64,000 nt of DNA from the NCBI GenBank assembly GCA_963971425.1, contig OZ020517.1:22330462-22394461 (forward strand), read 5' to 3'. The stretch comes from Bryoerythrophyllum caledonicum. Lineage: Eukaryota; Streptophyta; Bryopsida; Pottiales; Pottiaceae. The notes beneath the pieces are model-generated. The model did not search any database and was not told the DNA's origin. It saw only the letters and a program-made list of their open reading frames with translations. A program made the translations under genes and the position numbers. Every line of letters starts with the position of its first letter. Position 1 is the stretch's first letter. Positions 1-64,000 of the stretch are shown one piece after another.

Positions 1-2781
<2,781 letters not shown>

Positions 2782-4033
2782 AGGAGGGTTGGAACGGGCG
2801 AATGAGAGCGCGCGCGAGAGAGGGAGTATGGTGTCTGAGCAGTTCCGGTGGCGAGAGGAGGAGCTACCTTTGTAGAAGGGGGCGTCGTGGGAACTGCGTC
2901 TCTGTCGGTGGCAGGCGGGGTAGGCTGTAGGTTGGAGCCTTGCTTTTGGTCCGCCATCTTCGGGAGAGGCAGTAGGTGTGTAGGACGTGGCCGTGGTGGG
3001 GAATGGCGGCGGCGGCGCGTTTAGTTGGGAAGAAGAAGGGCCGGCGAGAGGAGGCGAGTCTGGGATGGGCTGTCGGGGTGGTTGCGTGGGTGATGGGCGC
3101 ACACGAGCGGGATGGCGGGAGGGGCCTCCGTGGTGCATGTAAAGCTGTGGTCGGGAGTCTAGACGGAGGAGAGCGGGGGGAGCGGTTGGAGGGAGCGGAT
3201 GTATGGCGTCAGTTGGGCGTTACATATAGGGGGCCCTTCTGGGCGCTGCAAAGTTGGTAGGAGATGTAAGGGGATGCAGTGTAGCGGGGCGGAAGCACAA
3301 TGTAATTTGTTAGGGAATCAAAGCGTGATATGTTGATCCGGTTTTCCATGGGCCAGGTGAGGGACCAATCACAATGGAATTGTTATTGTTATAGATCCTT
3401 GGCTTGGATTGTGATTGGCGCATGCTGAGAGCATGGTAACATTTCGGAGTGTCGGGGATCATCCGCGACGCTGAGGTCAGCGCGGTGGCTGATGGGACCG
3501 GTTGAATGAGTGCGTCCGAGGTGGGACTGGGGCATCGTCAGTGCAGCGGAAGGGCAGGCAAGGCCAGCGTCGTCGAGTGCGGGAGCGTCCCCTCGCTCAA
3601 GGGGAGTTTTGTGGTGTAGGGGTTGGGCATGGAACTTCGCCTGCGCTCCGACTCCCCTAGGTTTTTTTGGGCCTGCGTGTGAACAATGGTGAGCTGTCTG
3701 TGTGTGGCAGGCGATGTCAGTTCGCCCCTGGCATGAACTGCGTGGCAGTTGTGCATGAGTTTGGATTGCATGAGTGGGTGTGGCAGGCAAGAATGCAAAC
3801 GAACTTGGTGTTTGAATACATGATGAGTGTGTGGGCTCTCTCGTAACATTTACAGCAACGATGATTCCACTCGAGGAGGAACGACGCAATCCTGCGAGCA
3901 CGATATCCGCAGCGCGCGCTTGGTTAGTGTTTGTTGGTTAGTTGGTAAGACATGCGTGGTGTGTGGAACGCGTGTGTTGAGAAGGCGGGGGAAATTGAGC
4001 ACAAGTGTTGTCGGAGCTCTTCTGTCCCTGTAT
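2782..4033. other. GSK3 3' flank, no gene seen
   Basis: The first ~450 bases after the GSK3 stop are G-rich like its introns and probably include the 3' UTR. No clear AATAAA signal was found. An inverted repeat CCAATCACAAT / ATTGTGATTGG lies at about 3364-3374 and 3408-3418. Open frames here lack recognisable domains and look like composition effects. Confidence 0.5.
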
Positions 4034-4105
4034 TATCAGAGCTAGGTTTAGATCCTCGGACCTGTGGGTTATGGGCCCACCACGCTTCCGCCGTGCCTCT
4101 CTGAT
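4034..4105 (-). tRNA. initiator tRNA-Met (CAT), possibly a pseudogene
   Basis: Read on the minus strand this is a 72-nt tRNA. It has a perfect 7-bp acceptor stem (ATCAGAG/CTCTGAT), discriminator A, and an anticodon stem-loop GTGGG-CCCATAA-CCCAC with anticodon CAT and the three stacked G:C pairs typical of initiators. It closely matches the plant initiator tRNA-Met as I remember it, with about half a dozen differences. Odd points: the T-loop reads ATCTAAA where eukaryotic initiators have ATCGAAA, one T-stem pair is a G.A mismatch, and no TTTT terminator is seen within ~60 nt downstream. It could be a decaying copy. Confidence 0.75.
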
Positions 4106-5979
4106 ATGCATTTCTCAAACCCTGTAGGGTTGGGCTTGAGGGCCTCTGGGGGCTTTTTGAGAGTTTAGTGTTTTCTTTATAATCCGAAGCTTGATGCCTG
4201 ATCAGCTTGATGACATCGACGAGGTGAAAATCGATATAATGGGGAGAGCAAATGATTTTTCACCTCGGGAACGTGCACATACTCTTGCTGCTTACTGTAT
4301 AGTGCCCTGTATATAGTATCGACCAGAGTACTTTGAAGGAGCTACACTACGCAAATTATAGTGGTCTACCTCAATTCTTAATCCGCATTAAATCATGTAC
4401 GTCAGAAAATAGTGTGGGTTGAATCAAAATAGTCGACATAAAATGAATGTGGAGTGGTGGTATTGGGCAGCTTGACACATGTTGAAATCTGTTTACATCA
4501 ACCCTCAAAGGACGAAGGGGTTTTAGAGAAATCTCTAGTCTGTTGATTAAAAAGTGCTAAGATGAATGCTTAGAGAATGTAACCATAGGATCTTCTTTTA
4601 AACTCATAAAAGATGATGTGGTAAATGTTTTGTAAATATTTGACCATATGGAATAAAAGATAATTTACAGCCAAAGTGAAAACATTTGTATCCAACAAGT
4701 ACACTTGGTTCTCTAGAAGTTAATTCTCTTCCACACCAAAGTGGATGTGGTCCACATCATTTTTCATCCATATTACCTATTCATCCACTCCAAATACAAT
4801 TACTCAGTAGGATGGACATCTTATAGTATTCTTATTGTTGACTTTCAGTATTCCAACCAACCATAAAACATGTTACATATATCACTCCTTTGCTAAGATG
4901 AATTTCCAAATTGAAAAGGCACTTTAGCAGTCGGTTCTACCATAGAAATTTTGAACCAAGTGCACTATGTTGGCAACCAATTCAACTTGAACTTCTCTAA
5001 CCAGTTTCACTACTTTTTGCAAACAATTGCATTAAATTATGGTATCCATATTCACAACTTCACAAAATCGATTTCATGAATTATACAACCTCATTTCACA
5101 GAGAACGGTACACCATGTGTAAGACTCTTCTAATTGCTCTTTACAACTTATTTTACCAAATTTTTTATTGACCTCTCGTCTACAACTTTGATAAGATTTA
5201 TGAGATACGTTTGGAAAATTTTGGAAGTTGTCAGAGTTAAAGGTCCACCATTGTGAAAAGTGAGGTGTGCCACATGTTAAGTCGGCTCAGAAGAATCATG
5301 AACCTTTTTAGAAGGTTTATGACATTGGTTGAACACTCTAGCAACATCGATTGGAAGGTTCATGAACTAGCTTGGAACCTCTATGAAGTTGAATTGGCAC
5401 TACTGTGAACTCATCTTATCAAAGAATTAAATACATCATATTGGAATACTATAATATTTACATGAATACATGTACATGGTAGTGATATTTTGTTATATTA
5501 TGATATCATGTATATATTCTCTTATAATAATTAAAAATCGATCTGATATACGTTCGGTGGAGTATCTAGATGAAACCTAGGGAAATTTCCTTTGGAATAA
5601 AACCTTTTGAAGGGATCATGTTGTCCTTTGTATGGGCCCTTTCATTAGGGGATTGTCTTATAGTAGAATTATATTTGAGTTTTAAATATTATTATGTATC
5701 AAGTATAGAGAAATAATGATGTCTTCACATTCAATCCTAAAATAATGATGTCTAAATTTTAAATTTCTACATACATATCTGGATGAAACCACAGAGTATA
5801 CTAGTCCAAGTATATAAAGTAAATGATGGAATCCAATGTAAAAAACGGATATATGAAATAAAAAATAATGGGTAAGAGAAGTAAATAACGGATATATAAA
5901 GTACATAACGGGTATATACATGTACATTTGATTTTGGCACTTACATACGTGGACTTTATCCCTAAAGGACCATGACAGT
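4106..5979. other. AT-rich intergenic DNA
   Basis: No gene, RNA or clear repeat border was recognised. Several unrelated short open frames occur by chance. Composition changes sharply from the G-rich GSK3 locus to AT-rich DNA near 4150. Confidence 0.5.
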
Positions 5980-6670
5980 TTCACACCAAAAACACTTCAA
6001 AATTGTTGATTCTAGTGCAATGAGTAAGGAAGGAATGAAAACCTTATATATATTCTTTTGACCATAGGATCTCTATTAAGACTTGCTAAGTAACATACTC
6101 ACAAAATTTCATACACTTTGACCACACGGATAGAAAGATTATAGTGTTCGAATTCAAGAAAATGGTTCATTTTCTTCTCTACGTTGAGAATAAACAGGGT
6201 TTGACTTCACTTGGTATTAAATTTTTGCACTACACAAAGTCTAAATCTTTTACCATTGTCTTAAGCATGATGTTAGTTCCCTAATCACCAATTTTTAGAG
6301 GTAGAGAAGGGGTGTAGCATATTAAAAAGAAGTGTGCAAGGAGTGGAGGTTCAATAATTGTCAAATCACAATTTATTTATTGGAGAGTTTAATTTGTTTT
6401 AGAATGATAATCTAAACGGTCAATAAGAAGGTTTACACCACATATTGTGTTAGAGAAAATAAGAATTGAAAAATATGAAGATCTCTAGGTTTTATGTAGA
6501 ATAGATGAAGTTTTTTTCCCCGTTTGCCCAAAATGTGTAAAAATGTTTGACTTGAGTTAAAATGTTTTTTACACTAAAGACAATAATTTTCCTTGACATC
6601 TTCAAAGATGGTAGTATTCTCTACATGTATGGAAAATCTAAATGTCAATAGAGACTTCTAGAAAAAATTT
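5980..6670. repeat. Dispersed repeat R, uninterrupted copy (empty site for MULE C)
   Basis: From 'accaaaaacacttcaaaatt' onward this stretch aligns by eye, with many substitutions, to 45150-45297 joined to 52739-53300. The junction of that alignment at about 6118-6128 (accacacgga) corresponds to the 10-bp target duplication (accgcacgga) flanking MULE C. A partial further copy lies at about 16020-16200. It is non-coding with no recognised terminal structure. Confidence 0.75.
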
Positions 6671-7186
6671 GGAGCTGCTCCAAGTCCCCATTTTAAACTT
6701 TGAGTAATACTAACTCTCAAACCATGAATCCCCCCAAAAAATATTTGTATATATATATTTCTCTCCATGGAGCTCTTATCAGGGACAATATAGTATAAAA
6801 GTTTTATTTTTATTTATTCATTGAAGTTTAGGAACTGGCTTGAAATCAAAATTGTCCTCCCAATGGACACTTGGTCCTTTAGGGTTTAATTGGCAATTGC
6901 CCTTGGCCCATCGGGACCGACATGAATCTATTTATAGTAATAATCCAAATGTGTTTATCCTCTATTAACTTGGATCTTAAGAGATTAACTTACACGGATA
7001 ACAATGACATTGGATGAATTCTATGAATCTATAACAATGTGAAATGTTTTCAACAATTTGATATCTAAAATGAAAAAGATTTTTTGTTGCAATATAATAC
7101 AACACCTTAAACTACATTGTACTACAATGCATTGCACTTTTTTGGAACTCAATGTATTGTACTTGTGGTATCACTACATTGGGTTA

Positions 7187-7653
7187 GTGGTGGAATGAAC
7201 AGATACTTTATTCACTCCGGCCCCGTTAAGTGAGGTTCGGAGTTCTTCTTCCTTCTTACTTGTATTATTGAATATGATATCTATATTACCTTGCTATTCA
7301 AAGATGGATTAAAGATCAATAATTGTCAATTTCAAATGAAAACATTTAACGATAGATATTTCCAAACTTGATCTTGATGAGACCAATATGAATCGGTTGC
7401 AAAATAATAATTGTTGTGATCTCCAAAGTGAACTAGAAAGTACATTAAGTGAGTCCATACATTTTTGCACTTTCCAATAACCCATTTTTGATATCTTGTA
7501 TATATATTTTTAGTTCTACATGATATGTAAATTTGAGTTACTTTTCAAGTAGAACATTCAAAATTTTGTAATAATTATTTTTCAAGAAGAAAAAGAAGAA
7601 CACTGGTCTCCGAAGAAGACCGGTATGAATAAAGTATATGTTCGTTCCATCAC
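7187..7653. mobile_element. MITE-like non-autonomous DNA transposon, 467 bp
   Basis: The ends are inverted copies of each other: 7187 onward reads GTGGTGGAATGAACAGATAC, and the reverse complement of 7653 backward reads GTGATGGAACGAACATATAC. Similarity continues through the CCGG and more weakly for ~80 bp. Both ends abut a TA dinucleotide, consistent with a TA target duplication (mariner-like). There is no coding capacity. Confidence 0.65.
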
Positions 7654-9364
7654 TAAAGCGATGTCCATTGGAGAAAGGATTAGTAGCATGGAGCTACTTT
7701 CAGGTTCGACGCGTTGGAGGGTTTGTGGAGGTTGGTTTACGCGTTGTAAACCAACTAGGAGGTTAAATGGCCCAAGGAAATCCTAGATGCTAGCTTTAGT
7801 TGTTAATTAGAGTTAGTATTAGTGTTCTTTGACTTTTAGGGCCTTGGTGGTGTCTTTTGACACCTCATTTGGGACTTGGAGTCCAAATGACCTCCACGTG
7901 TAGTGTGGGGAGACTCATCTTTCTCAAGTTGAGTCTCCCACGTGATGGAGTGAGAGAGTGCGTGCGTGCGTGCGTGCACTTCTTGAACTTCATTGTTATT
8001 ATGCGACCATTCTTTAAGAATGGCATTGGCTTGACTATGTGTAGTTTATGAGTATTTTCTACTTATTTATTACTTGAGAAAGATCATCACTGAGATATGA
8101 GTGTATTCCTAGTAATTTAGTAACACTTAAAACCCTCAAAATGTTGTGTTTAGGGTGTTTTTGAGCAATGTTTTAGTGCTGAAATTTTGTTGCAAAACCT
8201 CAAGTGTGCTTAGCTAAGCGGATGAAATCCATTGGATAAGGGTGAGAATGAGTGGCGGATGTCAACTCCAAACCAATCCAAGTGGATGATAGTCCGTTGA
8301 CCTTAGCCTTCATCCACACTCTCTGTGAGGATCTCAGATCCGCTTTCACAGGAGAGAGACGACGCGTCTGTGCAGTGGTGGTTTCTGGGGGCCTGCATGG
8401 TTCGACGTTGGAAGCCGCGGCGTCTGTGCATGCTGGGAGTTTGCGACGTGAGCTGGGCAGTGGTGCTTCAAGGTTTAGGGGGGCTGTTGATGCGAGGAGG
8501 AGACTCGATCTCCATGGTTGTGCGAGAGGAAGGTGCACCTACAAGCAACTGGTAGCGTGGTGTTCGTGTGCAGGCTCGAGGCTGAAGCGCTAATGCAGCC
8601 ACACCAAGGTGCTTAACTTCAGAGTTCTCGAAGGATTTGGTGTGGTAGCCTTGGAAACAACGTCATGCATGGCCAAGTCAAGCGGATCAGTGTGCAAGGC
8701 ACGGGCCTGTAGCTGGTGACGCTAGAGCTCGGAGCGCGAGGCGGGGAAACTGTGGGTGCGCGACGTGCCACCCGAGCTTCGTGATGTGGTGCTAGTTCAC
8801 GAACCAGGTGATCGCGCAGCTGGAGCTGTGGAACGAGAGAAAGTGAGAGCTAGGGAGGAGTCGTGGCACTAGTTTTTTTGGTTGTGGGCGGGGCTGTTTT
8901 TGGTGGGTGCTGGACAACAGCACGGTGCGGGGATTAACGTGAAGGCCCTGCGGATTCCGGTGGGTCCTTAGGCAAATCGTCGGTGCGCGTTTCTTGGAGA
9001 ATCCGTTCTTGGGGCTTTCGTGCAATCTGAGGCGGAGGGCATTCCTCGGCGATGCCGTGTGGCCGTGAGGTTTTACTACCGCATTTCATTACAGTGTTTG
9101 CCTGCAAAGGAGACTAGTGCATCTGGGTTTGCGGGTCTCAAGTGTCAACAGACCAAACCTCGCCAGAAGTTATAGGAAGGTAAGTTCGGAGGTGTGTGTA
9201 CAGACGCGGTGTGCACACAGACAGACAGGCGCAGACAGGTTGCACTTCGGCTATATCTACCCGGCCACTGTTACTGACACCCGGCTCCTACACTGGTCAC
9301 TCATACCCGTATGCTAATGATACCCTAGTGTTTGTGTTGAAACCCGGTTCTGTTATCTATATCC
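7654..9364. other. Intergenic DNA with small hairpins and a TGCG microsatellite
   Basis: No gene is supported. Visible structures are a hairpin with 9-bp arms (TTGGTTTAC/GTAAACCAA) near 7735-7760, a second with 10-bp arms GGGAGACTCA (7908-7917) and TGAGTCTCCC (7930-7939) flanked by CACGTG, and a short (TGCG)n run near 7960. From 8.25 to 9.06 kb the DNA is more GC-rich, with short open frames but no domain I recognise. At 9.26-9.42 kb a degenerate ACCCGG-type repeat occurs. Confidence 0.45.
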
Positions 9365-10978
9365 GTGTCACAATTGATATCCGGGTCACAGTTGGTACCC
9401 GGGGCAGGGTGTATACAAACAGAGGATCCAAATGTGCTTTATGTATTGCTCCATGAATGGTGGGATGCAATGGGAGGTGAGGCAAAGGCATTACAGATAA
9501 TTGCAAGACGCATACTTGCTCAAGTATGTTTCGCATTGGCATGTACTCCTATGTACACAACAAGTCCCGCAATCGCCTAAAACATAGTCGAGCGGAGGAC
9601 CTTGAGTACATTTACACAAATTCTAGGCTCCTAAGGCATCGAAGGGGGACAAGGGTTGGTCAGTGGCTTGAGCTAAATGGTGTGCATTTCGATGATGAAA
9701 GCAACGGAGAAGATCTTGACGATGCAAATAAGGAAGGGCGTTATCCTATCGAGAATGATGAAGAAGGTAATCTTGACATAGACGAAGACAATTTGGATTT
9801 GGATAGTGGAGATTTCGATGATGGCGGTGGTAGTGGTCATCGTGTGGACAAGGACGTGTGGGACTCAGATGGTCAAAACTGTGATGGTGATGGTGGAGGT
9901 GGAGATATAGGGGTTTTTTTATTTCAACGAAGTCGAGGCAACACAACATGTTCAAGGTCCATTGAACCTGAGTGGAGATGATGATGGGCCGTCGTTTGGA
10001 CAACTTTGTGGTGGTCAGGGACTTTGGCGTGACTACGAACGGGGCCTTCACAAACTGGCGGTCCCTGCAAACATTGACTTGCCTTCCCAACCTCAAAGTG
10101 ATTTGCTATCATTTGGTGATGAAGGGCAACATATCCTAAATCATCAAGAAGTGGAGGTTCCTACAACGGCTGGTCGTATCTCTTTAACGCCATCAAGGTC
10201 GGTTTGCAATTGCAATTCAAGTCCACAATGTAATCCGACTTCAATCATAGGAAGAGTATCCGCGCCCCTTGATGAAGTTATGGGGAATGACGGAACCACA
10301 GAGATCGAAGTGTCTTCCCGAGTTGGAATACCACATTGGCCGGTCACCCGTAGTCATGTAATTGCGGGTAGAACTGGTGCAATAACTACACGGGGGATTG
10401 ATGCTTCATTGGTAGCCCTTCAGAACGATCGTCCCAACAATGGAATGGGAAAAAATTGTCGTCAAGCCAACATGCTTAGTAGCGTTCAACTTCCTAGCGT
10501 GGGAAGGCAACCTCTTGCTTGTCGAAATCAACAAGGCAAGGTCGTGCGAAATAGTGGGAGGGGGTCTGGAATAGTATTAAGAGGAATGGCTTCTTCCTCG
10601 GATGCAAACCTCAATGCGGTTGTCCACGTACCTACAGTTCTTCCACCTTGTGGAGCAGCTTCCACTAGCACCCTAAGCAATAATGGACCGTGGAGGAGTA
10701 CAAGAGGAACGAAGAGACATCAAAGGAATCAAGGTAGTACAATTCCATTTACTTGTGAAGATTACGATCCATCAGACGGAAGACCTAATTTGGATGATGA
10801 TGGGTTACGTGACGCCGAGGGATCTTGTCCAACAAGGAGGTTGGTCATTACTAGAGACGACAACTTACAATTGAGAAGTGGTACTCTTCAATCCGACGAC
10901 AAAGAGAGCACAGACAAGTCCGATGTGGATCCTAGATGCATAGAAGAAAACGACCCCACAGTTCGAGTACAAACTTAA
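9365..10978 (+). pseudogene. hAT-family transposase C-terminus with acidic tail, frameshifted
   Basis: Seen: frame 2 at about 9430-9545 reads EWWDAMGGEAKALQIIARR followed by ILAQVCFALAC. Frame 1 then reads MYSYVHNKSRNRLKHSRAED and YTNSRLLRHRR. Known: this is the order of the hAT C-terminal dimerisation domain (WW...LQ.iA.RILaq...CERNWS...hnKsRNRL). The CERNWS segment is missing where the frame shifts. An acidic low-complexity tail follows (to 9900). A second shift in a T7 run at 9914-9920 leads into a further 338-residue open stretch with no domain I recognise, ending at 10975-10977. No N-terminal half or BED finger is visible upstream. It is a dead fragment. Its terminal inverted repeats were not found. 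Confidence 0.7.
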
Positions 10979-11089
10979 GTCCTACTGGGATGTCTAAGTT
11001 TCCTAATACACGTACGACGAGGTCTATTTATAATATTTTAAATTTTAATCAAAAGGGTTCTTAGCAATTTATTAGTATAGATGTTTAAG

Positions 11090-12662
11090 GTGTACATTGC
11101 TAGATTATGTGGTAGTATATTTTAATGATTTAAAGATGTTTTTAACCATTCGGATTTGCATTGTTACTTCCTATTTTTTGGCTTTGTATGATACAAAGTT
11201 TTATCTACGTATGTTTTTAGAGACATTTGTAATTCCGTTTTTTTTATATGAAATTCATACAAAATGTCGGTTAACTGGTCTTTATAACCATTCAGATTAT
11301 CCTTCCTCATTTCTTATTTTTACGAGTTCGTATTCTCTATGAGCTTTGAGCTCAATTTTTTTTTGAGAGGTATTCAAAATTGTATAATTGTTAAAGTTTG
11401 ACACATTTGTCAAATTGACATACTCTATCCAGCCAATACCAACAAAACCTCTTCTTCCTTCCATATAAAACTCCAAGATCTTCATGTGTTTTTTTTTATT
11501 TCTTTTTCCCAAATTGTGTGAGGTCTTCTTCGTATTGGCCATTTGGATTTTTATTCTTGGACCTCGAGTTTATGCACCATTGTTTTGAATTAATGTAATG
11601 ACATGTTATCCCCAATGCACTAACATTACAAAAATAAACAAGAACAACTTCTCGATGTGGCGGTCGCAGGCCTAGCATACGACGCAGTCCTTGCACGTGT
11701 GAAGGACCGTCACAAATGCAGGCACTTGCTCAAGGATCTTGCATGGGAACCATCTCCACATGGCAACCTCCATGTCCATGTTTTATTAACACCGAAATCA
11801 CCATATTGTCAACCCAACCTCATCCCTCTACTTTACAAGAGTATATATTGTACGTGGTGACGATTGAACCAGGAACGGAATGTTTTGACAATGGAGCTAG
11901 AAAACTAGAAGCTATGAAAGTCAGAGGGTTAGAGACCTTTACGCACATGAGCACGACTCTTGAAACATGGCACTATAATAGAAGATGAAAAATGCTTCGT
12001 GCATTCAACAATTGAGATAGTTAAGAGGGGGTGGTCACAGAACGAACCTGGGCAAATTGAGCCTAGTCAGTTGGAATCAATTTGCCAAAATTACTGGCAA
12101 CTGCCTAGAAATGGTTGCTTGTTAAATATATATATTTGGATTCTTGAAGTGATTAGCAATTTTACAAGTGGTTTGAGGAGGAGTACGATGTTTAAGGTGC
12201 CTTGATGGGATGTGAGGAACTTCATTTGCTCGTCAACAAGCTCTTGCCGGTGGTATTTGCCCCTTTGTGTGTTCGGCGGCAATTCTCATGCTATGTGCAT
12301 TGCCTAGAAGATTATACAATATTTGTTGATTAATGAATTAGTCTTGTTCTCAAACATTCGGTGTCGAATTTCTTACTTCCTAATTTGCCATCTTTGTATG
12401 ATGGAAGAGCTTTATTTGCGTATGTTTAGTGAGATGTTAATAATTCAAACTTTTAAATATGCTATTCATACCAAGGTGTTGGATAAGCAGTCTTTTTACC
12501 ATTAGGATTTCGATTCTTCATCTCTTATTTTCCATCCTCGTATGATCTTTAAGCATCGAGCTTGGAATCGTTTTTGGTGATCTTTAAAATTGCCAATGTC
12601 TAAAATTGCGAGACATTGTCAATGCAAGCACATACCAAAAAAAACCTATTCTTACCCACAAA
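11090..12662. repeat. Direct duplication of ~330-370 bp in AT-rich DNA (11090-11460 and 12300-12662)
   Basis: The two segments share a series of blocks in the same order: the ACATTGCTAGATTATG-like start, ttacttcctatttt, gtatgatac/gtatgatgg, cgtatgttttt/cgtatgttta, ccattcagatt/ccattaggatt, and a tail with caataccaacaaaacct/cataccaaaaaaaacct. They are strongly diverged. The DNA between them (11.5-12.3 kb) holds no gene I can support. Confidence 0.5.
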
Positions 12663-12960
12663 TACTTAGAAGTGGAAGCGGATGGGCAGCGGATGGGGAG
12701 CGGATGGGGAGCAGACTGGGTTGCACACTCGGAAGCAGATCAGGCGCGGATGGGCAGCGGATGGGCAGCGGACAGGCGCGGATGGGTGCGGACGAGGAAG
12801 CAGATGGGGCGCGGATGGGTATGGATGGGAGCCGGACGGGAAGCGAACGAGGCGCGGATGGGTGCGGATGGAGAGCGGACTGGGATATGCGGACGAGGCG
12901 CGAATGGGCAGCGGACGGGCGCAGATGCGAAGCGGATGGAGAGCGGATGGAGGTGTACGA
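12663..12960. repeat. GCGGATGGG-type minisatellite
   Basis: About 300 bases consist of variants of a ~10-13 bp unit with core GCGGATGGG or GCGGACGGG, joined by CA/GA spacers (for example GCGGATGGGCAGCGGATGGG). Open frames on both strands here translate to repetitive G/R/M-rich peptides, which are an artefact of the repeat. It lies just upstream of a TATA box and a coding region, where it could act as an upstream promoter element. That role is inference. Confidence 0.8.
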
Positions 12961-13039
12961 TTGCATACGGTTTGGGGCAAGCCGCGGGTGGGCCTTAGAT
13001 CGGTGCCGACAGGTCGCGGATGATGGGCCGCGGCTGGGG

Positions 13040-13046
13040 TATAAAA
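13040..13046 (+). promoter_or_regulatory. TATA box upstream of the RING-type coding region
   Basis: TATAAAA in the context GGGTATAAAAGGG lies 400 bp before the first ATG of the RING-type gene and directly downstream of the minisatellite. The GC-rich flanks and pyrimidine-rich stretch 25-35 bp downstream (actctttcccactttctcag) suit a transcription start. Confidence 0.55.
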
Positions 13047-13444
13047 GGGAGGGTGAAGTCAAACAACGTTACTCTTTCCCACTTTCTCAGGCGCTCTGAT
13101 GTACTTGTCTTCTTATTGACGGCGGGTGTGCGGGGTTTCGAGGTGGGAAAGTGATCCTTTTTAGGACATTGATTTCCTAAAGGGGGAATTTGTCCTCAAC
13201 GCAACAGAACATGTACCGAAGACGTCAGAGATCTGTTGAAGGCCGGATTTTTTAAACATTTGTATACACTCCTACGCAACACTATTTTGAAGTGTTTGCT
13301 TGGGGTTATTTTAGCACTATTTTGAAGTGCAGTTAGTTTTAGGGTGTTTATGGGAGTTTAGTTATAGCTAAGATTATCATATTAGAATAGTAGAAGATAG
13401 CCAGTAGAAGCATGTTGTGGTGGTGGTGATTTTTTTGGAAAAAA

Positions 13445-15547
13445 ATGGCAATGCAAGGCGGTGGTGGAGATGATGCGGGCCAAAGGAGGCCTCAAAGAAA
13501 CCGAAGAAAGGGACGCCATTGGAGTTGGATATTTTTAGAGACACCAATCTATTGGCGTTGAATGGATGGGAAGATGTGCTAGAGCCATGGACATGTCAGC
13601 AGGCCTTCAACCTTGTTGGTTTCGCGCATCTTGATCGGTGGTACCCCGAGGAATCTCACGAAGAACATTGCCGCAAAAGACAACTCTCGTGGAATGTCAT
13701 TACCAATGTGGATTTGAAGTGGAGGTTCTTGGAGATTTTACGAGCCATCTCTCACCAAGGTTATTGGCCCAAAAAAAACATTCCAAGGAGGATAGGAGCA
13801 ATGGTGTATGTGGAGTGTGTGTTGCACAAGCGGGTTGATTGGTCAACAATTCACCAACCGGTGACCGGGGGTGGTAATGTTGGGAAGTTTCTTGGCTCGC
13901 TACTTTCCGCAAAGCAGCCCATCATTGACATTCTGAGGAACCCGGTTCCAGAATGGTTCCGCACCAACAATAGCTTGGTTGATCCACTGGACGAACCGTT
14001 GCCACCGGGTCGAGAATTGCTAAAGAGACGAGCTACTGCAACAAAAGCTCAAGAGGTGGTGGTTCTACCATTTGAATTATATGATGAACTTGGCATCCAC
14101 AACACCGATGCAATGGATGTGGAGTCGAACACGCCAACTAGTGGTGGAAGTGAACGTCGCGGGCTTGAACAAACGAAGGTAATGGGACATGGAATCAAGT
14201 GCATCAATACCACAAATGGCACGGCACAACGATACCAAGAATTAAACGCGGAATTTTCTGCATACAAGGCATTGATGGAAGAGTGTGCAAGAGAAGCAAC
14301 GATGAAAACATTGACGTTGGAAGCAGAGAAGAACGAATTGGTTGCCAACATGGGCCATTTGCGCATCGAGTTACAAGAAACAAACATTCAAAAATTGAAA
14401 TACAAGGCGGATGTTACTAAATTGCAATGCGATGTTAGCAAACTCCACAACGAGTGGGAAACCATGATGCTAGGCACGGTGTTAGCTTCGACAAAGGCGA
14501 AGCAGTACAAGGCAAAGTTGGCAAAGATTTCTGCTGAGTGGACAACCAACGGTAGGCTGAGAACATTATTACTCACGTCTTGGCCAACGTTAGAAGATAT
14601 GTATCCAAGCAATTAGGAAGATATAGATCCACCAGTATTTAAGGCCAATGGTAGCATTGACTGTGGGCGTGTTGTCGAAGAGGATCACCAGTGGAACATT
14701 CACGAGATGGTTGGTGGCATCGGAGATGTTCATAAAATATGGGGACACGTGGATGCGTAGACCAACGATGGATTGCGGTGTGCCATTTGCCAAAGTCCGT
14801 GGAGCCCAGAGGGGTGCTTTACGCTTGGATCATGTGGTCATTCATACCACCCTCAATGTCTAATTGAGGATATGATATGAAAGCGTACATGCACTATTTG
14901 CAAAATGCCTTATCATGCCCGCTTGTATCTTCAATTTGGCCTTCGGGATTTCATGCCAAGCCATTGGGTGTATCGCCAAGAAGACTTCCCAGATTTTGAC
15001 ATTGGCGCTGATGTCGGACAACCTGTCGAGTGGAATTGGAGATACAACGTCTCATCCGCACAACTTATTGCAGCGAATGAGGAAGCTGGCACATTAAATG
15101 ATCCAGAGAATTTAATGAAGGCGGCAAAGGGCATGTATCCAAATAAACCACGAGATTTTGGCTTGAAGATGTTTTTCTACAACGTAATGGGGTGGCATTA
15201 TGATCGAGAGAGAATGACGTTATTTGCCGGAAAATGGAAGACGGACCGCATTACAACTCATTGGGAGAGTTGGCGCTCACCACCGCACAATTTAACCGAT
15301 TATATCGGCGTTTGGATGGTATCCAAGAAGCTCGTAGTGCAGAAGAGGACTTGCTTGTAGAAAGAACATACCATTAAGCACGACTGAGGGCCGCGGCACT
15401 AGACGTTATGTTAAACGATCTTTCCCCAAAAGTCAAGGCTTGGCTAGAACGTGAGAGAAACCTTCAAAGACGGGGAATGGAAGTGCCTCGTGCTTCTCAT
15501 GGATACCAAACGCACGGTAATGATGCATCCTCGTTGCAACCAAGATA
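13445..15547 (+). pseudogene. Coiled-coil/RING-H2 protein of a repeat family, copy 1, broken
   Basis: Function unknown. Seen: an ATG at 13445 starts a short frame that shifts near 13475. The main frame (13504-14616) encodes an N-terminal segment and a long charged region with coiled-coil character (about 14220-14560). The same frame passes stops at 14614 (TAG), 14758 (TAG) and 14878 (TGA). A RING-H2 pattern lies around 14783-14905: CAIC, CGHSYHPQC, CTIC. After it come LQFGLRDFMPSHWVY and MFFYNVMGWHYD. Near 15250 the frame shifts again and homology to copy 2 continues to about 15547. Known: RING-H2 fingers usually act in E3 ubiquitin ligases. The partner copy at 53.69-55.89 kb lacks these particular stops, so the family was once coding. 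It is probably borne by a transposable element rather than a host gene. Confidence 0.75.
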
Positions 15548-16352
15548 AATAATGCCGCATGTGTGAATCTCAATGCGGATAGCGAACAATAGAGCGCCTA
15601 TAGTCTCAACATCGATTAAATATTTAGGAAAAATGATAGATGTTATTTTCTGATTTTTTTTTGTGTATAGCGTTGCAATGAATATATCTACCTGTCATAT
15701 TCTGTGAAAAATCATGTGTCCTTTGGTGTGTAGAAAGTATTGATCCAAAGGCTTCTTTTGGTGCATTAATCTAATTGGTGCATTAAGTTGTATTGCAAAG
15801 AAATGTATGTCATGTGCATAACTACAACTACCTTCAATAGATTCAACATAGCAAAAGTACTTTTGTATTTTCAGAATAAATTTGTCCTTCTCTTCTTCTT
15901 TATTTGTGTTTTTTGTTTAGAAGAGCATAATATTTAATTCCCCTTCCTCTCCCTCATCATTGGAATTCATTGTCCATATCACCGGGATTCCATGTCCTTG
16001 TCATTGGAACAAGAATTGAGGATGGCTGGAAAGAAGATTTTTTTTTTATTCCTTGCCAGACGATGTGTGGCAATGTGCAAATTTTTTTGACTAGGAATAA
16101 AATGCAATTTTCCACTAAAGACAAATAGTTTGTAACGATGTGAAAAGAAATAATATTACTAGCTAGTAGTGAAAATCTCAAATCTACTAGAGTGTCTTAG
16201 AAAATTATGATTGTCTCTATGTATTTCTTTCTCTGTCCCCTTCTCCTTCCATTTCAGTCTTGGATAATAAATCTATCGTTGTTCCCATCTATTTCTTTTG
16301 TCCCTTGTATTTATTTAAAAAAAATTGGCGCATCTGTTTTTAAAAAAATATA
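15548..16352. other. AT-rich spacer with a partial copy of repeat R
   Basis: No gene seen. About 16020-16200 (ttccttgccagacgatgtgt onward) aligns by eye with 53130-53295, part of repeat R. The stretch ends at the left target duplication of MULE A (16353-16362). Confidence 0.55.
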
Positions 16353-16362
16353 AATTCTGTAG

Positions 16363-16425
16363 GGGGATTGCTATTTTGCGTGCCCAATTATGCGAGCTGC
16401 GAGCTGCGAGCCTAGGTTTGCGAGC
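16363..16425 (+). repeat. MULE A left terminal inverted repeat
   Basis: Starts GGGGATTGCTATTTTGCGTG, followed by tandem GCGAGCT(GC) copies and GCGAGCCTAGG. It matches inverted copies at 44947-45008 and 52674-52738, and the start of MULE C at 45298. Confidence 0.85.
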
Positions 16426-17531
16426 GTAAAAAGAGAAAAATGTGCCGTTCTGGAGCAAAAGTAAAAGTAACAAAACATTTAATAAGGAGGCCAATAAGAA
16501 TGTATAAAAATGTTTAGAAAAAAGTATAAAGACGAAAGAAATTCACAGAAAAGGGTAAAAAAGGAAGTAGTTAAAAGTGAAGATAAAAAAAGGTAGGGCC
16601 CTATAGCCGTGGGAATGCACGAGCAATTGACGTCAATATGAACAAAACCTTATAATAATAAGGCGAGGGGTAAAAACAATAGAGGGCATCTTAACTACAA
16701 AAGTACCATGAATACTCTATAGCCGTGGGGTCAGAAACGGTGATCTGGATAAACTGCTAAACATTTGGAAATACCACAGTTTTACAATGATATACCGACG
16801 TTTATACACTTGACAAAATAGACTCGTGAAGTGGGATGAACTCTTAAGTATTTTGGGGCGCTTCAGTATGCAAATGAGCCCAGTACACTAAAGATGATAT
16901 TTAGTGTAACCACAGTAATATTTTTGGTAAAGCAATAATTGTTCTCTTTGGACGAAGATTTTTACCGAGGGCACAACTATCAATACTATCATATAGAGAG
17001 TGAAAACTATCATTGTTAACATAGTTGGTAAAAATAATCATGAAGAATAAAAACGTATAGCACTTAAAATCAAAATAGTCTGGTTAGACATGTAAGAGCT
17101 ACGTTGACCAACACGGTCAGAAGTAGCGCAGTAGTCGTCGATTTAGGATATGGACAATGGGAACGGATTCACGCGCGCATTCCTGAACCAAGTCTGAGAA
17201 GACATGGGCTTAGATCCAATGAGTAATAGATTTTATGATCAGAAGGATTGCCACTATATCATGTTAAGGAAATTATCATGAACTAGAGGCTACTAAACTG
17301 CATATGAAGCATTGAGGAATATACAAACCGAATATGAGTGTTTACTAAATTGTGCAAAATAAACATGTTGAATAAAGGAAGTTCTGAAAATATTTGCAGA
17401 GAAATAAAACACACAGAAGGTGCTGAAATTGATTATGTGCGCTTGTCAGTATACTGTGTGGTTGGATAAAATCAGAACCAGATGATGTACATCAATTCCA
17501 GTCCTGAACAAAGATGTAATAAAAAATGTAG
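16426..17531. other. MULE A left subterminal region, non-coding
   Basis: AT-rich, with two subterminal motifs CTATAGCCGTGGG (about 16610) and CTATAGCCGTGGGG (about 16722). Inverted counterparts lie near the other three MULE ends. No gene is seen before the stop of the methyltransferase gene at 17532. Confidence 0.6.
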
Positions 17532-19477
17532 TCAGAAGTAGGAATCCTTGGAAGTGTTTGTGGAAGGTGAGAGGCCACAAATCTCCACGTCGGCTTCATC
17601 ATCTATAAAACGACGAACACTACAGTCGAAATTTGGAACAGAAGAAGTCGAAGACGGAGATTGAGCCAGAGCCTGTGTAGTAGCAGCTGCCGCATCCCAA
17701 GGCGTCATGTTGAAGTCTCGTTCAGGAGATAACAAATGCGCAATCAATCTGAGCATGTGAACCACAGAATAGTTATGGACAGAATGAAGAGTTAAAGTAT
17801 TGTATATCATCGAATTATCAAACTTACATACTCAATCTAGTTCTCTTTGCAACTCTCCGAATCGGGACGTCCACTTCAATAAGCGGATGAGCATCAGCAA
17901 CAGAGGGAACATGAGGTACGGGATGACGCCCTTGAAGAAAAAGCTTCAATTTTGCGTTAAAGACTGTAATGTCGTCGTCAAGGGCTACGATATGCCGGCC
18001 CGCTGATTTGCAAGCTCTTACAGAATTCCCTGTATTGGAAACACAAGATTCAATGACCGAAGAGGAAGATGAAGTTCAAATTACCGACCAATAATGCATC
18101 TTCAATGAGAAGGAATAGAAATTACCAACGGAAGCAAATGCATCGAGGATAATGGAGCCAGGTTTCGTGAGTGCCTCAATGAACATCTCAATGAATGCTA
18201 CGTCTTTTTCACGGGGGCCCCTCCACGGAATCGAGCCATTCATCGATTGAGATTCTTTTGAAGTAAAGTTGAACACGACATCCGAATCCCCCACTCCCAT
18301 GCCAAACTCGGTGTGGTCATCGTTTACGGCAATGTGAAAGTTGTCAGCTCCAAGCTTCTCATGAATGAAGAGTTGTACTTTGAAGCGTCTGCTCTGAAAA
18401 TGAGATAAGAGGGCAATTAGTATGAAATCGAAGACCGGAATCGAAGAATGAAACAGAACAGAGAATCGTATTATACCTGGACAGCAGGAGAGAAGAACGA
18501 CGACAAGGGGAGGTCGTTAATTCCCCACCACTCACGAATCGGCTGAAAGCTATAAGCGGCCGCGAACGAGAGAACATCCGCTTTTATGCTCGGAACGTCG
18601 GGGACAAACAAAAGAACAACCCCCTTCGCTTGAAGAAAATGCTCCACGAACTCAAAAAGCGTCTCCGTGTCCTCGACGGCATACTGATTCCATACTGGGA
18701 TGAAACCAGAGTTCTCGGAGACCCCGGGAACCGTCATGCCGTCCTTAAAATCTCCAATAATCAAATCAAAGCCGCTATGCGGGCACTTCGCAGAAAGAGA
18801 GAGTGTCCCAGTTTCATCCTTAACCTGAAAAACGAAGAGGCTTTCATTTATAAAAAAGTCATCAGCTCGAATTTCAAAAACCGAATAGAAGATAGCAAAG
18901 GATGAAACAAATAACAGAACAGATTGAAAGTAGAGTGAAAAAAATAATAACAAAACAGAACGAGAGCGACGGACAGCGTATGAAATACAAGTGCCGATGT
19001 CGGCAATGCTTGGGGAAATACACGAAAGGAGTATTTCCTTCCCATAAACGAGCTACCGACATGGGGGTTGAAGAAAACGGTATGCAAACAAATTGCATAA
19101 TGACTACAGAACATTAGATCAGTACGAAATAGTTGAATGGTAAGTGGAACTGATTTCTTAGTAATGAGAAGAGTACCTGGAGGGCAAAGTGGTTGAGTTC
19201 TTGAAGGTTTGGATGGACGTTGGGCAAATCCTCCATTATATTTCTTATACTGGAGTTGGCAACAAAAATACGAGATCGAACAGAGGAGGATGGCTTGGTT
19301 TGGGGCTTCGTCGAAGCCGCACGTTTCTTCCGCTCTTTAGAGATGATGGTGTCTGGATTCACAAGACCAAAGTCTACGTCCGCAGCTGGTACCTTCGAGC
19401 AAGATGAAGGCCGTGGTGGACAAAACAGCGGAGCAAACTCGGGGACGACAACATCTAAATCCATCTCCGTTGTGGCC

Positions 19478-22327
19478 TGTGAACCAAATAAACCCCCCTT
19501 AGTGGATGGATTTATTGTGGACACTAATTCCTAACCCTACTCACAAGGTTATCATTGCAAGGAGTTCATGCTCCCACATACACAAGATGGCAAGCGGTGG
19601 AAGTATTCACTATCATATGGTTAGTAAAAACTTGCTTCAATTAAGTTAGGTATTTAATTCGATTAATGCATTTATCTTCATCATAGTCCTTGACTCCTAC
19701 GCCCTTCTTTTGACTTCTGGTTTACTCTTCTTTTATCTTCCTTTTACTGTTCTTTTACTGTTTTTTTTTTTTTTTAATTTTTAATTTTTAATTTTTAATT
19801 TTTTTTAAAAATAAAAATATTAAAAATATTTTATTAATATTTTATTATTATTATTATTTTTTAATTATTTTTAAAAAATATATATATATATTTTTTAATT
19901 TTATTTTTTTAAAAAAACAAAAAAATAAAATAAAATTTACTCTTCCGTTCACCTTCACTTTTGGTTCAAGTTCCTTACTCCAATTACCCAGCCGTTAATA
20001 CTGATCCGTGACTTCGATTTACTTCTTAAAGATTGCACGCTATTGGTGTAACTTCAAGCTTCATAACTTCTGGTGTAATCGTCCAAATCCAATTTTTTAA
20101 ACGCCTATTATTACTAATTTTTCACGACCTACTTAATGAGCAATTCATAACTTCAAGATAACATGTGTATTGACCCCCAACCAAGCGACCAGCAGTGACT
20201 CAACTCACGGAACGCACAACTTCAACATCTCTATGCACCTTCAACCATTATTCACTCAACCAATCAAAACAATCTGATGGCATGGTCAATCATCATACAA
20301 GGTGCAAAGTTCATGGTTGATTTAAGCAACATAGAATTCCCACTTTTAGGGCAGCGCTTCCGCGCGTAAATTGTTTTTTCCGGAGAATTTCTCACAACTT
20401 CAATCAAAAGCTACGACATGGGCTTAAGCATTGAACAAGGAAGAGCACAAGTAAGGGAAACAAAAGAACAACAAATTCTCTGGAACAAGGGACCCCCTGC
20501 CACTTGACTCGCGCGCTCTCTCCACCTGAACACCGAACTTGCTGTCTCTTCCGAGCTCACAGAGATACCCCTGCGCGAACCCCCAGACCCCACGCGCGCA
20601 TACAAGGTCTCCTCAGAACACACTCGTAGATTCCGCGCGACGCGCAAAAACCTCACCCTCGCAGCGAACTCCAACAGCCCTCTCGCGGCTCACGGCACCG
20701 GACTCCTCACGCATCGCACTCCAGCAACCGAACTCCCACCAACGGCGCAGCGACGCCGCTCTCGCTCTACCCTCCAAACACAATCGTGGAAGACAACGCA
20801 AGCGGCCGCACTCGGACCCCACAGCCAGCCTCCCCGCTCTATCGCACTCCGCTGTTCATACCCTCTTGCTTACACACACAAAACTCAGTAGACATACCTC
20901 CATCACAACTCCTCGCCCACCGTGGGCGTCTCTCGCTCCCAGCGATCGCGCTTGGTTCACGTGGCCAAGTTCCCTCACCGCTGTCAGACAGGAGTTCCTC
21001 TCTAATCTCCGCACCTCGTCGCGCCACGCCTGATGTCTCCACGCTTGATCGCGGCGCGCCTCGCACCAGCCTCAACTCGCAAGCACTCGAACCCACGTCC
21101 ACGCAGACATCCAATCGCCGTAGACCGAATCTCACCACACCAGCCGCTCTCGCTGACCGCCACTACGCACACAATCCCTCGTCAACCTCGGCGCTTCACC
21201 GCCAAACACCGCAGCACACCTCCGGCTAGGACACCTGCGGATCGGCCCTTCGTCTCCTTGCGCGCAGCCGTTCCACTCCAATTCCAGCGAGCGCTAACCT
21301 TGTCCTCTGCACTCGGTCCAAGCTGCGCTCAAAGAAGACAACTCGGCGCACTGCCTCGCGTCACCTCCGCAGCCACGGATCTCGTCCCTACTGCAGTCAA
21401 AACCGCACGAGAAAGGAAGGACCCACAACACACAATCTCGCGCTCCACTCCTGGCCGCCTCAATCACACCTCTCTCCTACGTTTCGCGGGGCTCCTCCAT
21501 TCCCCTTTCCAGACGCGAGACCCCAACCACCCTAAAAAACTCTACACACACAAAAAACCAGAGAGAGAGAAAAAAACTCCTAGTCCCAGTCGACCGGTGC
21601 CCTCCCGCTTCCACGGCAGCCGCGCACGTAACTCACGCTGGAAGTCCAGCGTTTCTTCAGCAGATTCCGGGGAATATTCCCCGGGAAAACCCAAAATTCC
21701 CCCTCACCAGCTCGGGGGAAGGAAGAAAACAAAAATAAAAAAAAGTTTTTTAAAGGTAACTTCGGCATGCCATTAAGGGCAGCCCATGATCGCCAATAAT
21801 TGGTGCTAATTTCTCCCCTCGTCACCATCTAACTTTTCTAATTTCTTCCAAGGCCATGTGCCACTACTTCGTGCATGTTTTTTAAAAGATTAACTCAAAA
21901 GTGGCCACATCATGGTTGCACTCTGCATTTTGTTTACTTTTGTTTTTTGTTTATTTAATTACTTATTTGTTTACTTACCTCCTTGGTTTTTTAGTGTGTT
22001 TTTCCCAAGGCTTCAACCCATTGTGTTAAAAACACATGTGGTTTGAGGTGTCTCCCTTTTTGCAAGAATTCTTTTCGTCTTCTAAGTTTTTCTTTTTTCC
22101 TCTTTTTTTTTCTTTCTTTTAATTTTTAGGTTTTTAACAAAATTAGATCTCCACTTGGAGATGATGACCTCTTCTAAATTAGGAAATGGCAAGTAAAAGG
22201 CCTTTCCAAGCCCTTTAACCACAATGGGTGGTTTAGTCTAACCATCTCACCCTAACTACCACTTTCTAATGCTAACTAGTTAATCTTAATGCCCAAATGA
22301 CATCGTGAGCCGTTTTGGGGGCTCACA
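19478..22327 (-). repeat. 3' LTR of the gypsy element
   Basis: 2850 bp. Reading along the plus strand: an AT block (19760-19940, TTTTTAATTTTTAATT-type), then a GC- and CpG-rich block (about 20330-21700) with several long but domain-free open frames on both strands, then a T-rich end. The open frames are identical in the other LTR and look like stop-poor composition, not genes. Confidence 0.95.
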
Positions 22328-22485
22328 CATGGCGGCCATCTGGGACAACTCGTAGAGGCAGAGAATCCAAAGGCTCTTGCTCTTGGGCACACGGTCAAAA
22401 TTCCCTTGTTTCACATTTGAACAAGAACCAAGACCATAAATGAGAAGAATGGGGGAGTCCCAAGTGGATGTAGGTTGTGAATAAT

Positions 22486-25400
22486 TCACACCTTATACTC
22501 CTTGCATCGGTTTCCCGAAGTCCTTGTTGGAAAGTCCTCTCCATTTAAGGTTTGAAGTTGAACAGAATTGTTGGAGAAGACTTCCTTCACGAGGTAAGGA
22601 CCTAACCATAAGGCATCAAATTTCCCTGGGAAATCCATGCGGCGCGCATCTTGGAGTAGCACGAGCATTCCCGGTTGTATTGACCGGACTTTGTTGCGCC
22701 TATCAAACGCAATTTTCCTGCGGCGCTGAATGGCCTCCATGTGTTGCGCACTAATACGGCGCCGCTCATCCAATTCCTCCAAGCGGCCCAACCGATCAGA
22801 AATTGAGGCAGCGATTGGCCACCTCCCAGACACCGCAACTCGGAGAGAAGGTATTTCTAACTCGATGGGGAGAATGGCTTCGACACCATAAACTAAAGAA
22901 AATGGGGTGGCCTGGGTGGTGACCTTAAAAGTGGTTCGGTAAGCCCACAAGGCCGCTGGGAGTTTTGTATCCCAATCATGTTTGGAGTCCACGACCGTCT
23001 TGCGTAAAATATTCACCAAAGTTTGGTTAACACGTTCGGTGTGGCCATTGGTTTGAGGGTGGTAAGGGGTGGTTTTCCGGTGATTAATCCTAAACCGAGT
23101 TGTCATGGCCACAATCACTTCATTCAAGAAATGTTTGCCACGGTCACTGATGAGGATTTTTGGACATCCAAACCGTGTGATAACTTGTTCAAACAAGAAC
23201 TTAGCGGCGTGGTTGGCGTCATTGGTTCGCACGGCTTTTGCTTCGGCCCATTTGGTGAGGTACTCGGTAGCGACCACTATGTGTTTCATCCCATTGGAAG
23301 AACTAGGGTGAACCTCACCGATATAATCAATTCCCCATTTCTCAAAGGGAAGCAAGGGAAGTGAAACTCTCAAAGGCAAGTTGAGCCGGAGATCATTCCT
23401 AGCATACCTTTGGCATGCGTCACAACGTTGGGCATACTCGTGGGCATCTTGGAAAAGCGTAGGCCAATAGTAGCCTGCGCGGAGTACCTTCTGGGCTGTC
23501 AAGGCTCCAGAAAAGTGGCCACCACACGCACTGTCGTGGCAAGCTGACAAAATCGTGGGTATTTCCACGGCTGACACACACCGGCGAAGGAGGCCATCTA
23601 TTCCACGACGATACAACTTTCCACCCACTATGGTGAAGTGACGACTATGGAGGCGGACCTTTCGCCTCTCATTTTTGGACAAGGTCTCAGGTAGGCGGTG
23701 GGTGGTAAGGAATTCTGCTACTAGGCCATACCATGCAGGAATAGATGAAACTTTAAATAAAGTCTCATCCACTAATGTCTCATCGATGGGGACCACTCCA
23801 GGTTCTTCGGATAAGCGTGAAAGGTGGTCCGCCTGAAGGTGCATTCTTCCAGGCCTATATTCTACTGTGTAATCGAATTCCTCCAACAACAAGACCCACC
23901 GGGCTAGTCGGCCGCTTAAGTCTGCTTTGTTGACCAGGTACTTGATAGCCATATGGTCTACATAAAAGACCACCGGGTTCAAAAGAAGGTAGTGTCGGAA
24001 CTTCTTCACTGAGAAAACCATTGCAAGACACTCCCTCTCTGTGGTGGAGTAATTTCTCTCTGCGGGGTTCAACTGTCTACTTGCAAAAGCAATTGGATGG
24101 TCCTTGTTTTTATCTCCTACAGCTTGGCAGAGCGTACTACCTACCGCCACCGATGATGCATCGCAAAAGACATGGAAGGGTAAATCCCAGTTTGGAGGCC
24201 TCAACACTGGATACGAGCTAAGCTCGGTTTTTAAGACATCGAAGGCTTGTTGACACTCCGGAGTCCACTCAAATTTTACCTCCTTCTGCTGAAGTCTAGT
24301 AATGGGCATAGATTTTGTGGCGTAGTCATGAATGACCTCACGATACCACCCTACATGTCCGAGAGTCTTCTGAATATCCTTGACGTTCCTAGGAGGGGGC
24401 AATTCTACTATGACTCTCACCTTCTCTGGATCTGGCTCTCTACCATTCTTAGAAACCACGAAGCCAAGTAGGACTCCCTTCTCTACTGCCAAGAAGATCT
24501 TCTCTGGGTTTAAGGCTATTCCCGTGTGTCTACAACGCTCAAGGCTCTCTTTGACACACTCAAGGTGGGAATCCTTTGAGGATTGGGTGCTAAAGTCGTC
24601 AATAAAGACCGTCATAGACTTGTGTAAGAGATCGGAAAACGCGTAGGTCATTGCTCTCTGGAAGGCGGCTGGTGCATTACACAACCCAAATGGCATCACT
24701 AAATAAATGAAGGTTCCCCAGGGAGTAGTGAAGGCCGTCTTATGGTAATCTTCATGTGCTATGGAAATCTGATTGTAGCCTGAATACCCATCCATGAAGG
24801 TGTACAACTCATGACCGCCGACCTCTTCTAAAATGGTATTGATAAATGGGAGGGGGAAATGATCTTTCTGAGTGTGCTGGTTTAATTTCCTATAATCGAT
24901 ACACACTCGAAGTTTTCCATTTTTCTTTTTGACCAACACCATGGGGGAGACCCAGTCAGAGATTTCCACTGGTTTGATAAATCCCGCTTGCAAAAGCTTT
25001 TCTAATTCTGCCTTCACTATTAGCTGGAGGTTGGGGTTCATTCGGCGTTCCTTTTGTCTAATGGGAATCGTGCCTGGAAGAAGGGGAATGTGATGTTGGG
25101 TTACCTCCGGGGGAATTCCCTTAAGATCCTTGTAAGACCAAGCAAACACATCACGATATTCTAGGACTAAATCCTTATACGTGGCCATCTCTTCCTCACT
25201 TAATCCTACCCCAACCTTAATGCTACGGTTTTCTTCTCCTTCACGTGAGACATCCATCAATTTCCAATCTTGGGGGTGCACATGGGACTGTTGAGTAGGG
25301 CCTCTGTACCAATCACTAGGAATTGGAGGATATATTGGGCCTGAACTTCCAGCTAAAATACCAGAGGACGTCCTCTTAAAATGAAGAGATGGATTGAGAG

Positions 25401-28400
25401 GCCCTTCGTCCACCAAGACCTCTAGCTCTTGAGCTTGTGTGCCCTCAACATCTATGCCGAATGCCTCTCCCAATTCCAAGTCATCTAATAGAGGAACTAA
25501 GCCTTGCTCTAATTCCGACCCCACGAGGATATCTTCCATAAAGTTTACTGAAATAGCCTCATCCGCGCTTGAGATGGGGTGTTCCTTTAACCATTCTACA
25601 TACTCTTCGGTTGGGGCCCATTCGTAAAGCCCTGGACCCAGACTTTTGAATGGAATTTTGTGGGCCTCTACTGGATGGACCCTATCAGCGGCTTCGTGAG
25701 GTAAAAACCTCACCTTCTTTGGGGGAACCTTTGTCAACACTTCCAATGACTCATCCTCAGAAGAGCTGTGGCATCCACGACAATATCCGTACTTCAAAGG
25801 CTTGATATCCACCTCCGTAAGGTTATGTGGCGGTCCATAAGTAATGTGAGGCCTAAGGCCTCCCCAATCTACACGAGCATTGGCAACTCTCAACCATGGA
25901 CGGCCTAACAACAAGGGGTAAGTTTCCTTGTTGGAGCGCATTCGAAGTACTTGGAAGGTGAGAGAATACTCTTCCCCCCCTGTGATGACCTTACAATTAC
26001 TAATTTGGCCTAAAGGCGCTTCTGCACTTTGGTTGGCCATGTTGATGATAAAAGGTGAGGGTTCCGTGATGTCTAGGCCTAATTTCTCCATGGTGGAGAG
26101 AGGCATAATGTTTAACCCACTACCACCATCCACTAATACATGGGGTACTATCTTGTCCACGATGGAAACTTCAATTGTGCATGCCCGAACCTCGGTGGTA
26201 GGTGAGGTAGACTTAACCCGGGCAGCTAGTTTAACCTTGGCCTTGGGCCGCCGTTTTACTGGGGTTCCAGTCCTGAGAGCTCTTCTCATGGGAGGAGAGA
26301 CTTCTAACAATTGGGCTATAGTGATGTCGGCCTTAAGACGACCTAAATCCGACCACAAGTCATACGAGCCCGTCACCACACTTTCTGCAGTGAGAGGAGG
26401 TAGTCTAAGCTCGGGAATGGGAATCTGTGGGCCTTCCCATTGTTCACTGAGTTGAGGAGCATGGTTCCCAGGCCTAGAATTTCCTTGGGTGGACCTAGAG
26501 TTTGCCCGTTGAGTGTTTTCTATTGCCTCTCTCGTGGTCTCATTTAAGTCAGAGAAATGTGGTGAATCCTCATCAGAGCTATCACTATCCTCTGGTATAG
26601 GTGGAGGAGGGCTAGAATATTTAGGATCACGACGATTGGCCCTTGTTTGCACTGCTAGAGCTGGCAGCACACAAAGTTGCTCCTCACGAGATGAACTAAC
26701 CTCGTGGAAAACCACATTGAGCTCCGTGAGAGTGGGGGATTGTTCAGATACAACCTCACTTGAGACTGTAGCAAAACGGACGTCTTGTGGTCCTTGGTTT
26801 TGTTGTCCACCCTGAGGTGGTCCTTGGTTAAGAGGAATGTAACCACCCTTGGTGTTCACTCCCATTGGAGGGTTTTGGTTCTGGCGGTTGTTATTGTAAT
26901 CGTAATAGAGGCTAGGGGGTCTAAGTGTGTTATCAAAGGCAGGATTACGGGCCCCCCTCAAGTGATCTTGGGCTTGTTGCGGGTAATTCCCTGGCGGAAA
27001 GGTCATGGGAATTACCTTCTCCGGCCTACGGCATACATGGGTGGGGTGATTGCCGCCACAGTTACCACATACTACACCACTCTCTATCCAACAGTGCCCA
27101 ATTGCATGTCTACGCCCACAAACGTTGTGGATCTCGTGACGTGGTTTCTGTTGGCCTCCAAAACCTGGACTAGGAGACACATAACCTTGTTGGCCCTGGT
27201 TAAGCCCTACTTGCGGTGGGTTCCTATGAGGAGGCACATAAGGCTGCTGACTAGGGTGGTGTTGTTGTGCAGATGCTCCCATGGTGCAAAATGGGCTAGT
27301 ATGGCCAGGTTGGCCACATTGAGTGCACCAAAGTCCCGAAGCATGTTTACCAGACTCTATAGGTGGCGGTGGTTGGTTAGGATTTTGGTTCCTAATCAAC
27401 ATAGCCATTTGATCTTGCATGGCTTTAATTTGTTGGACCAACTGATTTTGGAACCCTTGTTGACCTTGGAGGACCTCATTCCTAAAATCATCCTTCCAGG
27501 TTGTTCCTTCAGCTGGATAAGTGATTTGAGGGAGAGGTGCGGGCACTCTAGCATTCAAGGGGGGAGCGTAATAATTCCACATAGGGACAGGCGTACCTAA
27601 GGTGCCTTGAGCACATTCACGGGCTACCTCTTTTCCCTTAGCGTGAATTGGTATGAAACTAGGAATGTGGTGCTCTTCCTTCCTCCACAACCTCTCATGA
27701 TCTCTATCAATCCGCTCTATCAACCTAGCTTGATCTTTAGCGGCCGCTAAAGATGCGGGGCGAGCCCTCAGGATTTCTCGAATGGTAGTCTCGTTGTTAA
27801 ACCCTTGGATAAAGAATTGAGTCAAGGTATCGTCGGTGAGGAGGTTGCCCACAAATCTAGTGACCACTAGCTCAAACCGGCGAATGTACGTGGTAATATC
27901 TTCACCTTGTCCCTGGCGCAAGGCTGCTAAGGCAGTGAGGGCATTACCTTGCCCTACTTCGGGCCTAAAATTCTCCAAAAACGCCCTCATAAGACTATCC
28001 CAACTGTCAAAGGTGTTAGGAGGATGGTTCCTATACCATTCGTAGGCGGCATCCTTTAACGTGCAAGAAAACCAGACTAAGTAGTAGCCCGGGTCAGTGA
28101 TAAGGCAAGTGGTGAGGAGCTCCAAGAACCGCTCTACATGAGCGGATGGGTCTTCATCCTTGGTTCCTTTAAAGATAGGCAAATTTGGGGGCATAGGAGC
28201 TGCCTGCAACCCAATGGGTACTACGATGGGCAAACCCCTTGGTTGAACCAAGGGATTGATAGGAATGGCATCCGGAGGAGGTGGCCCTCCAAAATCCATA
28301 GTGGAAGGTGGTGGAGTGCCCTCACGTCGAGTAGCACCCACGAAAGAGTTAGGATCTAGAGGAAAAATAGGCAACAAAAGTCTAGGTGAGAGAGGAGGGA

Positions 28401-28548
28401 TAGGTTGGGCTTCTAGATGTACTTCTAAGAATCCCTCAGAGATATCCACCGTATTGTCACTAGTATTCCTAGATCTAGTCCGTCTTAGAGTCGAGGTTTC
28501 CAATGGCGCTTCCAAGGTGGGGCATTGAGATCGAGTGGAACGGGACAT
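22486..28548 (-). CDS. Gag-Pol polyprotein of the gypsy element (2020 aa)
   Basis: Single uninterrupted frame encoding the whole retrotransposition machinery. Seen in order: a gag capsid-like region (about residues 120-330, with AYEWYRNHPP), CCHC knuckle CTQCGQPGHTSPFC (~410), a second shorter knuckle CGNCGGNHPTHVC (~495), aspartic protease LVDGGSGLNIMP (~805), reverse transcriptase with CIDYRKLNQ (~1215) and FIDDF as the YxDD box (~1315), RNase H starting FCDASS (~1460) and ending ADHLSR, integrase with an HHCC finger ending CDACQ (~1690-1715), DDE core with WGIDYIG (~1740), SDRGKHF (~1800) and TERVNQTL (~1838). Known: the protease-RT-RNase H-integrase order defines Ty3/gypsy (Metaviridae). 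No chromodomain is recognised at the C-terminus, and wording such as DVFAWSYKDL resembles the non-chromovirus plant lineages. Start is the first ATG of the frame. Confidence 0.96.
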   Translation of the reverse strand: MSRSTRSQCPTLEAPLETSTLRRTRSRNTSDNTVDISEGFLEVHLEAQPIPPLSPRLLLPIFPLDPNSFVGATRREGTPPPSTMDFGGPPPPDAIPINPLVQPRGLPIVVPIGLQAAPMPPNLPIFKGTKDEDPSAHVERFLELLTTCLITDPGYYLVWFSCTLKDAAYEWYRNHPPNTFDSWDSLMRAFLENFRPEVGQGNALTALAALRQGQGEDITTYIRRFELVVTRFVGNLLTDDTLTQFFIQGFNNETTIREILRARPASLAAAKDQARLIERIDRDHERLWRKEEHHIPSFIPIHAKGKEVARECAQGTLGTPVPMWNYYAPPLNARVPAPLPQITYPAEGTTWKDDFRNEVLQGQQGFQNQLVQQIKAMQDQMAMLIRNQNPNQPPPPIESGKHASGLWCTQCGQPGHTSPFCTMGASAQQHHPSQQPYVPPHRNPPQVGLNQGQQGYVSPSPGFGGQQKPRHEIHNVCGRRHAIGHCWIESGVVCGNCGGNHPTHVCRRPEKVIPMTFPPGNYPQQAQDHLRGARNPAFDNTLRPPSLYYDYNNNRQNQNPPMGVNTKGGYIPLNQGPPQGGQQNQGPQDVRFATVSSEVVSEQSPTLTELNVVFHEVSSSREEQLCVLPALAVQTRANRRDPKYSSPPPPIPEDSDSSDEDSPHFSDLNETTREAIENTQRANSRSTQGNSRPGNHAPQLSEQWEGPQIPIPELRLPPLTAESVVTGSYDLWSDLGRLKADITIAQLLEVSPPMRRALRTGTPVKRRPKAKVKLAARVKSTSPTTEVRACTIEVSIVDKIVPHVLVDGGSGLNIMPLSTMEKLGLDITEPSPFIINMANQSAEAPLGQISNCKVITGGEEYSLTFQVLRMRSNKETYPLLLGRPWLRVANARVDWGGLRPHITYGPPHNLTEVDIKPLKYGYCRGCHSSSEDESLEVLTKVPPKKVRFLPHEAADRVHPVEAHKIPFKSLGPGLYEWAPTEEYVEWLKEHPISSADEAISVNFMEDILVGSELEQGLVPLLDDLELGEAFGIDVEGTQAQELEVLVDEGPLNPSLHFKRTSSGILAGSSGPIYPPIPSDWYRGPTQQSHVHPQDWKLMDVSREGEENRSIKVGVGLSEEEMATYKDLVLEYRDVFAWSYKDLKGIPPEVTQHHIPLLPGTIPIRQKERRMNPNLQLIVKAELEKLLQAGFIKPVEISDWVSPMVLVKKKNGKLRVCIDYRKLNQHTQKDHFPLPFINTILEEVGGHELYTFMDGYSGYNQISIAHEDYHKTAFTTPWGTFIYLVMPFGLCNAPAAFQRAMTYAFSDLLHKSMTVFIDDFSTQSSKDSHLECVKESLERCRHTGIALNPEKIFLAVEKGVLLGFVVSKNGREPDPEKVRVIVELPPPRNVKDIQKTLGHVGWYREVIHDYATKSMPITRLQQKEVKFEWTPECQQAFDVLKTELSSYPVLRPPNWDLPFHVFCDASSVAVGSTLCQAVGDKNKDHPIAFASRQLNPAERNYSTTERECLAMVFSVKKFRHYLLLNPVVFYVDHMAIKYLVNKADLSGRLARWVLLLEEFDYTVEYRPGRMHLQADHLSRLSEEPGVVPIDETLVDETLFKVSSIPAWYGLVAEFLTTHRLPETLSKNERRKVRLHSRHFTIVGGKLYRRGIDGLLRRCVSAVEIPTILSACHDSACGGHFSGALTAQKVLRAGYYWPTLFQDAHEYAQRCDACQRYARNDLRLNLPLRVSLPLLPFEKWGIDYIGEVHPSSSNGMKHIVVATEYLTKWAEAKAVRTNDANHAAKFLFEQVITRFGCPKILISDRGKHFLNEVIVAMTTRFRINHRKTTPYHPQTNGHTERVNQTLVNILRKTVVDSKHDWDTKLPAALWAYRTTFKVTTQATPFSLVYGVEAILPIELEIPSLRVAVSGRWPIAASISDRLGRLEELDERRRISAQHMEAIQRRRKIAFDRRNKVRSIQPGMLVLLQDARRMDFPGKFDALWLGPYLVKEVFSNNSVQLQTLNGEDFPTRTSGNRCKEYKV

Positions 28549-30062
28549 CTACTCCAAGTCAAATCCAAGCTTCAATCCCCGTGGCTTCCATCCAATTCCA
28601 GGGTGATAAGGTATCTACTACGCATTCGATCCTATCAACGTGCTTGTGAGTAACGTGAGTATGTGGAATTTGCACGTGTGGCCACTTCCACCTACATCAC
28701 CTTAATCACACTCTATACGGAGGACCACCAGTACCAAGACAATACTTTTTAAAATATTCTTTTAAAGTTCGATGAAGCCGCCGAAGAAACCTGTTCAAAG
28801 GACTTACCCATCATGGGCAACGACAAAGAGCTAACTCATTGAGAAGTGTCTCTACGGGCATCACCCCGTACAAAGCCAAATCTCAACAAGCGCCATACAA
28901 TACAAACCCAACTGTGGGGCTGACCTAGATCTTAACAATGGAAGGTGTGATCCTTGGTATCCTTAGTAACCCCCTTGGTAACACCTCGGTAACTCCCTCT
29001 TGGTAACACTCTTGGTAACACTCTTGGTAACACTCCGGTAACACCCTCGGTATCCCCCTTCACCTTCCACCGACTAAGTTAGGCATTACCCACTAGGAAG
29101 GAACAATATGGAATACGAGACAAAATCCATAAAATGTGTGGACTTGGATTATCACCGAGCAGAAAACGTACCTGGCTGCATCGCCAGCCAACCTGTCACA
29201 GTTAATTCGAATACGACCGTGGACCTACACGCAACTAACGGAACTAATGGCCAGCTAGGTAATTAATTAACAAGTTTTAGAGGGAAATTACGTACCTCAA
29301 GCAACTCCCGCCAATCCACCATTAGCACAAGTTCGTTGCATATAAGGGTTCTAGCTGGCCAAGTCTACCGAATCTAAGGCAATTCTCCGTGAGGCACAAG
29401 GTTCCGAATTCTTAATCACAATGTCTACTCTGGCATAATTCTAAGTTAATAACGCGGTCCTAATGCCATGAAGAAGGTCTAGGATACATACCTCAAGCCG
29501 CTCTCCTTCCTATCACGACCCCAACTTCTTGAAAACCTCCATAGCTCCAACTCTCCTCCATGGCAGCTCATCCAACCATACATACGATTCACTTGCAACA
29601 AAAATTTCAAAACTCCAACAAAACACCAAGTTGTACTCACCTTGGTGGTCAGTCAAGCACGGGGGGAAGGAAGGGGCGCCCTTGTCCCATACCCGGGCTC
29701 ATGCACCCTTCCCCTTCGGCCTAGAAGCTCACTGGAATTCTTACGAACACCGTGGGAGGGCCTCAACCTTTCACCCCTAGGCCCCGTTGCTCGACACGAA
29801 GCCACAAGACTAGAAGGAGATCCCTCCGGCACAATGTGTTTGTAGCTGGAAGGTCGGGAAACCACACTCCCTTCTAGTCCCCCACCTTAAAACACAACTT
29901 GGCACACACAAAACTAACAACTAACAACTAACAACTAATACTAAAGGGAGTTAAGCACTTACCTCAAGCTACTCAACGCCGCACCACCACAAAAATCTGA
30001 TAGCGTTTGCACCTACATCCAAGGTAGAACAACAACACAATTCAAACAATAAACACGCCTGG
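28549..30062 (-). other. Gypsy leader with GTTACC-type repeats
   Basis: 1.5-kb untranslated leader between primer site and gag. At about 28945-29060 it holds a run of GGTAACAC/GGTAACTC copies (GTGTTACC in element sense), spaced about 10-15 bp. No convincing gene is present. A similar GTTACC run precedes the second retroelement's gag at 57.93-58.17 kb. Confidence 0.7.
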
Positions 30063-30080
30063 CTCCCGGCAGACGCACCA
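30063..30080 (-). promoter_or_regulatory. Reverse-transcription primer binding site (tRNA-Gly type)
   Basis: Three bases inside the 5' LTR the element strand reads TGGTGCGTCTGCCGGGAG, beginning with the TGG expected opposite the CCA end of a tRNA. It would pair with a tRNA ending CTCCCGGCAGACGCACCA, which from memory fits plant tRNA-Gly (UCC). Confidence 0.7.
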
Positions 30081-30083
30081 AAA

Positions 30084-32933
30084 TGTGAACCAAATAAACC
30101 CCCCTTAGTGGATGGATTTATTGTGGACACTAATTCCTAACCCTACTCACAAGGTTATCATTGCAAGGAGTTCATGCTCCCACATACACAAGATGGCAAG
30201 CGGTGGAAGTATTCACTATCATATGGTTAGTAAAAACTTGCTTCAATTAAGTTAGGTATTTAATTCGATTAATGCATTTATCTTCATCATAGTCCTTGAC
30301 TCCTACGCCCTTCTTTTGACTTCTGGTTTACTCTTCTTTTATCTTCCTTTTACTGTTCTTTTACTGTTTTTTTTTTTTTTTAATTTTTAATTTTTAATTT
30401 TTAATTTTTTTTAAAAATAAAAATATTAAAAATATTTTATTAATATTTTATTATTATTATTATTTTTTAATTATTTTTAAAAAATATATATATATATTTT
30501 TTAATTTTATTTTTTTAAAAAAACAAAAAAATAAAATAAAATTTACTCTTCCGTTCACCTTCACTTTTGGTTCAAGTTCCTTACTCCAATTACCCAGCCG
30601 TTAATACTGATCCGTGACTTCGATTTACTTCTTAAAGATTGCACGCTATTGGTGTAACTTCAAGCTTCATAACTTCTGGTGTAATCGTCCAAATCCAATT
30701 TTTTAAACGCCTATTATTACTAATTTTTCACGACCTACTTAATGAGCAATTCATAACTTCAAGATAACATGTGTATTGACCCCCAACCAAGCGACCAGCA
30801 GTGACTCAACTCACGGAACGCACAACTTCAACATCTCTATGCACCTTCAACCATTATTCACTCAACCAATCAAAACAATCTGATGGCATGGTCAATCATC
30901 ATACAAGGTGCAAAGTTCATGGTTGATTTAAGCAACATAGAATTCCCACTTTTAGGGCAGCGCTTCCGCGCGTAAATTGTTTTTTCCGGAGAATTTCTCA
31001 CAACTTCAATCAAAAGCTACGACATGGGCTTAAGCATTGAACAAGGAAGAGCACAAGTAAGGGAAACAAAAGAACAACAAATTCTCTGGAACAAGGGACC
31101 CCCTGCCACTTGACTCGCGCGCTCTCTCCACCTGAACACCGAACTTGCTGTCTCTTCCGAGCTCACAGAGATACCCCTGCGCGAACCCCCAGACCCCACG
31201 CGCGCATACAAGGTCTCCTCAGAACACACTCGTAGATTCCGCGCGACGCGCAAAAACCTCACCCTCGCAGCGAACTCCAACAGCCCTCTCGCGGCTCACG
31301 GCACCGGACTCCTCACGCATCGCACTCCAGCAACCGAACTCCCACCAACGGCGCAGCGACGCCGCTCTCGCTCTACCCTCCAAACACAATCGTGGAAGAC
31401 AACGCAAGCGGCCGCACTCGGACCCCACAGCCAGCCTCCCCGCTCTATCGCACTCCGCTGTTCATACCCTCTTGCTTACACACACAAAACTCAGTAGACA
31501 TACCTCCATCACAACTCCTCGCCCACCGTGGGCGTCTCTCGCTCCCAGCGATCGCGCTTGGTTCACGTGGCCAAGTTCCCTCACCGCTGTCAGACAGGAG
31601 TTCCTCTCTAATCTCTGCACCTCGTCGCGCCACGCCTGATGTCTCCACGCTTGATCGCGGCGCGCCTCGCACCAGCCTCAACTCGCAAGCACTCGAACCC
31701 ACGTCCACGCAGACATCCAATCGCCGTAGACCGAATCTCACCACACCAGCCGCTCTCGCTGACCGCCACTACGCACACAATCCCTCGTCAACCTCGGCGC
31801 TTCACCGCCAAACACCGCAGCACACCTCCGGCTAGGACACCTGCGGATCGGCCCTTCGTCTCCTTGCGCGCAGCCGTTCCACTCCAATTCCAGCGAGCGC
31901 TAACCTTGTCCTCTGCACTCGGTCCAAGCTGCGCTCAAAGAAGACAACTCGGCGCACTGCCTCGCGTCACCTCCGCAGCCACGGATCTCGTCCCTACTGC
32001 AGTCAAAACCGCACGAGAAAGGAAGGACCCACAACACACAATCTCGCGCTCCACTCCTGGCCGCCTCAATCACACCTCTCTCCTACGTTTCGCGGGGCTC
32101 CTCCATTCCCCTTTCCAGACGCGAGACCCCAACCACCCTAAAAAACTCTACACACACAAAAAACCAGAGAGAGAGAAAAAAACTCCTAGTCCCAGTCGAC
32201 CGGTGCCCTCCCGCTTCCACGGCAGCCGCGCACGTAACTCACGCTGGAAGTCCAGCGTTTCTTCAGCAGATTCCGGGGAATATTCCCCGGGAAAACCCAA
32301 AATTCCCCCTCACCAGCTCGGGGGAAGGAAGAAAACAAAAATAAAAAAAAGTTTTTTAAAGGTAACTTCGGCATGCCATTAAGGGCAGCCCATGATCGCC
32401 AATAATTGGTGCTAATTTCTCCCCTCGTCACCATCTAACTTTTCTAATTTCTTCCAAGGCCATGTGCCACTACTTCGTGCATGTTTTTTAAAAGATTAAC
32501 TCAAAAGTGGCCACATCATGGTTGCACTCTGCATTTTGTTTACTTTTGTTTTTTGTTTATTTAATTACTTATTTGTTTACTTACCTCCTTGGTTTTTTAG
32601 TGTGTTTTTCCCAAGGCTTCAACCCATTGTGTTAAAAACACATGTGGTTTGAGGTGTCTCCCTTTTTGCAAGAATTCTTTTCGTCTTCTAAGTTTTTCTT
32701 TTTTCCTCTTTTTTTTTCTTTCTTTTAATTTTTAGGTTTTTAACAAAATTAGATCTCCACTTGGAGATGATGACCTCTTCTAAATTAGGAAATGGCAAGT
32801 AAAAGGCCTTTCCAAGCCCTTTAACCACAATGGGTGGTTTAGTCTAACCATCTCACCCTAACTACCACTTTCTAATGCTAACTAGTTAATCTTAATGCCC
32901 AAATGACATCGTGAGCCGTTTTGGGGGCTCACA
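30084..32933 (-). repeat. 5' LTR of the gypsy element
   Basis: Same length and order as the 3' LTR at 19478-22327. As the 5' LTR of a minus-strand element it should contain the promoter in its part nearest 32933. I could not pick a unique TATA box. Confidence 0.95.
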
Positions 32934-35640
32934 TGGCCGTTAACATTGGTTCCAGCGTTGTCTTCCGGCTGGAATCCACTGCGGCCACCACTGATAACAA
33001 GAGAATTCTCGCTTCCGCTTCAGCTGCCGCCTTCAGGGAAATTTCTGCAGCAACTTTCTTCTTTGCCTCCTCTTCCGCTTTGCGCTTTGACACCCGGGTC
33101 TTCGAGGTTGTGGCGTCGGAGGCGGGCGGGTGCACAAGTACCTCCGTGCCAATCAAGGCTGGCTGTATTCCATTCCTTAGGGAAATCTCAAAAGACGGAG
33201 GGCAATTCAGTGGGCAATCTAAATACCAACCGCAAGTTGCAAAATGCTCTTGACCCCACCTCTTCGCAATCTCGTCAGTTATCATGCAATTGTCACTTCT
33301 TCTGTCCAAGTATCCAGGAAAGAATGCAGGAGTCTTCGACACTACACTTCCAGGAAGGAGAATAAATTGGTAATACCTGAACAGAACTCTAGAAACCGCC
33401 TCGGCCAAACCGATCTGGTCCTCCGGTTGTTTATTCTTATGAGTTTTGTTGACCTCGAAGTCCTGAACAAAAGCAAGATCCCATAGCTGGATCCGCATCT
33501 CCTCAACGTAATCAGGAAGACTCTTCACAGCGCATTGACCAGCCGGGTGATAGTCGATGGTGACATTGAGATCAGATAGCGAGGCACTGAAGAGGTCCTG
33601 AACATCATTGGCAATCTGGAAACATGGAACATATAAAATGAGGGAACAATAAACATAGTATTTTGCAGCTAGTATGCAGCAAAATTGCATACCTGCGCCC
33701 ACCAGGTGGCCTTGTGCAGCCATTCTTGAAATGAGTGGTCAGCGAACTTTGATCGAGGAAATCGCACAGCTGCCCGAAGCGATGTAGGCATATTCCAACG
33801 CTGCAACCACTTGACCTTCGTTGAGGGGTCCATGGTTGATGTCGCAAGGTACCAGAGCTTCTCCTGGGACATTTCAGGGTCATCTTCGTGGTTCTCATAG
33901 TGCTTTCGCACCTCACAAAGAAAATGCGGCGTATGCTTCGGATCTGCAATGGGAAGCTGCTTCATTACTTCGGACCGCCGGTCCTTCCTGATCTTGGCAA
34001 CCGCTTTCCCAATAACCTCATGAAGTTTCCCAGTGTTCCACTCGCTAGATTTCTGTGGGAACTGTTCTTTGAACTTCCTAGTAGCATGGGCAACGGCGTC
34101 ACCTAACTCTTGCTACAGAAATGAGATAAATAGCATTCAGTTAGGGGTCTATATAGAAAAATGCTAATCAAAAAAAAAAAATAACATGAAGACAAAACGG
34201 ACAGGGATCGGTAATTGCATGATTTAGAGCTCCACTGAAGAGGCCTGCTAAAGTAAGATGGTGCCTACATCGTCATCAGGAGATAAGCTGAACCACAGGA
34301 ACCATTTCAATCTATAGACTATTCGATGCCGACAAGGGGAATGATCAATTCAGTCGAAGGCACTTTAAAATCAAGGCTGATACAATGTACTGGAAGAATG
34401 AGATATGAGAAGAATCAATTTTACATGTACCTGATAGAGGACACCAATGAGAGCATCGACTGTCAATGTGTACCATGTGTGTTGATTTGCAGACTTTTGC
34501 TTCTTATCCGCGCTTGCGAGGTCCTCTTTCGATACCAAATCTTCAAAAAACTTCAAAGGTTGTCCAACGATTCCTTGCATGCGGTAGAGCTTGTGGACGA
34601 GGTTAAGTTTTACATGTCCAGTTTGGTTCCTCCTGCATTTAATAGGAAAAACAGTTAGAGAAGTACAAAGCAATAAAAATTATCTCGAATTGGTCCAGAA
34701 GCGTACCAATTTACTTGGTGAAGCGCGGTTTGGAGGCGCCCCACCTGTCCATCAACTTCAAGAATGATTGACTCAACTGCATAATGCCACGCTAGATCAC
34801 TGTTGTGATCTCTATTAATTATAGGTAACCACGCTGCGAGCCTGTGATTACCGTCCCACACGAAGAACATTTTTCCCGAGAACTGCATCCATACCTCTTC
34901 TTTCATTAACTCAATCTCGAACTCTTCGTCAGCCTTAACCCACATTGGGCTCCATTTTGATTTAATTTCATGGATCACTTCCTGCGATCTGCCTTCATTA
35001 TCATGGATGGCAACGTAGAACACTCCGTGGCCGTCCATATAGCCTGTGGTCACAAACTGTGCTCCAAGTGCCATAACATCGTTTTTTAGGTATGGTCTTA
35101 CCGCAGCGAGAGGCAACATTCGGCATAGGGGAATACTAAGCTTTGACTTGTTTCTTGGCTTGAATCACCTTTCGTCAAGGATAAGACTAGTGTTCGACGA
35201 CTCCATGACGACCAACTTATCCATTTCCCTCCCAAGCTCTTCTGCTGACATTTCGATAGCCGGTTCGCAATCACGCAGCTGATCTCCAACATCAGAAAGT
35301 GGAACGTCCTCGATGATGGATTCATTGTCCAAAGTATGAGCCTCCCCGCCATCATCACCTAAGGATTCATAGAATATTAGCCAGTTATCATGAATTTAGT
35401 ATTGATGCAACTGAAGAATTACCTTCTTCAAAGATATCAGGCTGTGACCGATGAGATATAGCACCAGGAGCCGGGGCTGTAGCCTCCGCTTCTCCTTCTT
35501 CCAATGCTGAACAAGGACAACAATTCAAAGATTATGAACTACAACAGGGAGCAAAAGAGATTATGGAATAAATTGATCAATCCTGATCAGGCGCGCTTGA
35601 TCAAAGGCACTCTTGAAAATAGGCGCCCCGGCACCTGGAG

Positions 35641-35778
35641 CACCGGCATAGAGCACCGGCACCTAGGAGCTGCCGACATCGGCAGCCCCCTGCTGGCGCC
35701 GCAACCCGCACAGGTCGCGACGCCAACAGGGGGCTGCCGATGTCGGCACCCTCTAGGTGTCGGGGCTCCATGCCCGAG
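35641..35778. repeat. Foldback element 1 (GCCGACATCGGC core) in intron 3
   Basis: Two ~58-bp arms (35641-35698 and 35721-35778) are inverted complements with a 22-nt loop. Each arm contains GCCGACATCGGCAG or its complement. It lies between exons 3 and 4 of the ParB-like/methyltransferase gene. Confidence 0.85.
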
Positions 35779-35904
35779 AGGATGGTTCTAATCTTCGAAT
35801 ATGCTAGGCTAGCCCACTAAGCGTAGCGGATTATGCATGTACAAGTAGCATGCAGACCAGTTCGCAATTCCAACTGGAACTAAAAAACCACTTAGCCACA
35901 TATG

Positions 35905-38352
35905 AATGGACTTGGCGAAGTAGTTCGCATGCAACAGTTTGTGTAATTGTACAATCACCTTCCTTATCATTCACCTGGACACCCAGATGATGATATATAT
36001 AAACACCGTAAACCCTAAACCAAGGGTCCGACCACGGGATGGTTGATCTACATGACCTGTGTATACAGTGTCTGATCGTTCGCAACAGACACTACGACAT
36101 TCACAGCAGTACTACTCTCGACTAGCTAGAGATCTATCATTCTTAAGTAAGTTTCTTGATTCTCTAGGATTTCGTCAAGTTGGAAATGGTATTTGTATGC
36201 TACCTGAACTTGTAAATGGCATGAGTCGAACAATGGATAAGCTCGAATCCCAGTGACAATTAACAACAGTCACAGTAACGTCCTACGTGGAAACCGATAC
36301 AGAATGGATACTGTTTTTCAATCGCATCATGCACACACTGGAAATCTGAACCGACCGGCTTGGTTCTATGCCAATGAAAACAGTCGAGAAAGATGAAAAC
36401 GAGTTGTAACTTGTGGTGCAACAAGAGTTACATACCGTCATTGACGTCCGCCGTAATCCTCCTAGCTTCGGCGTCCTCCATCGCCATCCTATTAGGATTT
36501 CGTTCCTCTGCATTCAGATGAACACAAGTTTAGCATGCAAAACTCTGTGCGGCGCTTATAGTATAATGAGACTAGAGACTGCCGACATCGGCAGCCCCCT
36601 GCTGGCGCAACAATTTGCTCAGGTCGCGACGCCTGGAGGGAGTTGCCGATATTGGCAGCCTCCAGGTGCCAAGGCTCGATGCGCGAGAGGATAGAGCTTT
36701 AGCCTCAGCTAACCCAATTTTCAAGAATTTTCTTCACTTACTTGCAACCGACAACTGCATAGTCGCGACCTCAAAGCTGTGGTGCATTTGTGCACTGAAA
36801 TGCCTACCTTAAACAACAACTGCTTTTGAGCCCTAACAATGAATTCTGGGCTTGGCGCACACCGAGGACATGCATAATCCGTGCCCCAGAAAACCGCCGG
36901 GAACTAGACGTCCTCGATTAGGACCGCTTCGGCTGATTGGTTATTTCGACATAAATTATCATAAACTGTTGACTCATCCCCCGAAAATAGCTACCCTCGT
37001 TGGTATGTCAAAAGCCTATGTAAGCTTGATGGACATCATAAGTTGGTCCTAATCTTAGGTATCACCGTTCAGCTTAAAATATGGTAGGGTTGACCACTAA
37101 GCGAAGCGGAATATGCATCTGCGAGCAGCATGCGGACCACTTCGCCAAGTCCAACTGCAGTATAACCCGTAAAGTCGAAATCGACCAGATCGATCTGACT
37201 CTGGTCACGCTCTCGTCATTACTAAATTTAGATCGTATGAAGCTACAATTTTGGAAGGCTGTAGAGTTTTCCCAGACCTATAAAATGACACCATTCATGC
37301 TTCAAAATTCCTCATACTTTAGGAGATATTCACGGTCAAAGTTTGAAAACACTGTTAATTCATGCTGAAATCTGCCCAAAACTGCGGTATATTCTCATTT
37401 ATTCTCAAAATCTGCCCAAAATCAATTAGATCGCAATAACTTCAAAAATTCACCCAAACTAGTGATTCGTACATGTAAAAGAGGATCTCACAGCTGATGA
37501 TCTCACCGTTTGGAGTTTCAATCCGATAATTTTGTAACATGCCTTTTTAATTGTTGAAAATGGGCATTTGTATTTGTGTTTCAGCAGACCTCCATGTGAA
37601 AAATTAAGCGTTTCTTTAACTTTGAGAGGTCCTATGAGGGTAAAAATTATATGGACATATTCCTTACTCACATAGGAACAAGAATTTGAAGAGCCTCATG
37701 TCAAATTTCCTTTCAAAAATGGTTTTCTTGGCCCCCAAAACAGTTGTTTTCCATTCTACAACGAGGAAAAAATCTATTTTTCCAACTTTGAACATTACGA
37801 TGTCACAAATGGAGAGGAATTTTAAACTAAGATTCGGAATGCATGTACATGTACAAGTTAGGCACTAGATCTAACGGTTACATACTCGAAAATTTGTCAA
37901 AAGTTAAAAATTTTCACCTTGCATTGAAAGAGGGCAATTTTGAGGGTTTTCGACTTTAGAGGTTAATATATGCTACGACACAAACGACTGGACTTGGCGA
38001 AGTAGTTTGCAACAGTTTGTACTATTCTAGCTTCACCTTCCAATTAATTCACCTGGACACCCAGATGATGATATATATAAACACCGTAAACCCTAAACTA
38101 AGGGTCCGACCACGGGATGGTTGATCTACATGACCTGTGTATACAGTGTCTGATCGTTCGCAAGAGACACTACGACATTCACAGCAGTACTACTCTCGCC
38201 TAGCTAGAGATCTATCATTCTTACGTAAGTTCCTTGATTCTCTAGGATTTCATCAAGTTGGAAATGGTATTTGTATGCTACTTGAACTTGTAAATGGCAT
38301 GAGTCGAACAACGGATAAGCTCGAATCCCAGTGACAATTAACAACAGTAACG
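35905..38352. repeat. Direct duplication of ~360 bp (35905-36270 and 37985-38352) in the intron region
   Basis: The two segments are nearly identical over ~300 bp at an offset of 2078, including TATATATAAACACCGTAAAC, ACCACGGGATGGTTG and ATCTACATGACCTGTG. The second copy runs into the N gap at 38353, where the first copy continues toward a foldback element. The DNA between them (36.7-37.98 kb) has no supported gene. Confidence 0.85.
36572..36690. repeat. Foldback element 2 (GCCGACATCGGC core) in intron 2
   Basis: Same family as the foldback at 35641: left arm with TGCCGACATCGGCAGCCCCC, loop containing CAGGTCGCGACGC, right arm with TTGCCGATATTGGCAG. The arms are more diverged than in element 1. 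Confidence 0.75.
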
Positions 38353-38552
38353 NNNNNNNNNNNNNNNNNNNNNNNNNNNNNNNNNNNNNNNNNNNNNNNN
38401 NNNNNNNNNNNNNNNNNNNNNNNNNNNNNNNNNNNNNNNNNNNNNNNNNNNNNNNNNNNNNNNNNNNNNNNNNNNNNNNNNNNNNNNNNNNNNNNNNNNN
38501 NNNNNNNNNNNNNNNNNNNNNNNNNNNNNNNNNNNNNNNNNNNNNNNNNNNN
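38353..38552. other. Assembly gap (200 N)
   Basis: Exactly 200 N. It lies within intron 2 of the ParB-like/methyltransferase gene, between a recent duplication and a foldback element, so it probably marks a hard-to-assemble repeat and its length may be nominal. Confidence 1.
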
Positions 38553-38583
38553 GCCGATGTCGGCAGTGTCCAGGTGCTGGCGC

Positions 38584-38721
38584 TCTCGCGCATGGAGCCC
38601 CGGCACCTCGGAGCTGCCGACATTGGCAGCCCTCTGCTGGCGCGGCAACCTGCGCGGGTCGCGACGCTTGGAGGGAGCTACCGATGTCGGCAGCCTCCTG
38701 GTGCTGGCGCTCCATGCGCGA
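38584..38721. repeat. Foldback element 3 (GCCGACATCGGC core) in intron 2
   Basis: Arms about 38584-38643 and 38664-38721 are inverted complements (CATGGAGC..., GCCGACATTGGCAG / CCGATGTCGGCAG). The loop contains GGGTCGCGACGC as in the other copies. A further core (GCCGATGTCGGCAG) begins at 38553, right at the gap edge. Confidence 0.8.
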
Positions 38722-39558
38722 GAGGATGCAACCGACATCGTGCATTGTTGTGGAATGTTCTGCGCTAACCAGATAATCAAAGATAGACAAGAGATACTAA
38801 CCCTCAATGACTGCCGCCGAGCACCGCCCTTCGTCGGCTCCTTCTATCGCTAAACTATGATGATCTCGATATTCTGCGATCACGTCAACACAAATAGTTT
38901 TTGCAAATATTAGTCGCCCGCAAAGACTTTGATGACTAAAATGGGTGTCATGTCTTACGGGGAATTAGGTCGATCAGAGAAGGAAGAACGAGGGTCAGAG
39001 CTATGATCTGAAACCCTAAGCTCGAGAGTAGAAGCGTTGATTGTTGCTAATCGAGTATAGCTGAAATACCGCGTAATGCAGCTATCATGTCGACATGATT
39101 CAGAAAGCAAATTGTTGCAGTCAATAGAGACTTTCAGAACATTCAAGCTGTGAGTTCCACTTACCTGGGTGCGACAATTGCTCCGTCTCATCGGCACTGC
39201 CGCATTCACCAACGCCATCCTCACTTGTACTACCGCTGTGGCTTTCCGCAAGACTATCACCATTTACTATATTGCTTTCTACCAATCTCTGAAGGTCAGT
39301 TAAACTTTCTCCTACCTCCCCCACTCTGGCCTTCCCTGTCCCTTCAAACTCAAGTACTCTTGCTGTGTCCCCAACATCCACCAATCTACTACTGGATCTC
39401 ATCGCTCTAATCTGCCTGGATCGTTTCAGTTGCTTTCTATTCGTAAAGAAGAATGTTTGTTTTCGTCGTCTCATCGGCATAGCCCTTGAATTGCAGTTCT
39501 CTTTCTCTGTCAAGTTCACCTCTCCAATCTTGTCGAGACCCCCTACTCATTCTATTCC

Positions 39559-39564
39559 TATATA
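39559..39564 (-). promoter_or_regulatory. TATA box of the ParB-like/methyltransferase gene
   Basis: TATATA read on the minus strand (GCTATATAGG), 79 bp upstream of the ATG at 39480. It faces away from a second TATA box at 39813, so the ~650-bp region 39481-40130 looks like a divergent promoter. Confidence 0.5.
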
Positions 39565-39812
39565 GCGGCCGCCACCAATAAATCTAGCGCGTCTATTCAT
39601 CTGACAATTATTCCTAATTACCAAGTCGAAATCCCAGGTAGAATCCACGTATATTGATTCACTTATTGAGGTTTGCATCGGTCTCTGTGCTGACAGACCT
39701 GGTACTTTCATGAAATATATTGAGTTCGCCGCCATTCTCTGAACTGGAGGATATTTAGGCTGCAACTTGAGATGAATATTGACGGCCTCATTAATTCAAT
39801 ACTTAAATCCAC

Positions 39813-39818
39813 TATATA
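39813..39818 (+). promoter_or_regulatory. TATA box of the MULE A transposase gene
   Basis: TATATA in CACTATATAGC, about 310 bp upstream of the transposase ATG at 40131. Divergent partner of the TATA box at 39559. Leader details (a possible 5' UTR intron) cannot be settled from sequence alone. Confidence 0.45.
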
Positions 39819-40130
39819 GCTCTTTAGTGCTAATCCCTGACATTTTTTTAAACACTGTACTCTTCATGGATATTATTTTTCAACACCTGATACTATAGCA
39901 TTATTGATAATCTTCTTTTTAGTTCAAGGGCGGCGTCTCTTAACCACTCTACTACGGAATTAGTTGAACTACGTCTTCCTTGAACTTATGGCATTCTGAA
40001 AACCTACATTTAATCTTTATTCCGTCCTCTCGGTAGATCTTGCCATTCACAGGCTTCACATCATTTTGCATCCTTAGATTCTCCAGCCTCATCCTTCTTT
40101 TGAATTTGTTCACCACACATCTTGTATTAC

Positions 40131-43100
40131 ATGGCTGCATCACATGTTCTGAAATGTGGATCTGTTCTCCTTCGCGCTGCTGGTCAAGCTTTACCCATTT
40201 CTTTTCCTGTTTCATATGATGGGTTTGCTGCAGTTTCTGAAAGTCGTTTGGCCTCTCGTTTCCATTTCTTGGAACACAGTGTCCATGTTGATATGGATGT
40301 TCTTGATCCCGTCACAAACGAGGTCAGCCATACAGTTGCTCAAATGCCTTCCTCTGATGACGGCACAAAGACTTGGCTACTGGCTCGTGGAAACTATCGA
40401 GTTTATGGGACTGTGGATAATGCACTGATTACCGGATCGTTAAACTTGACACGTGGTCAATGTTCTGCTGCAACTGATGTGACTCCACTTCTCCGGAAGG
40501 TAAAACTAGAGCCACCTGATGATGGAGTCGTCGTTCTAAGTGACGATTCCGACAGCGAGTGCATCCCTTATGCTACCCCTCCCAGTGCTTCCCTTCTGAA
40601 CTCGGCAATCCATGTTTCTCAGTCCACATCGTCTCAGAGTGTTCGTCACACCAATCTTAAACCCCCTCTTCCTCCTTCCAATAGTATTGTCCAGTATCTC
40701 CGACTTCTTAGCAGCCGACGTGGCTCGAAGTCTGTTTTGTCAAAACTAGATTACAATTCCATTCCAGTACGCAAGGTTGATTTTCTCCCTCCAGATTTCG
40801 ATGGAGATGTCATCTTTGAACTACCTCTTTTGGGAAAGTATCCTCCTTCCACAAAGGCTGGCCACCTGTATGGAATGGATAAACGGGATGACGGCCACGC
40901 TTGGACGAGAACTGCCACTTCGCACATCAAATCTGAGTTTCACCTCACCTTTCGAATGTCTTCATGTCTTGGCGACCTGAAGTGCGCCAATGATTCCTGT
41001 GATTTCATAAAGCGTCCGAACAGATCGTCCTCAGTTAATGAAACTGAGTGGGAGGGGAATTCTGCATCACCATTTGTGCCAGGCTGTGACCCTCCTCTTC
41101 ATTCCACTGTTGTCTGCGCTGTGTGTCACATTCCGCCTACTTGTTATGGATGTTGTCCAGCAAAGATATATTACGTTCTTGGCAATAGCCATGTGACCCG
41201 AGCTTGCATTCACTTGGGTTCACATGGTCATGCCGTGAAGAAAGGGAACTGCAGGGACTCCTCTGCAAAGCTTCGTTGCCTCATTGGCGACCAGGTGGAA
41301 CGAACTCCGGCTGGAACAAATTCCTCTATTGTCCTCGAAGCTAGCAAGGAGTTCCTCGGGGAATTACTCTTATGCCCAGATGGTGTTCCACAGAGGATAT
41401 TGCCTTTGGAAGAACTTGTCCCCGTCTTGGACAAGTTCAAACTGATGTCTTCTCCCAGCATTCGGAATGAGGTGACAACGTTTCGTTACCTTCGCCGATT
41501 CGGTGTCATGGATAGCATCACCAGACTCACGGGGTCAAGCAACTGGGCCTTCATACAAGAGAATCGTTTCCCTGGTCAAGGAAAAGAGTCTGATAAAGTC
41601 TTCATCTTCAAGATGGCCGAGGTTGGTCCTGGGAGTGGAGTTGATTTAGTGAAGCGAATGCAACAAGGGGGCGATTTGGAGGACTCCTGGATGATGTTTG
41701 ATCACGTCAAACGTGTCAAATCTTGGACCACAATGGCTTGCCATGTGTATGACTCTACTTACTGTCGGGTCATGACCATTGCTATTTGCGATATGCAGTC
41801 CGAAGATGTGGCAGCTCAGATTGTGTTCTGGCAGAATCTGAATGCAGTTTGTAACAGGCATGACCTTCTCAGTCCAAATTTCAAGGGATTCATGGCAGAT
41901 AGCGCCCAGGCAAACTGGAATGCTGTTTGAATAATTTACTGTAGTGGCGACCCTGCTGTTCCAATGGAATCCAGAGAAAGAACTTGCCTCTTTCATTGGG
42001 CTCAGTCCCTTGAAAAGCACACGAAGGCAGATATTCGAAGCGACCTTCAAGATCAGCACCGAATGCTGTGTAAGCAATATAAAAATTCCATCTCTTTAGA
42101 GGTGGCCGAGTGCAGGTACTTGACAATCAGGGCATGGTGGTTGTCCTCCGGGGCATCAACTGAGGAAGGGCTTCCGAGACTAGAGCTTTGGCTATCTTTC
42201 TGGCATTTCCGATATCGGCAATGGGGAGGATTCATGGAGCTTGTAAGTGCACTTATTTTTTCTTTTCCAGAATTGCTTCAATTGGTGTCATTCGATAGCC
42301 TCACATAGTTTGGCCTTGTAGGCACCCAGACAGAATTGTAAGTTGCACATTCTCTATTTCCATTTCATATCATGCATTTGAACAATGTGGTCGTCGGCAG
42401 CCCCTTGTTGGCGACGATATCGGTAATACGGAAGTTGTGGCCCTGATTACGATACATTAAATCAGTGTTTAGAACTCGCATTGCAAGATTTCCTAACATG
42501 TCCCTCCTCTGTTATTTAATTCACGTCTACATCATTGCATTGCTTTTCTTTGCTGTTCTAAACAGTTCTAACAATTCAATCTTCCTCTTGAACCATGTTT
42601 TGTCCCATTCTCTGCAGAACCTCAGCGAAGCTGAACTAGCCGAGATGCCTTTCTGTAATTTGGCTGAGTCGGTTCATAACAAATGGTTGCAACAGTCGGG
42701 AAAACGAGGGAATGATTTGTATGTTGCTGCAGTCGACGACATGGTTCGTGCTTTCATGCAAGTTGTTGCGTACTATCAATTCCTGAAGGGTGAGAAGCCA
42801 GGTACGGGTCCAGGAAAGGAAGAACTCCGACTCCGTACGGCCCTTCGCACCGCCCAACGTTCAGGAAATGCTAAGGTTCTTCATGCCGCCCTTGCCAACA
42901 TGCCCGGTGCGGACGAATTCTGCACTCGCAATCCTCATCTAGAAGGAGAAGAGGAGTTCGTATCCTTGAAGAGAAAAGCTGATCTTCCTCCAGGTTTTGA
43001 ATTTGATTCACATCGCCCGGATAAGATTAGCATCTCCCGCCCCAGGGGTAAGGCACGTCACATTGATGAAGTGATTGTGGATCTCACAGCTGATGATCCT

Positions 43101-44066
43101 TCGCCATCACCAAATCCCTCTCCGGAGGCTCCTGAAGTACTTCCTTTGTCTCCACCAAGAACTTCTTCCCGGGTTCCACACGTGAGAGCTGTACAAGAGA
43201 CGGTCTGTGATGAGAATGACTGGCACATCGCAAGGCTTCCTAAAACATCTGCTAGGAAATGTTTCGCTCTTCAAGCCGGTACAAGGAAGAAGTGTGTGGC
43301 ATCTATTGTACAGAATAACCGAGCAACAGCTGCCCCTACTTACACCGGCTTGATGGATAATTACAGAAAGACTAGATTAGAGAGACATCGGTTCTTCTTC
43401 TGCAACGATGACATTCATCGTTGTGTTATGGGCACACGGCGCAAGTGGGTTCAAAGCATGCCACCTCCTCCACAATTTTGGCCAGTTCAGATGGGCACAA
43501 ACCTGAGCAAAACAGAGATACTTGCCTTCGAAACTGCAGGGTTCTGTCTCGCTGACCGTGAGGTTCTGTCCCGTAGACAGTTGTTTGGTGAAGGCGTCTC
43601 CGTCAACCTGAACGATTACCCTGTGCCTCCTAACCCTAGAGACCATCCAACCAAACGATACGGAAAAAACATCCGAAGAAACGAAGCTGCTCCTACTACT
43701 CGTCATCATAACAGTTGCGCCTCTGCTCACTCCATAATGGGAAAACTCTGCACGATTCTAATGGTTCCATCTCCAGCCCTTGGTTGCATTGTCACTTTGG
43801 AGTCGTGGAACATTTCCACAGTTTCCCGGTATTTCGTCACAATCGGCCAGTTTCCAAGCTGCGACTGCCTCTCTTTTACAGAGATGTCGAAGAAATCGCT
43901 TGGCAAACGCGGTTCATGGACTTACTGTAAGCACCTCTACTACATATTCAACATTGTATGTGGATTAGACCCGGAGGTAGATGTCTTTATTCACGCACCT
44001 AGTTTCAGTTGGAATGAAATCAAGCGTATTCTTCAGATTCTGCTCCTCAAATACTATGCAGTATAG
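40131..44066 (+). pseudogene. MULE-type transposase of MULE A with zinc finger and SWIM domain, one premature TGA
   Basis: Seen: exon 1 40131-42242 and exon 2 42618-44066, joined in phase 0 (CTT/GTAAGT ... CTCTGCAG/AAC), give 1186 codons before the stop, one of them TGA (41928-41930, codon 600). N-terminal Cys/His clusters (CLGDLKCANDSCDF; CAVC...CYGCCPAK...HLGSHGH, residues ~275-370) resemble a WRKY/GCM1- or FLYWCH-like zinc finger. Residues ~535-690 carry the MULE DDE pattern: VYDSTYCRVM, FKGFMADSAQANWNAV, then CLFHWAQSLEKH. The C-terminus has a SWIM finger CDC...CKHLYY (~1119-1142). Known: MULE transposases bind TIRs and cut and paste the element. The TGA replaces what is probably Arg (CGA). 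Alternative: it is inactive now but recently functional. A decayed relative lies in MULE C at 46.08-48.17 kb. I could not assign the third catalytic acidic residue with certainty. Confidence 0.82.
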
Positions 44067-44946
44067 CTACCATTCCCACTCGCTAGTCTTGTAAGAAGAG
44101 ACTCCTTCCATTTAAAAGATGGTGAGACTAAAAGGGCCACCTCCACAACTTGTACTACATCTTGTCTACTCTATCTCTTCACTTGCATAATAGAGGGGAC
44201 AGATGCCCTCTGCAGCTTCTAATTTTGCTTGTCTCTAAACCCCGAACATGGTTGAATCTCGCTTTATTCCAGTAACCCCTTCTCACTGTCTTTGTTTATC
44301 GTCTTTCGTAGTTGTCTTGAACTCATGAAGCTCCCCTAATACCCTAAACTGTGTTTGCTATAGACTTCACGTAAACCAAATCCAACTATCCATCTTTTTA
44401 TTGAACTACTTCGTATAGGACTCCAATGAGACCCTAAATCGTTTACTCTAACCGTATATCTTTTGTTATCCATCACTCTCGCCTAAACCTACATATCTCC
44501 ATCTTCCTCTCTGTCTACCACCAACGTTGTGTTTCTACAGCTCGATAAAATTGTGGACCCATGACCCTAAGTACCCTAAACCCTAAACCAGGAGTCCTAC
44601 ATCCTGAACCCTAAACTGAAAACGACACTATTACATGCCTCTCCTCCTCTCTTCCACTGCACTATTTTATACGTTGAACCCCTAAACCAAATGTTTCATA
44701 GCCACAGATATCCTATCTACCCGTTATTGTTAAACCATAGAATCCACGGCCATAGATACATGTAGGAAAATATGAACTAGATTATCAAACCCTATAACCT
44801 CGCGCTTTGAACCCTTTCACCGTCCCCCACGGTCATAGGTCCCCCTATTTATTGCGCCCAAACCTAGGTCACCAAAAACTAAACCCCCTAAACTTTTATT
44901 TTCTCTTATCTTTTTCAAATTGGGAACAAAATATTTGCCCGCAAGG
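44067..44946. other. MULE A right subterminal region with CCCTAAA-like motifs
   Basis: C/T-rich on the plus strand, non-coding. Many degenerate CCCTAAA copies occur, densest at about 44566-44620 (TACCCTAAACCCTAAACC). Two CCACGG(C/T)CATAG subterminal motifs lie at about 44738 and 44828. Confidence 0.7.
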
Positions 44947-45008
44947 CTCGCAACCGTAGGCTCGCAACTCGCAGCTCGCAAAATTGAGCACGCAAAATAG
45001 CTTGGTCC
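44947..45008 (-). repeat. MULE A right terminal inverted repeat
   Basis: Inverted complement of 16363-16425; read outward it starts GGACCAAGCTATTTTGCGTG. Its first eight bases (GGACCAAG) match MULE C's left end rather than MULE A's left end (GGGGATTG). Confidence 0.85.
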
Positions 45009-45018
45009 AATTATGTAG

Positions 45019-45297
45019 TGCTAATGGGGATGGAGATGGGGCGTACAATTTTGGCAATGGGATTGACGTGATCATAAATATTAGAAGTGGCAAAGTAGAA
45101 ACATGTTTTGAACCTTGATATTAACCCCTAAGGTACCGTGACAATAAAGCACCAAAAACACTTCAAAATTGTTGGATTCTAGTGCAATGAATAAAGAAGG
45201 AAATAAATACTTTCATTTCTACTTCTGACCTTAGGATCTCACTTAAGACTTATTAAGCAACATACTCTCAAAATTTCATAAACTTTGACCGCACGGA
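45019..45297. repeat. Spacer between MULEs A and C, including the left part of repeat R
   Basis: From about 45150 this aligns with 5980-6128. It ends in the left copy of MULE C's target duplication ACCGCACGGA (45288-45297). Confidence 0.7.
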
Positions 45298-45361
45298 GGA
45301 CCAAGCTATTTTGCGTGTCTAATTTTGTGAGCCGCGAGCCGCGAGCCTAGGATTGCGAGCC

Positions 45362-46083
45362 TTATTGGCAAAAATTGAGTTCTTAATTTGTAAAAGGTAT
45401 AAAAAATTAAGGATTTAAGGTTTTTTTAGAATGACATTGGTTAAATGCATTAAATCAATGGACCTATTACCGTGGAGGAGGGTGGAGAAATTGTATGCAA
45501 GAAGGATCTAAAAATGACAATATTGTTGATTTTCTTTTTTAAAAATGGACTTATGACCGTGGAATCTAAGGTTCTACAATGAAGGGAAGATAGGATTTCT
45601 GAGGTTATAAAGCTTTGGAGCATGATTTAGTATATAAAAATAGACAGTGAGAGGGAGAGAGGGGAGGGAGAGAGGACAAAGTGGGGGAGAAAGGTTTTAG
45701 AATTTGGAGAGTGGTAGTGATTCTAGAAATCTGGGCACCGGAGGGGGTGGAAATAGTGGGATTTAAGGAGATGGCAAGTACAGTTTGAAAGGTTTAAGAG
45801 ACGGAATGTTGGGGATAGTGAGAGTGGGACACCTGAAAATATTGGTTGAATTTAGGATACTTTAAAACAAAAGATTTAGAGTTAGGAATAGCGGCCTAGA
45901 AGGCTCGGAAGAGTCCGATAGCAAGAGGTAAGATTTGGAGATAGACGATTCAATTTGGTAGATGATGACCCGGGATACAGTAAATTTGGGAGATTTAAAA
46001 GGTGTATTGGTGGTAAAGCTAGTGCGAGGAAGAACAAATGATTTAGAGTATGGAACTATTGGTAGAGGAGAAATAATAAGTGT
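45362..46083. other. MULE C left subterminal region, purine-rich
   Basis: Strongly A/G-rich on the plus strand, the mirror image of the C/T-rich region downstream of the transposase in MULE A. CCGTGG-containing subterminal motifs occur at about 45470 and 45552. No gene seen. Confidence 0.6.
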
Positions 46084-48171
46084 TTAAAACCAAAGATAAG
46101 GGAGAAAAGTGGGGAGATATGAAGGATAGTTTAGGGACAATTTGCTACCCCAGAATGAAGTTTTTGGAACTGGAAATAGAAAGAGTCTTGGAGGGGGACA
46201 TTGGAAGAGTGAGATATTAAACTCGACAATTTTCAAGATGTTACAAAAGTAGTAATAATAGTAAGCCCATGTACTCATTTTGCCAAGTGACTTCTTAGAC
46301 ATCTTCATAAAGGTTAGGCAATTGCAGTTTAGAAACTAGATGATCGTCAACAAACACCTAGAAACCTTGGATATGTTTCAAGACTCAAAAGTCACAATAC
46401 AACCTAGGGTTGGAGGCGGTATTATTAGAATCATGCGGATTTTCCAAATCACGGAAAGAATAGATGCGCAACTAAAATGGTATATAATAAATGAAGCATA
46501 TGGATTTCTTTCCGAATCTCTTTGTTGGATGCTCTACAGGGTTGGAAGAAGCAAGATAATCGTTGATGTTCACGGATACGCCTTCTTCAAAAAACTTTTG
46601 AGGGGACAACGCCTTACGCTTAGTGCGACGGAACTCGACATTTTTGAGGGCGAATATCTCCATCCTGCTCTAGTTTGTTCCCATCTCAACTGGCGAGAAG
46701 TCTGGGATATGTAGCTTAGATTGGATCCACCTTTGCCGTGTGTCCATGGCACAACAATGAATGTCGTTGTTGCTAAAGAAGGATTGCATTCTTTCCATTG
46801 TCAATCAATTAAAATTGACCATCAGTCTCGTGTATGTTGAGGCAAATGTACTACTTCCGTGCTGCACAATCCTACCCACACACTACTTCCTTGTACCGGC
46901 CTATAGAGAAAAGCATGCTTTACTGAATGTCTTAGGAAGCCTTCCAATGTACCATTGCTTCTCATCACAAACAGTCTCTTGCACAGCTTTGACATGCTGA
47001 ATCGGGAAATAAATCGTAGGTGACATCGATGGAAGTACTTCAGTTGCTTCAGGAGAGCAAGTGGAGTGCAGTGGACGCTTTTCTATTATTAGGTCAACAA
47101 TCATTAGATCAATACAACAAACCTTCATCTTTAAGCGTGATGCCCTTATTTTGTTGGGGTGATGCTAGTCAAATTCTAATCCTGGAGAAGAAGCTGTTTT
47201 TCTTTTTAGAGATACAAAAACTTCCTCACCTTCTAGATGAAGATTGCAAGTACAGAACCCGTTTGCACCGAGCATGTTGGGGAGTGCAGCATGATTTCTA
47301 GAGCGTCGAATGATGCGACAGGTAATACAAAGAGTGAGCACTGAGTTTTAAATCCTTCCCAAGATTGTTGCCTAGTTTTTTCACCTTTCAGATATTTGTA
47401 AGAGGCAACAATCCGTATGCATACCGAGACCATATCATCCATAGCCGCAACATACATATCATAATGTTTTGCCTGAGTGTTGGAACCACTTATTGTGCAC
47501 CAATTCCGTCAAAATGTATGACAACATCTTAACATGTTTGAACAGCTTCCGATAGATCATTTGATGAATAATTATGGTTAGTACAACGTTTGGCATGGCG
47601 AATTGATAGAAGAACTTAGGATACAAAATATCGCTAGTAGGGGCATAAGGTAGTATAATTAGTAAGTATGACAACCGCCAAAAGAAAGTGCCGATGTCGG
47701 CATTCCTTCGAGAGTGACCTCTACCAATGAATAATGTAGTACTAATAGCGGGATGCCCAAACCAACTCTACTCTACAGTAATATTGATGTCGGCATCCCG
47801 TTGTTGAATCTTGATGTTGGACATCAATTCTTTGAGATTCGGATTTGAATTGTCATGCCTACTTGAAACCGCATTGCATCATCTCCAAAACACTTGCTGA
47901 AATACCTTATTTTAGAGTACATATCAAAAATCGCAATTGTCATCGCGGGACAATAAATAGAGTTATACACATAGGCAGCCATAGTGGCCCAAGACTTGAC
48001 ATTTTTGACATGGTTAAACATCATCCGCGCATCCTCCAAGTCATCTCCAAGTTGCATAGTCTTAATTAAATCAACCCTGATCTCAAGTTCTATCTCCGCC
48101 ATCTTGAAGATGAAAACATTGTTGGCTTCATTGCTTGTCCTGGCAAATGCTTCTCCTAGATGAGGGCCCAA
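46084..48171 (-). pseudogene. Decayed MULE transposase of MULE C
   Basis: Fragments in changing frames follow the MULE A transposase in order on the minus strand: 48171-47824 has VFIFKMAEIELEIRVDLIK and NVKSWATMAAYVYNSIY (start of the DDE core), 47560-47460 has LVHNKWFQHSGK, 47457-47370 YVAAMDDMV and KYLKGEK, 47060-46901 AVQETVCDEKQWYIGRLPKT, 46620-46500 GEGVSVNINDY and HPTKRFGK, 46308-46230 MSKKSLGKM followed by STWAYYYYYF. The SWIM zinc ligands (CKH in MULE A) are replaced by tyrosines. Many frameshifts and stops make it clearly dead. Confidence 0.85.
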
Positions 48172-48349
48172 TTATTAAAGCTTCTCAGTTTAATAATGTT
48201 GTTTATTACTCCAAAAGTGGTTATCTCATTTCAAATACTAGGGTAGAACATTTGCTTGAAATTGACCAAGACAAGGACAAGTTCTTCATAAGCAACGGTC
48301 TTCTCAAGAATATTTTTTGGACATAAAAAAAATTTCCGAGGTAATCCTT

Positions 48350-49660
48350 GCACGCTCCAACCACTATGGAGGTGCCAACATCGACACCCTTCTACAAAAC
48401 ATCTCCTATATTTAGAAAGGAAACCTCCAAATGGGGTGCAAACATCGGCACTCTACAAGAGAATCCATCCTATATTTTAAAAAAACCTTCTAAAGAGGAT
48501 GCCGACATCGGCATCAAACAAAAGGGTCATTCGTATGTTTAGAAAAAAAAACCTAGAAATGGAATGCTGACATCAGCACCCTCTAAAACACCTTTTCTAT
48601 TTTTATTAAAAAGAATCTTTAGGAAAGGTACGGACATTGGCACTCCACTAGAAGGCCCTTCATATTTTAAAAAAGAGAACCTTCAATGGGGTTGCCGACA
48701 TCGGCACTCCTCTAAAGGCTCCTTCTTATATCTAAAAATGGAACATCCAAAGTGGATGCCATTATCGACACTCCTCTAGAAGGCTCCTCCTATATTTAAA
48801 AAAGAGACCTCCAAAGGTAGTGCCGACATCGGCACTCGTATAAAGGAGCTTTCTCATTTTTTAAAATCAATCTTTAGAGGGGTGTCGACAACGGCACTCC
48901 TCTAAAGGATCTTTTATGTCTTTGAAAAGGAAAATTGAGACCTCTAAAGGAGGTGCCGACATCGGCACGCCTAGGACGCCCTTATATTTTGATTAAAAGA
49001 AACCTTCAAAAAGAATTTTGACATTAAAATTTAACATCCCTCAAAAGGACCTTTTCTATTGTTAAAAAGAGAACCTCCAAAGGGGGTGTCGACATCGGCA
49101 CTCCATTGGAGGACTCTTCCTTTGTTTAAAATGAGAACCTCTGAGGGGGGTGCCGACATCGGCACTCTACAAGAAGGCCTATCCAATCTTTTAAAATGGA
49201 ACTTCTAAAAGGGAGTGCCGATATCGGCACCCTCTGGAATTTACATTCATGCTCTGTAAAATTTTGAGAGAACTCTAGAATGGTATCACACTTCATCATT
49301 CAACACTCAAAGAATAAGTTATCTACGGATGAAGTCTTGGAATTCACTACTTCATCCGTGGATAACTTATTCTTAGAGTGTTAGATGATGAAGTGTGATA
49401 CCATTTTGGAATTCTCTCAAAACTTTCCAGAGTGTGGATATGAATTCTAGGATGTTTCCGCTGTCGGCATCCCCTTTAGAAGATCCCTTTTTAAAGATAA
49501 AAAGGGCCTTCTTGTGGATTGCCGATGTCGGCACTCCCTCTAAAGATTCCCTTTTTACAGATAGGAAGGACCTTTTGGATGAGTGTCAATGTGTCCTTCC
49601 TTGGAGATTCCTCTCAAAGGATATGTGAAGAGCGTCCTAGGAGGTGCCAATGTCGGCACC
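48350..49660. repeat. Tandem array of the near-palindrome GTGCCGACATCGGCAC with a mid-point inversion
   Basis: About 17 units of ~60-75 bp, each with a 16-bp core close to GTGCCGACATCGGCAC and a flanking text of AAAAN(GA)ACCTNNAAAGG type. Cores are seen near 48360, 48432, 48500, 48566, 48630, 48695, 48760, 48820, 48883, 48955, 49088, 49151 and 49217. After the hairpin at 49258-49438 the cores appear inverted (GCCGATGTCGGC) near 49457, 49520 and 49645. Spacers resemble each other, so this is a satellite, not a CRISPR. Confidence 0.85.
49258..49438. repeat. Large hairpin (~80-bp arms) at the inversion point of the array
   Basis: Left arm about 49258-49337 and right arm about 49356-49436 are inverted complements with few mismatches (for example GGTATCACACTTCATCAT and ATGATGAAGTGTGATACC; AATAAGTTATC and GATAACTTATT). 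The spacer is about 15-18 nt. Confidence 0.85.
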
Positions 49661-49939
49661 GTTTTTACAAGTATGATGATGATGATGAATATTGCATGAT
49701 ATTGTATTGAATCTTATCAAATCTCATCAATCAACCATGCCATTTAGCTAAATCCAAATCCTTATCTGCTCAAATTTGATTCAAATATGGACTCGCAAAT
49801 GCATTGCTTGTATCTATTTCCTTTGTCCAAAATGAAAGGTGCAAGTGCTTGTGATTGACAAAGTATTGCTTGTAGTCATCTTTTCCACTAATATTGAAGG
49901 TCATGGTCATTGATCAACGCCAAATCACATGGTAGTTCT

Positions 49940-50260
49940 CTAATTTCAAATGATTGTTAATACCAGATATTATTGTGGTCTTCAGCGACCTCACTCCATA
50001 CTTAATGCATGCATCAAAGAATTCATGAAAATGGTCATGAATATCTTCCTAAAAACTCCCTTGGCATTTTTTGCAACTCGTCTAGTCCTATCGAAGTATA
50101 TTCCATCAAGAACATACAACAACACAATGAACAGCTTTAGACCGTCCATGGAAGCAATTCTTTCCTCCATCTTGTACTTCACCATTGCTCTAAATACCAC
50201 CAAATACATCAAGAGAACTTACTTGTGTGCCTTTACTAATCCTACGATTGTATGAAATGT
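49940..50260 (-). pseudogene. BTB/POZ-domain gene remnant 1 in MULE C
   Basis: On the minus strand, IVGLVKAHK, then after a stop VLLMYLVVFRAMVKYKMEER and LKLFIVLLYVLDGIYFD follow the text of the second remnant at 51.26-51.80 kb and the general BTB pattern (V...KAHK.vL...S.vFraM....M.E). Broken by at least one stop. BTB domains are dimerisation and CUL3-adaptor modules. Confidence 0.6.
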
Positions 50261-51260
50261 TCAAATGTTACATCTATATTATCTCTAATGTCCAATTACA
50301 TGAGGACCTTGTAATTTCACCAAAATGGAAGCTTTCAAATATTCTCCCTCCCCACGCTAATTAGCTCTGAGATGTCCAAATTTAGCACGGAGTTTTCTAT
50401 CATGTCTGCTTTATCTTGAATCCCATCTTTTGACTATATCCAAATCTCAAGTGCCAACAATTACAGTAGCTATAAGAAATTGAAACCACAACTCTCACAG
50501 CCTTCTCAACACTCTCGTCCACATCCAATCTTAAGACCCTAAAATTCAGAAAGACAAAGATCTATTAAAAGAGACTAAGAAATCTGAGACTAATCATATG
50601 ATCCAATCTCCCTCAACTTTTTTTTTTTAATTGAAGCCCTCCAACTCTATAAAAATAGGACAACTGCGTTTGCAATTCATTTTAGAGTTTATTTATCAAT
50701 TTCCAATAGATCAACCTAGCATCTGCAATTCACAATGCTCATCAATTAGAATCATGCCGCTATCGGCAGTCCTATTGAGGTGCTTTTTGAATTGATCATT
50801 GACAATTGTTGATTTTCTGCATTTGCTTTGACTGTTGGGGGCCCTTGGGAGGCTTTGTTTCATTTAGATTTGACGTCTTCCCTGGCCTATTCTTCACAAT
50901 CAAACAATTGCTGCACTTGTTGATTCTTTCATGTTTATGTATTTTGTTGATTCTTTCATGTTTATGTATTTTGTTGATTCTTTCATGTTTATGGACTACC
51001 TGGCTTATTTTTCATGATCAAACAATCCGCAAAGTTACAAAGAAAATTGGATTGAGTAAGTTAGTTGGAGTTCTTGTTCCTTCCTCAAACATCATATTTT
51101 GTTTCTTTATTTCACAAATATTTGTATGACTTCATCAAGTTGATGACAAAACATATCTCTTCCAACTGAGACTTTGCCATGGCCCCGTTGGATGTTGCAC
51201 TTGCATATCATATCAATTGCCCGCATTTTTAAACAAAACCCATATCCTCTCGGAGTTTGC
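50261..51260. other. AT-rich MULE C interior, no gene
   Basis: Between the BTB remnants. It contains an isolated GCCGCTATCGGCAG core near 50757 and three tandem copies of a ~27-bp TTGTTGATTCTTTCATGTTT unit at about 50919-50995. Confidence 0.6.
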
Positions 51261-51797
51261 TTAAAAACGTGGGTATAAAACCACTACCACTGTCCATTCC
51301 CTTTGTCGACTTTGACTAGTGGTGCTGAACGTAATGCTTGATGTAGTCATACAAATACTCCGCATTCCATTTGCGTTCAGGGTCATTGTCGTACTCCGGC
51401 GCCAATATACATTGCAGTTTCTCGCGTCAAATGGTCTTTCATTCCGGCAATGACTGTGGCCTCCAATGCCCGCGCTCCATACTTTATGCATGCAACAAAT
51501 AGCTCATTATATAGCATATCAACGGCTTCCGGAAACTCTGGCGACGTAATCAGCAACTCAACGGGTCCATCAAAATAAATCCCTCCAAGGAATGTACAAG
51601 ATCACCATGAACAACTTCAGTTCTTTAATTGAAATGTCCAGCACATCAACCTCCGAAGTGATTGCTCCCTCCATATTATTCTTGAACATTATTTCAAATA
51701 CTTGAGAGTACATTAAAAGGACACACTTGTATGCCTTCACCAAACTACCAACTGCATTGAAGGTGATGTCAGTATTATCACCCACCTCCAGTTGCAT
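51261..51797 (-). pseudogene. BTB/POZ-domain gene remnant 2 in MULE C
   Basis: From an ATG at 51797 the frame reads DITFNAVGSLVKAYKCVLLM, YSQVFEIMFKNNMEGAI and VLDISIKELKLFMVILY, a recognisable BTB/POZ domain. After a frameshift it continues GGIYFDGPVELLITSPEF and ACIKYGARALEATVIAGM, typical of the segment after the BTB fold. It ends in stops near 51300. Same strand as remnant 1 about 1.5 kb away, suggesting a tandem duplicate carried by MULE C as cargo. Confidence 0.7.
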
Positions 51798-52673
51798 TAA
51801 AAGTCATAGTGTAGTAAAAAAGGTAGCTTTGAGTTTTAACCATTTCTTAAGAAAATGAGCTTTGTGATGTCCACATTCAGACTTGTCTGCTCCATTTGTG
51901 TCACCTCTACTTGAATTCTAGCAAATCAAAATGATTCTATCAATCAAGCAGACCCATATCAATTAAACAAAACTTCTAAGACTCTATGATCTACTTGCGC
52001 AACTCTTAGAACTTTTGGAATAACGCTCATGAATACCTACTCCTCTCTTCACCCTTATTAACTCACTACTTCTAGCTGCATCAATTTAAAATACAATTTT
52101 TGAGTCGCACAATATGACTCTAAACCACAACATAACTCGAATTGTCAAGCCTCTCAAGAATTTCTCTTCAGAGTTCAGTACAAGGTAGCTTTGAATAATG
52201 GAGCCCACCATTCTACTTAAGAGTCTATTCTATTGCCCGAGACTATCTATGACAAACGCGTGGAGAAACATCTACCGGAGGCTATCTATAATATGTGTGT
52301 GAGGAAATCTTTATGTTAAATCACTCTCCAATAATAATTTATGTGGAGCGTGATATAATGATTATAAACCTATAGTGTATCCATAGGTTTACCAGTTTAT
52401 TTTGAATCAAGATTCAGACACCCACGGCCATAGGGTGCCTAAACCATTTTAGTAGTCAAGATCACCTCCATTTATAACCCAAAGCCCTAATAATAAAGGA
52501 CTAGGTTAATATGAACGCCAACGGCTCATGAATTTCCACGGCTATAGGGCCCCTTCTCTTGAACTTTAACTTCTAACTTCATTTTTTTTCTAACTTTAAA
52601 AAAAAAAAATCCTTAACTTTATGCTTCTCTTTTACTTTTACTTTTGTCAAAAATACACAATTTTTTTATTTCT
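51798..52673. other. MULE C right subterminal region
   Basis: Non-coding and AT-rich. Two CCACGGC(C/T)ATAGGG motifs lie at about 52421 and 52538, in inverted orientation to those at the left end of MULE A. Confidence 0.6.
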
Positions 52674-52738
52674 AGGCTCGCAATCCTAGGCTCGTGGCTC
52701 GCGGCTCGCAAATTTGGGCACGCAAAATAGCAATCCCC

Positions 52739-53300
52739 ACCGCACGGATTGAAAGATTATAGTGTTTGAAGTCAACCGAATGGTTCATTTTCTTCCCTGC
52801 GTTTAGTGGATCAGCAGACTTTGACTTCAATTTGTGTCAACTTTTTGCACTACACAAAGTCTAAATCCATTACCATCTTGTAAAGCATGATATAAGTTCC
52901 ATATTCGCCAATTTTTAGAGGCAGAGGAGGAGTGTAGCATATTCAATACAATTGTGCAAGGAATTGAGGTTCAAAATTTGCCAATTCATGCTTTAGTTTT
53001 TTTGTGAAGTAAATATGTTTTAAATTGATAATCCAAATGTTCAATAGGAAGGCTTACACCACATATTGTTGTGGAAAAAATGAAAAGTCAAAAATATGAA
53101 GATCTCTAAGTTTTATGTAGAAAAGTAGAAGTTTTTTTGGTACCTTGCCCGACAATGTGTGACAATGTATGAAATTTTTTGACTTGGGATAATATGCTAT
53201 TTTTTACTAAAGACAAGAACTTTTTTTGGACAATATGAAGGGAAATATTACTTGCTAGTACTTTAAAACTCACATTCAATAGAGTGTCCTTTTAAAACTT
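52739..53300. repeat. Right part of repeat R
   Basis: Starts with the right copy of MULE C's target duplication and aligns with 6119-6670 (ttttgcactacacaaagtct, ttttagaggcagagg). The last ~170 bases also align with 16020-16200. From 53300 to 53690 nothing is recognised. Confidence 0.7.
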
Positions 53301-53689
53301 TTTGGAGGTGCCCGAAGAGCCCCCTCTCCCATTTGAAATTCAAACCCTATTAACTTTTTCATTAAATGGCGGATTTAGGGGAAAAGTGTTCTCCTATTAA
53401 GGTCTTAGTAATGTCCTTCTACAATAAAAACTTTAAAGTGGAATGTTGGAAATTTACACTTGAGGAACCTGACCGAACTTTCAAAAAGCCCATTTTTTAC
53501 ACTTGCTCCTTTAGGGGTTAATAAATTCAAAATAGGCAAAAAAATCCCTTCATAAAAAACTGAACCGATATGGCTATGTCCATAATGGCAACAACATGGA
53601 CGAGGAATTTCCAGTATACTAATTGAAGGGGGAATCTGTTGCCGATCATATTACCCGGTTTCCTTTCCTAACCTTAGCAAATTACTATT

Positions 53690-55885
53690 GCGGTCTTGAG
53701 GGGTTGGAGGAGTCACCGCCTTGTGCACAAACATTACTCCGTGTCCCATATCCATGGCGTTCATGGCAAATCACCATTTCCGAATATCGAGGTATGTCCC
53801 CACCATTTAGCCATTCCTTTACCTCCGGGGCAACTTCATCCAATATGGCATCGAGTGCCGCCATGTCGTTTACGATGGTAGCGTTCTTCCCAAAACAAGT
53901 CCTCTGTACCAGTGTTCTCAGCTAGAGGAGTTCCACGATAGGCTTTGCGTAGTTCCAGGGTTTCTACCGCTCGCTCACCGGATAAGTTGTAATATGATTT
54001 TGGTCCTAAATCGTGCACCAACTCCTTCCTCTAAGGATTCCAATGCCATCCCATGGTTTGATAAAAAAATATCTTCATGTTGTACCCAAGCGGGTTGTCA
54101 GGATACATCTGGTTCGCAGCTTGAATTAGTTTCTCTGCATCATCTTCCAATTTTTCCCCCTTGAACTTATGCCACAGTTGTGCCTTTGACATATTGTGCC
54201 TCCAGCTCCACTCAATAGGGTGCCCATTGAAGTCGCCAAGTTCAAAATCATAGTCATCTTGGCGATACACCCAATGGCTTGGCATGAAATCCCGGATGCC
54301 AAATTGTAGATATAAACATTGATGTAATGGCGCTCTACAGATACCGCACATACGTGAACAAATCTTACTCTTGATTAGACATTGTGGATGGAAAAAATGG
54401 CCACATGATCCAATTGTAAAACACCCTTTTGGGCCGAAAGCATTTCCGCAAATAGGACATGACGATCCGTCGGATGTCATCGGATGTGGTTTTAGCCACA
54501 ACGGCTTCCCAATCATATCTAGCGGGTCGTCATGCACATCCTCGATGTTGCAACGATGATCATCTTCTGTGACGCGCTTCCAATCAATGCTGTTGTTGTT
54601 TGTCTTTATCGACGGTTCCTTGTTGTCCCAACTTTTCAAATACATAGTTTCCTCTAGAGGCCACAATGTGAGCAAGAGGGTCATCAATTTATTTTCCAAT
54701 GTCCATTCAGCAACGATGCTCTTGAATTCCGCCTCATACTGTCGTGCTCGTGCCACCGCAAACACCGTTATATGCATCATCTCTTCCCGCTCGGCAATGG
54801 TTTCTAAAACTAAGGCTGTCAGTTTATTTATCTTTGATTTTTCGTTTGCACTAATTGCCTTTAACTCATCCAGCTCACATTGGAAATTTGCACATGTCGC
54901 CTCGTCTATAATATGTTGTGCTTTGACTTCTTCTAGCTCCTTTTCCAAGGCTGCCATTTCAACTTGATAATTTCCATTATTATTCTTGGAATGTTCAAAC
55001 TCATTGCGTAACTGGGCCATTTCGGCAAGCATGGTGCCCTTCTCTGCCTCTAGCACACATGCATTGAATGCAACTTCTACGGCGGTGTCCTTATCACATT
55101 GCAACCTTGTAATTTCTAGGCGGAGCACTTGTAATTGCGCCTCCAACTGAACACACGTATCCTAAATGTTGGGGTCTGCATGAGCTTCCAAATCACCAAT
55201 ACTGACCATTGCCCTTGTTCCTTCAATTGCATCTCCGAGTCGTTTGTATTCATGATCACTTCATGTTTTGCCAACGACCCCTCCATGGTCACTTACTATA
55301 CCATGCCACATGCATGTTGTTGATATTTGAATGGCTTTGTTTTAATCTGCATTGGTCACCTCCATAGATAATGAGGATGGCATTGACTCCACGTTAGTCT
55401 CATTACTCAGATGGATGTCCAACTGCCTCGCATCACTGACTTTGGGCTCGCACAGTGACTGCTCAAGGGCATCCACTGCTTTTGTCTTTTTAATTGCTCT
55501 ACTCTTTTGTTTAGGAGGTGCTTCTCAATCCACTGGAAATGATTCATCAGGGTCGTCAAACAAACTTGAGTTATTGCGGAACCATTGGAGAACGGATTTT
55601 CTTGGAATCTCTACCAGTTTCTTTGCAGAAAGGGGGATCAAAGAATCTTCCCACCACAATAAGGTTTGTGTAGCATTGACCAATCCACCCTCTTCCCCAA
55701 TTGATGTTCCGCATACATCAATGCCGCGATACTTCTAGGGATATTATTTTTGGGCCATCGCTCCAAGTTTAAAATTGCACGTAGAATCTCGAGGAACCTC
55801 TACTTCGCATCCACGTCTTTGATGTCGCAGTACGTAACAGCCTTTGCTGAACAATGTTTCTTGTGGAGTGTCCGAACCTAGTTTT
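53690..55885 (-). pseudogene. Coiled-coil/RING-H2 protein of a repeat family, copy 2, broken
   Basis: The longest frame (55146-54031, 371 codons) encodes a coiled-coil region (about residues 1-160), then a RING-H2 pattern CPIC...CGHFFHPQC...CGIC, then LQFGIRDFMPSHWVY, EWSWRHNMSKAQL and FFYQTMGWHW. Upstream (55146-55885) broken frames match the N-terminal part of copy 1 (RFLEILRAI, PKNNIPR, KRVDWSMLHKP). Downstream (54030-53690) frames match its C-terminus (ALDAILDEVAPEVKEWL). This copy keeps all eight zinc ligands but has frameshifts and stops on both sides. Function unknown; a ubiquitin-ligase-like role is only suggested by the finger. Confidence 0.78.
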
Positions 55886-56386
55886 TAAGGAATTGTTGTC
55901 TTAGTATAAGTAATGGGCAAATAGGTGGTGATTTTTTGGAAATTAGGAATATTTTTATTGTAAATAGATAGTTTTACTGAAGACTATCAAAAGTCCTCGT
56001 TGCCTAAAACTAAAAACCCTAAAAACGATAAGAAGGAATCCGGGCATTAGTGGCCAGATTTCAGTCTTGGTAGGATATCACCAGGATCAAGATCTAACGG
56101 TCAAAATCGTAACTGGATTTAATGGCCATAACCAGCCGCGACTTCGGATTCGGGTAATGATTATCAGACTGGGAATAAATAGTTAATCCGAGGGTTCTTC
56201 CTCTCATCTTTCTTAGTGAGTTTGAGGTTGGTTAGCGGCAAGTGAGCGAGCGTGGGTAGCCGAGGGTCGTGTGTGTGAGCGTTGTGAGCCGGTAGTGCTG
56301 TCTTTGCAGATTAGGGTTTGAGTGTGGATTCCCTTGCGGATCTCTTGGGAAGAATCCGAATCCGAATCCAGTCAAGGGTTGTTGCG

Positions 56387-57303
56387 ATGACGTTGAGGAA
56401 GGCGACCAGCAGTAGGATGACGACCGAATCGATCGTAAACCTTCGGAATGTGGTTCCGATGATTCCCGAATCCGAGAGCGACTGGAAGGTGTTGGATGGG
56501 GATCTGAAGAAGATGAGGTGTTTTGGATTTCGGAAGCAACCATGGGATTTCAGAGACGAGGCGATGGTCCTGGAGCTCCTAGACGGAGTCTCCAACGAAT
56601 TTGATGGCACTATCCGGGGAAGGCCAGAGAAGTGGACTTCAACGATGTGGAGCGAAGTTTACGGGTTTTTGACGCGGGGAGAAGGTATGTGATTGTGCCA
56701 GGAGTGTTTCATTGATGGGAAGTTTGCGTGGAAGGCGGATCCGAAGGACGGCCTGACGGTGGCGGACTGCAAGGATTCAAAGGCGCGGAGGGTGTTCGAG
56801 TTCCTATTCCCAATCCGGTATCCGGATCGGCCCTTGAAGACCACCACAACGTTGGCCAACACGATCTGGGGAGCGTACACTAGCAAACGAAAGGTGGCGT
56901 GGGGAGACATCATGGAAGAACTGGTAAGTAAGTTCTTAACCGGATAGGGCAAGGTGCGACCTACCTCAATCTCCCTATTCTTGTATTACCTGTACAAACA
57001 CGAGGACTTGGTGCGCGACAACGAGAAGTCCGCCTATAAGACTGTCAAGTTGCTGGCAAGCAACAGCTGGGAGGATGCGAAACCGGATGCGGAATCCGAA
57101 CATGAACCGAATTCGGATTCAGACTCGGATTCCTTTGATGACGACGTCTGGCCGACGGCAGCCAGCGTAAGGAAGAAGAGAAAGCACATAGAGAGGAGCA
57201 ACACAGCTCCTCCAATTTGCCGGAAGGTCAGCAAGGAGAAGGTTGTGACGTTAGTTGATGGCAGGTGGTTGTTAGGCTCTATATGGCTTATCAAGAGTCA
57301 ATA
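56387..57303 (+). pseudogene. Unrecognised coding region with two in-frame stops
   Basis: I do not recognise this family with certainty. One frame runs from ATG 56387 to a stop at about 57303, interrupted by TGA (56690-56692) and TAG (56945-56947). Visible features: PMIPESESDWKVLDGDLKKM near the N-terminus, then GRPEKWTSTMWSEVYGF, PIRYPDRPLKTTTTLANTIW, a Ser/Asp-rich acidic stretch (about 57100-57140), and a basic RKKRKH motif that could be a nuclear signal. A probable promoter (ATAAATAG near 56177) lies 200 bp upstream. Coding-like codon use continues through both stops, suggesting a formerly ~305-codon gene, probably transposon-borne because neighbours are. Confidence 0.55.
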
Positions 57304-57926
57304 GTAGACTTAGTATAGCCAAGACGGCCATGTATTGGCTATTGGGGGGCTAGACTAGTGTTTTTAGACTGTTAGAGGTGTGAACGGAGCTATTATGGGG
57401 CTCTTTTGGGGTGGTTGTAACCCTTGGCCGCCCCCTTGCTTCTTCATTCTCTTCAAATCTTGCATATTGATGCCAAGTTGAAGCTGGGTGCACAAAGCTA
57501 TGGAGGTGCTGATTTGGACAAGGAGGGTATTGGGGAGTTTGGGGAGTTGTCAAGAAGGACTTGGAAGAAGCCCTTAAGCTCAAGCAACCATCTCCAAGTT
57601 GTTTCGGCAAATTCCGACACAGAACAAGAAAGATATGTGACTTTTAGTTTTGCTACCAAAACCCCAATGTGTGCTGGACCAAACTAACAAGAGTGTTGTT
57701 TCGGTGTTTAGGGGTCATTTAAGTGCTTATTTGGAGTTAGAAAGACCACAAATTGTATAAGCTTTCCAAAAACTCCAAAATTGTCAAAAACCGCCAAGAA
57801 TTGCAAAAGTTTTGGGGTTTTGAAAATTTGTGCAAGGGTTTGTTTTTGGAAGAGCTTGTGGTGGTTGTTGTTGATGTTTTTCGAGCGTTGATAGCTTGGC
57901 AAAACGAGAGAGACGAAGACCGGTTG
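57304..57926. other. Spacer before the second retroelement
   Basis: No gene seen. It may belong to the long leader or LTR of the second retroelement, but no border could be fixed because no second LTR copy is in view. Confidence 0.35.
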
Positions 57927-58171
57927 ACTTTTGCAAGTTACCAAGATACTTATTGGGGTAATTTTGGAAGTTACTGGGGTAACACTATGATAATTTGGAA
58001 GTTACCGGGATATTTGCCGGGGTAATTTTGGAAGTTACCGGGGTATTTACTAGGGTAATTTTGGAAGTTACCAAAGTATTTACGAGGGTAAATTTGGAAG
58101 TTACCATGATAATTTCTGGGGTAATTTGAAAAGTTACCAGAGTTATTTTGGGGTAATTTGGAAGTTATTAA
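57927..58171. repeat. ~33-bp tandem repeat GGAAGTTACCNNGGTA
   Basis: About seven units of TTTTGGAAGTTACC followed by a variable GGGGTATTT/GATAATTT part and GGGGTAA. It sits ~470 bp upstream of the second retroelement's gag-like frame, as a GTTACC run does in the intact gypsy leader (28945-29060, opposite strand). Confidence 0.8.
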
Positions 58172-58638
58172 TTTTCACCGAGGGTACCCGTCCCATATCC
58201 TGTGGTTCCTTATCCCTACCTTGCAACTTAATCCAATTTTACAGCCCGCAACAGGATAGGCAAACAAAGAGTGGATGCCAGTGTTGTGAAAGATTCAAAG
58301 TCCGATAATAGGTCTATTGAAGATTTAATGTTCGAAGTTTGCCTATGGTACAAACACATACTCGCGACTACAACGTTGTATAAGAGGTTGAAATTGGTGG
58401 TGAAGAGGAAATAGAGGAGCTACCTCTGCCATTGGTGAGAATAAATCCACTCAATTGTTGGGGGATTAGCACCTTTGGCAATATGGACGACCATGGCGAC
58501 GGATCTATGGTTCGTGACCGCTAGTCGGGGAGAGCTGAGGGTGTTGCCTTCAATGACTGAAAGACTAGATTTCGATCATGGCAGTGGACACAGAGACAAC
58601 GCAATCCATTATTCAATGATTAGTGGGCTTTTGAGCAA

Positions 58639-60714
58639 TTGCCTAATCATCTTGAGTTTGAGGCACTGCAAGCTTATAATTCTTGGTTTGAGGATCATAG
58701 AATTGAGCTTAAGGAGGTGGAGGACTACTCGGCTCGAAGAGTAGAATTGGTTACGGCGTTGAAGGAAGGAGCTACAATTCCAGCAGTTGTGGCCTCAAGG
58801 ACCGGTGATGGAGATGATGAACAGGGAGAGGAGGTTACCTCGGGTCTTGATGCGGCAAAAGTTGCAAGACTAAGATCAAGAGCTGTTGTTAGTAGCTCCG
58901 AGGGGCAAGCACCCACATTCATATTCCGATTGTCTAGGGCGTCAACTAAGGCCATAGCCACTATTGGTCCACCTCCCGTGTTTGATCCTCTCCGATTGTT
59001 CTTTGAACATTTGGAGGTGGAGTTTGGTGGCATCCGACGAGATCGCATGCGTCACATCCACGACTTCAAGAAGGAGGTTGGAGACACCCCCCGCATCATG
59101 TATGCAAGGCTTTCAAAATTTGCACGTGAAAGCGGAGATGCGTTCACTGAACGCCAATTGGTGGAACTTTACATGGGGAAGCAAGACAAGAAGCTTCGAG
59201 ATATGGCCCATCCACATATGTTATTGGCATATGGAGGCCGAGCAACTTTAGCTCAAGCTTTTGCCCTTATGGAGCAATTTGATTGAGCTCTATGTGTAGA
59301 GGAGGCTCGTAGAATGTCATATGTCATGACTTCAACAACAAACCAAAATAAGGTTGTTGTTGGTGGATCTAGTAAGAGCCAAAGGGGTACAAAGTCTTCC
59401 AAACAAGTTGCAATGGCAGCCGAAGTAGAAGTCACGGCTAATCCTCAGATGCGATGTTGGGATTGTGGAGAACCAGGCCATAGTAAGAAAAATTGTCCTA
59501 CCAACTCATCATCAAAAGGCAAGGAAGGGGCACAATCTTCTTCTAACAAGGCCAATGTAGTTGGGGCAAACAAAGGACAACAGAAGAAAGTACAAGCTGG
59601 AAGCACACCACCAAAATGTTCTCATGGACCTTGTAGTAGAATTGGCCATACAGAGGCTCAGTGTTGGGTGAAGAATCCACAACTGAGGCCTCAGTCATTT
59701 ACTCCACAAGTTGTTGATGGAGGTGCATCAAACCGTGAAGGCAACAATCTAGAGGCACGTATGGGGGAGTTGTGAAATACACTTGTACTCCTTGTTGCAG
59801 CCAGAGCAAATATTACTCCAACACCATCTAATTCAAAGCCTGGACAAGATAGGTTTGAATACGGTGCTCTGGGTGAGGTAGTTGCTGTAGTGGCTACTAG
59901 ATCACAAGCTCAACCTATATCAGGTGTACCTGTCGTGGGAGAGACTTCAGCCCCTTTACGTGGGCCTAATATTCGCCACCAAGGGCCTCATGATAACATA
60001 GGGCAATCAAGATTGCCTATGACATTTGGCTTGGCGGACGTGGTGAATGATCCATCGATTGGAGTAACTTCTAATGAACAAGATTTATTAAAGAAGGGAG
60101 ATATGGAAAAGAGTTTGGCGCTTAAACTCTTAGAAGTTCCACTATTTTCAGGGGTCCAATTCTTGAGTGGCAACTTTGATGCGGCTGTCGTATATAATAT
60201 GGTAGGGAAAATGATGCAAGGTACAGTTCAAATGCCTGCCAATTCAGCCATGACAGAGATGGAAAAGCCTCCATGTGTTGATGGTGAAGAAGTCTCAAGG
60301 AATGATGCTGCTAATGAAGCAGGAAATGCCTTGCAATGTTGGAAAGGGTGGCAAAAAGAATCTCCTTTACCAGCTGAGTTTGAAAGCGGCTTGACTTCAA
60401 CTGCAGGGGCTGCCAATGATGTTGAAGTTGCCACAAGCTATCTGGCAACAATTCCAGCTCAGACAACTCGGGAGCGATTACAAGTTAAACCTGGAGTAGT
60501 GCGTTTGGCCAATTCAGGCCATGTATTTGTTGTGGCTTGAAGTGATGCATCTCAAGTGTTTCCACAAAAGGTACTACTTGATACAGGAGCTCAACCGGTT
60601 ATGCTAGGCAAATTATTAGCTCAGAGTTTGGGGCTTTTGGCTGGCGACCTGGAGCCATGTCCTTTTACCATAGCTACATCGCTTGGAAGCACAGAACAGC
60701 CTACGGGACTGTAG
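58639..60714 (+). pseudogene. Gag-protease part of a second decayed LTR retroelement
   Basis: One frame stays coding-like from about 58639 to 60714 across three TGA stops (59284, 59773, 60538). It has a gag-like region (FDPLRLFFEHLEVEFGGIRR, ESGDAFTERQLVELYMGKQD), a canonical CCHC knuckle CWDCGEPGHSKKNC at about 59455, and a protease motif VLLDTGAQPVMLG at about 60570. It then ends in TAG, with no reverse transcriptase or integrase following, so the pol part is deleted or replaced. Arg (CGA) fits at all three TGA sites. The protein sequence is not close to the intact gypsy element, but its leader shares the GTTACC repeats. LTR borders not found. Confidence 0.75.
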
Positions 60715-63700
60715 AGTTGGTTTTCACCACTCTAAGAAAACACCCAAGTGTACCCACACCTCATAGGATTCGTTACGGGGATGATCATACGCCTAGTTTT
60801 AAGTATTTGGAGATTAATTGTGTCGTTAAAGCTATCTTTTTAGTTAATTCTTAAGGTTATCTATCTATTTTTAGGGAATTAGGGCGGTTAGCATCACTCT
60901 TAAGGGATCCACCCACAAAGTCTAATCCCAAAGGATCTCTCGTGCCTTAAGACGGAACATTAGTCCTTCTAAGATTGTGCTTATGCCACTAATCCTTAAA
61001 CACTTGCCACACTGGGCTAATGGAAGTTTCCATTAAGTCTCATTGCATTGGTTCTTTTAATTACAATCTTTAAGAATTCAAATTCTTACCTCATGCAAAA
61101 TTGCTCCACTTTTCACGTCCGTCCACTAAATCCACGTAATCACGTTCTTAAGACAAGGATTAGTCTCAAAAATCACATACACAAGTTAACTTAAGTCTTA
61201 AGGAATTTCAGCTCTTAAGTCTCCACTTAAGTTCACATTTCCACAATTATCCCTTAAAGACCACGGTGTTCCACACTTACTCGTACCACTTAGTCTTTAA
61301 GATGTCTGAATTTTACTTAAGACTTCGCTCTTAGTTGACTCCATGTTCTTAAGAACACAGTTTCTGTCCTTGAGTTCTTAAGCACTCACTTACTCAATCG
61401 GGACTGATTCTTAAGAACCTGTACTGTCTAGACCAATTCAGCCCTACAGTGTTCTTAAGTTTCTGTCTTAAGACTTCCAGAATCGGGAATGCATCTCACT
61501 GAATGCAAATGATGTCCCATATTCTCACTCATACGGATCTTAAGTCCCAGCCCTTAAACTTAAGGGTCTACTGGTACTTAAGATCTCAATCTTCATAAGC
61601 TTATGTATCCAAACTTGGACTTAAGATTCTTAAGTTTCTATGTTCTGTTCTTAAGTCTTTCTTTGGGATTTATTCCTTATTTTCTCTCTTATGCTAGATT
61701 CTTTTAAATACTCACAACTTAGCCTACCTTAGAGAATCCATTCTATTAAGGTTAGACTTAATGCCAATTTTTTGTATGCATAATATGACACTCTTGCCAT
61801 GCATCAAGGTATGCCACTCTTGATGTTTATTGCATCAAATTGCATTAACATGAATAAGAACTCCATTCTTATTCTTATGATACTCAAGTTATGCTCACTC
61901 ACACTCGAGATCTTATTAAGTACTTATGCATCACACATCTCATGTACTAAGTCACTTAATTTCACATTATCTCTATTAATCTTCACACTCATGATTAATG
62001 CTCCAACACACACACAAGGTCACACACACGACCTTAGTAGTTAGGGTATTTCCCTAACTTATTTCATGAAGAATAAATATACAATGCATTCATGCATAAG
62101 AATTTTATCCACAATTAATACCTAATGCATGCACTTGTATTTACAACACACAATGTCAAATTTATGCAATGAAGTTCACATAATATTGCAATTATACATA
62201 TAACTCAAGTCACAAGACTCTACATATGCAAATTCAATAACAATTATATATTCATATATAAAATTAAATACTCTTACAACATTAAGAGTCATCAACTAGC
62301 TCTTTCACCTAAAGCTAGGGCTCACTCCAATCTTCCTCCAAGGAATTTCTATGGTAATGGCCAAGAATGCTAAAAATTCAAGCTAGTCATTCTACTCAAC
62401 ATCCAAGAGGTACAACTCTTGGAAAGAGGTTTTCCCTAGTAGTATTAACCATTAAGATTAATTCCACTAAATCTTCACATCTCTTCATATCCATTCATGA
62501 AAAGGTACACTCTATCCAAAGGGTGCGAGTCCAACCCTTTTCCCATTATTTCCTTATTCTTGGATATGAATAGGTACTTTCCACCTAATTATCTACTTAG
62601 TGTAAACTTAATCATTAATTTTTTAATTCTCCATATATCTACAACCCTTTTTACACTTAATTTTCGGAAAAAAGCTAATTTTGTCATTTTGGCTCTACAT
62701 AGCCCTCCTCTTAGCTTGGAGACGTCCTCGTCGACTTCAACGACCTTGGTCCTTGAACTTGATCTTTTGCACTCCATCTTCCTTTCTATCATTTTTCTCG
62801 TAGTCTCTTTATGCTCCATATAGATTTCTTCTTACTTGTCTTTATTCTCTAAGAATTATTTATTTTCTTTATTTGCTTTCTATTGTTCTTCTCTTTAATG
62901 AGTATGTCTCATACATACTTGGCTTCAAGTTCCTCTTTTTAACTTAACTATTTTAGTTAAGTCTTCCATTTGTAGATTTCCATAATTTTTCATTTTAGCT
63001 TTGAATTTTTTCATTTTCTTCTAAATCTTCATTTTTAATTTTCATTGCTTTTCAAATTTTTCCTTTCAATTTATTTTTTCTTCATATATTTTTTCATTTT
63101 TTTAGAAAATTAGCACTCATTAGTCCTCACATCTCTTGATTAGTAAATTAGTAGTGCATCTTCACAACAAATTACTAATCCTAGATTACTAATTTTCTTT
63201 CCATACTCTTCTATTTCTATTTTTTCTAACTTGTGTGAGCTACCCTATCATACAATTCAAGTAGTGTGTATATTACTTCACCACTAATCGTCTCATCTAC
63301 ATGACTCACATTGTTTTCTATAGCCTTTTTGCTTTATCTCTCAATATTTATCATGTTCTTTCTTATTTTTCCCTTCCATGATACTCTCTCATTAGAATTA
63401 TCATGTTCTCTCCCTCTTATTTTTTCCTTTCATGATAATCTCTCATTATAGTTATCATGTTCTCTCCCTCTTATTTTTTCCTTTCATCTATATGCATTTT
63501 TTTTCATTTTTTTCATTTTTTTTTTTAAAAAAAAAAAAATTATTTTATTTTTTATTATTTTATTTTATTTTTTATTTTTACAAATTCAATTGAATTTGCT
63601 CTTCCCTTAAGATACTATCCCTCCACATATTCTTAAAACTCTCACTACATCAAAGTCTTAAGATTTTTGTTTTATCCAAAGTGTAACTGACTTTGGTTTT

Positions 63701-64000
63701 ATTCTTAAGGAGACTGACTCATAACAGGTTTTTTAAGAACTGACTTACTTAAGGAAAATAAGGATTAACCTATTTGTTCTTTTCCTTTAAGGAACTATAT
63801 CTCTCTTACTCGTCTGATTCTTAATGTTCTAGTCTGCTCAAGGTTGTACCTTAAACTCTCACTTCTCTTAAGGTCACGGGAAGAAATGATCTCACTCAAA
63901 ACAGTGTGTTTAAAGAATCTTACAAACTTATACTTGAAAGAGATCTTCGCTAAAAATTTGAACTTGAGGAGTGGTACTTTAAAGGATAAACTTACTACAT
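60715..64000. other. Non-coding AT-rich DNA with dense CTTAAG sites
   Basis: No gene recognised. At 60880-61660 and again 63600-63960, CTTAAG or TTAAG occurs roughly every 30-40 bases. The part between (61.7-63.5 kb) is pyrimidine-rich, with runs such as TTTTCATTTTTTTCATTTTT and an A/T block at 63490-63590. That block, followed by aatttgctcttccc, recalls the AT block and aatttactcttccg of the gypsy LTR, so this may be part of another LTR running off the window. Confidence 0.4.

Follow-up and report, generated by a model that had tools for sequence, protein, structure and literature searches.

A Mutator-type transposon of a moss carries a ParB-like/DNA methyltransferase-like gene and a candidate palindromic binding site

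INTRODUCTION

What would a transposon in a plant-lineage genome do with a protein that joins a ParB-like segment to a DNA methyltransferase-like domain? A preliminary description of 64,000 nucleotides from Bryoerythrophyllum caledonicum (contig OZ020517.1; the whole stretch is called the window here) proposed such a gene, prokaryote-type in its product, acquired and carried by a Mutator-like element. We asked whether the gene is real, whether it belongs to the element and which role its product could play there.

RESULTS

Structure of the gene and state of this copy

The ParB-like/DNA methyltransferase-like gene (hereafter ParB-MTase) lies at 17532..39480 on the minus strand. Its model, re-derived from splice borders, phases and homologues, comprises 11 exons with 1252 codons ahead of the stop; 10/10 introns are GT-AG and the phases agree throughout. 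Exons 1 to 6 are at 39480-39165, 36507-36436, 35506-35423, 35358-34707, 34632-34431 and 34112-33693, exon 7 is divided by a retrotransposon (33615-32934 and 19472-19177) and exons 8 to 11 are at 18824-18477, 18393-18126, 18029-17828 and 17748-17532. The gene is real. The start at 39480 and the stop at 17532 given in the preliminary description were recovered, as were its GT-AG borders and agreeing phases, but not its count of 12 exons and about 1268 codons. The peptides that it singled out are also present, VWDGNHRLAAW at residue 324 of the conceptual protein, LDAFASVGNSVRACKSAGRH at residue 1107 and IVALDDD at residue 1127, at a separation of about 780 residues and not about 600.

This copy is broken, because it contains an in-frame TGA and a Gypsy insertion in exon 7. 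The TGA, the only one in the gene, is codon 222 (35167-35165); it closely precedes the ParB-like segment and can be removed only by an implausible 33-nt 'intron'. The 13.5-kb gap in the gene is no intron: it is a Gypsy LTR retrotransposon (19478..32933, minus strand) flanked by a TGGCC target-site duplication (TSD) inside exon 7, whose reading frame is unbroken across the empty site. Its LTRs (19478-22327 and 30084-32933, 2850 bp each) are identical at 2849/2850 positions, with 1 mismatch, and its 13.5 kb hold a single gag-pol frame of 2020 codons. The retrotransposon is young.

The gene belongs to a two-gene element

Both the ParB-MTase gene and a transposase gene, arranged head-to-head, are enclosed in a whole DNA transposon, element 1 (16363..45008), delimited by terminal inverted repeats (TIRs) and a flanking 10-bp duplication. 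It measures 28,646 bp, or 15,185 bp once the nested Gypsy insertion and a single copy of the TSD that flanks it are subtracted. The left and right duplications, AATTCTGTAG (16353..16362) and AATTATGTAG (45009..45018), are identical at 9/10 positions. The left TIR (GGGGATTGCTATTTTGCGTG..., 16363..16425, plus strand) and the right TIR (GGACCAAGCTATTTTGCGTG..., 44946..45008, minus strand) show 91% identity over 56 bp (16370-16425 against inverted 45001-44946), and the homology of these TIRs extends to the end of a sibling, element 2.

The transposase gene, recognised through its relatives, has two exons on the plus strand (40131-42242 and 42618-44066; 40131..44066) and one in-frame TGA (41928-41930), so that this copy of element 1 is broken three ways, by a TGA and the retrotransposon in the ParB-MTase gene and by a TGA in the transposase. 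C-x2-H and SWIM-like C-x-C..C-x-H motifs were identified by eye. The transposase has at least 50 relatives, the best among the matches listed being P0023 (67% over its best-aligned stretch). A profile search of 19 relatives gave a match to PF00872 (Transposase_mut) in one of them (E 0.034), and the MULE domain was absent among the 8 families listed. Target-site duplications of the Mutator superfamily are about 8-11 bp long. The TIRs and the 10-bp TSD thus support element 1 as a Mutator-type DNA transposon, and the proposal that such an element bears the gene together with a transposase held.

Element 2 (45298..52738) is a degenerate, inverted sibling with the same TIRs and a TSD, ACCGCACGGA, conserved at 10/10 positions (45288-45297 / 52739-52748); a paralogue of its empty site lies within the window at about 5950-6550. 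It retains transposase remnants detected by tblastn on the minus strand (46192-47533 and 47771-48344; 46192..48344) and, on the plus strand at 51025..51204, a remnant of the ParB-MTase gene 3′ end with 59% identity over 180 bp to 17862-17683, scoring 48.3 bits compared to at most 35.4 in 300 shuffles. The ParB-MTase gene is ancestrally present in this element family.

A methyltransferase fold with degenerate catalytic motifs

Most of the methyltransferase-like domain is encoded by the exons in 17828..18824 (minus strand). The spliced C-terminus matched Pfam N6_N4_Mtase (PF01555) with 30.1 bits (cut-off 26.7) and, among PDB profiles, M1.HpyAVI with E 7.7e-10. On these profile matches the C-terminus is a beta-class N6/N4 DNA methyltransferase fold, as had been proposed.

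In such enzymes, catalytic motif IV follows the consensus (D/N/S)-P-P-(Y/W/F) and the SAM-binding motif reads FxGxG. The window protein carries DFKDG at the position of motif IV and DAFASVGNS at that of motif I. The aromatic residue at the fourth position of motif IV is absent here and in every one of the 11 Riccia sequences, out of 22, that cover the motif; these read [DN]-[IML]-P-[ST], and the first acidic residue is kept in 10 of them and in the window. FxGxG is also degenerate, both in the window (FASVGNS) and in Riccia, where 5 of the 22 proteins extend over the region (VTAHSGES, LNAHKGES, FAGGWGAT, LAGGWGPT and FAAGWGAS). Judged from these motifs, the domain has probably lost catalysis. 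The suggestion that the protein marks element DNA by methylation is therefore unsupported, motif IV lacking its aromatic residue and motif I being degenerate.

The ParB-like segment and relatives of the protein

The segment at 34709..35164 (minus strand) carries the ParB/sulfiredoxin-like box FFVWDGNHRLAAW. VWDGNHR of the window corresponds to W[DE]GNH in 16 of the 22 Riccia proteins and to WDGNYR in one, the segment being missing from 5 of the 22 gene models. For this region, the Pfam profile search gave no ParB match, PDB profile searches no ParB or Srx match, AF2 models (pLDDT 45 and 48) no Foldseek support for ParB, and a YbdM profile performed no better than controls. A profile built from nine WDGNHR carriers (phage proteins) weakly matched SbnI, sulfiredoxin and ParB structures, a similarity confined to about 20 columns among carriers selected by that very motif. 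Of the ParB-like domain in the preliminary description the box thus stands, while no motif-independent test favoured it; it is the VWDGNHR box that points to a putative ParB fold.

A Riccia sorocarpa protein of 1104 aa aligned across the whole architecture (E 2.7e-15). All 22 of the matches listed for the ParB-MTase protein are from this liverwort, on contigs of 8 different lengths, and searches with the window protein and with the Riccia alignment gave only Riccia among the matches listed. Phages gave no tblastn match to P0013, a Riccia member of 864 aa, and peptide-pattern scans of viral and prokaryotic contigs based on the ParB-like region likewise turned up no relative. With these searches empty, prokaryotic acquisition is not borne out as a recent capture.

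A palindrome restricted to the two elements

The palindrome TGCCGA(YR)TCGGCA occurs in 12 exact copies, all in elements 1 and 2 and none in the other 41 kb of the window. Allowing up to 2 mismatches, 26 sites were observed compared to 0.43 expected, and this is the sole 6-2-6 palindrome occurring more than once within the two elements. In element 1, 9/10 sites are in introns of the ParB-MTase gene. Intron 2 contains a pair, TGCCGACATCGGCA / TGCCGATGTCGGCA, 64 bp apart (35671..35748). Intron 1 contains a second pair with the same distance, one member of which, the second, has 1 mismatch (36580..36657), and three sites with 1 mismatch each, spaced by 63 and 64 bp, the first abutting an N run (38552..38692). 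A lone exact TGCCGATGTCGGCA is found in a further intron stretch (18992..19005). Element 2 carries the same palindrome in an array of AT-rich units of about 64 bp (48373..49658).

The spacing of about 64 bp is common to both elements (14 of the 17 gaps below 400 bp differ from a multiple of 64 by at most 3 bp), and their spacers show no similarity to each other (best E 0.78). Among 17 element-2 units, conservation is 0.87 in the arms versus 0.60 in the spacer, the former inflated since 14 units were seeded with the motif. Of the 3 units added by spacer alone, two have 3 mismatches and one is palindrome-free (its score of 6.1 stays under the background maximum, 7.0). Drawn from two elements of one window, these data suggest that the palindrome is a candidate docking site of the ParB-MTase protein. 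By their layout the arrays resemble VANC-type target arrays, and the comparison with VANC made in the preliminary description is strengthened by their restriction to the elements and their presence in the gene's own introns.

DISCUSSION

Proposed mechanism and alternatives

We propose that element 1 encodes two proteins, its transposase and a ParB/sulfiredoxin-like protein with a beta-class methyltransferase fold that has probably lost catalysis. The latter would most likely act in a VANC-like manner, as a dimer on TGCCGA(YR)TCGGCA, and would dock on arrays with a spacing of about 64 bp, which in element 1 are chiefly within its own gene's introns. Once bound, it could set the chromatin of the element apart, most likely against silencing or else by bringing the element's DNA together for its transposase. 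A binding or partner role would then fall to the SAM-fold domain, as it does to the inactive subunit of METTL3-METTL14. For element 2, where the array is kept and the gene is only a remnant, binding would depend on protein supplied in trans. We infer both the binding and its anti-silencing outcome, and give this two-protein scheme, with a catalytically dead protein marking element chromatin, an even chance of being correct. More tentatively, the ParB-like pseudo-methyltransferase and parS-like palindromes, spaced by about 64 bp in its own introns and in siblings, might form a self-recognition pair that sets the chromatin of the element apart, opposing silencing or clustering copies without methylation.

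Who binds the palindromes could also be answered differently. It is common for a transposase to bind motifs repeated within its own element, and element 2 retains both transposase remnants and the array; the palindromes may then be internal sites of the transposase and the ParB-MTase protein may have another role. We consider this unlikely since in element 1 the sites are found within passenger-gene introns, away from the TIRs, and the two-fold symmetry would better suit a dedicated DNA-binding protein that dimerises. The binder could also be a host factor. Partition or tethering, in which ParB-like spreading on parS-like arrays would bring together element copies, or extrachromosomal DNA of the element, to be segregated or transposed, draws on the ParB-like box, the arrays and a two-fold symmetric site similar in length to parS; with the ParB fold unconfirmed in profile and fold searches, it appears very improbable.

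Other alternatives concern the protein itself. An active N6A/N4C methyltransferase that modifies the element's DNA in or near the palindromes would agree with the fold match to the adenine methyltransferases M1.HpyAVI and CcrM, the largely kept acidic residue that opens motif IV and the symmetric GA/TC steps of the palindrome, but the missing aromatic residue in 12/12 sequences covering motif IV and the degenerate FxGxG make it distinctly unlikely. MULEs often carry gene fragments (Pack-MULEs), and the passenger might be a host gene that the element has taken up or simply overlaps and that plays no part in transposition, the arrays being ordinary satellites. We see very little chance of this: the gene retains its full length and its introns, a remnant persists in a diverged sibling, relatives are multicopy in Riccia, and the same 14-bp site and spacing recur in two unrelated spacer families. 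The degenerate active site rather suggests that the job conserved in this lineage is recognition of DNA or chromatin, not methylation, and the VANC-like scheme suggests how an element could recognise and protect its own DNA.

Comparison with known systems

ParB-MTase proteins are already known from algal transposons. As excerpts of PMC12477816 describe, Sola1-1_Ec32 of Ectocarpus encodes an accessory protein with ParB-like and N4C/N6A methyltransferase parts, for which modification of DNA is proposed; green- and red-algal counterparts are reported, with reference to Iyer et al. 2011 and Petroll et al. 2025. Because these are published, the plant-lineage gene is a variant and not the first of its kind; what is new is a variant that is probably catalytically dead and has a candidate binding site. 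Compared by architecture, both proteins have about 1100-1250 aa, a ParB-like region (assigned by motif) and an N4/N6 methyltransferase-like domain, and both accessory genes lie inside a DNA transposon on the strand opposite the transposase. Sola1-1_Ec32 is assigned to Sola-1, whereas element 1 is Mutator-type with a 10-bp target duplication; the streptophyte host, liverwort relatives, degenerate catalytic motifs and palindrome arrays further set it apart from what these excerpts report. They name no target site for the algal proteins; here a candidate target accompanies the gene, and binding is therefore directly testable.

The beta-class methyltransferases M1.HpyAVI (5hek), CcrM (6pbd) and RsrI (1eg2) give a profile match that spans the C-terminal region of motif I and the strands before it, but have D-P-P-Y in motif IV where the window has D-F-K-D, and FxGxG is degenerate in the window as well. 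With ParB/Srx-like domains of phage multi-domain proteins (among L001-L013) the window protein shares a hydrophobic-WDGNHR-hydrophobic box, a likeness limited to about 20 columns. Charophyte and dinoflagellate retrotransposons (PMC5890265, in excerpt) also bring a DNA-methyltransferase gene onto mobile elements, including in the streptophyte lineage, but their enzymes are C5-cytosine methyltransferases in retrotransposons, whereas here a DNA transposon carries an N6/N4 fold.

VANC of VANDAL elements encodes an anti-silencing protein and is, like the ParB-MTase gene, the second gene of a Mutator-type element (PMC5735166 and PMC10398659, in excerpt). Target motifs of VANC21 form tandem repeats in VANC21 and VANB21 introns as well as upstream of VANA21 (PMC5735166); in both systems a short motif is thus repeated in non-coding tandem repeats, including introns of the accessory gene, and concentrated in the element family. 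The likeness is one of layout: the VANC motif is 9 bp and directional, whereas here it is a 14-bp palindrome and the protein has a methyltransferase-like fold. This suggests that early-plant Mutator-type elements reached a VANC-like strategy with different protein parts.

The ParB-MTase gene and its nested retrotransposon

The ParB-MTase gene, which joins an N-terminal ParB-like box (VWDGNHR) to a C-terminal N6/N4 methyltransferase-like domain, occupies positions 39480-17532 of the minus strand. We rebuilt it as 11 exons separated by 10 GT-AG introns whose phases agree, giving 1252 codons with a single in-frame TGA, at codon 222. Exon 7 houses a Gypsy LTR retrotransposon (19478-32933), delimited by LTRs of 2850 bp that differ from each other at 1 base, flanked by a TGGCC duplication and carrying an uninterrupted 2020-codon gag-pol frame. 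When the empty site is restored, the ParB-MTase reading frame runs on unbroken across exon 7. The gene is thus genuine, as the preliminary description had claimed, but its counts of 12 exons and ~1268 codons were slightly off and, with the Gypsy element filling the large gap, the window copy is broken. The retrotransposon itself, with such long and nearly identical LTRs, is very young.

Two related elements of probable Mutator type

BLAST comparison of both flanks revealed a 56-bp inverted repeat (16370-16425 versus 45001-44946, 91% identity). Once extended, the ends read GGGGATTGC... from 16363 and GGACCAAGC... from 45008, with AATTCTGTAG and AATTATGTAG immediately outside them. This element (element 1) contains the ParB-MTase gene and, head-to-head with it, a transposase gene on the plus strand (40131-44066) interrupted by one TGA. 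Just within its right end, at 44342-44886, we also observed seven CCCTAAA heptamers of the plant telomere type. The transposase has at least 50 relatives, the best being P0023, a 1278-aa protein without stops (67% identity across 58% of the query, its best-aligned part). No Pfam family was matched by P0023 or by the proteins P0041 and P0072, and Transposase_mut was matched by one of 19 relatives (E 0.034); the C-terminus is SWIM-like by eye. Together, the 10-bp duplication, the terminal inverted repeats and the SWIM-like C-terminus suggest membership of the Mutator superfamily, which the sequence of the transposase does not prove by itself. Support for the Mutator-like carrier proposed earlier comes from the inverted repeats and the duplication, which enclose both genes in one element.

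Element 1 has a degenerate sibling, element 2 (45298-52738), with which it shares its ends and whose own duplication, ACCGCACGGA, is perfect; the empty-site paralogue of element 2 near 5950-6550 is uninterrupted and carries the 10-bp target in single copy. Element 2 retains transposase remnants, and its far end is colinear with element 1, including 180 bp of the ParB-MTase 3′ end (59% identity; 48.3 bits, compared to 35.4 for the best of 300 dinucleotide shuffles). No further part of the gene was detected there by tblastn, so a full copy was rejected and the 3′ remnant alone holds. From this remnant, the gene was probably already present in the common ancestor of both elements. Two minus-strand fragments of element 2 (49991-50218 and 51383-51803) have by eye the look of BTB/POZ-domain coding sequence, possibly from a captured host gene.

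Other features were noted in the surroundings. A GSK3/SHAGGY-type kinase gene, recognized by eye from GC-rich (60%) fragments at 800-2100, is likely an ordinary host gene. Two copies of a gene family, in opposite orientation at 14881-15357 and 54034-55161, share an MPSHWVYRQ..FFY..MGWH segment and a Cys-rich stretch (DNA identity 77% over 184 bp). Plus-strand frames resembling gag and including a CCHC zinc knuckle, also seen by eye (58624-60537), are perhaps a second retroelement.

Relatives and domains of the ParB-MTase protein

Residues 223-1250 had a sole match, R1sor_024992 (E 2.7e-15), a 1104-aa protein of the liverwort Riccia sorocarpa alignable across the whole architecture. A two-sequence profile listed 22 proteins, this one included, all from Riccia; both searches scored only the ~8,000 candidates with most words in common. 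The 22 relatives are spread over contigs of 8 different lengths, and in many of the gene models a domain is partly or wholly missing. Multicopy and dispersed, the family fits the expectation for a mobile gene. Riccia names are absent among the 50 relatives listed for the element 1 transposase.

The methyltransferase fold, which the preliminary description had proposed to check by HMM-HMM search, was recovered. The spliced domain matched PF01555 (N6_N4_Mtase) with 30.1 bits for a cut-off of 26.7, five of six family pieces matched it at E up to 10, and a profile of the six pieces matched M1.HpyAVI (E 7.7e-10) and CcrM (E 4e-6) among PDB profiles. For the catalytic tetrad, the window has D-F-K-D, and the Riccia proteins that extend over this motif (11 of 22) have [DN]-[IML]-P-[ST]. 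None of these sequences, the window included, shows the aromatic residue of the tetrad, and motif I is likewise degenerate. The simplest reading of these motifs would be a dead or strongly altered enzyme.

The ParB/sulfiredoxin (Srx) identity proposed for the N-terminal region fared differently. Of the 22 Riccia proteins, 16 retain W[DE]GNH and one has WDGNYR in its place; five gene models lack the segment. A DNA-pattern search of viral contigs for the WDGNHR box returned 13 stretches, and in four phage contigs (L001, L003, L007, L009) VWDGNHR or IWDGNHR lies in an open frame, 1,589 to 3,351 codons long. Compared with structures, a profile of nine trimmed viral carriers of the box gave SbnI (0.0018), sulfiredoxin (0.077) and ParB (0.57), and two of the nine weakly matched Pfam ParB_N (best E 0.012). 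Using hhalign, the region aligned with the phage proteins at E 1e-9 (1.8e-11 without a ~37-column insertion); since this set was chosen by the motif itself and only 20-23 columns are aligned, we do not count the value as proof of ParB. In PHROGs, phrog_7527, annotated as unknown function, was found with four of seven trimmed segments (best E 6.4e-4) and with one of four whole proteins (E 0.035).

Other searches gave the ParB fold no support: Pfam contained no ParB match for seven sequences, the family's own profile found no ParB or Srx structure among PDB profiles with or without the insertion, and an NCBIfam search without it was equally negative. AlphaFold2 models were poor (pLDDT 45 for the 1104-aa Riccia protein, 48 for the exon segment), and Foldseek and VIA-align matched nothing relevant to them. 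A motif-independent profile of 69 relatives of E. coli YbdM scored 12.4 and 14.7, not above its controls (17.0 and 17.9 reversed, up to 20.6 for 30 column shuffles, 20.8 for an unrelated profile). The ParB/Srx identity, suggested by one box, is plausible and not established.

Acquisition of a prokaryote-type protein, as first suggested, found no backing either. No phage relative was detected by tblastn of one protein (P0013, an 864-aa Riccia member), and no relative in viral contigs or prokaryote genomes by peptide patterns confirmed with tblastn; on these searches, a prokaryotic source is not supported.

Palindrome arrays within the elements

The palindrome TGCCGAYRTCGGCA occurs 26 times in the window at up to 2 mismatches (0.43 expected; maximum of 3 across 100 shuffles), always within elements 1 and 2: nine sites in ParB-MTase introns, one in a transposase exon and 16 in element 2. 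Exact copies number four in element 1 and eight in element 2, with none in the Gypsy retrotransposon or elsewhere in the window. Allowing any centre added one site, with 2 mismatches, in a transposase exon. At up to 3 mismatches, 10 of 51 sites were located in the retrotransposon or beyond the elements, the behaviour expected of background. Among palindromes with 6-bp arms and gaps of 0-4, only TGCCGAYRTCGGCA and its shifted gap-4 forms had three or more occurrences in the elements; the repeated ones listed for the rest of the window were all T-runs facing A-runs.

Spacing is ~64 bp in both elements, 14 of 17 gaps below 400 bp falling within 3 bp of a multiple. With palindromes masked, no similarity was found between the two arrays (best E 0.78). 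The element 2 array comprises 17 spacer-scored units with conservation of 0.87 in the arms, a figure inflated by seeding the profile with 14 motif-bearing units, and 0.60 in the spacer. Of the three units found via the spacer alone, two carry the motif with 3 mismatches and one, scoring below the background maximum, lacks it. A viral-contig search for the array pair returned one stretch (L014). That the arrays of elements 1 and 2 have site and spacing in common despite unrelated spacers favours a protein bound at the palindromes.

A possible role for the arrays and comparison with known systems

In the VANDAL system, methylation is lost through VANC21, which binds a 9-bp motif; tandem repeats of this motif lie upstream of VANA21 and within introns of the VANB21 and VANC21 genes (PMC5735166). 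The element 1 arrays likewise lie in introns of an accessory gene. From this likeness to VANC, a comparison also drawn in the preliminary description, we propose as the most likely reading that the ParB-like/MTase-like protein would bind the palindromes as a dimer and that, once bound, it might protect or gather element chromatin; such a model infers the binding as well as its partner and outcome. The binder could instead be the transposase, or the arrays could be neutral satellites, a reading to be weighed against the regular spacing in unrelated spacers. The ParB-MTase protein could also be a methylase with residual activity, to be weighed against its degenerate motifs, or a partition-like factor, a role for which the ParB-like box would be the relevant feature.

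The protein class itself is already known from algae: Ectocarpus Sola1-1 encodes a 1104-aa protein with ParB-like and N4/N6 methyltransferase domains opposite its transposase, and green and red algal cases are cited in the same source (PMC12477816). Titles and abstract starts yielded no other description of this protein type and no land-plant example; Iyer 2011, Petroll 2025 and a 2016 BioEssays review may include one. As far as these searches show, the liverwort relatives, the degenerate catalytic motifs, the sibling with a gene remnant and the candidate target site are new, as is the carrier: Sola in Ectocarpus, whereas in the window it is of Mutator type and belongs to the plant lineage.
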